Origin: Xestospongia muta
Taxonomy: Eukaryota; Porifera; Demospongiae; Haplosclerida; Petrosiidae
DNA: 64,000 nt
Direction: 5' to 3'
Assembly (NCBI GenBank): GCA_963693285.1
Contig: OY848917.1
Coordinates: forward strand, 3,648,618-3,712,617
Of this stretch, positions 1 to 64,000 are shown in pieces (position 1 is the stretch's first letter; every line of letters starts with the position of its first letter). The notes under the pieces were generated by a model, which saw nothing but the letters and a program-made list of their open reading frames with translations, was not told the origin of the DNA and did no database searches. The translations under genes and the position numbers were made by a program.

Positions 1-90
1 CTCTTCGCAACATGTTACATGCAACACTTTTTTAAATCATACACCATGCAACATGTTGCACACAACATGTTGCATGGTGTATGGTGGCCT
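1..90 (+). mobile_element. Palindromic MITE, right half
   Basis: Nearly identical to 56731-56828 of the complete copy, rich in GCAACATGTTGC palindromes and ending GGTGGCCT. TTA follows at 91-93, the likely target duplication. The left half is outside the window. The insertion site within the host repeat differs from that of the other copy. Confidence 0.6.
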
Positions 91-2703
91 TTATTTAAGA
101 TTTCTAACAAATCAATACATGTTAGCTTTTGATTAGTTTTAATTTACATTAGTTTTCGATGTTGATCGATTTGATACTAAAGTAAACTTGAGTTTGGTAT
201 GTGAGTGGCTAGTGGCTAGTTAGCTTTATTACAAGCGTGGTTAAAGGAGTGTGGTTAGTACAAATATTGATATTAATACAGCAATAATTGCAATACCGAT
301 AATAATTAATATTCTAAAATATTGAAAGTATCAATTCAAAGTTCAACATATCATCCATCATTAATAACGATGCCTTTTTCACAAGCACAGTTCTCATATG
401 CATTATTTAATACCACATGTTCATTACTAACTAGTAAAAAAGCATGGCAGCACATCGTTCTTATCAAACAGAGTTGAAAGTTAGTATATCACACAAAAAT
501 ATTATATATAAAAATTTTATTGATGGATCCTCAGAATTTTATGCCAGATTATAGCTTCCAATTCTCTTGTGTGTGCTACAGCATGGTCCATCCTAGACAG
601 AGTTACACAGCCTATGATTCTATAAGTGCCATACCAATATGTTATAAAGACTATGGCAATGTTTTTTATTACCTTCCTGAAAGACAAGGAACAGTTGTGT
701 GGTAGGCATTGGCAGTCGAGTTATGTTGTGCATCAGTTACAACCCACTGTAAGCTAACTATAGTGAGAATTGTCAAACAGTACATCAATATTACCTTTCT
801 ATTTGCTGAGTACTCAAGTAGAGTTTTAACTTCATCAAGCACTTTTATCATAGATTGCTCAGCACAGTATCTCACAATTTCAATATATGTTTGTGATTTA
901 TAAGCTACAGTTAAAATTCACTAAGAGTTCTGTGTCTTGTTATATAAATACTGTTAATCTTGTCCACTTCATTACTTGTAACAAACATTGAAGTCTATCC
1001 CATAAGATCCCACCACTTGATTCTATATGATATTGTAATTAGAGCATATCACTATATTTTTACTAGTATGAGAGACAAATGTTATAGCCATTATCTGTAA
1101 TGTTTTACTATAAATGAAATAGAAGCAGTCTGTATAGTCTAAATGTAGATTTCATTTCTACTTGTAAACAGTACTGGCTACTTTTAACATAATACAGAGT
1201 TATCCTGACATACACATAATGTCCCAATTATACACCTATAATGTACATTGTTACTATGTAACTTCTCTAGTTCTGATATTATTTAGTCTATGAATATGAT
1301 AAGCTAAGCTGGGATATCTCATTTTAAGATATCTAGCATGTTTTATGATATTTTAGCAATATTCTTGACAATAGAGGTTGTTAACAGCTCTGTAATACAG
1401 TTAACTCATTTACTGTTACTCTAAATAAATTGATTGGTTACTTTATATAGTTATTTAAATTACATATAAAGTATTAGACACTAAGAAGTAGTAAATATCA
1501 CTACAGTCATGTAGTTAATTGTCAGAGCTATGAAGATTCCATTTAATGTCTCATTAGTTAGACAACAAAGTTAATGGATGTTGGGTCCTGTATTTGTGAG
1601 GGCTGTTGCTATATAATTTATAAGAGGATAATCTTTGATACCACATACATGTCCTTTCTAAGAAGTGATTTGTTGAAGTTCATGAAATGTCATTTCCATA
1701 GTAATCAAAACAACATATATATTGTCAAGAATTTTAAATGTATTTTGTAGTCATGTGAACAACCTAAATGATCATGAACAGGTTAAAACAAGCAATCTAT
1801 TTGAACGGTATAGTAATCTGTCTCTGACTTGTACAAGTCTGTACATACATTGTACATTTGTCACTAAAGTATTTAAATTAGGAAGGCACAAGCTTTTTCT
1901 GATGGAGGTTATAGAAAGTATTTGTCCAAATAATTGATGTTATGAGTCAATCACATTAATTTATTACATGATATTGTTGTGATTAGCTATACTTAATTCT
2001 ACTAGCATTGCCAGTAAAGTCAATATAGTGTAATGGATGTTATATGGTGAGTATTTAAGACAAAACTACAAAATCTCAATATATTCATATTAGTGGTTAT
2101 TAATATTCCAGTCCACATGTAATAGTAAAGTGGAGAATATTAGAATTGCTAAGCCCTAGAAATATTTGTGGTTATCTTGTATAAATACAGTTAATCTTGT
2201 CCACTTCATTAGTTGTAACAAACCTTGAAGAGTATCCCATAAGGTCCCACCACTTGATTCTCCATGACATTCTAATTAGAGCACAGGAGATTGGCTGTCC
2301 CAAGCTACAGTATATATATTAGGTTTAAATGAGTCCATCCAAAATAATTATAATAATTGTTTGTTGTTGATACAAGAAACCAATGCACTTAGATATGTAC
2401 TTAATAATAGATAATAAATAATTTTTAGGTATGAATTTAATTAGTCACAAGTATGAAATGCCTCCAAAGAATGTTTGGTTATCTCAAGCTATAGTATTTA
2501 TTATGATTGTTATCAGTTGTAAGTGTATGTATAGTACATGTACTTTTGTAACATGACATATTGTTTATCAGGTCTGTGTATAATATATAATGTAAAAATG
2601 CTTTAGTACTTAATGTATACACATGTACTACATGTGTTATAACTATGTAATGTGTAGTTTGTACTTATCTATATGTTGTGACCTTTATTTCTATTATTAA
2701 CAG
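91..2703 (+). repeat. Gene A intron block upstream of exon a
   Basis: Duplicated block with the antisense transposase relic (517-904) and the repeated segment 1530-1937. No gene A exon is seen in it. Confidence 0.5.
517..904 (-). pseudogene. Antisense transposase relic, copy 1
   Basis: Minus-strand three-exon pattern as described for 56885-57272, with similar splice sites. It lies inside a gene A intron. Confidence 0.45.
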
Positions 2704-2802
2704 GTTAGAGAAACTGCTCTACATTTGGCCTGTACGAATGGACATACAGGTACTGCCCAACTTTTAATTTCAAGTGGTGCCAATATTGATATTACTGATG
2801 AG
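2704..2802 (+). CDS. Gene A ankyrin exon a (33 codons)
   Basis: One ankyrin repeat in one phase-0 exon, between a TTATTAACAG acceptor and a GTTAGT donor. It contains TALHLACTNGHTG and LLISSGANIDITD. It is the only copy with Arg in place of the near-invariant Gly at exon position 2. Variable positions 1, 3, 8, 11, 12 read V, E, L, T, N. Confidence 0.8.
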
Positions 2803-5800
2803 GTTAGTAGTGACATCAAATTATTGTATTTTGTAAACATATTAATGACAATAACAGTTAAGGGATCATCATATATGAGTACATCTAAAGCACCACACAT
2901 GTCCAAGCACTCCACTGACAGTCAGTGCTGTACTACTGACTTCTGAATTACTAACTATAGCCTATGAATTGCCTGTAGTCCAACACACCTGTGAACAAAT
3001 TCACTATATACCTGTATGTTGGTATAACTTTAGTTATAGTGTATTCACCACAGTGACTACAATCATACCAGTGTTTTAGGAATTTGAGTGTTCCTTGATA
3101 CATCTATATTCATCACAGTCATTGATATTTTTATTCCTGTACAAGTCTACAGTGACTGTAGTACTACCACTACATGTAGGTAGTAGTATATACTACATAG
3201 CTACATAGTACAAAGTATGAATTGTTTGTGGTTAGTAGTGTTCCTGCCCACATGTAATAATGATGTGGGGATATTAGAATTCCTAAGTCTTAGAAGTATT
3301 TATGGCTTCATAACATTGAAGTGTAAACACTTGAGGAGAAAAGTATATCTATAATCACTTTAGAATTTCATATCTACTATATGCACCACACCCCTTAATA
3401 CATGTACATGTAATTGAAATAATAAAAAAAGACATTGTATATCTGAGCCACTTTCTTTATCATCATTACATTAGCCCCCATAGCTTTATCCTATGAGGTT
3501 ATTATAAGGTTATTGACCAATGTCATAGCCAGGCCTAGAAATGTCTGGATTAATTAGTGGTTGCCCAGGCAACTTTTTAATACCACACAATTTTGAATGA
3601 CATTTCTTTACATCAACTTGAATCAATTATTTTTTTTTCTGGTAAAGCTAGCTGTTCCATCTAGAAAACAAAGTAGTTTACTTGTAGTAAGTCTTCATAA
3701 ATCATACAGACTACAGTATTATTATCAAACCTCAATCCAAGCAAGTATTTGACCACTTCCAAAATGAGTAGTTAATTATGGGGAGATCTTTGTTTCACAT
3801 TACATGCTGTATATGAGCCTTACTATATCAACCTGTCTGGTGCTGTACCATTGCTATTGAGTAATTGTAAAAATTGTCTTAAAAATGGAATTGATAAGAG
3901 AAGTACAATATCCCATGACAAATTGACAATAAAAAGTCACAATGTAACAGTTAGGGCATGTATGTAGAATGACAGTTGTTATGTTGATAGAATTATCTTT
4001 TTAGTGGACATTACCTTACTGCAGATAATAATAATACAGCTGCATCAATTAAGCAATGATGTTACTGTATATTACAGCTGTATACTATTTTAATGATTCA
4101 TGTAGACTATATACCTTAAACAAATTGGTTGTGTTTCCTGATATGACAACTTTGTCACCACAAATATCACAAATACCATTGCTATCAGAATTTTACTCAA
4201 AATGAGTCCATACCAAGCTTATTTTGTGCTTGTTTATTGCTCCTTTTGCAGTTGTTATAATTAATCAATAGTAGACTAGAGAATAAGATTTCTAACAACT
4301 CAATACATGTTAGCTTTTGATGTCGATCAATTTGATACTAAAGTAAACTTAAGTTTGGTGTGTGGGTGGCTTAGTGGCTAGTTAACTTTATTACAGGTGT
4401 GATTAATATGTTACTCTAAATAAATTGATTGGTTACTTTATATAGTTATTTAAATTACATATAAAGTATTAGACACTAAGAAGTAGTAAATATCACTACA
4501 GTCATGTAGTTAATTGTCAGAGCTATGAAGATTCTATTTAATGTCTCATTAGTTAGACAAAAAAAGTTAATGGATGTTGGGTCCTGTATTTGTGAGAGCT
4601 GTTGCTATGAAATTTATAAGAGGACAATCTTTGATACCACATACATGTCATTTTTAAAAAGTCATTTGTTGAAGTTCATGAAATGTCATTTCCATAGTAA
4701 TCAAAACAACATATATATTGTCAAGAATTTTAAATGTATTTGTAGTCATGTAAACAACCTAAATGATCATGAACAGGTTAAAACAAGCAATCTATTTGAA
4801 CAGTGTAGTAATCTGTCTCTGACTTGTACAAGTCTGTACATACATTGTACATTTGTCATTAAAGTATTTAAATTAGGACAGCACAACCTTTTTGATGGAG
4901 GTTATAGAAAGTATTTGTCCAAATAATTGATGTTATGAGTCAATCACATTAATTTATTACATGATATTGTTGTGATTAGCTATACTTAATTCTACTAACA
5001 TTGTCAGTAAAGTCAATATAGTGTAATGGATGTTATATGGTGAGTACTTAAGACAATACTACAAAATATGACTATATTAATATTAGTGGTTATTAATATT
5101 CCAGTCTACATGTGATAGAAAAATAGGGAGTATTAGAATTGCTAAGCCCTAGAAATATTTGTGGTTATCTTGTATAAATACTGTTAATCTTGTCCACTTC
5201 ATTAGTTGTAACAAACCTTGAAGACTATCCCAGTAGGTCCCACCACTTGATTCTCGATGACATTCTAATTAGAGCACAAGAGATTGGCTGTCCCAAGCTA
5301 CAGTATATATTAGGTTTAAATGAGTCCATCCAAAATAACTATAAATATAATAATAATAAATAAATAATAAAAATATAATATATATATATATTATATATAT
5401 ATTATATTATATATATTATATATATATAATAAATATAATAATTGTCCTTGACACAAGAAACCAATGCCCTTAGATATGTATTTAATAATAGATAATAAAT
5501 AATTTTAGGTATGAATTTAATTGATCACAAGTATGAAATGCTTTCAAAAGTGTTATTACTTATTGCTAAAAATATTTATTACCTGGCCCTGTAACTGTTT
5601 ATTAATCTGGTGCTACCTTTTACACTTGTACCTACTAACTCTCTACAGCAGGAGGTATATATAATATAAAATATGAGGTTAACTAACATTATGGTATCAT
5701 ATTATAGTTGTGGCCAGTGAGAGTACAATAATTTAGTACTTTTATGATGTAGTGATTACAATATATATTAGCTATAATGATAGTCTGTGTCCTGAGTAAT

Positions 5801-8800
5801 AGTTATCTAGTAACAGGTACTTAGTATTAAGTAGTTTACATTCCTATTAAGATAGTAAGGAATACATACAGTCTCATTTAACATTACCTTACATATTAAT
5901 GTTTTAGTACAACTATATCTTTACAGTACATTATACCAGTAAGTATAATATGTATATTATAATGTGTTAATATGGACCAGGTACATCAAGTTATGATTGT
6001 TATCAGTTGTAAGTATATGTATAGTACATGTACTTTTGTAACATGACATATTGTTTATCAGGTCTGTGTATAATATATAATGTAAAAGTGTTTTAGCACT
6101 TAATGTATACACATGTTCTACATGTGATATAACTATGTAATGTGTAGTTTGTACTTATCTATATGTTGTGACCTTTATTTCTATTATTAACAGTTTGGAC
6201 AAACTGCTCTACATTTGGCCTGTATTAATGGACATACAGGTACTGCCCAACTTTTAATTTCGAGTGGTGCCAATATTGATATTATTGATAAGGTTAGTAG
6301 TGACATCAAATTATTGCATTTTGTAAACATATTAATGACAATAACAGTTAAAGGATCATCATATATGAATACATCTAAAGCACCACACATGTCCAAGCAC
6401 TCCACTGACAGTTAGTGCTGTACTACTGACTTCTGAATTACTAACTATAGCCTATGAATTACCTGTAGTCCAACACACCTGTGAACAAATTTACTATATA
6501 GTATATACTGTATTTTGGTATAACATTAGTTATTGTGTATACACCACAGTGACTACAATTATACCAGTGTTTCACTACATGTGGGTAGTAGTATATACTG
6601 CATAGCTACATAGTACAAAGTATGAATTGTTTGTGGTTAGTAGTGTTCCTGCCCACATGTAATAATGATGTGGGGATATTAGAATTGCTAAGTCTTAGAA
6701 GTATTTATGGCTTCATAACATTGAAGTGTAAACAACTGAGGAGAAAAGTACATCTATAAGAAGTTTAGAATTTCATATCTACTATATGCACCACACCCCT
6801 TAATACATGTACATGTAATTGAAATAATAAAAAAGACATTGTATATCTGAGCCACTTTCTTTATCATCATTACATTAGTCCCCATAGCTTTATCCTATCA
6901 TGTTATTATAAGATTATTGACCAATGTCATAGCCAGGCCTAAAGTAATTGTAAAATTGAGTATTTCTGAAAATTGTTTTAAAATGGAATTGATAAGAGGA
7001 GTACAATATCCCATGACAAATTGACAATAAATTAATAAATTAATTTTAATGATTCATGTAGACTATATACCTTGAACAAATTGGTTGTGTTTCCTGATGT
7101 GACAACTTTGTCACCACAAATATCACAAATACCATTGTCATCAGAATTTTGCTCAAATGAGTCCATACCAAGCTTCATTTATGCTTGTTTATTGCTCCTC
7201 CTACAGTTGTCATAATTAATCAATAGTAGACTAGAGAATAAGATTTCTAACAACTCAATACATGTTAGCTTTTGATGTCAATCTATTTGATACTAAAGTA
7301 AACTTAAGTTTGGTGTGTGGGTGGCTAGTGGCTAGTTAGCTTTGTTACAGGTGTGGTTAATATGGGTGTGGTTAGTACAATATTGATATTAATACAGCAG
7401 TAGTCACAATACTGATAATAATCAATACTCTAAAATATCAAAAGTATTGATCAATAGTTCAATATATATCTCCCATTATTAATGATGATGCCTTTTCACA
7501 TACATGATTTTCCTATACACTATTTTATGTGAAGCAAAAATAGTTAATTAATTTGTCCTGGGCAGGGCCTTTTTATACCCAACCTCCTCGTTTAATGGAA
7601 GAAACATTTTGTGACTGTTGTCATAGTAACTGGTATTGTACTATCATTAGAAACTTATCCAGTTTGTCATTTGTTTTTAATATGTATCAGTGTAGTAAGT
7701 AATGTAATTTTAATTCTCACTTTGGATTGTTAGTTACGACACTCAAGTCAATGTATTATATATACATGTACATGTGTATATACATAATGTTTATACATAT
7801 ATCATGTACATGTACATTTTATACACATATATGTACATAGCATGTACCCTGAAACTTTATGCCTTAAGTACCAGGCACTAAAGAGTTTTAATTTTTCACC
7901 TAATATTTTCTATGATATATATATAACTACAATGTAGTTAATTTGTTAATATCAATGACAGTTTACTATCTGAAATTATTTGTGATTTATTTATGTTATT
8001 TTAGTTTGGCAAGAAACCATTTTATTATATTAACAATAAAGAGACTGTTCAGTTATTAAGTAAGTGGTTTATTAAGTGTATAATGTTTGTTATTTTAACT
8101 TTTCATATAATGCTGTACACAAATACTTGTAACCTTTATATTTACCAAATGAAAGTATCATTATAGTTTTTCATATTAACTTGTTAGGTTTGTTGAAAAC
8201 TGTTTTATCTGAATACATCATTAATGGCCTATAACTCAATGTAATTAGTTTACTTACCATTGAGATATAAATATGCATTTCATTTTTTGTAGTTTTATGA
8301 TAATCATTTAAATCTTGTTTGCCTTTACAACTAAAAGAATTTGTGAAGTTCTTTTAATAGTTAATACAGTTTGTAATAAAATTATGTGTGATTACAACTT
8401 CAATTGTGGACATTCTAGTACTAGGAATAATATCACAAAACTATAATTATATTAAGGTAAAATTCATATGTGGGATAAAATATAATACCACATGGACAGT
8501 TATATTTGAGTAATATAAAATCCACCTAACTGTGTTATTAAAGGTTTTGTGTATTAAACTTTTGTATTGGTATAATTATTCAAAAGATTCTTAAGTTGTT
8601 TTGTTCTGTATAAGGATTAAGGGATTAAAAGCTTTTATAAATCAACATTTCACTACAAAATGGTTTTGATATAAATAAAATTTATTGTTACTAAATGCAA
8701 ATTAGGAAAAAGAACTTATGACATAATGAGTACTTGAATAACATTTTAAAATATACTCCTTATGTTTTATACTCTCTTCCTTTGTAGAATATGGTCCAGT

Positions 8801-11800
8801 GTTTAAAAGAGGACTACATGAAGGCTATGTGTACATTACAAGTCTGAAGTTAGTCCTTCTTGGGCCACCCTGTGTTGGAAAAACAGCATTCAAAAATCTT
8901 CTTTTCAATTGGCCTGCTCCAAAAAATCATCACAGCACAGCCATATCTACTCGTCCAATTCGTGCAATAGAGAGAGTGGCAGATCAGAAGGAAGGCAAGA
9001 TATGGCTTCAAATTACTGAAGCAGAGTTGTTTAAAATGCTCTCAGATGCAATTCAAGATCTAGCTGATACTGAAGGTTCTGCTGAAATTAGCTTGAAGCG
9101 TAAATCGAATGAAGCTTCTGGTAATTCTTCTGCCTCAACACGTGAGCCAAAGAATATTTCTACAATGACACCAGTAACAATGCCAAGTTCTCTTAATGCT
9201 TCGACCACATTATTGCCTTACTCTTCACCTGATGTTGTGGAAGAGGATGTACCACAACCTAAACCACAACTGGATTCTACCTACTACTCTAAGGATATAC
9301 TTGGTCTACTTGCAAAACGTAAGAAGTCAGAAGAGCTTCATAGGTCAACGTGGATACATGTTCTTGATAGTGGTGGCCAACCTCAATTTGCTGATATATC
9401 TCGATTTTTTCTTCATGGTAATGCAATACATATCATCCTTACAAAGTTAACAGAAAGCCTTTATGATAAGCCTCAGTTTTGCTATTCAATGAATGGCAAG
9501 TTGCTGAACCAACCCAGTGAGCTCCAAATGAGCAACCTTGAGCTTATAGAAAATTTTGTGCGTTCCATTGTCTCTTCTAAAAATATAATGGCATCAAAGG
9601 GAACAACAGTTGTAACCTCAAAACCTTTGTTTGCAATTGTTGGTACATACCTTGATCAGCTTAACAAGACCTTTAAGAAATCAAGAGTAGTAGAAATTTT
9701 TAAGGAAAGAAATGCACAGCTTTTGTCTGCCTTACAAGAGTTTAGAGGTCACTTTATATTTTATGATGATGAAGCAAAGGAGCTTACTTTTCCAGTTGAT
9801 AATTTGTGCTGGTGGAGTCGTAAGAAGATATCTTCAGCAATCCGTCAACGAATCATGTCTAAAGTTGGTGTCGGCTTTAATTTTCCAGTATCAGTTCGTT
9901 GGTATATGTTTGAATTAATAGTGAGTGAACAAGCATCACAAGAAAAACATGGTATCATCCCTTTTGACAATTGCTGTGAGGTTGGTGGTCAATTGAGTAT
10001 GGATGTAAGTGAGGTGAAAGAGTGTGTAACCTTTTTTGACTCTCTAAGTCTGTTCCTGCATTATCCCAAAGTCCTGCCTAATATTATTTTTACTAATCCT
10101 CAATATCTTTTAGATTCACTCTCCACTTTAATAAGATTCTCATTTGTTGATCTGTTAGAGGAGATATTACCAGATGAAGAGCTATCATCTGAAGATCAAC
10201 GTTTACTTCGTGAAGATGGCATCTTTGAAGATTTACTTCTTGATAAGCTTTCTCTTCCTTTTATTCCTCATCTGTTCTCAAAGGATGATTTTCTTCAGTT
10301 ACTCTGTCATCTATGCATTATTGCTCCTCTTCCTACAGCTGATCCTGTGAGGCGTTATTTTATGCCAATTGTGTTGACACCGTCTGTAGTAACAGATGAG
10401 GATAAAGCAGTGTACATGACTTCATGTGATCCTATGATCATTGAGTTTAGCAGTAAAGTAGTCCCTCAGGTATGTGTTAATAAAACCACATACAGTGTAT
10501 AGCACTTAAAATTTGTTTCCTGTGTGCATTCCTTGTATTTTATGGCTATTTAAACTCAATACTTAGCCTTTATAGTATTAACCATTCTTAACTTATTGCA
10601 TGGTGATTTGAATAGATATTATGACATTTCATACTTCTTAAAATACTATAGTATATTATTGCTTAATATAATCAGTCAATACAATGTATAAACAGTTTCA
10701 TAGTTTATAATGTCTTAATACAATTGACTAAGTAATCCTTGTCTCTTTGTTTATAGGGCATATTTCCTGCTATGGTGGTATCACTATTAGGTAGAAAAGA
10801 TAAACCTCAATTTTCAGTTGATAGTGGATCACGCACTTTTGAGAGACAACGTCGCTATGGAGTTAAGCTACATTCTGAAGATCTCTTTGGCAATGTCCTA
10901 CTTGTAGACAACTTTAAGAGCATTGAAGTCTACTTTACTGGTCTTCCAGAGAAGTGTCCTTTTGTTCGTGAAGCTATCAAAGAAGCCATAGCTACCTGTA
11001 CTGAACTGTTATCATATGACACTAAAGACTTGAAGATCTTAGCGACTTTGGCATGTAGACAGAAGCATCGTAAAGATGATGGCAAGCTACATGGTGTACG
11101 TCTACGTCCTGATAATAATCGTTTCCTTGCCAATTGCTTAGTTGAATCAGAAATTGCCACTTTTATAATAACTGATCCACGACAGCTCTGCTGGTTAAAT
11201 GGTAAGTGTATATATTCATACATCCAGAGAATTTAGTGGTATATTCTGTTTGTTTTGATTATAGATCCCATTGTTGATTCTGGTCCATTAAGCTTATCTT
11301 TTGTAGATGCTCCACTTGGTAAGTTAGAAACTTTATTTATTATTTGTCCAATATTTACTTAACTTGTATACACGTTGTTCTGTTTTTATTTCATAGTATT
11401 ACTTTACATTTCAGGTTCATCTAGTACTAATGAAGAGGATCTAGTCAGAGGTCCACATTCAACATCAGGTCTGTATTATTATTGGTGGAACAACTTATTT
11501 TGTTTATGAGGAATTGTTTTAACAGCTTTCCTTAATATTCTTTATATATTTATATAAATATGTCATTACTTAATTATAATGAAATAACTATTTGTTGCCA
11601 CAAAATATGACTCTTACTTTATTCACATTTTTTATTTTATACTTTAGATGATACTCTGAACTCTGATGTAGCTAGACGAGCTTTAGTTAAATGTACCAGT
11701 GCTATTGTTGAATCAACTATTGAACCCACTGTTCTAGCAAGGAGACTGGTTGAAAAAGAAGTTATTTCCGAGAACGTTTACAAGATTGTAAAAGACAAGA

Positions 11801-11976
11801 AAACAGGAGATACAAGTACAGATCGTCTTGAACTGATTCTTGATGATCTAAAGGATCATGTCAAACACAATGCTAATGCCTTCATGATTTTCCTGGATAT
11901 TTTAAGAGATGATAGTTTAAATCGACAAGACCTAGCTGACATAATAATGTCAAAATATAAAGGTATGATATATTAG
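2704..11976 (+). CDS. Gene A: ankyrin-Roc/COR-CARD protein, 5' partial
   Basis: Multi-exon gene whose start lies left of the window. Exons seen: 2704-2802, 6194-6292, 8005-8059, 8788-10469, 10757-11201, 11265-11318, 11415-11468 and 11648-11976. All join in phase through GT-AG introns. Domain order is two ankyrin repeats, a short capping repeat, a P-loop GTPase module with Roc-like motifs, a COR-like region, a linker and a CARD. It is nearly the same as gene B along the GTPase and CARD parts, with two extra codons in the GTPase exon. From family knowledge, ankyrin repeats bind a ligand, the GTPase part switches or oligomerises, and the CARD recruits CARD partners in the cytosol. An intracellular sensor role is inference. 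The next family member's first exon starts only 482 bases after the stop, so the CARD exon is probably terminal. Confidence 0.8.
2803..6193 (+). repeat. Gene A intron between ankyrin exons a and b
   Basis: Duplicated block with a BED-like antisense exon (about 4110-4230) and the repeated segment 4525-4926. At 5339-5443 there is a long AT microsatellite (AATAAATAATAA then TATATA runs) absent from sister blocks. Confidence 0.55.
5339..5443. repeat. AT microsatellite
   Basis: Runs of AATA and TATATA, about 100 bases, specific to this copy of the block. Confidence 0.7.
6194..6292 (+). CDS. Gene A ankyrin exon b (33 codons)
   Basis: Phase-0 ankyrin repeat exon with TALHLACINGHTG. Variable positions 1, 3, 8, 11, 12 read F, Q, L, I, N, and it ends in IID-K. 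It carries the only synonymous change (TCG for TCA) that I found among the eight copies of this exon type. Confidence 0.8.
6293..8004 (+). repeat. Gene A intron between ankyrin exon b and capping exon
   Basis: Contains a BED-like antisense exon (about 7066-7180) and TACATG short repeats at 7755-7850. Collinear with 62169-63344 and 35302-37481. Confidence 0.5.
8005..8059 (+). CDS. Gene A capping/linker exon (18 codons + 1 base)
   Basis: Starts after TTTTAG with FGKKPFYYINNKETVQLL and ends one base into a codon at a GTAAGT donor. The first two bases of the next exon at 8788 complete that codon as Lys. The sequence is like the truncated last repeat that caps an ankyrin stack. Equivalent exons are at 37482 and 63345. 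Confidence 0.75.
8060..8787 (+). repeat. Gene A intron before the GTPase exon
   Basis: AT-rich, homologous to 37537-38623, no exon seen. Confidence 0.45.
8788..10469 (+). CDS. Gene A Roc/COR-like GTPase exon
   Basis: A single 1,682-base exon (2 bases plus 560 codons). It holds a Walker A motif in LVLLGPPCVGKTAFKNLLF, then a Ser/Thr-rich and Pro-rich insert. A switch-II-like HVLDSGGQPQF follows, and then GTYLDQLNK where a Roc domain would have its base-specificity motif. The distal part has COR-like character (VLPNIIFTNPQYLLDSL). The donor at 10470 follows VVPQ. It is close to the gene B exon throughout, with both synonymous and replacement changes. A local difference after the GTYLD motif adds two codons here. 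Nucleotide specificity (GTP) is inferred. Confidence 0.8.
10757..11201 (+). CDS. Gene A COR C-terminal exon
   Basis: A 445-base exon entering in phase 0 with GIFPAMVVSLLGRKDKPQF and leaving after one base of a codon at GTAAGT. It continues the COR-like region. The motif FPAMVVSLL fits the second half of COR domains in related animal proteins. The segment from about 10890 onward is the part also present in fragment A2. Confidence 0.75.
11265..11468 (+). CDS. Gene A two 54-base linker exons (11265-11318, 11415-11468)
   Basis: Two short symmetric phase-1 exons. The first encodes DPIVDSGPLSLSFVDAPL and the second SSSTNEEDLVRGPHSTS, both acidic and Ser-rich and likely flexible. Because both are 54 bases in phase 1, the downstream death-fold exon could be exchanged without shifting frame, as seen in A2. 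Confidence 0.65.
11648..11976 (+). CDS. Gene A CARD exon, probable C terminus
   Basis: Phase-1 exon of about 105 codons with a helical death-fold pattern. It opens with ARRALVKCTSAIV, then has TVLARRLVEKEVISENVY, a KDKKTGD turn, RLELILDDLKDHV and FMIFLDILRDD. The spacing fits a CARD. Reading on past the possible donor at 11963 adds GMIY and a TAG at 11974-11976. No later exon fits before the next first exon at 12458, so I take this as the end. It is almost unchanged in gene B. Confidence 0.7.
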
Positions 11977-12189
11977 CTTTAGTTCTTTCTTTAGAAAATA
12001 CTCATTTCTGTTTTAGAATTAGCTACATCATAAATAGAAAAAGCAAAAGAAACCCTTCACTACATTTCATTTCACTAACAAACAGTTGCACACATTTACA
12101 GCATTATATGTCAATGTTGACTTGGTTGTTGTCAAGTTAATAAGTATATATCTTATGTAAAACCATTATTTTTTAAGTTGGACCACCTT

Positions 12190-12195
12190 AATAAA
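12190..12195 (+). terminator. Possible poly(A) signal of gene A
   Basis: AATAAA about 215 bases after the gene A stop. Gene B has the same motif in the equivalent place (42016-42021). Position and conservation are the only support. Confidence 0.35.
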
Positions 12196-12369
12196 ACTAT
12201 ATGCTATAGTCTATTATGTGATTTTGATGTTTTTGTTTTGATCATATATCTCATGCTAACAGATTGTGTCAATGTTACTCTTTTTATCTTTTATACCATT
12301 GGTATAATTCTTTTACTTAATAAATGATTTTTGAAGTATTAACATAAAACTGGCATAATGTTAATATAA

Positions 12370-12457
12370 TTAGGGCGTGGTCAGTAAAGTCAAAGTGGGC
12401 GTCAACGCTAGCCTGTTATCTTTGAGTCCTAACTTTGTCCTATAAAACTGTCTCAGT
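12370..12457 (+). promoter_or_regulatory. Shared promoter/5' UTR block, copy 1
   Basis: A block ending at the A2 start codon and repeated before genes B and C. It is GC-richer than its surroundings, with TAGGGCGTGGTCAG and AAGTGGGCGTCAA, both GC-box-like, followed by GTTATCTTTGAGTCCTAA. No TATA element is conserved in all three copies. Promoter function is inferred from position and conservation. Confidence 0.45.
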
Positions 12458-12490
12458 ATGGCGACTAAAGATGGAAAAAAGATGGACCTA

Positions 12491-13112
12491 GTAAGTTAAA
12501 TGACTCATTAATAGTTAGTAATATGTTGTAATGACTCTATTTATCGTATAAAGTTGGTAATAGTTGTACACTCAGTCTTATCTCCTTTGTTTACATTAAC
12601 ATTGACACTACAGTATCTTGTATACTACTGAGTTATTACTAACTTCTATTAACATAGTCTCTCATTTAGTCTATTATAATACTCCTTTATATCAACTGAT
12701 ATCTATAGTAGTTAGGTGTGGCCTGACCCTTAGTTATTAATTAATTAAATAATCAGGTCTGTCACCTTATGTAGTCATTGCTTGTGGAAATGGAGTCACT
12801 GTGTCAGGACCACTTCATATACAGAAATTGTGACACACAGTTATGTCTTTTGGTTAGTGTGGTATTGTTATCACTCCTTCACTTAGAGAGGAAGGGTCTA
12901 ATAACACACATATATCAAGTCCATTCTACTGTAAAGTAATTAGTGGTTAGTACATTATTTCCTGACACAAGATGATATGTAGACTTCATAAGTAAACTCT
13001 ATTCTCTTATATTTATTGTTTCTAGTAGTGATGTTCATTTTGAGGTGATTGCTATAAACTCATAGACCTTAAATATCTCATTATATTCATAGTATTAGTT
13101 ATGAATTTATTT
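12491..13112 (+). repeat. Intron 1 remnant, inverted patch and junction of A2
   Basis: Bases 12491 to about 12842 match the start of intron 1 of genes B (17341 on) and C (51299 on). Homology then breaks. About 12855-12905, read on the opposite strand, resembles the later intron 1 stretch with CCTTCCTCTCTAAGT (near 17771), which suggests a small inversion. The rest up to 13112 has no clear match or gene. At 13113 the COR exon begins in mid-codon context. Confidence 0.5.
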
Positions 13113-13423
13113 CAATGTCCTACTTGTAGATAACTTTAAGAGTATTGAAGTCTATTTTACTGGTCTTCCAGAGAAATGTCCTTTTGTTCGTGAAGCTATC
13201 AAAGAAGCCATAGCTACCTGCACTAAATTGTTATCATATGACACTAAAGACTTGAAGATCTTAGCAACTTTGGCATGCAGACAGAAACATCGTAAAGATG
13301 ATGGCAAGCTACATGGTGTACGTCTGTGTCCTGATAATAATCGTTTGCTTGCCAACTGCTTAGTTGAATCAGAAATTGCCACTTTTATAATAACTGATCC
13401 ACGACAGCTCTGCTGGTTAAATG
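13113..13423 (+). pseudogene. A2 truncated COR C-terminal exon
   Basis: Matches 10891-11201 of gene A and 40720-41030 of gene B, including VYFTGLPEKCPF and DPRQLCWLNG, with the same phase-1 donor. The 5' third of the exon is replaced by unrelated AT-rich sequence. The junction lies next to CCTACTTGTAG, which could act as an acceptor but would not be in phase with the first exon. Confidence 0.65.
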
Positions 13424-13705
13424 GTAAGTGTATATATTCATACATGCAGAGAATTTAGTGGTATATTCTGTTTGTTTTGATTGTAGATCCCATTGTTGAT
13501 TCTGCTCCATTAAACTCTTCTTTTGTAGATGCTCCACTTGGTAAGTTAGAAACTTTTATTAATTACTTGTCCAATATTTACTTAACTTGTAGAACATGAT
13601 CAGTTAGAGACTTGTCCTGTTATCATATCTAACTTGGATGCTATACTAGGTAAAGAAACATCATTAGTAAACAAGAAATTAATATGTATTTATACTTTTA
13701 TGTAG

Positions 13706-14013
13706 ACAAAAAGCCACAAAAACTTGATCTCCAAAGGTTACTAGCTCCTATTGAATATCGATGACGAATCATTGGAGAAGCTCTACAAATTAATCATGGA
13801 ACAATTATGTCCCTTGAGACTAATGTAACATATGATAATATACTTCGACTCTCACATATACTGCAGATATGGATGGATCAGAAGCCAGCTTTTGTATCTT
13901 GGCGTATAATTATTAAAGCAATCGAGAAACCTCCTGTCAACAATTCTTCCATAGCTAAAGAGATACGACAATTTCTTTCTCAGCCCAATGTAATCTCAAG
14001 TTACACTGAATGA
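13706..14013 (+). pseudogene. A2 Death domain exon with internal TGA
   Basis: Read in the phase given by exon 13593-13649, it encodes LDLQRLLAPIEYR, then TGA (13762-13764). It continues in frame with RIIGEALQINHGTIMSLE, LRLSHILQIWMDQKPAFV and SWRIIIKAIEK, stopping at 14011-14013. This is the Death domain pattern, including the late Trp residues. The TGA stands where Death domains commonly have the first Trp, so a TGG-to-TGA change explains it. Genes A and B have a CARD here. Confidence 0.65.
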
Positions 14014-14989
14014 CACAAATAAGTCTGTTATGTATAATGAGTTGTTGGTTTTTTCTAATTTGTTAAACATTAATTTTACATTTTATAGTGTATTTGAATT
14101 TTTTTCAAATTAGATAATTGCAAATGTATTGAATGTTTTTATTTGTTTTGTATATTTGAATGTATTGTTTTTTTCATAAATATTATTAGTTGAATTAATT
14201 GTGTCCTTACAATTACCTCTTTGGTATGTCCTCTCAAATCAAATCACAATAAATGTGACAATGTATCATTAATACATCACTCCAATTGTACGTTGATACC
14301 AATATAGTGTCATCATAGAAAAGAAGGTTACAGTTTCTATATTAGCTGTTATCTGATAAAGTTCATGCTTGAACTCCTTATTATGTGTCTGACCAGCCAT
14401 TAGAGCAGGCCTTAGAGAAATTGAACAGTTTGGAAATAAATAGTTTCTTTTTATTGAAACTTATTGATAATTTATAGAAATTAAATAATGGTCATTTATT
14501 AAATATCTAGTAGGTTCAGCATTTCACTATGCAAACATAAACAAATAGTGTTGTATTAGTATTGTATTTTTCAAGTATACATCAGATATAAGCTTCAGTA
14601 TTCTATTAATATCCTCTGTTCCATATTATATGTATTGGAACATTATACACTATGTGTGATACAATAGTGTATAACAATTATATACATGCATGTATACCAT
14701 GTGTATAAGATGAGTATACTATTTGTATAACATAGTATAAATAGGATATACACTATGTATACTAGAGGTATATTCTATAGAGTATAACAAGTATATCTTT
14801 TAAGTAACATCCTCCAATAACATTTACAATTGTACATATATTGAAATTAGATTAAATTAAAATGAAGAATTATTTTTAAGAAATAAACATAAACCAAACA
14901 ATATATTGCACATGATGTAACATGATATAACATGATGTAACAACTATCAAAGAATACATGTACAAAAGATTAAATCAAATGTTTTCACA
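14014..14989. other. Intergenic, AT-rich, low-complexity TATAC/TACATG stretch
   Basis: No gene seen. AATAAA at 14248-14253 may be the A2 poly(A) signal. Bases 14640-14810 are rich in alternating TATAC, TACATG and short palindromes. Confidence 0.5.
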
Positions 14990-16302
14990 TTAAATTATTT
15001 GAGGTGAATCAGTTACTGAGGTTTCATTTGATGAGATCACCCATTCTTTTACTTCTCCAAGGTGTGGACACTTGAGGGGTGTTCCTAGCACTTGAATCTT
15101 TCGTGGATGTTTGGATGAATAAAATGATCGAAGGTCTAGTTCATCCATAAAAACATTAAATACTGCTCCTCTCCAATCTGGCCTTCGACACTTGAGACAT
15201 TGATCATCAACTGTTTCCTCATCAGACATCATAGTAGGCTTTACATCATTCCACTGTTCCATTTCCTGTGGTAAGACATGTTTTGATTGTCTGTCCCATA
15301 TCTAAAGTATAAGGAAAATGGATGTCATTATTAAATGGACAATGTTTTAACAGACATACATTTATACAAATAGAAATTAATAAGTGATTGTTGATGTGTA
15401 AATGTACAAACATAATAAGCTCCACACCTGTTGGTGTCTTGAACGTCAAAGTCTTTTTCTTTCTCACTGTCCTTTGGTGTCCTTTTCAAAGTTCTTTTAT
15501 ATACAGCTAGTACATCTGAGTTTACAATAATGAAGCAATAAAACATCAATGAAGGTATACTTACTTCTGACTTGGTCTAACTTATGTTCACTGTCTAGCA
15601 CAGCAAGTACACTCCGCACAACTTGGTGGTTATGCTGGCTATCAATTCTAAGGATGACAGTCAATAAATTAAATCTCTAATAGAATATTATTACCCTCCA
15701 TCCAGTTTTAGCTGTTTCTCTTCAGGGAGGTTGTTATACATAGTTCTGATTTCATTCTACAAGAAAAGACAAAAGCAATTAGACTGAAGATCACGAAGTC
15801 ACTACTTGAAAGTGTGTAGAAATAACATACAAACATGTGCATATAGTGTACCTGAGTTTCTACAGGTATTTTTCGCTTCCTTCCAGATCATAACAATTAC
15901 TTTGAGCTTGAACCTATAGTGTACTGCTAATATGTGATGATAATGTGTATGATGAAGAAGAAGACACTTTTGTCTCCACATCAGCAATATGCTGATTTAA
16001 TTGTGAAACTGACTCATTAATTTAGAAATTTCATTAGATATTCCATCCTACATAGTTGATATCATTGTGTGAAATGTAGATTTCAATTCTTCTATTTCAG
16101 TGGTGAATGATAGTAAAGTTTCTCCAGGTTGCCGCCATATGTGATCATCTTCAGGAACAGTATCACTCATCAGTCCTCCACCACAATTACATGTAGCTCC
16201 ATAAAATCTATTAGTCTGATGACCATGAGCACCAATGCTTGATATTTGGTGCTGCTGCATTCTACTTGGTTTGTTAAAGAGAGCACAACGAGCATTGTAC
16301 AT
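14990..16302 (-). CDS. Minus-strand multi-exon gene, function unknown, possibly decayed
   Basis: Several minus-strand exons read well. 15756-15695 encodes NEIRTMYNNLPEEKQLKLDG and joins in phase to 15647-15565 (SQHNHQVVRSVLAVLD). 15506-15428 follows in phase (VYKRTLKRTPKDSEKEKDFD). The last exon, 15301-14990, has WDRQSKHVLPQEMEQWNDV and a CLKCRRPDWRGAVFNVFMDE segment before its stop. A basic GRKRKIPVET stretch precedes the first of these exons. The 5' part (16302-16048) opens with MYNARCALFNKPSRMQQHQ and ends at a TAG before a coiled-coil-like patch in another frame. The joint between 15428 and 15301 does not keep frame as drawn. I do not recognise the family. The breaks suggest decay or missed exons. 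Confidence 0.5.
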
Positions 16303-17203
16303 TCCTAATGTAGTATAGGATGTAGTAACTATAACTTACAGTAGTAGTGTTGTTTTCATTAAAAGATATCTCATCAATAATAAACAATTATGTTATGTAT
16401 ACTTAATAATTTACTTGCTTTATATAACACTACTTAATTCCATGTCTGGCTAGCATAGCAAGATCATCACTAAACAGTTTGGTCTACTTAGCACTAAGGA
16501 CTTGTACAAATAAAATGTTGTGGTTTACATATATAGCCACAAAAATGATTACTAACCTCAAAATTATATACAAGACTTAACATTTTTCCATTTATGATAG
16601 CTGTTAGGGGAGTTATTAAAGAATCTTCAGTGCAAAATATTGTGAAGACAGGCCAAAAAAAGGATCTTGGTGTATCTCATTGGTAGAAAACCAAATACCA
16701 TTACTTATGACAAAGCTAGAGATAATAGTAAGCTCATATATGTTAATGTAACCAAGTGAAGTTGCTGCTTCCCTGTATGCACTCTCAACTTGGCATAATC
16801 AACTTTGCCATTTTGTAATACGCAACATCACATATCGAGTAATGTTAGAATTAGCTTCTCAGTAATCTGATTGGGTCAACCAGACTTCAGTAACACTACA
16901 CAAGTTCTCAATACTAAGCCGACAGGACCCTCTTCCATTTAGTACAAGGGTCTGGCTTATACTAGACTATATTTGATATGCTAGCCACATCAAATTAAGT
17001 AAGCATTACACATATACCAGTAGTGGGAATATATGACAGATCATTTAATAATATGTCTCAAGTTAAAGTGTTAAGTCTAGCTAACAAGGTGGTACTTAGG
17101 ACTTACATGTCTGTTGGTTTGACGTCCTGATGAACGATCTCATTGATTGGGAAGCATAGCTGAAACCATAAGCTATAAACACAAACATGTTTAATGTTCA
17201 ATG
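16303..17203. other. Intergenic region with kinase-like minus-strand traces
   Basis: No intact gene. On the minus strand, 17167-17104 reads FPINEIVHQDVKPTD up to a GTAAGT donor. About 16963-16900 reads LVLNGRGSCRLSIENL. Together these resemble the catalytic-loop region of a protein kinase. See findings; support is weak. Confidence 0.25.
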
Positions 17204-17221
17204 TATAATGTTAATATAATT

Positions 17222-17307
17222 AGGGCGTGGTCAGTAAAGTCAAAGTGGGCGTCAATGCTAGCCTGTTATCTTTGAGTCCTAACTGTGTCCTATTAAACTG
17301 TCTCAGT
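17222..17307 (+). promoter_or_regulatory. Shared promoter/5' UTR block, copy 2 (gene B)
   Basis: Nearly identical to the block at 12370-12457, ending directly at the gene B ATG. It keeps GGGCGTGGTCAG and AGTGGGCGTCAA. Homology with copy 1 starts at about 17204, so the duplication includes the upstream region. Confidence 0.5.
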
Positions 17308-17340
17308 ATGGCGACTAAAGATGGAAAAGAGATGCTCATA
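17308..17340 (+). CDS. Gene B first exon (MATKDGKEMLI)
   Basis: Eleven codons from ATG to a GTAAGT donor, phase 0. Nine codons are the same or nearly the same in A2 and C. Only the last two differ strongly (LI here, DL in A2, RF in C). Confidence 0.7.
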
Positions 17341-20300
17341 GTAAGTTAAATAAGTCATTAATAGTTAGTAATATGTTGTAATGACTCTATTTATCGTATA
17401 AAGTTGGTAATAGTTGTACACTCAGTCTTATCTCCTTTGTATACATTAACATTGACACTACAGTATCTTGTATACTACTGAGTTATTACTAACTTCTATT
17501 AACATAATCTCTCATTTAGTCTATTATAATACTCCTTTATATCAACTGATATCTATAGTAGTTAGGTGTGGCCTGACCCTTAGTTATTAATTAATTAAAT
17601 AATCAGGTCTGTCACCTTATATAGTCATTGCTTGTGGAAATGGAGTCCCTGTGTCAGGACCACTTCATATACAGAAATTGTGACACACAGTTCTATAATA
17701 GAATGTGCTAATTAACTGCTGCAGCATATAGTGTGGTAGAACAAGTTTGATATATACATGTTACTAGATCCTTCCTCTCTAAGTAAAGAGGTGACGATGA
17801 CAGACTGGGTTTTGGTATGACTACATCAGTTTTAAATGAGTTTAAAGATGACTTATAATAACCTGGTGGAGTTAAGGATTTTAAAAAAAATCAGCGATGA
17901 AACATCAAAGCCTTTTTCTAATAATTAAATTTGAAGTTAACATTTATACCTGCTCTACTTTTATTTGACTGTTTACTATTTCAATTATGATAGAAGGGTT
18001 AAAATAACACTGATGTCATATCCTCCTATAGTAGGGTTTTTCCAGCTGGTCACATTTATATTTATTATACACAGTGGTTCTGAGCCTCAACTTTCATAAG
18101 GACCAGAACATGCTTGACGATATCTATAGCTATACATTTAGTTGTCCTCTTAAAGTTGCTTTAGTCATTTGAGAACCCATTCTTACATGTACATGTACAT
18201 GTAATATGATAGGACACTAATAGTATTACTAAATTTACAATTATATTCATGACTTGTCGGCTTCTAAAGAATTACCAAGAAGACTGACAACACTGTGTTA
18301 ATTATACATATAGGTTATAATGTAGGTCTATTGTAGATTTGGTCCTTCAATACTTGTAATAAAATCATCATTTTTACATCATAAAAACAGTCTATAGGTA
18401 AGATTTGAAAAGTAACTATTTAAAATAGTCTTCTTTAGCTAGTGGTATGTAGGAGACTCTTCAGAAGTAACAGCAGAACTAAGAGAAACTATAGTTACAT
18501 CTGTATCATAGATATTTCTTATTTAAAAGTCCAACCTAATTTCTAGCTACCACCTAGCAGTGTTTGTAGTGTAGGAAAAGTAAAACGTTTCATTTACTTG
18601 TTTGGGAGTTTCACATTTCTCTCTCTATCTCTTCTGCCTTTTCTGTCATTATATACTCTTGTTATTAACTTATTATATATTAATGGAAAACATGATGACA
18701 CCTTGTGTACTACTGATATGAGTGTGCATTATTTAGAGTATGTATGTTAGTTTATGTACCTACTATAATTATACAGTGTAGTTATTATTTTATATGTACA
18801 TATTATAATAGACAATAGTGTGTGTGTGTGTTAATTGTATGTTGTACTTCTGATATCACAAACTGTTACTCACCTACATGTACTAATGTAACTTAATATC
18901 ACATACTAGTACAAGTTGTAGACATGTCAAAATAATTGAAAAATTATGAGATGACTATAATTATAACATGACTAATTAATTATATGTGGTTTATTCTCTT
19001 GAGTTATATAGTGAATTACTTTATAATAATGTGTTCCTCTTCCTTAGGACTTTGATCTATATAGAGCTGCAGAAGATGGTAATATAGCAAAAGTAAAGAA
19101 AGCAATTGAAAAAGAAAATATTCATGTTGATGCTACATGTGTAAGTAATGTCATTATAATCACACTACAATACTTACAAGATCTAATGGGAACTTTAATT
19201 ATACAATGATTACTAGTAATATTGTTATTGTTATTGTATAATTCTATTTTAAGTGTATACAGACAAAAAGTACTTATTTTGGAACTAAAAAATAAATTAT
19301 TGGCCAGAGAATATAAAGTGAAATTATTAAGTTAGTCAGCAACAACTTTGAAGTGACTATAGGTCATTGTGTTCATAATAATGTGTGAGGTCCATACTTT
19401 ACAACTGATTTATAGCTGATCCAGTGTTTTCCTGAAGTGTGTTAAGTACATTTGTTGCACACTTTGATTTTCATTAGAAGTAGGTGGGGTTAAAGCCACA
19501 CCCATCAAACAAGCTTGTTTTGAATTGTAATACTATTTTGTGAATAAAGTTTTATTAATAAATGACTCGTTGAACATGTACTTTTTCCTGACTCTACTTT
19601 GGACTCTTCCAATTAATTCAGATTTGTAAAAAAATGTCAAAGTGACCACATGACTAAGTAATGTATTATCTAAAACTACTACATCATTTTTAATGTTGTT
19701 TAGTAGACAACACTTATACTAATTACAGTGTAGTTGGTAACTTTGGCTTGTAATAATATTATTTGGTAGATTGATCTACAATCTGATAATTTAACTTTGA
19801 TGTAATAAAATTTGACTGTGTTCTTCTGTTAACAAAGGAACATTCCTTGAGTATATTGATACTGAGTCTGTTGAGAAACATTTGAAGAAAGTATGTTCTA
19901 GTCATTTTCTGTACTATATCACTTGAAAGTGTCCTAAATTAAACTTAAAACTCCACCGTCTACATGACAACAATTAATATTGGTTAAATTAAATTTGGTA
20001 GACCATGTAAAGATTTGTCAAAACACCAAATTTAATTGTCTATCAAATTATCTAGTTATAGTGATAAAGTTAATGATGTGTGAAATTTATAATAATTGTT
20101 TGTTGATTTTCAAAGGATTATGTGTACTTTGTGGAATAAACTATGATATTGAGTTATTATAATATGTTTGTGTACTTAATATATCACATGTAATGATTTA
20201 TCATTTATATCTCTTTGTTCAGTTTGACGACACAATGCTACATGGAGCAAGTAAAGGAGGACATGAAGGATTAGTTATTTATCTCTTAAGTATGGGAGCA

Positions 20301-23300
20301 ACTGTGAACATTCAAAATTATGTAAGTGTAGATGTTTACATTGTATAGTATATATTTCATGTTATGTCATTATATTTATAAGTTATAACATAGGACAGCA
20401 ACTATTTGTTTTGACATAAAGGATTACCTGTGTTGCTTAAAACTGTTGTCATAACTTTAGCTATCAGATCATAGCTGATATACATAGTTCTAAAGCTACA
20501 GTTTATTATAAAGGTTAAGAGTCAATTCTCATATTTCTGGCTTTTATTATTCCTATATTTAAACACTGCCCTTGAATGATGACCATCCTTGAATGTCTCT
20601 CCCTGTTGGACATGAATTAAACACTTCAACAAGTTCAGCTATATTCAGCTATATAGCACATGTGTAACAATTAATAAACCACACTCTCACAAAAACTTTC
20701 TTTAAAAATTGTATGACACATCTCATTATCTTGTTTCTCAACCAATCATGAAAATTAGGACCCTCAAATTTACTAACTGTACGGTACTTCCATTTTTGAT
20801 ATTAATAACATTTAATAAGACAGAACCAGTCTATAAGAACCAGTCTATATTGTCTACATGTACCTTGCATTTATACTAAACCACAAAAAGTTGTGATCTA
20901 ACACAATATTAGCTGTAATATGATCCAATCTGTAGATGAGAACTTAGGTTTCAATCTGTGATATCTAGTATATTGTACATTAATTTATTAATAGACTTGA
21001 CATTAAAGATTGTTATGTATTATACATAATCTTTAATGTTACAATAATGTTGTTTACACCATCATAATTTCACATGATCCTTTAATAGTCACATATAACA
21101 GTAACACTTAAACACACACATGTACATGTAATTCTAAACAATCTTGAGAAACTTTATATGCCAGGCTGTAACACTTGTGTATTAAGTAATATAATTATAT
21201 GGACCCATATAGAAGACTATCCCATTTTAGAAAGCTCTAATAAAACTAGACAATAGTCTATCACATCTTTGAAAGAATGACATTTATGACATTGTATATG
21301 TCTGAGCCACTTTCTTTAGCATCATTACATTATATTAGCTTTATGTACTGTTGTACTGATAGAATTATCTTTTTAATGGACATTATTTTACTGCAGATAG
21401 TAATAATACAGCTGCATCAATTAAGCAATGATGTACTGTATATTACAGCTGTATACTATTTTAATGATTCATGTAGACTGTATACCTTAAACAATTGGTT
21501 GTGTTTCCTGATGTGACAACCTTGTTACCACAAATATCACAAATACCATTGCCATCAGAATTTTGCTCAAATGAGTCCCATAGCAAGCTTCTTTTGTGCT
21601 TGTTTATTGCTCCACCTACAGCTGTCATAATTAATCAATGAGAGACTAGAGAATAAGGTTTCTAACAACTTGATACACATTAGTTTTCGATGTTGATCTA
21701 TTTGATACTAAAGTAAACTTAAGTTTGGTATGTGAGTGGCTAGTGGCTAGTTAGCTTTATTACAGGTGTGGTTAGTACAAATATTGATATTAATACAGCA
21801 ATAATTGCAATAACAATAATAATTAATATTCTAAAATATTGAAAGTATCAATTCAAAGTTCAACATATCATCCATTATTAATAACGATGCCTTTTTCACA
21901 AGCACAGTTCTCGTATGTATTATTTAACACCATGTGTTCATCACTAACTAGTAAAAAAGCATGGCAGCACATGGTTCTTATCAAATAGAGTTGAAAGTTA
22001 GTATATCACACAAAAATATTATATATAAAATTTTATTGATGGATCCTCGGAATTTTATGTCAGATTGTAGCTTCCAATTTTCTTGTGTGTGCTACAGCAT
22101 GGTCCATCCTAGACAGAGTTACACAGCCTATGATTCTATGAGTGCCATACCAATATGTTATAAAGACTATGGCAATGTTTGTTATTACCTTCCTGAAAGA
22201 CAAGGAACAGTTGTGTGGTAGGCATTGGCAGTTGAGTTATGTTGTGCATCAGTTATGACCCACTGTAAGCTAACTATAGTGAGAATTGTCAAACAGTACA
22301 TCAATATTACCTTTCCATTTGCTGAGTACTGAAGTAGAGTTTTAACTTCATCAATCACTTTTATCATAGATTGCTCAGCACAGTATCTCACAATTTCAAT
22401 ATATGTTTGTGATTTATAAGCTACAGTTAAAATTCACTAAGAGTTCTGTGTCTTGTTGTATAAATACTGTTAATCTTGTCCACTTCATTACTTGTAACAA
22501 ACATTGAAGTCTATCCCATAGGATCCCACCACTTGATTCTCTATGATATTGTAATTAGAGCATATCACTATATTTTACTAGTATGGAAGACAAATGTTAT
22601 AGCCATTATCTGTAATGTTTTACTATAAATGAAATAGAAGCAATCTGTATAGTCTAAATGTAGATTTCATTTCTACTTGTAAACAGTACTGGCTACTTTT
22701 AACATATACAGAGTTATCCTGTCCTACACATAATGTCCCAATTATACACCTATAATGTACATTGTTACTATGTAACTTCTCTAGTTCTGATATCATTTAG
22801 TCTATGAATATGATAAGCTAAGCTGGAATATCTCATTTTAAGATATCTAGCATGTTTTATGATATTGTGGCAATATTCCTGGCAATAGAGGTTGTTAACA
22901 GCTCTGTAATACAGTTAACTCATTTACTGTTACTCTAAATAAATTGATTGGTTACTTTATATAGTTATTTAAATTACATATAAAGTATTAGACACTAAGA
23001 AGTAGTAAATATCACTACAGTCATGTAGTTAATTGTCAGAGCTATGAAGATTCCATTTAATGTCTCATTAGTTAGACAAAAAAATTTAATGAATGTTGGG
23101 TCCTATGTTTGTGAGGGCTGTTGCTATGAAATTTATAAGAGGACAATCTTTGATACCACATACATGTCCTTTCTAAGAAGTGATTTGTTGAAGTTCATGA
23201 AATGTCATTTCCATAGTAATCAAAACAACATATATATTGTCAAGAATTTTAAATATATTTTGTAGTCATGTAAACAACCTAAATGATCATGAACAGGTTA

Positions 23301-26300
23301 AAAGAAGCAATCTATTTGAACAGTGTAGTAATCTGTCTCTGACTTGTACAAGTCTGTACATACATTGTACATTTGTCACTAAAGTATTTAAATTAGGAAA
23401 GTACAAACTTTTTCTGATGGAGGTTATAGAATGTTATTGTCCAAATAATTGATGTTATGAGTCAATCACATTAATTTATTACATGATATTGTTGTAATTA
23501 GCTATACTTAATTCTACTAGCATTGCCAGTAAAGTCAATATAGTGTAATGGATGTTATATGGTGAGTACTTAAGACAATACTACAAAATCTCAATATATT
23601 AATATTAGTGGTTATTAATATTCCAGTCCACATGTAATAGTAAAGTGGAGAGTATTAGAATTGCTAAGCCCTAGAAATATTTGTGGTTATCTTGTATAAA
23701 TACTGTTAATCTTGTCCACTTCATTAGTTGTAACAAACCTTGAAGACTATCCCATAAGGTCCCACCACTTGATTCTCCATGACATTCTAATTAGAGCACA
23801 GGAGATTGGCTGTCCCAAGCTACTGTATATATTAGGTTTAAATGGGTCCATCCAAAATAATTAGAATAATTGTTTGTTCTTGACACAAGAAACCAATGCC
23901 CTTAGATATGTATTTTATAATAGATAATAAATAATTTTAGGTATGAATTTAATTGGTCACAAGTATGAAATGCTTTCAAAGAATGTTATTATTTATTACT
24001 GAAAGATAAGTTTTGAAAAAAAGGCACATAATAACACTAGAACAAGATAAAAACATAACAGAACAGGATAAAAAGCATTACAGAAAGTAAATAGAAGACT
24101 CATACTAGTGAGTAGAAGCCAGAATGTTTGAGATGCTGGCTAGACTAGTTCACACAAGATAAGTTATGATTGTTATCAGTTGTAAGTGTATGTATAGTAC
24201 ATGTACTTTTGTAACATGACATATTGTTTATCAGATCTGTGTATAATATATAATGTAAAAGTGTTTTAGCACTTAATGTATACACATGTACTACATGTGA
24301 TATAACTATGTAATCTGTAGTTGTACTTATCTATATGTTGTGACCTTTATTTCTATTATTAACAGTATGGACGAATTGCTCTACATTTTGCCTGTATGAA
24401 GGGACATACAGGTACTGCCCAACTTTTAATTTCAAGTGGTGCCAATATTGATATTATTGATAAGGTTAGTAGTGACATCAAATTATTGCATTTTGTAAAC
24501 ATATTAATGAAAATAATAGTTAAGGGATCATCATATATGAGTACATCTAAAGCACCACACATGTCCAAGCACTCCACTAACAGTCAGTACTGTACTACTG
24601 ACTTCTGAATTACTAACTATAGCCTAGGAATTACCTGTAGTCCAACACACCTGTGAACAAATTCACTGTATACCTGTATGTTGGTACAACTTTAGTTATT
24701 GTGTATTCACCACAATGACTACAATCATACCAGTGTTTTAGGAATTTGAGTGTTCCTTGATACATCTATATTCACCACAGTCATTGATATTTTTATTCCT
24801 GTACAAGTCTACAGTGACTGTAGTACTATCACTACATGTAGGTAGTAGTATATACTACATAGCTACATAGTACAAAGTATGAATTGTTTGTGGTTAGTAG
24901 AGTTCCTGCCCACATGTAATAATGATGTGGGGATATTAGAATTACTACGTCCCAGAAGTATTTATGACTTCATAACATTGAAGTGTAAACACTTGAGGAG
25001 AAAAGTACATCTATAATGACTTTACATGTTTTAGTTGAAGGTGCTATAAGTGATAAGAGGAGTACAATATCCCATGACAAATTGATAATAAAAAGTCACA
25101 ATGTAACAGTTAGGGCATGTATGTAGAATGACAGTTGTTATGTTGATAGAATTATCTTTTTAATGAACATTAGATAATGATAATACAGCTGCATCAATTA
25201 AGCAATGATGTTACTATATATTACAACTGTATACTATTTTAATGATTCATGTAGACTATATACCTTAAACAAATTGGTTGTGTTTCCTGGTGTGACTGCT
25301 TTGTCACCACAAATATCACATATACCATTGTCATCAAAATTTTACTCAAAATGAGGCCATACCAAGTTTATTTGTGCTTGTTTATTGCTCCTCCTGTAGT
25401 TACCATAATTAATCAATAGTAGACTAGAGAATAAGATTTCTAACAAATCTATACACATTAGCTATATGATAATCAATATTCTAAAATATCGAGAGTATCA
25501 ATTCAAAGTTTGATATGTCATCCATTATTAATGACGATGCCTTTTTCACAAGCACGGTTCTCCTATGCATTATTGAACACCATGTGTTCATTACTAACTA
25601 GTAAAAAAGCATGGCAACACATAGTTCTTATCAAACAGACAGTCGAGTTATGTCGTGGATCAGTTATGACCCACTGTAAGCTAACTATAGTGAGAATTGT
25701 CAAACAGTACATCAATATTACCTTTCCATTTGCTGAGTACTCAAGTAGAGTTTTAACTTCATCAATCACTTTTATCATAGATTGCTCAGCACAGTATCTC
25801 ACAATTTCAATATATATTTATGATTTATAAGCAACAGTTAAAATTCACTAAGAGTTCTGTGTCTTGTTGTATAAATACTGTTAATCTTGTCCACTTCATT
25901 ACTTGTAACAAACATTGAAGTCTATCCCATAAGATCCCACCACTTGATTCTCTATGATATTGTAATTAGAGCATATCACTATATTTTACTAGTATGGGAG
26001 ACAAATGTTATAGCCATTATCTGTAATGTTTTACTATAAATGAAATAAAAGCAGTCTGTATAGTCTAAATGTAAATTTCATTTCTACTTGTAAACAGTAC
26101 TGGCTACTTTTAACATATACTGAGTTATCCTGACATACACATAATATCACAATTATATACCTATAATGTACATTGTTACTATGTAACTTCTCTAGTTCTG
26201 ATATCATTTAGTCTATGAATATGATATGCTAAGCTGGGATATCTCATTTTAAGATATCTAGCATGTTTTATGATATTGTGGCAATATTCCTGGCAATAGA

Positions 26301-29300
26301 GGTTGTTAACAGCTCTGTAATACAGTTAACTCATTTACTGTTACTCTAAATAAATTGATTGGTTACTTTATATAGTTATTTAAATTACATATAAAGTATT
26401 AGACACTAAGAAGTAGTAAATATCACTACAGTCATGTAGTTAATTGTCAGAGCTATGAAGATTCCATTTAATGTCTCATTAGTTAGACAAAAAAATTTAA
26501 TGAATGTTGGGTCCTGTGTTTGTGAGGGCTGTTGCTATGAAATTTATAAGAGGACAATCTTTGATACCACATACATGTCCTTTCTAAGAAGTGATTTGTT
26601 GAAGTTCATGAAATGTCATTTCCATAGTAATCAAAACAACATATATATTGTCAAGAATTTTAAATATATTTTGTAGTCATGTAAACAACCTAAATGATCA
26701 TGAACAGGTTAAAAGAAGCAATCTATTTGAACAGTGTAGTAATCTGTCTCTGACTTGTACAAGTCTGTACATACATTATACATTTGTCACTAAAGTATTT
26801 AAATTAGGAAAGTACAAACTTTTTCTGATGGAGGTTATAGAATGTTATTGTCCAAATAATTGATGTTATGAGTCAATCACATTAATTTATTACATGATAT
26901 TGTTGTGATTAGCTATACTTAATTCTACTAGCATTGTCAGTAAAGTCAATATAGTGTAATGGATGTTATATGGTGAGTACTTAAGACAAAACTACAAAAT
27001 CTCAATATATTAATATTAGTGGTTATTAATATTCCAGCCCACATGTAATAGTAAAGTGGAGAATATTAGAATTGCTAAGCCCTAGAAATATTTGTGGTTA
27101 TCTTGTATAAATACTGTTAATCTTGTCCACTTCATTAGTTGTAACAAACTTTGAAGACTATCCCAGAAGGTCCCATCACTTGATTCTCCATGACATTCTA
27201 ATTAGAGCACAGGAGATTGGCTGTCCTAAGCCACAGTAATTAGTCACAAGAATGAAATCCCTCCAAAAAATGTCATTATTTATTACTGAAAGATACCTTT
27301 TGAAAAAAGGGAAAAAGTAACACTAGAACAAGATAAAAGCATAACAGATCAGGATAGAAAGCATTACAGAAAGTAGATTGAAGACTCGCCCTAGCGAGTA
27401 GAGCCAGAATGTTTGAGATACTAGCTAGTTCACACAAGATACCTAGCCTTCTAACTGTTTATTAATCTGGTGCTACCTTTTACACTTATACCTGCTAACT
27501 CTCTACAGCAGGAGGTATATATAATATAAAATATGAGGTTAACTAACATTATGGTATCATATTATAGTTGTGACCAGTGAGGGTACAGTAATTTAGTACT
27601 TTTATGATGTAGTGATTGTAGTATATATTAGATATGATGATAGCCTGTGTCCTGAGTAATAGTTATCTAGTAACAGGTACTTAGTATTAAGTAGTTTACA
27701 TTCCTATTAAGCTAGTAAGGAATACATACAGTCTCATTTAACATTACCTTACATATTAATGTTTTAGTACAACTATATCTTTACAGTACATTGTACCAGT
27801 AAGTATAATATGTATATTATAAGGTGTTAGTAAGGACCAGGTACATCAACTTATGATTGTTATCAGTTGTAAGTATATGTATAGTACATGTACTTTTGTA
27901 ACATGACATATTGTTTATCAGGTCTGTGTATAATATATAATGTAAAAGTGTTTTAGTACTTAATGTATACACATGTACTACATGTGATATAACTATGTAA
28001 TGTGTAGTTTGTACTTATCTATATGTTGTGACCTTTATTTCTATTATTAACAGTGGGGACAAACTGCTCTACATAAGGCCTGTATGAATGGACATACAGG
28101 TACTGCCCAACTTTTAATTTCAAGTGGTGCCAATATTGATATTACTGATGAGGTTAGTAGTGACATCAAATTATTGCATTTTGTAAACATATTAATGACA
28201 ATAATAGTTAAGGGATCATCATATATGAGTACATCTAAAGCACCACACATGTCCAAGCACTCCACTGACAGTCAGTGCTGTACTACTGACTTCTGAATTA
28301 CTAACTATAACCTATGAATTGCCTATAGTCCAACTCACCTGTGAACAATTTCAATATATATATGTATGTTGGTATAACTTTAGTTATTGTGTATTCACCA
28401 CAGTGACTACAATCATACCAGTGTTTTAGGAATTTGAGTGTTCCTTGATACATCTATATTCACCACAGTCATTGATATTTTTATTCCTGTACAAGTCTAC
28501 AGTGACTGTAGTACTATCACTGCATGTAGGTAGTAGTATATACTGCATAGCTACATAGTAACAGAGTATTTATTGTTTGTGGTTAGTAGTGTTCCTGCCC
28601 ACATGTAATAATGATGTGGGGATATTATAATTGCTAAGTCCTAGAAGTATTTATGGCTTCATAACATTGAAGTGTAAACACTTGAGGAGAAAAGTATATC
28701 TATAATCACTTTAGAATTTCATATCTACTATATGCACCACACCCCTTAATACATGTACATGTAATTGAAACAATAAAAAAGACATTGTATATCTGAGCCA
28801 CTTTGGGTTAATTGATGCATGCTGTATATGAGCCTTATCATATCAGCCTGTCTGGTACTGTACCATTGCTATTGAGTATTTGTGAAAATTGTCTTAAAAA
28901 TGAAATTGATTGTAGAGGGAAGAAAGCTAATTCATGACAGATTCACCTTAAATGAGAAGGTTGGGTATAAACAGTATATGTGTGTCACACTGCATTGCAG
29001 TAAACACTTCTGCTTGTCTGAATATTTAAGGAGTGTGCCCTGGGTACAAGATGGCATGTATATTCAAAAGGAAAATGGCCTCACAGTACTAAATTAGCAA
29101 TTCTAATAACCCCACATTATTCTTCATATTCTTTTTTATGTTTTAGTTAAAAGCGCTATAAGTGATTAGAGGAGTACAATATCCCATGACAAATTGATAA
29201 TAAAAAGTCACAATGTAACAGTTAGGGCATGTATGTAGAATGACAGTTGTTATGCTAATAGAATTATCTTTTTAATGGACATTACCTTACTGCAGATAAT

Positions 29301-32300
29301 GATAATGCAGCTGCATCAATTAAGCAATGATGTTACTGTATATTACAGCTGTATACTATTTTAATGATTCATGTAGACTATATACCTTTTAAAAATTGGT
29401 TGTGTTTCCTGATGTGACAACTTTGTCACCACAAATATCACAAATACCACTGCCATCAGAATTCTAATCAAAATAAATCCATACCAAGCTTCTTTTGTGC
29501 TTGTTTATTGCTCCTCTTGCAGTTGTTATAATTAATCAATGGTAGACTAGAGAAAAAGATTTCTAACAACTCAATACATGTTAGTTTTTGATGTTGATCA
29601 ATTTGATACTAAAGTAAACTTAAGTTTGGTGTGTGGGTGGCTAGTGGCTAGTTAGCTTTATTACAGGTGTGGTTAATATGGGTGTGGTAAGTACAAATAT
29701 TGATATTAATACAGCAATAATTGTAATACTGATAATAATTAATATTCTAAAATATTGAAAGTATCAATTCAAAGTTCAATATATCATCCATTATTAATGA
29801 CGATGCCTTTTTCACAAGTACAGTTTTCCTATGTTATGAGACAATCACATTAATTTATTACATGATATTGTTATGATTAGCTATACTTAATTCTACTAAC
29901 ATTACCAGTAAAGTCAATATAGTGTAATGGATGTTATATGGTGAGTACTTAAGACAAAACTACAAAATATCACTATATTCATATTAGTGGTTATTAATAT
30001 TTCAGTCTACATGTGATAGAAAAATAGGGAGTATTAGAATTGCTAAGCCCTGGAAATATTTGTGGTTATCTTGTATAAATAAATACCGTTAATCTTGTCC
30101 ACTTCATTAGTTGTAATAAAACTTGAAGACTATCGCAGTAGGTCCCACCACTTGATTCTCCATGATATTCTAATTAGAGCACGGGAGATTGGCTGTCCCA
30201 AGCTACAGTATATATATTAGGTTTAAATGGGTCCATCCAAAATAATTAAAATAATTGTTTGTCCTTGACACAAGAAACCAACTCCCTTAGATATGTACTT
30301 AATAATAGATAATAAATAGTTTTAGGTATGAATTTAATTAGTCACAAGTATGAAATGCCTCCAAAAAATGTTATTACTTATTGCTAAAAATATTTATTAC
30401 CTGGCCTTCTAACTGTTTATTAATCTGGTGCTACCTTTTACACTTATACCTGCTAACTCTCTACAGCAGGAGGTATATATAATATAAAATATGAGGTTAA
30501 CTAACATTATGGTATCATATTATAGTTGTGACCAGTGAGGGTACAGTAATTTAGTACTTTTATGATGTAGTGATTACAATATATATTAGGTATAATGATA
30601 GTCTGTGTCCTGAGTAATAGTTATCTAGTAACAGGTACTTAGTATTAAGTAGTTTACATTCCTATTAAGCTAGTAAGGAATACATACAGTCTCATTTAAC
30701 ATTACCTTACATATTAATGTTTTAGTACAACTATATCTTTACAGTACATTGTACCAGTAAGTATAATATGTATATTATAAGGTGTTAGTAAGGACCAGGT
30801 ACATCAACTTATGATTGTTATCAGTTGTAAGTGTATGTATAGTACATGTACTTTTGTAACATGACATATTGTTTATCAGGTCTGTGTATAATATATAATG
30901 TAAAAGTGTTTTAGCACTTAATGTATACACATGTACTACATGTGATATAACTATGTAATGTGTAGTTTGTACTTATCTATATGTTGTGACCTTTATTTCT
31001 ATTATTAACAGTGGGGACGAACTGCTCTACATTGGGCCTGTAGGGATGGACATACAGGTATTGCCCAACTTTTAATTTCAAGTGGTGTCAATATTGATAT
31101 TATTGATCAGGTTAGCAGTGACATCAAATTATTGCATTTTGTAAACATATTAATGACAATAACAGTTAAGCGATCATCATATATGAGTACATCTAAAGCA
31201 CCAAACATGTCCAAGCACTCCACTGACAGTCAGTGCTGTACTACTGACTTCTGAATTACTAACTATAGCCTATAAATTACCTGTAGTCCAACACACCTGT
31301 GAATAAATTCATAATATATATCTGTGTGTTAGTATAACTTTAGTTATTATGTATTCACCACAGTGACTACAATCATACCAGTGTTTTAGGAATTTGAGTG
31401 TTCCTTGATACATCTATATTCACCACAGTCATTGATATTTTTATTCCTGTACAAGTCTACAGTGACTGTAGTACTATCACTACATGTAGGTAGTAGTATA
31501 TACTGCATAGCTACATAGTAACAGAGTATTTATTGTTTGTGGTTAGTAGTGTTCCTGCCCACATGTAATAATGATGTGGGGATATTAGAATTGCTAAGTC
31601 CCAGAAGTATTTATGGCTTCATAACATTGATGTGTAAACACTTGAGGAGAAAAGTACATCTATAAGAAGTTTAGAATTTCATATCTACTGTATGCACCAC
31701 ACCCCTTAATACATGTACATGTAATTGATATAATAAAAAAGACATTGTATATTTGAGCCACTTTGGGTTAATTAATGCATGCTGTATATGAGCCTTATCA
31801 TATCAGCCTGTCTGGTACTGTACCATTGCTATTGAGTATTTGTGAAAATTGTCTTTAAAATGGAATTGATGTAAAGGGAAGCAAGCTAATTCATGACAGA
31901 TTCACCTTAAATGAGAAGGTTGGGTATAAACAGTATATGTGTGTCACACTGCATTGCAGTAAACACTTCCGCTTGTCTGAATATTTAAGGGGTGTGCCCT
32001 GGGTACAAGATGGCATGTATATTCAAAAGGAAAATGACCTCACAGTACTAAATTAGCAATTCTAATAACCCCACATTATTCTTCATATTCTTTTTTATGT
32101 TTTAGTTAAAGGTGCTATAAGTGATAAGAGGAGTACAATATCCCATGACAAATTGATAATAAAAAGTCACAATGTAACAGTTAGGACATGTATGTGAAAT
32201 GACAGTTGTTATGCTAATAGAATTATCTTTTCAGTGGACATTACCTTACTGCAGATAATAATAATACAGCTGTATCAATTAAGCAATGATGTTACTGTAT

Positions 32301-35300
32301 ATTACAGCTGTATACTATTTTAATGATTCATGTAGACTATATACCTTTTAAAAATTGGTTGTGTTTCCTGATGTGACAACTTTGTCACCACAAATATCAC
32401 AAATACCATTGCCATCAGAATTTTACCCAAACTAATTCCATACCAAGCTTATTTTGTTCTTGTTTATTGCTCCTCCTCCAGTTGTCATAATTAATCAATA
32501 GTAGACTAGAGAATAAGATTTCTAACAACTCAATACATGTTAGCTTTTGATGTCGATCAATTTGATACTATAGTAAACTTAAGTTTGGTATGTGAGTGGC
32601 TAGTGGCTAGTTAGCTTTATTACAGGTGTGGTTAATATGGGTGTGGTTAGTACAAATATTGATATTAATACAGCAATAATTGCAATACCGATAATAATTA
32701 ATATTCTAAAATATTGAAAGTATCAATTCAAAGTTCAATATATCATCCAATATAATGACGATGCCTTTTTCACAAGCACGGTTCTCCTATGCATTATTTA
32801 ACACCACATGTTCATTGCTAACTAGTAAAAAAGCATGGCAGCACATGGTTCTTATCAAACAGACAGTCGAGTTATGTCATGCATCATTTATGACCCACTG
32901 TAAGCTAACTATAGTGAGAATTGTCAAACAATACATCAATATTACCTTTCTATTTGCTGAGTACTCAAGTAGAGTTTTAACTTCATCAATCACTTTTATC
33001 ATAGATTGCTCAGCACAGTATCTCACAATTTCAATATATGTTTGTGATTTATAAGCTACAGTTAAAATTCACTAAGAGTTCTGTGTCTTGTTGTATAAAT
33101 ACTGTTAATCTTGTCCACTTCATTACTTGTAACAAACATTGAAGTCTATCCCATAAGATCCCACCACTTGATTCTAAATGATATTGTAATTAGAGCATAT
33201 CACTATATTTTACTAGTATGGGAGACAAATGTTATAGCCATTATCTGTGATGTTTTATTATAAACGAAATAAAAGCAGTTTGTATAGTCTAAATGTAGAT
33301 TTCATTTCTACTTGTAAACAGTACTGGCTACTTTTAACATAATACAGAGTTATCCTGTCATACACATAATGTCACAATTATATACCTATAATGTACATTG
33401 TTACTATGTAACTTCTCTAGTTCTGATATCATTTAGTCTATGAATATGATATGCTAAGCTGGGATATCTCATTTTAAGATATCTAGCATGTTTTATGATA
33501 TTGTAGCAATATTCTTGACAATAGAGGTTGTTAACAGCTCTGTAATACAGTTAACTCATTTACTGTTACTCTAAATAAATTGATTGGTTACTTTATATAG
33601 TTATTTAAATTACATATAAAGTATTAGACACTAAGAAGTAGTAAATATCACTACAGTCATGTAGTTAATTGTCAGAGCTATAAAGATTTCATTTAATGTC
33701 TCATTAGTTAAACAAAAATTTAATGGATGTTGGGTCCTGTATTTGTGAGGGCTGCTGCTATGAAATTTATAAGAGGACAATCTTTGATACCACATACATG
33801 TCCTTTCTAAGAAGTCATTTGTTAAAGTTCATGAAATGTCATTTCCATAGTAATCAAAACAACATATATATTGTCAAGAATTTTAAATGTATTTTGTAGT
33901 CATGTAAACAACCTAAATGATCATGAACAGGTTAAAAGAAGCAATCTATTTGAACAGTGTAGTAATCTGTCTCTGACTTGTACAAGTCTGTACATACATT
34001 GTACATTTGTCACTAAAGTATTTAAATTAGGAAAGTACAAACTTTTTCTGATGGAGGTTATAGAAAGTTTTTGTCCAAATAATTGATTTTATGAGTCAAT
34101 CACATTAGAATTGCTAAGCCCTAGAAATATTTGTGGTTATCTTGTATAAAAGCTAGTAATCTTGTTCACTTCATTAGTTGTAACAAACACTGAAGAGTAT
34201 CCCAGAAGGTCTTACCAATTGATTCCCCATGATATTGTAATTAGAGCACAAGAGAATGGCTGTCCCAAGCTACAGTATATATATTAGGTTTAAATGGGTC
34301 CATCCAAAATAATTAGAATAATTGTTTATTGTTGATACAAGAAACCAATGCCCTTAGATATGTACTTAATAATAGATAATAAATAGTTTTAGGTATGAAT
34401 TTAATTGGTCACAAGTATGAAATGCCTCCAAAGAATGTCATAATTTATTACTGAAAGATACCTTTTGAAAAGGCACAAAGTAACACTAGAACAAGATAAA
34501 AGCATAACAGAAAGTAAATTGAAGACTCATGCTAGTGAGTAGAAGCCAGAGTGTTTGAGATGCTGGCTAGACTAGTTCACACAAGATACCTGGTCTTCTA
34601 ACTGTTTATTAATCTGGTGCTGCCTTTTACACTTATACCTGCTAACTCTCTACAGCAGGAGGTATATATAATATAAAATATGAGGTTAACTAACATTATG
34701 GTATCATATTATAGTTGTGACCAGTGAGGGTACAGTAATTTAGTACTACTTTTATGATGTAGTATTGTAGTATATATTAGATATGATAATAGCCTGTGTT
34801 CTGAGTAGTAGTTATCTAGTAACAGGTACTTAGTATTAAGTAGTTTACATTCCTATTAAGCTAGTAAGGAATACATACAGTCTCATTTAACATTACCTTA
34901 CATATTAATGTTTTAGTACAACTATATCTTTATAGTACATTGTACCAGTAAGTATAATATGTATATTATAAGGTGTTAGCAAGGACCAGGTACATCAAGT
35001 TATGATTGTTATCAGTTGTAAGTGTATGTATAGTACATGTACTTTTGTAACATGACATATTGTTTATCAGGTCTGTGTATAATATATAATGTAAAAGTGT
35101 TTTAGTACTTAATGTATACACATGTACTACATGTGATATAACTATGTAATGTGTAGTTTGTACTTATCTATATGTTGTGACCTTTATTTCTATTATTAAC
35201 AGTGGGGACGAACTGCTCTACATTATGCCTGTATTAATGGACTTAGAGGTACTGCCCAACTTTTAATTTCAAGTGGTGCCAATATTGATATTACTGATGA

Positions 35301-38300
35301 GGTTAGTAGTGACATCAAATTATTGCATTTTGTAAACATATTAATGACAATAACAGTTAAGGGATCATCATATATGAGTACATCTAAAGCACCAAACATG
35401 TACAACCACTCCATTGACAGTCACAGTTGTACTACTAACTTCTGAATTACTAACTATAACCTATGAATTACCTGTAGTCCAACACACCTGTGAACAAATT
35501 CACTATATACCTGTATGTTTGTATAACTTTAGTTATTGTGTATTCACCACAGTGACTACAATCATACCAGTGTTTTAGGAATTTGGGTGTTTCTTGATAC
35601 ATCTGTATTCACCACAGTCGTTGATATTTTTATTCCTGTACAAGTCTACAGTGACTGTAGTACTATCACTGCATGTAGGTAGTAGTATATACTACATAGC
35701 TACATAGTAACAGAGTATTAATTGTTTGTGGTTAGTAGTGTTCCTGCCCACATGCAATAATGATGTGGGGATATTAGAATTGCTAAGTCCTAGAAGTATT
35801 TATGGCTTCATAACATTGAAGTGTAAACACTTGAGGAGAAAAGTACATCTATAATCACTTTAGAATTTCATATCTACTATATGCACCACACCCCTTAATA
35901 CATGTACATGTAATTAAAATAATAAAAAAGACATAGTATATTTGAGCCACTTTGGGTTAATTAATGCATGCTGTATATGAGCCTTATCATATCAGCCTGT
36001 CTGGTACTGTACCATTGCTATTGAGTATTTGTGAAAATTGTCTTAAAAATGGAATTGATTGTAGAGGGAAGCAAGCTAATTCATGACAGATTCACCTTAA
36101 ATGAGAAGGTTGGGTATAAACAGTATATGTGTGTCATGCTGCATTGCAGTAAACACTTCTGCTTGTCTGAATATTTAAGGGGTGTGCCCTGGGTACAAGA
36201 TGGCAGGTATATTCAAAAGGAAAATGGCCTCACAGTACTAAATTAGCAATTCTAATAACCCCACATTATTCTTCATATTCTTTTTTATGTTTTAGTTAAA
36301 GGTGCTATAAGTGATAAGAGGAGTACAATATCCCATGACAAATTGATAATAAAAAGTCACAATGTAACAGTTAGGACATGTATGTGAAATGACAGTTGTT
36401 ATGCTAATAGAATTATCTTTTCAGTGGACATTATCTTACTACAGATAATGATAATGCAGCTGCATCAATTAAGCAATGATGTTACTGTATATTACAGCTG
36501 TATACTATTTTAATGATTCATGTAGACTATATACCTTTTAAAAATTGGTTGTGTTTCCCGATATGACAACCTTGTCACCACAAATATCACAAATACCATT
36601 GCCATCAGAATTTTACTCAAAATGAGTCCATACCAAGCTTATTTGGTTCTTGTTTATTGCTCCTCCTGCAGTTGTCATAATTAATCAATAGTAGACTAGA
36701 GAATAAGATTTCTAACAACTCAATACATGTTAGCTTTTGATCTCGATCAATTTGATACTAAAGTAAACTTAAGTTTGGTGTGTGGGTGGCTACTGGCTAG
36801 TTAGCTTTATTACAGGTGTGATTAATATGGGTGTGGTTAATACAAATATTGATATTAATACAGCAATAATTACAATACTGATAATAATCAATATTTTAAA
36901 ATATCAAAAGTATTGATCAATAGTTCAATATATATCTCCCATTATTAATGACGATGCCTTTTCACATACATGGTTTTCCTATACACTATTTTACATGTTA
37001 TGTGAAGCAAAAATTGTTAATTAATTTGCCCTGGGTAGGGCCTTTTTATATCCAACCTCCTCATTTAATGGAAGAAATGTTTTGTAACTGTTGTCATAGT
37101 AACTGGTATTGTGCTATCATTAAAAACTTATTCAGTTTGTCATTTGTTTTTGATATATATCAGTGTAGTAAGTAATGTAATTTTAATTCTCACTTTGGAT
37201 TGTTAATTACAACACTCAAGTCAATGTATTATATATACATGTACATGTGTATATACATAATGTTTATACATATATCATGTACATGTACATTTTATACACG
37301 TACATGTACATAGCATGTACCCTGAAACTTTATGCCTTAAATACCAGGCATTAAAGAATTTTAATTTGTCACCTAATATTTTCTATGATATATATATATA
37401 TAACTACAATGTAGTTAATTTGTTAATCTTAATGACAGTTTACTATCTGAAATTATTTGTTATTTATTTATGTTATTTTAGTATGGCAAGAAACCATTGG
37501 ATTATATTGACAATAAAGAGACTGTTCAGTTAATAAGTAAGTGGTTTATTAAGTGTACAATGTTTGTTATTTTAACTTTTCATATAATGCTGTACACAAC
37601 ACCTGTAACCTTTATATTTACCAAACGAAAGTATCATTATAGTTTTTCATATTAACTTGTTAGGTTTGTTGAAAACTGTTTTATCTGAATACATCATTAA
37701 TGGCCTATAACTCAATGTAATTGGTTTACTTAATTCAATTTCTTGTTAACTTCCTTTCCACCATATTTAATTTATGCTGAGTTAAATTTTAATTTTTGTG
37801 CATTGGAGGATTATTCAAAGTTCCAATGAAAAAACTGGCTATATGGCAGTCTGACTAGACTTTAAAATTAATACATGTATCAGAGCTACAATACCTTGTA
37901 CAACACTATAAAACACCACATATTAACTGGTTAAATTTGTTGAAAACTGTTTTAGCTAAATATATCATTGATGGCCTATAGCTCAATGTAATTGGTTTAC
38001 TTACCACTGAGATATAAATATGCATTTCATTTTATGTAGTTTTATGATAATCATTTAAATCTTGTTTGCCTTTACAATTGTCAATGGTTCATCCACAATG
38101 GTCTTATGTTAAGTTTACAAAAGTAATAGCTTATGATTAAGTGACCTTGTAAGCATACTTAAATAAAAGAATTTGTGAAGTTCTTTTAATAATAGTTAAT
38201 ACAGTTTGTAATACAATTATGTGTGATTACAGCTTCAATTGTGGACATTCTAGTACTAGGAATAATATCATAAAATTATAATTATATTAAGGTAAAATTC

Positions 38301-41300
38301 ATATGTGGGATAAAATATAATACCACATGCACAGTTATATTTGAGTGATATAAAATCCACATAACTGTGTTATTAAAGGTTTTGTATATTAAACTTTTGT
38401 ATTGGTATAATTATTCAAAAGGTTATTAAGTTGTTTTGTTCTGTATAAGGATTAAGGGATTAAAAGCTTTTATAAATCAACATTTCACTACAAAATATTT
38501 TTGATATAAATAAAATTTATTGTTACTAAATGCAAATTAGAAAAAAAGAACTTATGACATAATAAGTACTTGAATAACATTTTAAAATATACTCCTTGTG
38601 TTTTATACTCTCTTCCTTTGTAGAATATGGTCCATTGTTCAAAAGAGGACTATACGAAGGCTATGTGTACATTACAAGTTTGAAGTTAGTCCTTCTTGGG
38701 CCACCCTGTGTTGGAAAAACAGCATTCAAAAATCTTCTTTTCAATTGGCCTGCTCCAAAAAATCATCACAGCACAGCCATATCTACTCGTCCAATTCGTG
38801 CAATAGAGAGAGTGGCAGATCAGAAGGAAGGCAAGATATGGCTTCAAATTACTGAAGCAGAGTTGTTTAAAATGCTCTCAGATGCAATTCAAGATCTAGC
38901 TGCTACTGAAGGTTCTGTTGCAATTAGCTCAAAACAAAAATCAAGTGAAGCGTCTGCTAATTCTTCTGCCTCAACACATGAGCCAAAGAATATTTCTACA
39001 ATGACACCAGTAACAATGCCAAGTTCTCTTGATGCTTCGACCACATTATTGTCTTACTCTTCACCTGATGTTGTGGAAGAGGATGTACCACAACCTAAAC
39101 CACAATTGGATTCTATCTACTACTCAAAGGATATACTTGGTCTACTTGCAAATCGTAAGAAGTCAGAGGAGCTACATAGGTCAACGTGGATACATGTTCT
39201 TGATAGTGGTGGCCAACCTCAATTTGCTGATATATCCCGATTTTTTCTTCATGGTAATGCAATACATGTCATCCTTACAAAGTTAACAGAAAGCCTTTAT
39301 GATAAGCCTCAGTTTTGTTATTCACTGAATGGCAAGTTGCTGAACCAACCCAGTGAGCTCCAAATGACCAACCTTGAGCTTATAGAAAATTTTGTGCGTT
39401 CCATTGTCTCTTCTAAAAATATAATGGCATCAAAGGGAACAACAGTTGTAACCTCAAAACCTCTGTTTGCAATTGTTGGTACATACCTTGATCAGCTTAA
39501 CAAGATGTTCAACAAACACAAAAAAATCTTACGGGAAAGAAATGCACAGCTTTTGTCTGCCTTACAAGAGTTTAGAAGTCACTTTATATTCTATGATGAT
39601 GAAGCCAAAGAGCTTATTTTTCCAGTTGATAATTTGTGCTGGTGGAGTCGTGAGAAGATATCTTCAATCATACGTCAACGAATCATGTCTAAAGTTGGTG
39701 TCGGCTTTAATTTTCCAGTACCAGTTCGTTGGTATATGTTTGAATTAAAAGTGAGTGAACAAGCATCACAAGAAAAACATGGTATCATCCCCTTTGACAA
39801 TTGCTGTAAGATTGGTGGTCAACTGAGTATGGATGTAAGTGAGGTGAAAGAATGTGTAACCTTTTTTGACTCTCTAAGTTTGTTCCTGCATTATCCCAAA
39901 GTCCTGCCTAATATTATCTTCACTAATCCTCAATATCTTTTAGATTCACTCTCCACTTTAATAAGATTCTCATTTGTTGATCTGTTAGAGGAGATATTAC
40001 CAGATGAAGAGCTATCATCTGAAGATCAACGTTTACTTCGTGAAGATGGCATCTTTGAAGATTCACTTCTTGATAAGCTTTCTCTTCCTTTTATTCCTCA
40101 TTTGTTCTCAAAGGATGATTTTCTTCAGTTACTTTGTCATCTATGTATCATTGCTCCTCTTCCTACAGCTGATCCTGTGAGACGTTATTTTATGCCAATT
40201 GTGTTGACACCATCTGTAGTAACAGATGAGGATAAAGCAGTGTACATGACTTCATGTGATCCTATGATGATTGAGTTTAGCAGTAAAGTAGTCCCTCAGG
40301 TATGTGTTAATAAAACCACATACAATGTATAGCACTTTAAATTTGTTTCCTGTGTCCATTCCTTGTATTTTATGGATATTTATAGTTAATACTTAGCCTT
40401 TATAGTATTAACCATTCCTAACTTATTGCATGGTGACTTGGATAGATATTATGACATTTCATACTTCTTAAAATACTATAGTATATTATAGCTTAATAAA
40501 TTAGTCAATGCAATGTATAAACAGTTTCATAGTTTATAATGTCTTAATACAATTGACTAAGTAATCCTTGTCTCTTTGTTTATAGGGCATGTTTCCTGCT
40601 ATGGTGGTGTCACTGTTAGGTAGAAAAGATAAACCTCAATTTTCAGTTGATAGTGGATCACGCACTTTTGAGAGACAACGTCGCTATGGAGTTAAGCTAC
40701 ATTCTGAAGATCTTTTTGGCAATGTCCTACTTGTAGACAACTTTAAGAGTATTGAAGTCTATTTTACTGGTTTTCCAGAGAAGTGTCCTTTTGTTCGTGA
40801 AGCTATCAAAGAAGCCATAGATACCTGTACTAAACTGTTATCATATGACACTAAAGACTTGAAGATCTTAGCAACTTTGGCATGTAGACAGAAGCATCGT
40901 AAAGATGATGGGAAGCTACATGGTGTACGTCTACGTCCTGATAATAATCGTATCCTTGCCAATTGCTTAGTTGAATCAGAAATTGCCACTTTTATAATAA
41001 CTGATCCACGACAGCTCTGCTGGTTAAATGGTAAGTATATACATTCATACATGGAGAGAATTTAGTGGTATATTCTGTTTGTTTTGATTGTAGATCCCAT
41101 TGTTGATCCTGCTCCATTAAACTCTTCTTTTGTAGATGCTCCACTTGGTAAGTCATGAACTTTTATATATTATTTGTCCAATATTTACTTAACTTGTACA
41201 CACATTGTTCTGTTGTTATTTCATAGTATTACTTTACATTTCAGGTTCATCTAGTACTAATGAAGAGGATCTAGTCAGAGGTCCACATTCAACATCAGGT

Positions 41301-41803
41301 CTGTATTATTATTGGTGGAACAACTTATTTTGTTTATGAGGAATTGTTTCAACAGCTTTCCTTAATATTCTTTATATATTTATATAAATATGTTATTACT
41401 TAATTATAATGAAATAACTATCTGTGGCTACAAAATATGACCCTTACTTATTAAGATTTTATTTTATACTCTAGATGATACTCTGAACTCTGATGTAGCT
41501 AGACGAGCTTTAGTTAAATGTACCAGTGCTATTGTTGAATCAACTATTGAACCCACTGTTCTAGCAAGGAGACTGGTTGAAAAAGAAGTTATTTCCGAGA
41601 ACGTTTACAAGATTGTAAAAGACAAGAAAACAGGAGATACAAGTACAGACCGTCTTGAACTGATTCTTGATGATCTAAAGGATCATGTCAAACACAATGC
41701 TAGCGCCTTCATGATTTTCCTGGATATTTTAAGAGATGATAGTTTAAATCGACAAGACCTAGCTGACATAATAATGTCAAAATATAAAGGTATGATATAT
41801 TAG
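17308..41803 (+). CDS. Gene B: complete ankyrin-Roc/COR-CARD protein (about 1,077 aa)
   Basis: Exons: 17308-17340, 19048-19140, 20223-20321, 24366-24464, 28054-28152, 31012-31110, 35203-35301, 37482-37536, 38624-40299, 40586-41030, 41094-41147, 41245-41298, 41475-41803. All joints are in phase. Approximate residues: N-terminal leader 1-11, ankyrin 12-42 and 43-75, four further ankyrin repeats 76-207, capping repeat 208-226, P-loop GPPCVGKT 251-258, DSGGQ at 419, GTYLD at 511, COR-like region to about 932, Ser/acidic linker 933-968, CARD 969-1073. There is no signal peptide or membrane segment, so the protein is presumably cytosolic. Ligand recognition by the ankyrin stack with CARD output is inference from architecture. 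The ATG is chosen because the same first exon and upstream block occur in A2 and gene C. Confidence 0.82.
17341..19047 (+). repeat. Gene B intron 1, near-identical to gene C intron 1
   Basis: About 1.7 kb matching 51299-53004 closely along its whole length and A2 for its first 350 bases. It has no coding exon that I can support. It includes a (TG)n run near 18820 and an ACATGTACATGTACATG run near 18188. Confidence 0.6.
19048..19140 (+). CDS. Gene B N-terminal ankyrin repeat 1
   Basis: A 93-base phase-0 exon starting DFDLYRAAEDGNIAKVKKAI and ending VDATC. It has the first-repeat ankyrin pattern (L..AA..GN...V). Compared with the gene C exon, seven codons differ and every difference changes the amino acid. 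Confidence 0.75.
19141..20222 (+). repeat. Gene B intron 2, shared with gene C, with an exon-like segment
   Basis: Matches 53098-54183. At 19838-19890 there is an exon-like stretch between an AAAG acceptor and a GTATGT donor reading TFLEYIDTESVEKHLKK. It is unchanged in gene C (53799-53851) but out of phase with its neighbours, so I left it out of the gene model. Confidence 0.5.
20223..20321 (+). CDS. Gene B N-terminal ankyrin repeat 2
   Basis: A 99-base phase-0 exon with TMLHGASKGGHEGLVIYLL and GATVNIQ, a clear ankyrin repeat. Ten codons differ from the gene C exon, all amino-acid-changing. Confidence 0.78.
21001..21038. repeat. Stem-loop in gene B intron 3
   Basis: CATTAAAGATTGTTATGTAT pairs with ATACATAATCTTTAATG. 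The gene C copy (54940-54977) keeps the structure with one mismatch. Confidence 0.5.
22033..22420 (-). pseudogene. Antisense transposase relic, copy 2
   Basis: Same three minus-strand exons (IVRYCAEQSMIKVIDEVKTL, then WVITDAQHNSTANAYHTTV, then MDHAVAHTRKLEATI-like). Arg of the DARH motif is Gln here. Confidence 0.45.
24366..24464 (+). CDS. Gene B ankyrin exon c
   Basis: Phase-0 repeat exon, IALHFACMKGHTG. Variable positions 1, 3, 8, 11, 12 read Y, R, F, M, K. It is the only copy with Ile for Thr at position 4. Confidence 0.8.
24465..28053 (+). repeat. Gene B intron 4: duplicated block
   Basis: Second copy of the intronic block. BED-like antisense exon at about 25262-25375, shortened antisense transposase relic at 25638-25830, repeated segment 26455-26865. 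No gene B exon. Confidence 0.55.
25638..25830 (-). pseudogene. Antisense transposase relic, shortened copy 3
   Basis: Keeps the first exon and the start of the second (WVITDPRHNST). The third exon is deleted and the acceptor before the first exon is lost (CAACAG in place of CTACAG on the plus strand). Confidence 0.4.
28054..28152 (+). CDS. Gene B ankyrin exon d
   Basis: Phase-0 repeat exon, TALHKACMNGHTG. Variable positions 1, 3, 8, 11, 12 read W, Q, K, M, N. Confidence 0.8.
28153..31011 (+). repeat. Gene B intron 5: shorter duplicated block
   Basis: FLYWCH-like ORF at 28882-29097 and BED-like antisense exon at about 29386-29495. A deletion near 29833 has removed the transposase relic and the segment found at 26455 in the previous block. 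Confidence 0.55.
28882..29097 (+). pseudogene. FLYWCH-like ORF in intron block, copy 1
   Basis: 71-codon ORF with LIVEGRKLIHDRFTLNEKVG, YKQYMCVTLHCSKHF and VPWVQDG. The Y-x-C...C spacing recalls a FLYWCH zinc finger, common in MULE-type transposases. The His pair is not evident, so this is a guess. Confidence 0.3.
31012..31110 (+). CDS. Gene B ankyrin exon e
   Basis: Phase-0 repeat exon, TALHWACRDGHTGIAQ. Variable positions 1, 3, 8, 11, 12 read W, R, W, R, D. The most divergent copy, also with Val at position 26 and Gln at 33. Its donor reads GTTAGC. Confidence 0.8.
31111..35202 (+). repeat. Gene B intron 6: duplicated block
   Basis: Frame-shifted FLYWCH-like copy at about 31859-32054, BED-like antisense exon at about 32342-32450, shortened transposase relic at 32866-33055, repeated segment 33680-34086. 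Confidence 0.55.
32866..33055 (-). pseudogene. Antisense transposase relic, shortened copy 4
   Basis: Same deletion as copy 3, showing that the two blocks share an ancestor after the deletion. Confidence 0.4.
35203..35301 (+). CDS. Gene B ankyrin exon f
   Basis: Phase-0 repeat exon, TALHYACINGLRGTAQ. Variable positions 1, 3, 8, 11, 12 read W, R, Y, I, N. The usual His-Thr of the GHTG loop is Leu-Arg here. Confidence 0.8.
35302..37481 (+). repeat. Gene B intron 7: duplicated block and TACATG repeat
   Basis: FLYWCH-like ORF at 36031-36246 and BED-like antisense exon at about 36536-36650. At 37228-37320 there is a run of TACATG/ATGTACATG short repeats, also found at 7750 and 63090. Confidence 0.5.
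36031..36246 (+). pseudogene. FLYWCH-like ORF in intron block, copy 2
   Basis: Open for 71 codons and close to copy 1. A frame-shifted copy lies at about 31859-32054. Confidence 0.3.
37482..37536 (+). CDS. Gene B capping/linker exon
   Basis: Encodes YGKKPLDYIDNKETVQLI plus one base. The donor is GTAAGT, and the codon is completed by the first two bases of the exon at 38624. Confidence 0.75.
37537..38623 (+). repeat. Gene B intron 8
   Basis: AT-rich and homologous to 8060-8787 and 63403-64000. It is longer than the gene A copy because of an internal segment near 37735-37970 in which a short stretch is repeated (GTTGAAAACTGTTTTA occurs twice). No exon seen. Confidence 0.45.
38624..40299 (+). 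CDS. Gene B Roc/COR-like GTPase exon
   Basis: 1,676 bases, entering with YGPLFKRGLYEGYVYITSLK and LVLLGPPCVGKT (Walker A). It has the Ser/Thr- and Pro-rich insert, HVLDSGGQPQF, then GTYLD in place of a canonical NKxD, and COR-like FPVPVRWYMFELKV and VLPNIIFTNPQYLLDSL. It ends VVPQ at the GTATGT donor. Compared with gene A, synonymous and replacement changes are mixed, unlike the ankyrin exons. Confidence 0.82.
40586..41030 (+). CDS. Gene B COR C-terminal exon
   Basis: Phase-0 entry with GMFPAMVVSLLGRKDKPQF and phase-1 exit at GTAAGT after DPRQLCWLNG. Same size as in gene A. Confidence 0.77.
41094..41298 (+). CDS. Gene B two 54-base linker exons (41094-41147, 41245-41298)
   Basis: Symmetric phase-1 exons encoding DPIVDPAPLNSSFVDAPL and SSSTNEEDLVRGPHSTS, as in gene A. 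They form a hydrophilic tether between COR and CARD. Confidence 0.65.
41475..41803 (+). CDS. Gene B CARD exon and stop
   Basis: Same CARD as gene A (ALVKCTSAIVESTIEP, TVLARRLVEKEVISENVY, LDDLKDHVKHNASAFMIFL). I saw only one amino-acid difference from gene A (Ser for Asn in that last motif). Reading through GGTATGATATAT reaches TAG at 41801-41803. The strong conservation contrasts with the ankyrin exons. Confidence 0.72.
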
Positions 41804-43337
41804 CTTTAGTCCTTTCTTTAGAAAATACTCATTTCTGTTTCAGAATTAGCTATATCATAAATAGAAAAAGCAAAAGAAACCTTCACTACATTTCATTTCA
41901 CTAACAAACAGTTGTACACATTTACAGCATTATATGTTAATGTTGACTTGGTTGTTGTCAAGTTAATAAGTATATATCTTATGTAAAGTCGTTATTTTTA
42001 AAATTGAACTGCCTTAATAAACTATATGCTATAGTCTATTATGTGATTTGATGTATTTGTTTTGATCATATATCTCATGCTAACAGATTGTGTCAATGTT
42101 ACTCTTTTTATCTTTTATACCATTGGTATAATTCCTTTATTTAATAAATGATTTTTGAAGTATTAACATAAAAATCAGTATGTATTATAATTTTTATTTA
42201 ATAATTATAAAGTGCATAGCTAATTGCAGCCTCAACATTAATTATTTCTGAGAAAAGTCTCATAAACAGAGAGGAGGAGGGGCTAATATAGTCCAAACTG
42301 CTCAGACCAGCTCCACTTTTAAAAATAGTACTTCTATCTGTTGAACAAGATATTAGGTGATCTTAATGGCATTGGAATCAAAACATTATGACTTATTACC
42401 AATACAACTGAGTCTACCTTACATAAGACTTGGAAGATGTTGTTGTAAGAATTCCAGACAAGTAAACACTAATCCAAGTAAGACAATATAAGAATATATA
42501 GAATATATAGAATATATATATAGAATAGCCACTGTCTGCATAATACAAATCTGTTAAAAGTAAGAAAGCAGGCCTGCAACACAATTGAATCAGCAGTCCA
42601 TATCTTTGTTATGTTAGCACTTCATGGTACTGTTGTATCTATCACCATAATCCATTCTTGACTTATCTATCTATATACTTTGTACAATTTAGTCTTTTGT
42701 CTGTTCTTTATATTCACTCACCACAATGATCATACATGTATTAAATACATGTAAATGTGTAGTGTTTATTAAAAATCAATTCATACATTTTACCTAATAC
42801 CAAGTGACATTATCAGTGTAATGACTGTTAATATATCAAACATTAAGTGTCATTTGTTTTATTCCAGTTAATACATTTGGCTTTGTTGCAATCTAATTTC
42901 TAGTGTCATGGGGTCAAAATAAATGATACATTGTTTATAATTGGTGTTTATTTGGTTATAATAATAACACAATACATTGATGATGTATACATGTACATAA
43001 AGACCTTACAATAAAAACTGTCAACTCTTCAGGAACAAGTAAGCTGAACTCAATCTTCTGTTAGTCCACTATAAGAGCAATATATAGAGATGTGGTTTCA
43101 GTTGTCCAAGTCATATTAACAAGTATAATATTATTTTATCATATTATCATCTCTGTACAATAAGGATCACAGCTTTACTTGTATCAACTGGAGTATCTCT
43201 TATTAGTCTGAGAAGGTGATAGATGTCCATAGATGTCAGATCTTACTGACTGGTAGGATCTAGTTGGGATTTTTGTCAAATAAGTTGAAGAGAGTTATTA
43301 CATAAGTTATTTCTACCATACCAAACTGATGAGTGAC
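41804..43337. other. Gene B 3' flank, no gene seen
   Basis: The first 370 bases match the gene A 3' flank up to about 12345. The rest is unique AT-rich sequence with a GAATATATA microsatellite near 42490-42530. Confidence 0.5.
42016..42021 (+). terminator. Possible poly(A) signal of gene B
   Basis: AATAAA about 210 bases after the gene B stop, matching the gene A position. Confidence 0.35.
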
Positions 43338-43781
43338 CTACACTGAAAAAAGTATTTTGTCATTTTAATTGAGGTCTTCGTTACCAGAGTTTCATCAATA
43401 TGATGTAAACCCATTCTAAGTTGCGACAAGGTCAAAACCAGCATAGCTTAGTATGCATAAAGCCAACTAGTTGTATCTACAACCACATTACTTTTACACC
43501 CACTTTACTATAGTAATTGATCATCACTTCAATAAGCAGATACTATTTCAACTGAAACTGATCCAAATAGTTAAGTTGAAATAGTATATATCACTCCCTC
43601 ATAGTTTCAGTTGTAGGACATAAACTACAGAGTATACTTTTTGGCTTCTAGTTGACTTTATACATACTGAGTTAGATCAGTTTTGGCTTTGTGGTAACTC
43701 AGTATTGGACTTGTATCATAATGATGAATTTATGGTAACGAAGGCGATCGTTGAAATGACAAAATGATATTTTAAGTGTAG
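43338..43781. mobile_element. Foldback MITE, about 440 bp
   Basis: The ends are inverted copies: CACTGAAAAAAGTATTTTGTC at the left and the complement of CACTTAAAATATCATTTTG at the right. CTTCGTTACCA is shared further in. Each end abuts TA, a likely TA target duplication. The inverted similarity continues inward (GTATGCATAAAGCCAACT against its right-arm counterpart), and near the centre ACTATTTCAACT pairs with AGTTGAAATAGT. The element is therefore essentially one long hairpin. It has no ORF. It is non-autonomous and its superfamily is uncertain. Confidence 0.7.
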
Positions 43782-44311
43782 TATATAGACAACACAGGTA
43801 TGTCATAACACTATATAATTAGTATGTGGAATAAGTACATGTACACTGTACTAAGAGATATAACACTGTAGAGCAGGTTTTAATACTGTTACTGTTTAAT
43901 ACATCTGAATCTACCTGTAATTGCTTAGCTAATGTCATGTTGTAAGAATTCTAGATAATTAAATTTAAAAACAATCCAAAGAAAGATTAGTAAAATGAAT
44001 AAGCTCTCTAATTCACAAAATTGCAAATGTACATTAAATTATACAATAAAAACAAATAATGTAAGTTTATTTTTTTACACAATCAAACAAATATAAACAT
44101 GTCATACTCATAATTTACATTAATATCATTATGTCATACATGTACATTTATGATACAATTTTAAGTAAATCAACACAATCAATTGCAATTTGAAACAATG
44201 CATCATTTATTTTGACAACATGACACTAGAAATTAGATTGGAGCAAAGAAGAAATGACATTTAATGTTTGATAGTTTAACAGTCATTACACTGATATATG
44301 GGGTGTGATCT
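43782..44311. other. Spacer between the foldback element and the transposon
   Basis: AT-rich, no gene or repeat structure recognised. Confidence 0.4.
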
Positions 44312-44541
44312 GTGTCAAAATTATTAACTCTAACATGCCTATATTTATTCATAACAGGAATGCCAACATATCTCTATTAAGAACAACATGGATGCCAGCA
44401 TGCTCATATTTATCATATATGAACATCAAGATGCATGTATACTTCCATAATAACACAATATTTTTTTCATATATGGACATCAAGATGCATGCGTATTCAC
44501 ATAATAACACCATGTTTTTTGGAATAAAACTAAGAGAAATA
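44312..44541 (+). repeat. Left terminal inverted repeat
   Basis: Shares with the right end GTGTCAAAATTATTAA, AACATGCCTATATTTATTCA, TAACAGGAATGCCAACATAT, ACATCAAGATGCATG and TAAAACTAAGAGA. It contains an extra internal stretch of about 110 bases with a second imperfect copy of the ACATCAAGATGCATG part. Confidence 0.7.
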
Positions 44542-44697
44542 ATATAACTTAATATTATTTAATTTGGAAGTAAAAGAACGGTAATTACTTTTTGCGGCAT
44601 AACTAATAACGTTTTTGGCGCGCTAAACTATTCATACAAGAGTGCCAGAAAGTCGATCGTTTGTTTTCTCTACAATGTTTCTCTTAATTAGCTATCC

Positions 44698-47600
44698 ATG
44701 GCAGATCAAAACATGTCTCTGTTTGTTATCAAAGCTCTAGAAGAAGCTGCCCACGTTCTCAGATCTACTCCAAGTTGTCGAAATACGACAAGGACGTTGC
44801 AGCAAGACCTAACTGTACCAAGCTCTTCCAAGGAGTTACGAGGTGATCTTAGCATGTCATTGTTACCGACACCAAGAAAAAACGAGACTGGGTTAGTGAG
44901 TTGTTTGCTTGCATTACACATACATGCTACATGATGTACACACACTTGCACGTGTGTGCGTATTTCTGTGTGTGGGGTGTGCTCCAGTAAGAGCTTTGTA
45001 TGCTATATCTATTTAATGCGTTTTGCCATGGTAAATTAAGATCATACGTTTTTAGATTTTCAGGGGTCAATCTGCCTCCATTTAATCCTCGGCAGGGAAA
45101 AGGAAAGGGCCGCCATTTCCCATACCAAAAGGCAATGGTCAAACCTAGATGTCATACATGGACACACAAATTTATTTGCCTAGCAGACACTCATCAAGAA
45201 CAAGTTCCTTCAATGAGTGAACGTCATAGACTTTGGAGTGCTGGGTTAGGAGAGAAAAAGATTGTCTTTCGTCTGGATGGGGACTGGAGTCATATCAAAG
45301 AAGTCTTGATGGAAACCTTTCAACCATTAAAGAGTGCTGGTGGTATGGAGCTTCTCTGTACTGCTGGTTCTTATTCAAAAAACTTAGTAGTAATCGAGAC
45401 CAGATATATAATTAGTGTCCTGAGGTTAAAAGAGTATGTGGATCAAGCAAAGGTGTATGTGAGACCTCTTCCAGTTGATTTGCCATTAACCTATGATGTT
45501 GACTTGCTGGAGGTCAGTAATATTAATACTTAACTGCTGTTATAACTTTTTATGTCCAACCTCCAGACTGACAAGATAAAAGAAAAATGTTTATTGTGTG
45601 AAAAACAAATTGCTATGCATGAAATGAAAGATTATTTGCAAGCATGCAACAATTCTGAAGAAATTGAGTGAGTTTATATAGCATGTTATACAGACAGTAA
45701 TGATTAGAATATCACCTTAATGTATTTTTAAATACTTACCATGATGTATAGGTGCAGCATAGAGGATATTGGTGACAACATCCTAGCACCATTATCACCA
45801 CCAATGCCACCAATATTGGTACAAGCACCTGGCCCTTCTAGCGTGAGTGCAGTAGCAAGGTGAGCTATATTGTGTGAAATTTACAAACTTCTGTGTTGCC
45901 TGTGGTTGCCATGGACACTGTTGTGGTGTTGGCTAGGGAAAAACCAATAAAGTTGTACCTTCCTTTGCACAGGTGTTTGTGGTCATATCAAAGATAATAA
46001 GTTGTGATTACTGCCATTGTTTTTTCTATTTAAATTTCACAGTTTAGAAAGGAGTAATTTGTGTTTATTACATAAATATATAAGCACAGTTACACATACT
46101 TTATCAAATTTATTTCATTTTATACATGTCCATGACAGTAGTCTTGTGAATGATAATGGATCACTGGATGACAATGATGAAGAAATTCAGTCTATCACAG
46201 AAAAAAGTCTCAAGTAACAAAGTTATGTGGAAAAGTAAGTTTCCATTGGCCAATCATGATGAATTTTTTCCTGTATGTTGTAGCTTGGATGACATTATTA
46301 AGAAGCTACAACTTGACAATGGGATGGATCTGGACTTGTCTTCCAATGATTATGAAAATACAATGCTGTTAGAATTCAGCAGAGATTCCCTTCTAGAAGA
46401 TGCTCTAATACATGCTCAAATGCCAACATTTGATCCCAAGAAGACATTAAGAGTAAGTATTTCAACTAGGTCTAATAATAGCAAATAATTGCATATGTGC
46501 TACATGCATTCATGTTGACATTTAAGTTTGTGTAATTTAGGTTGTTTGGCTTTGTTCTACTAATACATGGCATAGTGTTATGAGACACATTCATTTTAGG
46601 TTTTTTTAAAAGAGAGGAAGGTGTTGATATTGGTGGGCTTCGTCACGAGTTTGGAGGATCCTGATTAAAAACATAGTGGAAAAATACTGTATTGGTGATG
46701 AGTGCAAGATGACGTTTTATCAACATGTACCAGCATTGCAAGTAAGTGAAAGGGATAAAGGAATGAGTGTTATGTGTATTCTAGAGCAAGGTGTTCATGC
46801 ACATTGGAAGGTGGATTGGCATGTCAATTTTGCAAGAGGGCCATGGTTTTCCTGTGCTGTTGCCAGGATTATATCAGTACATGGTCACCAGAGACATCAC
46901 AACAATTTCCATAGATGACAAAGAAATTACGGATCAATCAGTCAAGTGCTTGGTAGCAGAAGTGTGTGTGTACAGAACAGATAATCCATAATCCATTCAT
47001 ACCAATTCTGTTAGATCTCTGCTGTATCTGACAACCAATCTCTACAAAGTGTCTTGAGCCAAGAAAGATACCTTGCACTCTTATTGGAAACAGGTTTCAG
47101 CAAACCAATCACTGCAACAACTCTTGCTGATCATAATATAATATCAGATGTTTTAAAAAGGTATTATTGTGTGATCAAAGTAAAGGCTGAAATTGACCAG
47201 TTTCTGGATGGGCTGAAGTTGTTAAAAATTGACAAATATATTTCCAGACACCCGGAAATAATGAAGGTGTTCTTCATCACTGATCATGACGATACAACAC
47301 TAGAAATCACTCCTGGTACGTTCTGTGCATGTATCAACTCTAGATATTTGCAATAGTTATTGGAGTAGTTAGATCTTTACATTGGTTAGTTACTGCAACA
47401 ACTCCAACATTTTGTTATTAGTGTTTCAGTTCTAGTATTATTTTAAAATCTCAACTATACTATCAGTAAATATAGCATACTATCATGACGGATTTTAGTG
47501 TTTGTTTTGATTGACCAAAGGAACACTTGATTGTGTCTGACTGTCTGTCTATTCTACTTTTACAGACTACATTAAGATGCTGCTAAAACCAGAGTTTTCT

Positions 47601-47990
47601 CATGATGGGCATTGGTACACTAAGGAGAGGCGTGACCGAGAGGAGGCCACCTATATGTTCTTTTTAAGATTTCTCAATGAATGCCAAGGTAGGTAATTAT
47701 TCAACATAGTAGTTTGTACATAATGTTCATCAATGGCCACTTTTTTAGAAGGCTCTGTTCCAGTATCTTTGGAAGATGTGTTGGTATTCTTTACAGGCTC
47801 TGATAAAAAAAACCCAGTTACTGGTTACAGCAAAGCACCGAGGCTGTTGTTTTCCAGTGACACAGGTCTAGCTACTTCATCTATTTGTGACTTCTCTCCC
47901 TCTCTCCCGGTCGTTCACTCAAATTATAATGGATTTAAGGACAGTCTGGTATTGTCACTGAAAGGACATATCGGTTTCGGATTAATTTGA
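44698..47990 (+). CDS. HECT-type E3 ubiquitin ligase-like gene carried by the transposon
   Basis: Exons: 44698-44891, 45056-45512, 45567-45667, 45752-45859, 46142-46213, 46284-46456, 46600-46741, 46785-46961, 47015-47315, 47566-47688, 47749-47990. The start MADQNMSLFVIKALEEAAHV is the first ATG after the inverted repeat. The middle has a possible small zinc knuckle (CLLCEKQIAMHEMKDYLQAC). The C-terminal half is a HECT domain: VSFFKREEGVDIGGLRHEF, GRWIGMSILQEG, FFTGSDKKNPVTGY and an ATSSICDFSPSLPV tail. Its Cys is in the place of the catalytic HECT cysteine. HECT enzymes take ubiquitin onto that Cys and pass it to a substrate. One base appears missing at 46650-46653, so the frame breaks inside the HECT domain. 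All other joints fit. Confidence 0.72.
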
Positions 47991-48300
47991 AGACTTGATT
48001 CACTCGTATAACAATTAATCATTAATCAAAAAATTGATCTCACTTCATTATATACATATTATGTTGTAATAATGATCACTTGGTGAACAATGGACTGTAG
48101 AGTAAAGAGTGGTAAAATACCATCAAAAATACAACGCTATTACATTGATCGGTAATTTTTAACCAGTGGAAATTTTACAACTAATGTAAAACATCAATTT
48201 TCCAAACGTAAAGTGAAAATTTTCCCTGTGTAGACTTGCTGACCGCTTGATGCGAATGGTATGAGAGCTGTCGAGGCGACTTGCCCAGGGTGACGACATA
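47991..48300 (+). promoter_or_regulatory. Spacer between HECT and transposase genes
   Basis: 310 bases without an ORF. It must hold the 3' end of the ligase gene and, if the two are transcribed separately, the transposase promoter. No AATAAA or TATA motif stands out. Confidence 0.3.
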
Positions 48301-50172
48301 ATGCCTTCATTATACCAATTGGAATCTGTTCACTCTGATGCTATCTATTTGGAATTATGTGGGATACAACTTCCAATTCGAGCAACAGAGTTGATTGCAG
48401 AAGCTCTTTCGACAATAGAAGACTACTGCGAGATTACCCGCAGCACAATTGAAGTGGGTAATCGCACTACAACTTGTCCGGGTAGACCGAGATTCGACCT
48501 GTCTCGTAGACAACTTGATCACCTGATGAAACTTGGGTTCACGGCAGTAGACATGGCATCCATTCTAGGTGTGTCTCGAAGCACCGTCCACAGAAGATTC
48601 CAAGAATTTGGAATGAGCATGGGGAGGAAGTATTGTATCATATCAAACGAGCATTTAGATGATATTTTGCGAAGCATTACACATCTGTATCCTGATTGTG
48701 GTCAGAAAATGATGCAAGGCCACCTAAAAGAACGTGGTATTGTTGTACAGCAAACAAGGCTAAGAGAATCAATGCGACGAGTTGACCCTTTTGGTACAGA
48801 GATGCGTTTCAGATTGAATCTTTGTAGACGTCAATACAATGTGGCATTTCCTAATGAGCTTTGGCACTTGGACGGAAATCATAAACTGATAAGGTTATTC
48901 GTATTATTTTATACAATACATATCAATTATTGTTAAAACACTAAATATTAATGTAGGCTGGTATATAGGAGGGATTGTAGCATTGGATGTGTAGAACTGG
49001 GTGGAGTGCAAGGCAGGTCTTATTTTAGCCACTCCTCCTTGCCTAGTTATGTGTCCTATATATATTTTAATATATTAACTTTTTTGTAATTGCATGTAGG
49101 TGGTGTTTTATAATTCACGGTGGAATTGATGGCTATTCAAGGCTACCAGTATACCTGAAATGCTCATCAAATAATCGCGCAAACACTGTACTTGGCTATT
49201 TTGTTGAAGCTGTTCAAACCTATGGTCTACCACTTAGAATTCGTACAGATCTAGGAGGAGAAAATGTGGATGTTGCCAAGTATATGTGGTCCCAACCTGA
49301 CAGAGGTCCGGACAGAAATAGTGTTATTATGGGACGAAGTGTACACAATCAGCGGATTGAGCATCTTTGGCGCAATGTCTTTCAGGGGTGCACTTGTTTA
49401 TTCTACAGACTTTTTTATTATCTCGAAGATGTAGAAGTTCTTGACCCTTGCAACGAGCTTCATCTATTTGCTCTTCATTTTGTGTACTTACCCAGGATAC
49501 AGAGGAGTTTGGATCACTTTTGCAATGCTTACATAACCATTCTTTAAGTTCTTGTCACAATCAATCACCAGCACAGCTGTATTATGTAGGCTTTGAAAAC
49601 AATATTGAGCATAACCAAAGGGTTGCAGATCAAGTTTACCAGGTATTTATTCCTGTTAATCATGTTTGCATTTGCATGTTAAAACAGTCAACATGTGTGT
49701 GTCCACATGAATGTTGTAGGTATGTTGCTGAATGTTAAAAGAGAGCAGATTTGCATTGTATATTGGTTCTCATTTACGAAAGTTCAGTAATGTACTAGAT
49801 TTATGTAATGGCATAACTTATTAGTGGTGACTTGGCCTGTGGTTATTGATTTGAGTACTTTCACATCAATCACACATGCATTGAAATAGCACAATACATG
49901 TTTATGAATTGCATTCAGTTATACGTCTTTTTCTCATACAGCTGTCTACTAGTATGTATGGGGTGGATTTAGATGCTCCACCATCAATTACACCTGATTC
50001 AATCGTCACTGTTCCCAATGTACAGGTGGATAATGAAGAAACATATTTGACTGCACTTCAACATATCGATCCACTCTCTCCTGACCATGATGATGATTAT
50101 GGCATTAATTGTTATATGACAGTTATAGAGAGCCTAAATGGCATAGTTACCAAAATAAACAATGACCATTAA
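48301..50172 (+). CDS. DDE integrase-like transposase
   Basis: Exons 48301-48893, 49100-49642 and 49942-50172. An HTH region ([20 protein letters not shown]) precedes the catalytic core. Candidate acidic residues are the Asp in LWHLDGNHK (48871), the Asp in [10 protein letters not shown] (49248) and the Glu in [10 protein letters not shown] (49359). The following [17 protein letters not shown] and [17 protein letters not shown] are typical of the integrase-core genes found in many invertebrate genomes. It would cut and join element ends in the nucleus. One base appears missing at about 49531, just before [17 protein letters not shown] single-base correction there restores phase with the last exon. 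The last exon is acidic and starts near [11 protein letters not shown]. Confidence 0.75.
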
Positions 50173-50301
50173 TTTAATAACCCTGTGTTTAATAATATAG
50201 TTATTGTGAAAAGAAAAAGAAGCTCTATACTGCATATGCCATGCCTAAATGGCATGTCTATATTATATATGTATATAATTGTATACAATTACCTGGCTAG
50301 C

Positions 50302-50307
50302 AATAAA
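50302..50307 (+). terminator. Possible poly(A) signal of the transposase gene
   Basis: AATAAA 130 bases after the stop, inside the element and before the right inverted repeat. Confidence 0.35.
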
Positions 50308-50498
50308 GTTGAAATAAATGAAGTTCAATTGATTACAGTAGTGAGAGAGAGAGGGAGTTGAAAAGGCACAGTAGAAATGAATGATTTATTATATGGATAA
50401 ATTAAATTCAGATACTGTATGCGTTAGTAAACTCCACTTGTTATCATTATATAAATATGCATTGTGTACGTACACTGTTTACATGTACACAAGTTATG

Positions 50499-50676
50499 TC
50501 TCTTAGTTTTATGCCAAAAAACATGCATCTTGATGTCCATATCTTAATAGAGATATGTTGGCATTCCTGTTATGAATAAATATAGGCATGTTGGTCTTAA
50601 TAAATGAATAAATATAGGCATGTTGGACTTAATAAATGAATAAATATAGTCATGTTGGACTTAATAATTTTGACAC
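50499..50676 (-). repeat. Right terminal inverted repeat with internal triplication
   Basis: Complement of the left repeat. Near the tip a unit of about 32 bases (TAAATATAGGCATGTTGG plus spacer) occurs three times in tandem, where the left end has one. Confidence 0.7.
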
Positions 50677-51181
50677 TATTATATATATTATATATGAACT
50701 ACTACATCTAGATATCTTTTATTGTAACTAGCATCATGTGACAGAGTCAGTATAGAGTTTAGATATATCTATAACATGAAAAACAAATTACAATAATATA
50801 ACTTTTCTACCTTTCTGTTTAGCAAAATCATTAATTATATCACTGAAGTTTCTTGCTATATTCATGAGCTGTTAATGAAGTAAGGAAAATTGTATCAATT
50901 AATAGTGTAATATTTTGAGTACATTGGTATAATTATTATTAGAATGCTCATACTATATACATACAGAACTGTTGAGATCCACAGGACTAACTATACTGAG
51001 GCAAGATGGAGATTTTGTTCCTTAAGTTTAATATTTAAAGAAAGCATGAATGGAAGTTTAACCTGATCTAGCTATTGTAATTAACAAAGATATCTCAATG
51101 AAACTCCAGCTTTAACTATATCAAACATGCATATTCATTATTGTAACTGGTATTAACATAATTATAGTTAATAATTATTAT
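50677..51181. other. Spacer between the transposon and gene C
   Basis: AT-rich, no gene recognised. Confidence 0.4.
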
Positions 51182-51265
51182 TAGGGAGTGGTCAGAAAGT
51201 CAAAGTGGGCGTCAACGTTGGCCTGTTATCTTTGAGTCCTAATTGTGTCCTTAAACTGTCTCAGT
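51182..51265 (+). promoter_or_regulatory. Shared promoter/5' UTR block, copy 3 (gene C)
   Basis: Same block as at 12370 and 17222, with TAGGGAGTGGTCAG in place of TAGGGCGTGGTCAG and an intact AAGTGGGCGTCAA. It ends at the gene C ATG. Confidence 0.5.
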
Positions 51266-51298
51266 ATGGCGACTAAAGATGGAAAAAAGATGAGATTT
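51266..51298 (+). CDS. Gene C first exon (MATKDGKKMRF)
   Basis: Eleven codons to a GTAAGT donor. The final two codons (RF) differ from LI in B and DL in A2, in otherwise nearly identical sequence. Confidence 0.7.
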
Positions 51299-54200
51299 GT
51301 AAGTTAAACGACTCATTAATAGTTAGTAATATGTTCTAATGACTCTATTTATCGTATAAAGTTGGTAATAGTTGTACACTCAGTCTTATCTCCTTTGTAT
51401 ACATTAACATTGACACTACAGTATCTTGTATACTACTGAGTTATTACTAACTTCTATTAACATAGTCTCTCATTTAGTCTATTATAATACTCCTTTATAT
51501 CAACTGATATCTATAGTAGTTAAGTGTGGCCTGACCCTTAGTTATTAATTAATTAAATAATCAGGTCTGTCACCTTATATAGTCATTGCTTGTGGAAATG
51601 GAGTCTCTGTGTCAGGACCACTTCATATACAGAAATTGTGACACACAGTTCTATAAAAGAATGTGCTAATTAACTGCTGCAGCATATAGTGTGGTAGAAC
51701 AAGTTTGATATATACATGTTACTAGATCCTTCCTCTCTAAGTAAAGAGGTGACGATGACAGACTAGCTTTTGGTATGACTACATGAGTTTTAAATGAGTT
51801 AAAAGATGACTTATAATAACCTGGTGGAGTTAAGGATTTAAAAAAATCAGTGATGAAACATCAAAACTTTTTTCTAATAATTAAATTTGAAGTTAACATT
51901 TATACCTGCTCTACTTTTATTTGACTGTTTACTATTTCAATTATGATAGAAGGGTTAAATAAGACTGATGTCATATCCTCCTGTAGTAGAGTTTTTCCAG
52001 CTGGTCACATTTATATTTATTATACACAGTGGTTCTGAGCCTCAACTTTCATAAGGACCAGAATATGCTTGACGATATCTATAGCTATACATTTAGTTGT
52101 CCTCTTAAAGTTGCTTTAGTCATTTGAGAACCCATTCTTACATGTACATGTACATGTAGTATGATAGGACACTATTAGTATTACTAAATTTACAATTATA
52201 TTCATGACTTGTCAGCTTCTAAAGAATTACCAAGAAGACTGACAACACTGTGTTAATTATACATATAGGTTATTATGTAGGTTTATTGTAGATTTACTCC
52301 TTCAATACTTGTAATAAAATCATCATTTTTACATCATAAAAACAGTCTATAGGTAAGATTTGAAAAGTAACTATTTAAAATAGTCTTCTTTAGCTAGTGG
52401 TATGTATGAGACTCTTCAGAAGTAATAGCAGAACTAAGAGAAACTGTGGTTACATCTGTATCATAGATATTTCTTATTTAAAAGTCCAACCTAATTTCTA
52501 GCTACCACCTAGCAGTGTTTGTAGTGTAGGAAAAGTAAAACGTTTCATTTACTTGTTTGGGAGTTTCACATTTCTCTCTCTATCTCTTTTGCCTTTTCTG
52601 TCATTATATACTCTTGTTATTAACTTATTATATGTTAATGAGAAACATGATGACACCTTGTGTACTACTGATATGAGTGTGCATTATTTAGAGTATGTAT
52701 GTTAGTTTATGTACCTACTATAATTATACAGTGTAGTTATTATTTTGTATGTACATATTATAATAGACAATAGTGTGTGTGTGTGTGTTAATTGTCTGTT
52801 GTACTTCTGACATCACAAACTGTTACTCACCTACATGTACTAATGTAACTTAATATCACATACTAGTACAAGTTGTAGACATGTCAAAATAATTGACAAA
52901 TTATGAGATGACTATAATTATAACATGACTAATTAATTATATGTGGTTTATTCTCTTGAGTTATATAATGAATTACTTTATAATAATGTGTTCCTCTTCC
53001 TTAGGACGATGATCTATTCGAAGCTGCATTCAATGGTAATATAGCAAAAGTAAAGAAAGCAATTGAAAATGAAAATATTCATGTTGATGCTACATCAGTA
53101 AGTAATATCATTATAATCACACTACAATACTTACAAGATCTAATGGGAACTTTAATTGTACAGTGATTACTAGTAGTATTGTTATTGTTATTGTATAATT
53201 CTATTTTAAGTGTATACAGACAAAAAGTACTTATTTTGGAACTAGAAAATAAATTATTGGCCAGAGAATATAAAGTGAAATTATTAAGTTAGTTAGCAAC
53301 AACTTTGAAGTGACTATAGGTCATTGTGTTCATAATAATGTGTGAGGTCCACACTTTACAACTGATTTATAGCTGATCCAGTGTTTTCCTGAAGTGTGTT
53401 AAGTACATTTGTTGCACACTTTGATTTTCATTAGAAGTAGGTGGGGTTAAAGCCACACCCATCAAACAAGCTTGCCTTGAATTGTAATACTATTTTGTAA
53501 ATAAAGTTTTATTAATAAAATGACTCGTTGAACATGTACTTTTTCCTGACTCTACTTTGGACTCTTCCAATCTTTCTTCAGATCTGTAAGAAAAAAATGT
53601 CAAAGTGACCACATGACTAAGTAATATATTATCTAAAACTACTACATCATTTTTAATGTTGTTTAGTAGACAACACTCATACTAATTAGTGTAGTTGGTA
53701 ACTTTGGCTTGTAATAATATTATTTGGTAGATTGATCTACAATCTGATAATTTAACTTTGATATAATAAAATTTGACTGTGTTCTTCTGTTAACAAAGGA
53801 ACATTCCTTGAGTATATTGATACTGAGTCTGTTGAGAAACATTTGAAGAAAGTATGTTCTAGTCATTTTCTGTACTATATCACTTGAAAGTGTTCTCAAT
53901 TAAACTTAAAACTCCACCCTCTACATGACAAAAATTAATATTGCTTGAATTAAATTTGGTAGTCCATGTAAAGATTTGTCAAAACACCAAATTTAATTGT
54001 CCATCAAATTATCTAGTTATAGTGATAAAGTTAATGATGTGTGAAATTTGTAATGATTGTTTTTTGATTTTCAAAGGATTATGTGTACTTTGTGGAATAA
54101 ACTATGATATTGAGTTATTATAATATGTTTGTGTACTTTATATATCACATGTAATGATTTATCATTTATATCTCTTTGTTCAGGATAGTTACACAATGCT

Positions 54201-57200
54201 AATTGGAGCAAGTGCAGGAGGATGTGAACAATTAGTTATTTATCTCTTAGGTATGGGAGCAACTGTGAACATTCAAGATATTGTAAGTGTAGATATTTAC
54301 ATTGTATAGTATATATTTCATGTTATGTCATTATATTTACAAGTTATAACATAGGACAGCAACTATTTGTTTTGACATAAAGGATTACCTGTGTTGCTTA
54401 AAACTGTTGTCATAACTTTAGCTATCATATCATAACTGATATACATAGTTCTAAAGCTACAGTTTATCATAAAAGTTAAGAGTCAATTCTCATATTTCTG
54501 GCTTTTATTATTCCTATATTTAAACACTGCCCTTGAATGGTGACCATCCTTGAATGTCTCTCCTTGTTGGACATGAATTAAACACTTCAACAAGTTCAGC
54601 TATATTCAGCTATATAGCACATGTGTAACAATTAATAAACCACACTCCCACAAAAAGGTTCTTCATAAATTGTATGACATATCTTGTTTCTTGAACAATC
54701 ATGAAAATTAGGACCCTCAAATTTACTAACTGTACAGTACTTCCATTTTTGATATTAATAAAATTTAATGAGACAGAACCAATCTATATTGTCTACATGT
54801 ACCTTGCATTTATACTAAACCACAAAAACTTGTGTTCTAACACAATATTAGCTGTAATATGATCCAGTCTGTAGATGAGAACTTAGGTTTCAATCTGTGA
54901 TATCTAGTATATTGTACATTAATTTATTAATAGACTTGACATTAAGGATTGTTATGTATTATACATAATCTTTAATGTTACAATAGTGTTGTTTACACCA
55001 TCATAATTTCAAATATAACAGTAACACTTAAACACACACATGTACATGTAATTCTAAACAATCTTGAGAAACATTATATGCCAGGCTGTAACACTTGTGT
55101 ATTAAGTAATATAATTATATGGACCCATATAGAAGACTGTCCCATTTTAGAAAGCTCTAATAAAACTAGACAATAGTCTATCATATCTTTGAAAGAATGA
55201 CATTTATGACTTCATACAATTGTAGATCTATTGTTGATTTGTCTGCTACTTTCTAGTTAGTATTGAACCTCTCCTTTGTCTACATGATATACATAATTAT
55301 TAAGTTTGGTGTGTGGGTGGTTAGTGGCTAGTTAGCTTTATTACAGGTGTGATTAATATGGGTGTGGTTAATACATATATTGATATTAATACAGCAGTAG
55401 TCACAATACTGATAATAATCAATATTCTAAAATATCAAAAGTATTGATCAATAGTTCAATATATATCTCCTATTATTAATGATGATGCCTTTTCACATAC
55501 ATGGTTTTCCTATACACTATTTAATAATAAAAAAGACATTGTATATCTGAGCTACTTTGGGTTAATTAATACATGCTGTATATGAGCCTCATCATATCAG
55601 CCTGTCTGGTACTGTACCGTTGCTATTGAGTATTTGTGAAAATTGTCTTAAAAATGCAATTGATTGTAGAGGGAAGCAAGCTAATTCATGACAGATTCAC
55701 CTTAAATGAGACAGTTGGGTATAAACAGTATACGTGTGTCACACTGCATTGCAGTAAACACTTCCACTTGTCTGAATATTTAAGGGGTGTGCCCTGGGTA
55801 CAAGATGGCAGGAATATTCAAAAGGAAAATGGCCTCACAGTACTAAATTAGCAAATCTAATAACCCCACATTATTCTTCATATTCTTTTTTATGTTTTAG
55901 TTAAAAGCGCTATAAGTGATAAGAGGAGTACAATATCCCTTGACAAATTGATAATAAAAAGTCACAATGTATCAGTTAGGGCATGTATGTGGAATGGCAG
56001 TTGTTATGCTAATAGAATTATCTTTTTAGTGGACATTATCTTACTGCAGATAATGATAATACAGCTGCATCAATTAAGCAATGATGTTACTGTATATTAC
56101 AGCTGTATACTATTTTAATGATTCATGTAGACTGTATACCTTAAACAAATTGGTTGTGTTTCCTGATGTGACAACCTTGTCACCACAAATATCACAAATA
56201 CCATTGCCATCAGAATTTTGCTCAAATGAGTCCATACCAAGCTTATTTTGTTCTTGTTTATTGCTCCACCTGCAGCTGTCATAATTAATCAATGAGAGAC
56301 TAGAGAATAAGGTTTCTAACAACTTGATACACATTAGTTTTTGATGTGGATCAATTTGATACTAAAGTAAACTTAAGTGTGGTATGTGAGTGGCTAGTGG
56401 CTAGTTAGCTTTATTACAAGCGTGGTTAATATGGGTGTGGTTAGTACAAATATTGATATTAATATGGCAATAATTGCAATACCGATAATAATTAATATTC
56501 TAAAATATTGAAAGTATCAATTCAAAGTTCAACATATCATCCATCATTAATAACGATGCCTTTTTCACAAGCACAGTTCTCGTATGCATTATTTAATACC
56601 ACGTGTTCATTACTAACTAGTAAAAAAGCATGGCAGCACATGGTTCTTAAGGCCACCTTACACGGTGCAACATTGTTGCACGCAACATATTGTGTGCAAC
56701 ATGTTGCATGGAGTAGACAAGCTTTCTATTCCATGCAACTCTTCGCAACATGTTACATGCAACACTTTTTTAAATCATACACCATGCAACATGTTGCACA
56801 CAACATGTTGTACTGTGTATGGTGGCCTTTATCAAACAGAGTTGAAAGTTAGTATATCACACAAAAATATTATATATAAAAATTTTATTGATGGATCCTC
56901 GGAATTTTATGCCAGATTGTAGCTTCCAATTCTCTTGTGTGTGCTACAGCATGGTCCATCCTAGACAGAGTTACACAGCCTATGATTCTATGAGTGCCAT
57001 ACCAATATGTTATAAAGACTATGGCAATGTTTGTTATTACCTTCCTGAAAGACAAGAAACAGTTGTGTGGTAGGCATTGGCAGTCGAGTTATGTCGTGCA
57101 TCAGTTATGACCCACTGTAAGCTAACTATAGTGAGAATTGTCAAACAGTACATCAATATTACCTTTCTATTTGCTGAGTACTCAAGTAGAGTTTTAACTT

Positions 57201-60200
57201 CATCAATCACTTTTATCATAGATTGCTCAGCACAGTATCTCACAATTTCAATATATGTTTGTGATTTATAAGCTACAGTTAAAATTCACTAAGAGTTCTG
57301 TGTCTTGTTGTATAAATACTGTTAATCTTGTCCACTTCATTACTTGTAACAAACATTGAAGTCTATCCCATAAGATCCCACCACTTGATTCTATATGATA
57401 TTGTAATTAGAGCATATCACTATATTTTACTAGTATGGGAGACAAATGTTATAGCCATTATCTGTAATGTTTTATTATAAATGAAATAGAAGCAGTCTGT
57501 ATAGTCTAAATGTAGATTTCATTTCTACTTGTAAACAGTACTGGCTACTTTTAACATATACAGAGTTATCCTTTCCTACACATAATGTCACAATTATACA
57601 CCTATAATGTACATTGTTACTATGTAACTTCTCTAGTTCTGATATCATTTAGTCTATGAATATAATAAGCTAAGCTGGGATATCTCATTTTAAGATATCT
57701 AGCATGTTTTATGATATTTTAGCAATATTCTTGACAATAGAGGTTGTTAACAGCTCTGTAATATAGTTAACTCATTTACTGTTACTCTAAATAAATTGAT
57801 TGGTTACTTTATATAGTTATTTAATTACATATAAAGTATTAGACACTAAGAAGTAGTAAATATCACTACAGTTATGTAGTTAATTGTCAGAGATATGAAG
57901 ATTCCATTTAATGTCTCATTAGTTAGACAACAAATTTAATGAATGTTGGGTCCTGTATTTGTGAGGGTTGTTGCTATGAAATTTATAAGAGGACAATCTT
58001 TGATACCACATACATGTCCTTTCTAAGAAGTCATTTGTTGAAGTTCATGAGATGTCATTTCCATAGTAATCAAAACAACATATATATTGTCAAGAATTTT
58101 AAATGTATTTTGTAGTCATGTAAACAACTTAAATGATCATGAACAGGTTAAAGCAAGCAATTTATTTGAACAGTGTAGTAATCTGTCTCTGACTTGTACA
58201 AGTCTGTACATACATTGTACATTTGTCACTAAAGTATTTAAATTAGGACAGCACAAACTTTTTCTGATGGAGGTTATAGAAAGTTTTTGTTCAAATAATT
58301 GATTTTATGAGTTTATCACGTTAGCATTGCTAAGCCCTAGAAATATTTGTGGTTATCTTGTATAAATACTGGTAATCTTGTCCACTTCATTAGTTGTAAC
58401 AAACATTGAAGACTATCCCAGAAGCTCTTACCACTTGATTCTCCATGACATTCTAATTAGAGCACAGGGGAATGGCTGTCCCAAGCTACAGTATATATTA
58501 GATTTAAATGGGTCCATCCAAAATAATTAGAATAATTGTTTGTTGTTGATACAAGAAACCAATGCACTTAGATATGTACTTAATAATAGATAATAAATAA
58601 TTTTTAGGTATGAATTTAATTAGTCACAAGTATGAAATGCCTCCAAAGAATGTTTGGTTATCTCAAGCTATAGTATTTATTATGATTGTTATCAGTTGTA
58701 AGTGTATGTATAGTACATGTACTTTTGTAACATGACATATTGTTTATCAGGTCTGTGTATAATATATAATGTAAAAGTGCTTTAGTACTTAATGTATACA
58801 CATGTACTACATGTGATATAACTATGTAATGTGTAGTTTGTACTTATCTATATGTTGTGACCTTTATTTCTATTATTAACAGTATGGACGAACTGCTCTA
58901 CATTATGCCTGTATTAATGGACATACAGGTACTGCCCAACTTTTAATTTCAAGTGGTGCCAATATTGATATTACTGATAAGGTTAGTAGTGACATCAAAT
59001 TATTGCATTTTGTAAATCATATTAATGACAATAACAGTTAAGGGATCATCATATATGAGTACATCTAAAACACCACACATGTCCAAGCACTCCATTGACA
59101 GTCAGTGCTGTACTACTGACTTCTGAATTACTAACTATAACCTATAAATTACCTGTAGTCCAACAAACCTGTGAACAAATTCACTATATACCTGTATGTT
59201 GGTATAACTTTAGTTATTGTTTATTAACCACAGTGACTACAATCATACCAGTGTTTTCAGAATTTGAGTGTTCCTTGATACATCTATATTCACAACAGTC
59301 ATTGATATTTTTATTCCTGTACAAGTCTACAGTGACTGTAGTACTACCACTGCATGTAGGTAGTAGTATATACTACATAGCTACATAGTACAAAGTATGA
59401 ACTGTTTGTGGTTAGTAGTGTTCCTGCCCACATGTAATAATGATGTGGGGATATTAGAATTGCTAAGTCTTAGAAGTATTTATGGCTTCATAACATTGAA
59501 GTGTAAACAACTGAGGAGAAAAGTACATCTATAAGAAGTTTAGAATTTCATATCTACTATATGCACCACACCCCTTAATACATGTACATGTAATTGAAAT
59601 AATAAAAAAAGACATTGTATATCTGAGCCACTTTCTTTATCATCATTACATTAGCCCCCATAGCTTTATCCTATGAGGTTATTATAAAGTTATTGACCAA
59701 TGTCATAGCCAGGCCTAGAAATGTCTGGATTAATTAGTGGTTGCCCAGGCAACTTTTTAATACCACACAATTTTGAATGACATTTCTTTACATCAACTCG
59801 AATCAATTATTTTTTTTCTGGTAAAGCTAGCTGTTTCATTTAGAAAACTAAGTAGTTTACTTGTAGTAAGTCTTCATTAAATCATACAGACTACAGTATT
59901 ATTATCAAGCCTCAATCCAAGCAAGTAATTGACCACTTCCATCATGAGTACTTAATTATAGGGAGATCTTTGTTTCACATTGCATGCTGTATATGAGCCT
60001 TACTATATCAACCTGTCTGGTGCTGTACCATTGCTATTGAGTAATTGTGAAAATTGTCTTAAAAATGGAATTGATAAGAGGAGTACAATATCCCATGACA
60101 AATTGACAATAAAAAGTCACAATGTAACAGTTAGGACATGTATGTATGTAGAATGACAGTTGTTATGTTGATAGAATTATCTTTTTAGTGGACATTACCT

Positions 60201-63200
60201 TACTGCAGATAATAATAATACAGCTGCATCAATTAAGCAATGATGTTACTGTATATTACAGCTGTATACTATTTTAATGATTCATGTAGACTATATACAT
60301 TAAACAAATTGGTTGTGTTTCCTGATGTGACAACCTTGTCACCACAAATATCACAAATACCATTGCCATCAGAATTTTACTCAAAATGAGTCCATACCAA
60401 GCTTATTTTGTGCTTGTTTATTGCTCCTTTTGCGGTTGTTATAATTAATCAATAGTAGACTAGAGAATAAGATTTCTAACAACTCAATAAACATTAGCTT
60501 TTGATGTTGATCAATTTGATACTAAAGTAAACTTAAGTTTGGTATGTGGGTGGCTTAGTGGCTAGTTAACTTTATTACAGGTGTGATTAATATGTTACTC
60601 TAAATAAATTGATTAGTTACTTTATATAGTTATTTAAATTACATATAAAGTATTAGACACTAAGAAGTAGTAAATATCACTACAGTCATGTAGTTAATTG
60701 TCAGAGCTATGAAGATTCCATTTAATGTCTCATTAATTAAACAAAATAAAATTTAATGGATGTTGGGTCCTGTATTTGTGAGAGCTGTTGCTATGAAATT
60801 TATAGGAGGACAATCTTTGATACCACATACATGTCATTTTTAAAAAGTCATTTGTTGAAGTTCATAAAATGTTATTTCCATAGTAATCAAAACAACATAT
60901 ATATTGTCAAGAATTTTAAATGTATTTTGTAGTCATGTAAACAACCTAAATGATCATGAACAGGTTAAAACAAGCAATCTATTTGAACAGTGTAGTAATC
61001 TGTCTCTGACTTGTACAAGTCTGTACATACATTGTACATTTGTCACTAAAGTATTTAAATTAGGACAGCACAACCTTTTTGATGGAGTTTATAGAAAGTA
61101 TTTGTCCAAATAATTGATGTTATGAGTCAATCACATTAATTTATTACATGATATTGTTGTGATTAGCTATACTTAATTCTACTAGCATTGTCAGTAAAGT
61201 CAATATAGTGTAATGGATGTTATATGGTGAGTACTTAAGACAATACTACAAAATCTCAATATATTCATATTAGTGGTTATTAATATTCCAGCCCACATGT
61301 GATAGAAAAATAGGGAGTATTAGAATTGCTAAGCCCTAGAAATATTTGTGGTTATCTTGTATAAATACTGTTAATCTTGTCCACTTCATTAGTTGTAACA
61401 AACCTTGAAGACTATCCCAGTAGGTCCCACCACTTCATTCTCCATGACATTCTAATTAGAGCACAGGAGATTGGCTGTCCCAAGCTACAGTATATATTAG
61501 ATTTAAATGGGTCCATCCAAAATAATTAGAATAATTGTTTGTCATTAATACAAGAAACCAATGCTCTTAGATATGTACTTAATAATAGATAATAAATAAT
61601 TTTAGGTATGAATTTAATTGGTCACAAGTATGAAATGCCTCCAAAAAATGTTATTACTTATTGCTAAAAATATTTATTACCTAGCCTTCTAACTGTTTAT
61701 TAATCTAGTGCTACCTTTTACACTTATACCTGCTAACTCTCTACAGCAGGAGGTATATATAATATAAAATATGAGGTTAACTAACATTATGGTATCATAT
61801 TATAGTTGTGGCCAGTAAGTATAATATGTATATTATAAGGTGTTAGTAAGGACCAGGTACATCAAGTTATGATTGTTATCAGTTGTAAGTATATGTATAG
61901 TACATGTACTTTTGTAACATGACATATTGTTTATCAGATCTGTGTATAATATATAATGTAAAAGTGTTTTAGTACTTAATGTATACACATATACTACATG
62001 TGATATAACTATGTAATGTGTAGTTTGTACTTATCTATATGTTGTGACCTTTATTTCTATTATTAACAGGGTGGACGAACTGCTCTACATTATGCCTGTA
62101 TTAATGGACATACAGGTACTGCCCAACTTTTAATTTCAAGTGGTGCCAATATTGATATTACTGATAAGGTTAGTAGTGACATCAAATTATTGCATTTTGT
62201 AAACATATTAATGACAATAATAGTTAAGGGATCATCATATATGAGTACATCTAAAATGTAGAATGACAGTTGTTATGGTGATAGAATTATCTTTTTAATG
62301 GACATTATTTTACTGCAGATAATAATAATACAACTGCATCAATTAAGCAATGATGTTACTGTATATTACAGCTGTATACTATTTTAATGATTCATGTAGA
62401 CTATATACCTTAAACAAATTGGTTGTGTTTCCTGATGTGACAACCTTGTTACCACAAATATCACAAATACCATTGCCATCAGAATTTTACTCAAAATGAG
62501 TCCATACCAAGCTTATTTTGTTCTTGTTTATTGCTCCTCCTGCAGTTGTCATAATTAATCAATAGTAGACTAGAGAATAAGATTTCTAACAACTCAATAC
62601 ATGTTAGCTTTTGATGTTGATCAATTTGATACTAAAGTAAACTTAAGTTTGGTGTGTGGGTGGCTAGTGGCTAGTTAGCTTTATTACAGGTGTGATTAAT
62701 ATGGGTGTGGTTAATACAAATATTAATATTAATACAGCAATAATCACAATACCGATAATAATCAATATTCTAAATTATCAAAAGTATTGATCAATAGTTC
62801 AATATATATCTCCCATTATTAATGACGATGCCTTTTCACATACATGGTTTTCCTATATACTATTTTATGTGAAGCAAAAATTGTTAATTAATTTGCCCTG
62901 GGTAGGGCCTTTTTATACCCAACCTCCTCGTTTAATGGAAGAAACATTTTGTAACTGTTGTCATAGTAACTGGTATTGTGCTATCATTGAAAACTTATTC
63001 AGTTTGTCATTTGTTTTTAATATGGATCAGTGTAGTAAGTAATGTAATTTTAATTCTCACTTTGGATTGTTAGTTACAACACTCAAGTCAATGTATTATA
63101 TATACATGTACATGTGTATATACATAATGTTTATACATATATCATGTACATGTACATTTTATACACATACATGTACATAGCATGTACCCTGAAACTTTAT

Positions 63201-63402
63201 GCCTTAAATACCAGGCACTAAAGAGTTTTAATTTGTCACCTAATATTTTCTATGATATATATATAACTACAATGTAGTTAATTTATTAATATCAATGACA
63301 GTTTACTATCTGAAATTATTTGTTATTTATTTATGTTATTTTAGAATGGCAAGAAACCATTGGATTATATTAACAATAAAGAGACTGTTCAGTTATTATT
63401 AA
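51266..63402 (+). CDS. Gene C: ankyrin-Roc/COR family gene, 3' part outside window
   Basis: Exons 51266-51298, 53005-53097, 54184-54282, 58883-58981, 62070-62168 and 63345-63402, all in phase. It encodes the MATKDGKKMRF leader, two N-terminal ankyrin repeats, two C-terminal-type ankyrin repeats and the capping exon. The last exon ends one base into a codon, as in A and B, so a GTPase exon is expected beyond 64000 but is not seen. It has two fewer repeats of the duplicated type than gene B. Introns 1 and 2 are almost those of gene B, while the exons differ at selected codons. Confidence 0.75.
51299..53004 (+). repeat. Gene C intron 1, near-identical to gene B intron 1
   Basis: Collinear with 17341-19047, differing by scattered substitutions and small indels. 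No exon seen. Confidence 0.6.
53005..53097 (+). CDS. Gene C N-terminal ankyrin repeat 1
   Basis: Starts DDDLFEAAFNGNIAKVKKAI and ends VDATS. It differs from gene B at codons 2, 5, 6, 9, 10, 22 and 31, thirteen bases in all, with no synonymous change. Confidence 0.75.
53098..54183 (+). repeat. Gene C intron 2, shared with gene B
   Basis: Collinear with 19141-20222 and contains the same exon-like segment at 53799-53851. Confidence 0.55.
54184..54282 (+). CDS. Gene C N-terminal ankyrin repeat 2
   Basis: Reads DSYTMLIGASAGGCEQLVIY and ends in NIQDI. It differs from gene B at codons 1, 2, 3, 7, 11, 14, 16, 23, 32 and 33, all replacements, several with two or three bases changed in one codon. Confidence 0.75.
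55636..55851 (+). pseudogene. FLYWCH-like ORF in intron block, copy 3
   Basis: Open for 71 codons; differs from copies 1 and 2 at a few residues. Confidence 0.3.
56140..56262 (-). pseudogene. Antisense BED-like zinc finger exon (best of about ten copies)
   Basis: The minus strand reads KLGMDSFEQNSDGNG, then ICDICGDKVVTSGNTTNLFK, then a GTATAT donor. C-x2-C followed by NTTNL fits the first half of a BED finger; the His pair would lie in a further exon that I cannot find. Copies: about 4110, 7066, 21484, 25262, 29386, 32342, 36536, 60296 and 62409. Confidence 0.45.
56650..56828. mobile_element. Complete palindromic MITE, 179 bp, TTA target duplication
   Basis: Inverted ends AGGCCACC...GGTGGCCT, flanked by TTA at 56647-56649 and 56829-56831. 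The sister copies of this host repeat (for example 21970-21990) read straight across with a single TTA, so the insertion and its duplication are visible directly. Inside are repeated GCAACATGTTGC-like palindromes. A three-base TTA duplication is typical of PIF/Harbinger-type elements; that assignment is inference. Confidence 0.75.
56885..57272 (-). pseudogene. Antisense transposase relic, best copy
   Basis: Minus-strand exons 57272-57163 (SQTYIEIVRYCAEQSMIKVI and onward), 57114-57041 (WVITDARHNSTANAYHTTVS) and 56960-56885 (MDHAVAHTRELEATIWHKIP, then TAA). They are joined by plausible GT-AG sites in phase. The D-A-R-H-x-S pattern followed by an H-T-R-E-L segment is reminiscent of DDE transposases of the Kolobok kind, but I cannot confirm the family. 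Only a fragment remains. Confidence 0.45.
58883..58981 (+). CDS. Gene C ankyrin exon g
   Basis: Phase-0 repeat exon, TALHYACINGHTG. Variable positions 1, 3, 8, 11, 12 read Y, R, Y, I, N. Confidence 0.8.
58982..62069 (+). repeat. Gene C intron 4: duplicated block
   Basis: Contains a BED-like antisense exon at about 60296-60415 and the repeated segment at 60710-61113. It matches 2803-6193 of gene A better than the gene B blocks, for example at 59640-60060 against 3480-3900. Confidence 0.55.
62070..62168 (+). CDS. Gene C ankyrin exon h
   Basis: Same as exon g except Gly for Tyr at position 1 (GGT against TAT), a two-base change in the first codon and nothing else. Confidence 0.8.
62169..63344 (+). 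repeat. Gene C intron 5
   Basis: Short block: BED-like antisense exon at about 62409-62520 and the TACATG short repeats near 63090-63190, collinear with 36370-37480 of gene B. Confidence 0.5.
63345..63402 (+). CDS. Gene C capping/linker exon (58 bases)
   Basis: NGKKPLDYINNKETVQLL with one extra TTA codon before the donor, compared with 55 bases in A and B. Phase is kept. The donor is GTAAAT rather than GTAAGT. Confidence 0.7.
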
Positions 63403-64000
63403 GTAAATGGTTTATTAAGTGTACAATGTTTGTTATTTTAACTTTTCATATAATGCTGTACACAACACATGTAACCTTTATATTTACCAAATGAAAGTAT
63501 CATTACAGTTTTTCACAATGTTAGTTCACTTTTTGAGTATTAAGAACTAAAATTTGGTAGGAAAGTAAATGTATGATAGTATTTTTCTAGTCAAAAGATC
63601 ATATGTCATTGCTCTACCTTCAACAGTTGTGAAATGTATTGTAACATCAATTTCACTTAAAATATTTGTATCAAAAGTATTTGTAACAAATGGTAAACAT
63701 TAATGCCTTAAAACTTGTCAATGACATATTTGTTTAAATCAGACTTTAGTTTCAATAAAAAGTATGTAATTGGTTTACTTACTATCGTAATATAAATATG
63801 CATTTCATTTTTTTGTAGTTTTATGATAATCATTTAAATCTTGTTTGCCTTTACAACTGTCAATGATTCATCCACAATGGTCTTATGTTAAGTTTACAAA
63901 AGTAATAGCTTATGATTAAGTGACCTTGTAAGTATACCTTCAAGAATTCGTTAAGTTCTTTTAATAGTTAATACAGTTTTTAATACAATTATGTGTGATT
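63403..64000 (+). repeat. Gene C intron 6, start
   Basis: Partly collinear with 8060-8350 and 37537-38230. No exon before the window ends. Confidence 0.45.

What the first reader, a model, noticed from the sequence alone, without database searches (positions are those of the whole stretch)
24366..62168. Ankyrin exons vary almost only at target-contact codons while their introns stay near-identical
I aligned the eight 99-base repeat exons (2704, 6194, 24366, 28054, 31012, 35203, 58883, 62070). Differences cluster in codons 1, 3, 8, 11, 12, 31 and 33. Position 1 reads V,F,Y,W,W,W,Y,G; position 8 L,L,F,K,W,Y,Y,Y; position 11 T,I,M,M,R,I,I,I; position 33 E,K,K,E,Q,E,K,K. I found a single synonymous difference (codon 23). 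In the ankyrin fold these places match the surface positions known to contact targets, the same ones randomised in designed ankyrin libraries (2, 3, 5, 13, 14 and 33 of the usual numbering). Flanking introns are highly similar. This points to strong diversifying selection, or a targeted diversification process, on a recognition surface.
Basis: partly seen in the sequence, partly recalled or inferred. Interest (0 to 1): 0.88.

Follow-up and report, generated by a model that had tools for sequence, protein, structure and literature searches.

The report
Fast-evolving ankyrin exons in sponge receptors
In a sponge-like genome, a tandem family of likely immune receptors carries its binding domain as interchangeable single-repeat exons that change mostly at the residues expected to touch the target, far faster than neutral DNA, which suggests a repertoire of recognition surfaces in a very early animal lineage.

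Summary
The eight 99-base exons belong to three neighbouring genes of a tandem family at C1:3.49-3.82 Mb with 25 such exons and 13 Roc-COR exons. Predicted protein: N-cap / ANK1 / 1-4 ANK2 repeats / C-cap / Roc-COR GTPase / CARD or Death domain, one repeat per phase-0 exon. Codon likelihoods give omega 18-29 at the seven hot codons on three trees (p below 1e-22). Roc-COR (0.39) and X2 (0.23) of the same genes are constrained. A mutation hotspot without selection is rejected: 33 amino acids with one extra synonymous codon, in none of 1800 simulations. A second exon class (ANK1) repeats the pattern, with some other positions; a distant family on C6 only weakly. Best reading: Roco-type candidate immune receptors under strong diversifying selection, with repeat exons duplicated and probably exchanged. 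Closest known: brown-algal LRR-ROCO exons and fungal NLR ankyrins. Splicing, expression, ligand and species were not shown. A transversion excess at the hot codons is unexplained.

The parts
2704..2802 (+). ANK2 repeat exon, gene g7 (phase 0, 33 aa)
6194..6292 (+). ANK2 repeat exon, gene g7
8005..8059 (+). C-terminal ankyrin cap exon, gene g7 (55 bases, phase 0 to 1)
8788..10469 (+). Roc-COR GTPase exon, gene g7 (boundaries read from splice signals)
   Evidence: dN/dS 0.39 over 9 copies
10757..11201 (+). exon X2, continuation of the COR region, gene g7 (end by analogy with g8)
11611..11976 (+). open frame with the CARD exon, gene g7
13105..13458 (+). second, 5'-shortened X2 copy behind g7
13723..13989 (+). 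Death-domain exon behind g7
   Evidence: 91% identical to the Death query taken from g2
17308..17340 (+). candidate first exon of gene g8, MATKDGKEMLI
   Evidence: open in 9 of 10 genes; found in 8 of 10
19048..19140 (+). N-terminal ankyrin cap exon, gene g8
   Evidence: open in 10 of 10 genes, 10 different proteins
20223..20321 (+). ANK1 repeat exon, gene g8 (99 bases, phase 0)
24366..24464 (+). ANK2 repeat exon 1 of 4, gene g8
28054..28152 (+). ANK2 repeat exon 2 of 4, gene g8
31012..31110 (+). ANK2 repeat exon 3 of 4, gene g8
35203..35301 (+). ANK2 repeat exon 4 of 4, gene g8
37482..37536 (+). C-terminal ankyrin cap exon, gene g8
   Evidence: open in 9 of 9 genes, 8 different proteins
38624..40299 (+). 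Roc-COR GTPase exon, gene g8
40586..41030 (+). exon X2, gene g8
41475..41803 (+). CARD exon, gene g8 (end taken at the stop codon; a donor at 41790 is also possible)
51266..51298 (+). candidate first exon, gene g9
53005..53097 (+). N-terminal ankyrin cap exon, gene g9
54184..54282 (+). ANK1 repeat exon, gene g9
58883..58981 (+). ANK2 repeat exon, gene g9
62070..62168 (+). ANK2 repeat exon, gene g9 (its Roc-COR exon lies just outside the window)

Best explanation
The exons are the target-binding part of a tandem family of intracellular candidate immune receptors: ankyrin solenoid, Roc-COR GTPase switch, then a CARD or Death signalling domain. Each repeat is one exon of 99 bases with phase-0 ends, so exons can be added, lost or exchanged without breaking the frame. 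Shown: the architecture by sequence and fold, the exon copies and their similar flanks, and very strong diversifying selection at codons that face the target in the ankyrin fold. Inferred: that the exons are spliced into one protein; that binding of varied non-self (or symbiont or allorecognition) targets drives the selection; that binding releases the GTPase switch to cluster CARD or Death domains; and that copying between exons (unequal crossing-over, gene conversion) recycles variants.
For: Place and frame of 25 cluster exons. pN/pS 6.28 at the six contact codons named in advance, 1.12 at 26 others, codon 8 apart (pN 0.55, pS 0.002), 22 distinct exons; 14 held-out exons 5.62 and 0.98. Omega 18-29 at seven codons on three trees; each of the seven above 1 at p 0.05 in each run; six named codons alone 15.9, p 1.8e-19. 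ANK1: omega 6.3-8.2 at the same seven codons, 10 copies; permutation p 1.3e-3 for the named six. Constraint in the same genes: Roc-COR 0.39, X2 0.23 (9 copies each). Hotspot without selection rejected in 1800 runs over six rates. For exchange: exon distance uncorrelated with flank distance (r 0.10 and 0.00) and poor fit of target codons to the intron tree (retention index 0.30; introns 0.47). CARD model's top rows are CARDs (TM 0.69/0.81 to Apaf-1); Roc-COR model's top 20 rows are LRRK1, LRRK2 or Roco structures. CARD in 6, Death in 3 of 9 genes, and a Death exon also behind one CARD gene.
Against: No transcript, population or ligand data. Codons outside the hot set are not measurably constrained at this depth (omega 1.2-1.3; 11 scaffold codons pN over exon-wide pS 1.08), so a conserved scaffold is not statistically shown. 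Codons 2, 14 and 26 of ANK2 and 2, 7, 14 and 16 of ANK1 also pass p 0.05 in some runs, while codons 8, 12 and 31 of ANK1 do not. Recombination violates the tree models. Upstream and downstream flanks are uncorrelated with each other too (r -0.18), and saturation could give the same misfit, so exchange is not proven. The C6 family is weak support (8 distinct exons, p 7e-3; pN/pS 1.67 at the six codons, 2.48 at the rest; exon divergence like intron divergence). Pfam scores of Roc, CARD and Death in the cluster genes are below the curated cut-offs; the Roc-COR model has mean pLDDT 64. CARD pN/pS is 0.80 on 6 copies.
Confidence: 0.82

Rival explanations
1. A mutational hotspot or targeted mutator acts on these codons and selection plays little part.
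For: Transversion excess at the hot codons: ts:tv 680:1384 (25 copies) against 623:228 in the rest of the exon and 3090:1339 in introns (19 copies); same direction in ANK1 (105:222 against 206:76) and C6 (33:110 against 57:72). The ts share is lower than the fitted selection model gives (0 of 400 runs at each of three rates). In the two closest differing pairs the only difference is a two-base change in one codon.
Against: One extra synonymous codon among 33 amino acids (19 copies). In 1800 mutation-only runs (300 at each of six rates) none gave both 33 or more amino acids and one or fewer extra codons: rates 3 and 5 never reached 33 amino acids, rates 8 to 22 never had so few extra codons. 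The exon's synonymous rate is not raised (0.73 of the intron rate, intron tree), and the 50 bases of intron on either side are among the most conserved. Two-base codon changes are as common as the selection model expects at the fitted rate (P 0.35), though commoner than at lower rates (P 0.02 at 12, 0 of 400 at 8).
Confidence: 0.04
2. Relaxed constraint: the repeat exons are decaying or redundant and vary freely.
For: Non-target codons have omega near 1.
Against: No stop codon in the 27 exons; AG and GT kept in 26 of 26 ANK1 and ANK2 exons of nine genes; omega at target codons is far above 1, which decay cannot give; the same genes keep Roc-COR and X2 under constraint.
Confidence: 0.02
3. The variation is real but old and merely reshuffled: gene conversion brings in codons from diverged repeat families, so the excess is donor divergence, not ongoing selection.
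For: Poor fit to the intron tree, exon and flank distances uncorrelated, and at the fitted rates fewer amino acids than simulated (33 against 43-51; but 33 is matched if the rate is set to 12).
Against: Donor tracts would carry synonymous and scaffold differences too; these stay at 3-4%. It would still need selection to keep the contact codons diverse.
Confidence: 0.1

Closest known systems
Brown-algal LRR-ROCO genes (PMC11378527; Zambounis et al. 2012 is cited there and was not read)
   Same: ROC-COR proteins; one repeat per exon of fixed length and one phase; positive selection at sites on the concave binding face; exon shuffling; proposed immune receptors (abstract and sections 11 and 15 read).
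   Different: LRR exons of 72 bases in phase 2, not ankyrin exons of 99 bases in phase 0; alternative splicing documented there, not here; no CARD or Death end named in the sections read; algae, not animals.
Fungal NLRs with highly conserved ANK, TPR or WD repeats (PMC4986451)
   Same: ANK repeats nearly identical except at positively selected sites, with one exception on the concave binding face; repeat number varies; exchange between repeats inferred (section 17 read; other passages).
   Different: NACHT or NB-ARC switch; introns between repeats are not described in the section read; fungi.
Amphimedon queenslandica Death-domain proteins such as LOC109584972
   Same: ANK, Roc-COR-like core and Death domain in one protein; 43% identity over the core.
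   Different: Its repeats, read from the sequence, are few and unlike each other; no exon or selection data looked at.
Tetrahymena 90-bp LRR exons (PMC6564038)
   Same: Huge families of fixed-length repeat exons in one phase, spread by ectopic recombination (passages).
   Different: LRR, phase 2, ciliate; 'positive selection' does not occur in the main text held.
Sponge NLRs, Dysidea avara (PMC12909245)
   Same: Expanded CARD and Death receptor families in a demosponge (passages).
   Different: NACHT-LRR; the words ankyrin, ROCO, tandem and exon do not occur in the main text held.

Membership tests
Roco (Roc-COR) proteins | Roc GTPase domain followed by COR | tested here: met
   Pfam Roc in 11 of 24 relatives (best 8.7e-6), COR-A in 3 of 24 (best 5.3e-7) at E 0.001; top 20 fold matches are LRRK1, LRRK2, bacterial and archaeal Roco. 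The window genes themselves score under the Pfam cut-off; no PDB match by sequence profile.
Roco (Roc-COR) proteins | GTP-binding loop | tested here: met
   G-P-P-x-V-G-K-T at 31-38 and D-S-G-G-Q-P-Q at 199-205, invariant or nearly so across 24 sequences; the meaning of the motifs is recalled.
Ankyrin repeat | 33-residue repeat with Pfam Ank score | tested here: met
   Ank 2.2e-10, above its cut-off, for one ANK2 exon; 459 distinct PDB sequences match the joined repeats at E 0.001.
CARD | six-helix death fold closest to CARDs | tested here: met
   pLDDT 87.6, six helices; top Foldseek rows are CARDs, probability 1.00, though no E is below 0.03. Pfam CARD 0.0013 and 0.0042, below the cut-off.
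Exon-shuffled repeat receptors (brown-algal type) | one repeat per exon, symmetric phase | tested here: met
   99 bases, phase 0 both ends, AG/GT; read from DNA, no transcripts.
Exon-shuffled repeat receptors (brown-algal type) | diversifying selection on the binding face | tested here: met
   face assigned from numbering, no model of the joined repeats was made.
Exon-shuffled repeat receptors (brown-algal type) | exchange of repeat exons between copies | tested here: inconclusive
   indirect signs only; saturation could mimic them.
Exon-shuffled repeat receptors (brown-algal type) | alternative splicing of repeat exons | not testable with these tools
   no RNA data.
NLR (NACHT or NB-ARC with LRR) | NACHT or NB-ARC switch | tested here: not met
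   no NACHT or NB-ARC match in the Pfam scans of the core; the fold matches Roc-COR.

The most novel reading that the evidence does not exclude
An animal (sponge-like) genome runs an ankyrin-based recognition repertoire in which modular repeat exons are diversified by more than ordinary mutation and selection: contact codons are rewritten through a transversion-rich or templated exchange process, and the in-frame exons may also be combined by splicing, giving different receptors per gene or per cell.
Probability: 0.13. Interest if true: 0.93.

Novelty: new variant of a known kind. Interest (0 to 1): 0.75.

Why it matters
Shuffled single-repeat exons with a hypervariable binding face are described for algal ROCO genes and, without the exon part, for fungal NLRs. 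Finding the same design with ankyrin repeats, a Roc-COR switch and CARD or Death signalling in what looks like a sponge would be a separate invention of a recognition repertoire in an early animal lineage. It gives a direct test of how animals without lymphocytes tell microbes or kin apart: the contact residues, the switch and the output domain are each named. The variable codons are also a natural counterpart of designed ankyrin libraries.

Tried and rejected
A first codon-likelihood run started its optimiser badly and left the synonymous rate at 1.00; it was replaced and is not used. In one search one exon (3819556) was read three bases out of register; it was corrected to 3819553 from then on, and the table is used only for the other 26. 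A multiple alignment of downstream introns was inflated by six copies with a different intron, so pairwise distances were used instead.

Rows dropped: the two exons at 11.48 Mb are left out of all cluster statistics; three identical copies are removed to give 22 distinct exons; six copies with a different downstream intron are left out of the intron-tree tests and simulations; the distal ANK1 copy is left out of the ANK1 tests (10 of 11 used). Genes whose Roc-COR exon I hold number 9 of the 13 in the cluster; C1:3.74-3.85 Mb was read only in three 9-kb pieces. The Roc-COR count uses whole open frames, so a few codons of flanking intron are included. In one search a strict motif missed three of ten N-cap exons, two of ten first exons and one of nine C-caps, although the alignments show the N-cap open in ten of ten and the C-cap in nine of nine. 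My notebook's figure of about 45 Roc-COR exons on C6 was a guess; recounting one search gives 32.

A sequence-profile search of the PDB with Roc-COR found nothing at E 0.01; Rfam found nothing at the gathering scores. The homolog search with the joined repeats gave 117 proteins at E 1e-20 among 7,992 scored candidates (a capped set), 23-42% identical, the named ones from many groups including the sponges Ephydatia and Oscarella; no close relative. No folded model of the repeat domain was made, because spliced sequences are not accepted by that tool.

Statements about what is not in print rest on ten library searches over open-licence PubMed Central only; by title and start of abstract none of the listed papers is about variable ankyrin exons in Roc-COR genes of animals.
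Full report
WHAT IS THERE. The window lies at C1:3648618-3712617 of a 158-Mb genome. The eight exons are present as described. A DNA search with one exon finds 27 copies: 25 on the plus strand of C1:3.49-3.82 Mb and two at C1:11.48 Mb. I read 260 kb, window included, plus four pieces and annotated them. The cluster is a row of repeated genes. In each gene read, a 99-base ANK1 exon is followed by one to four 99-base ANK2 exons, a Roc-COR exon, an exon X2 and a CARD or Death exon. In nine genes the ANK2 number is 2,1,1,1,2,2,2,4,2. Alignment of ten genes shows that homology begins abruptly near window 17.2 kb and reveals a candidate first exon (open in 9 of 10), an N-cap exon (10 of 10) and a C-cap exon (9 of 9) whose phase fits the Roc-COR exon.

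WHAT THE PROTEIN IS. Pfam gives weak but consistent Roc, COR-A and CARD scores in the window genes, stronger ones in relatives (Roc in 11 of 24, best 8.7e-6; COR-A in 3 of 24, best 5.3e-7). The modelled Roc-COR part (pLDDT 64) matches LRRK1, LRRK2 and prokaryotic Roco structures in the first 20 rows. The CARD model (pLDDT 88) matches caspase-1, Apaf-1 and other CARDs first, at E 0.03 and above. Three of nine genes carry a Death domain in place of the CARD: g2 and g5 by Pfam (3e-4 to 7e-4, below the cut-off), g3 by 97% identity to the g2 query. The only two named relatives among 120 listed (of 367) are from the demosponge Amphimedon queenslandica, so a sponge is likely; the species was not identified. 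Genome-wide 76 Roc-COR places were scored of 753 candidates: 13 in this cluster, one at C1:11.48 Mb, 32 on C6:3.7-6.7 Mb, the rest mainly on C2 and C1; the true number is probably larger.

WHERE IT VARIES. In 25 cluster copies, codon 1 has seven amino acids, codon 8 six, codons 11, 12 and 33 five each, codon 3 four, codon 31 two. Exon codon n equals the numbering in which human ankyrins conserve G2, TPLH 4-7, A9, G13, L21-22, G25 and A26 (passages of PMC8781854). The hot codons fall between these; they are DARPin positions 3, 5, 10, 13, 14, 33 and 2 (shift by two; the DARPin set 2, 3, 5, 13, 14, 33 is recalled, while six randomised positions per repeat are stated in passages of PMC9611651). 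Codon 8 (DARPin 10) is an addition to that set.

TESTS OF SELECTION. Counting method, 22 distinct exons: pN/pS 3.35 for the exon, 6.28 for the six named codons, 1.12 for 26 others; codon 8 pN 0.55, pS 0.002. Codon likelihood: omega at the seven codons 29.4 (intron tree, 19 copies), 18.5 (exon tree, 22) and 18.4 (upstream plus exon tree, 22); p against omega 1 between 1.9e-29 and 3.4e-23; with only the six named in advance 15.9, p 1.8e-19. On the intron tree the replacement rate at these codons is 21 times the intron rate. Roc-COR gives 0.39, X2 0.23 (9 copies each) and CARD 0.80 (6 copies) by counting. ANK1 repeats the result: omega 6.3-8.2 at the same seven codons, ten copies; counting gives 2.55 at the six codons and 1.13 at the rest; its most variable positions are DARPin 3, 5, 2 and 13, but it also varies at 4, 9, 16 and 18. 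The N-cap varies mainly at codons 2, 6, 9, 10, 30 and 31 (six aligned copies).

RESULTS AGAINST OR WEAKER. Outside the hot codons the ANK2 exon looks neutral, not constrained: omega 1.2-1.3; eleven scaffold codons pN 0.038 against exon-wide pS 0.035. Codons 2, 14 and 26 also pass p 0.05, uncorrected, in one to three runs. Six of 25 copies have another downstream intron; with them the exon exceeds the intron in only 162 of 300 pairs, without them in 160 of 171. On C6, nine repeat exons (eight distinct) in 40 kb upstream of one Roc-COR exon are most variable at DARPin 13, 3 and 5, p 7e-3, but pN/pS at the six codons is 1.67, at the rest 2.48, and exon (9.8%) and introns (9.0% and 11.8%) diverge alike. 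A second repeat type there differs by only 2.0% among four copies, but so does its downstream intron (1.6%), so this is no sign of constraint.

MUTATION OR SELECTION. A hotspot without selection fails: to reach about 33 amino acids it needs 8-12 times the neutral rate and then yields 8-11 extra synonymous codons on average; one is seen. None of 1800 runs gave both. But the selection model alone is incomplete too. Transversions dominate at the hot codons: ts share 0.305; model 0.52 at the fitted rate (0 of 400), 0.48 with site-specific rates (0 of 300). The excess depends on the intron's ts/tv bias (kappa 6): with kappa 2 it would be ordinary (P 0.21). At the fitted rates the model gives more amino acids (43-51) than the 33 seen; at a rate of 12 it gives 33. 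ANK1 shows the same transversion excess (105:222 against 206:76), C6 a similar one against a background that is itself not transition-rich (33:110 against 57:72), while single-base replacements in Roc-COR are 623:340. Selection for radical side-chain changes and exchange among copies could explain this; a special mutational process is not excluded.

HOW IT PROBABLY WORKS. The ankyrin stack binds a varied protein target through its concave face; binding changes the Roc-COR switch; the CARD or Death end then recruits partners. Phase-0 single-repeat exons let unequal crossing-over lengthen the stack (1-4 ANK2 exons; the units around the last three of g8 are 94-96% identical over 2.4-2.6 kb) and would let gene conversion move contact codons between copies. 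Steps after binding are inference from the Roco and death-fold families.

COMPARISON. Brown-algal ROCO genes do the same with 72-base LRR exons in phase 2 (sections 11 and 15 of PMC11378527). Fungal NLRs show hypervariable concave-face sites in ankyrin repeats (section 17 of PMC4986451). Sponge and metazoan immunity papers seen (PMC12909245, PMC8242945, PMC8195603: passages only) report NLR, pattern-receptor and TRADD-N repertoires, in part with ankyrin repeats, but in those passages no such exons. Hence: new variant of a known kind.

Noticed in passing
window 10757-13989: Gene g7 is followed by a second, 5'-shortened X2 exon and a Death exon, so it carries both output types; it may be a recombination joint between a CARD-type and a Death-type gene.
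   Followed up: partly
C1:3522559, 3543227, 3607297 (L013, L015, L021): Three of nine cluster genes have a Death domain instead of a CARD behind the same Roc-COR and X2 exons: an output-domain swap inside one tandem family. Second Death copies lie at C1:3528997 and 3613665.
   Followed up: partly
window 24366-62168 hot codons; ANK1 exons; C6 region L033-L036: Transversion excess at the recognition codons in three repeat classes; not explained by the fitted selection model with the intron's ts/tv bias.
   Followed up: partly
window 48265-48936 and 49071-49547: Integrase-like open frame (Pfam rva_4, 3.4e-6) followed by a second frame that was not scanned; the first recurs between the cluster genes at C1:3585947, 3641267 and 3723916, matched in pieces at the last two.
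   Followed up: no
C1:3524041-3528000 and C1:3608712-3612600 (L013, L021, L022): Open frames that look like gag and pol of a retroelement (my reading, no family search) behind X2 in genes g2 and g5.
   Followed up: no
C6:3.7-6.7 Mb; C2:16-21 Mb; C1:9.1-9.4 and 25.2-25.3 Mb: Large Roc-COR expansions (76 scored of 753 candidates genome-wide, 32 of them on C6). The C6 region read has two alternating repeat-exon types.
   Followed up: partly
C14 and C3, for example C14:5099366-5133091, C14:888716-891298: Ankyrin arrays in single open frames, many of 1000-2770 residues, unlike the one-repeat-per-exon genes of C1.
   Followed up: no
window 44991-47356: Three open frames of 112-180 residues in a G+C-richer stretch; two of the three were scanned, without Pfam match.
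   Followed up: no
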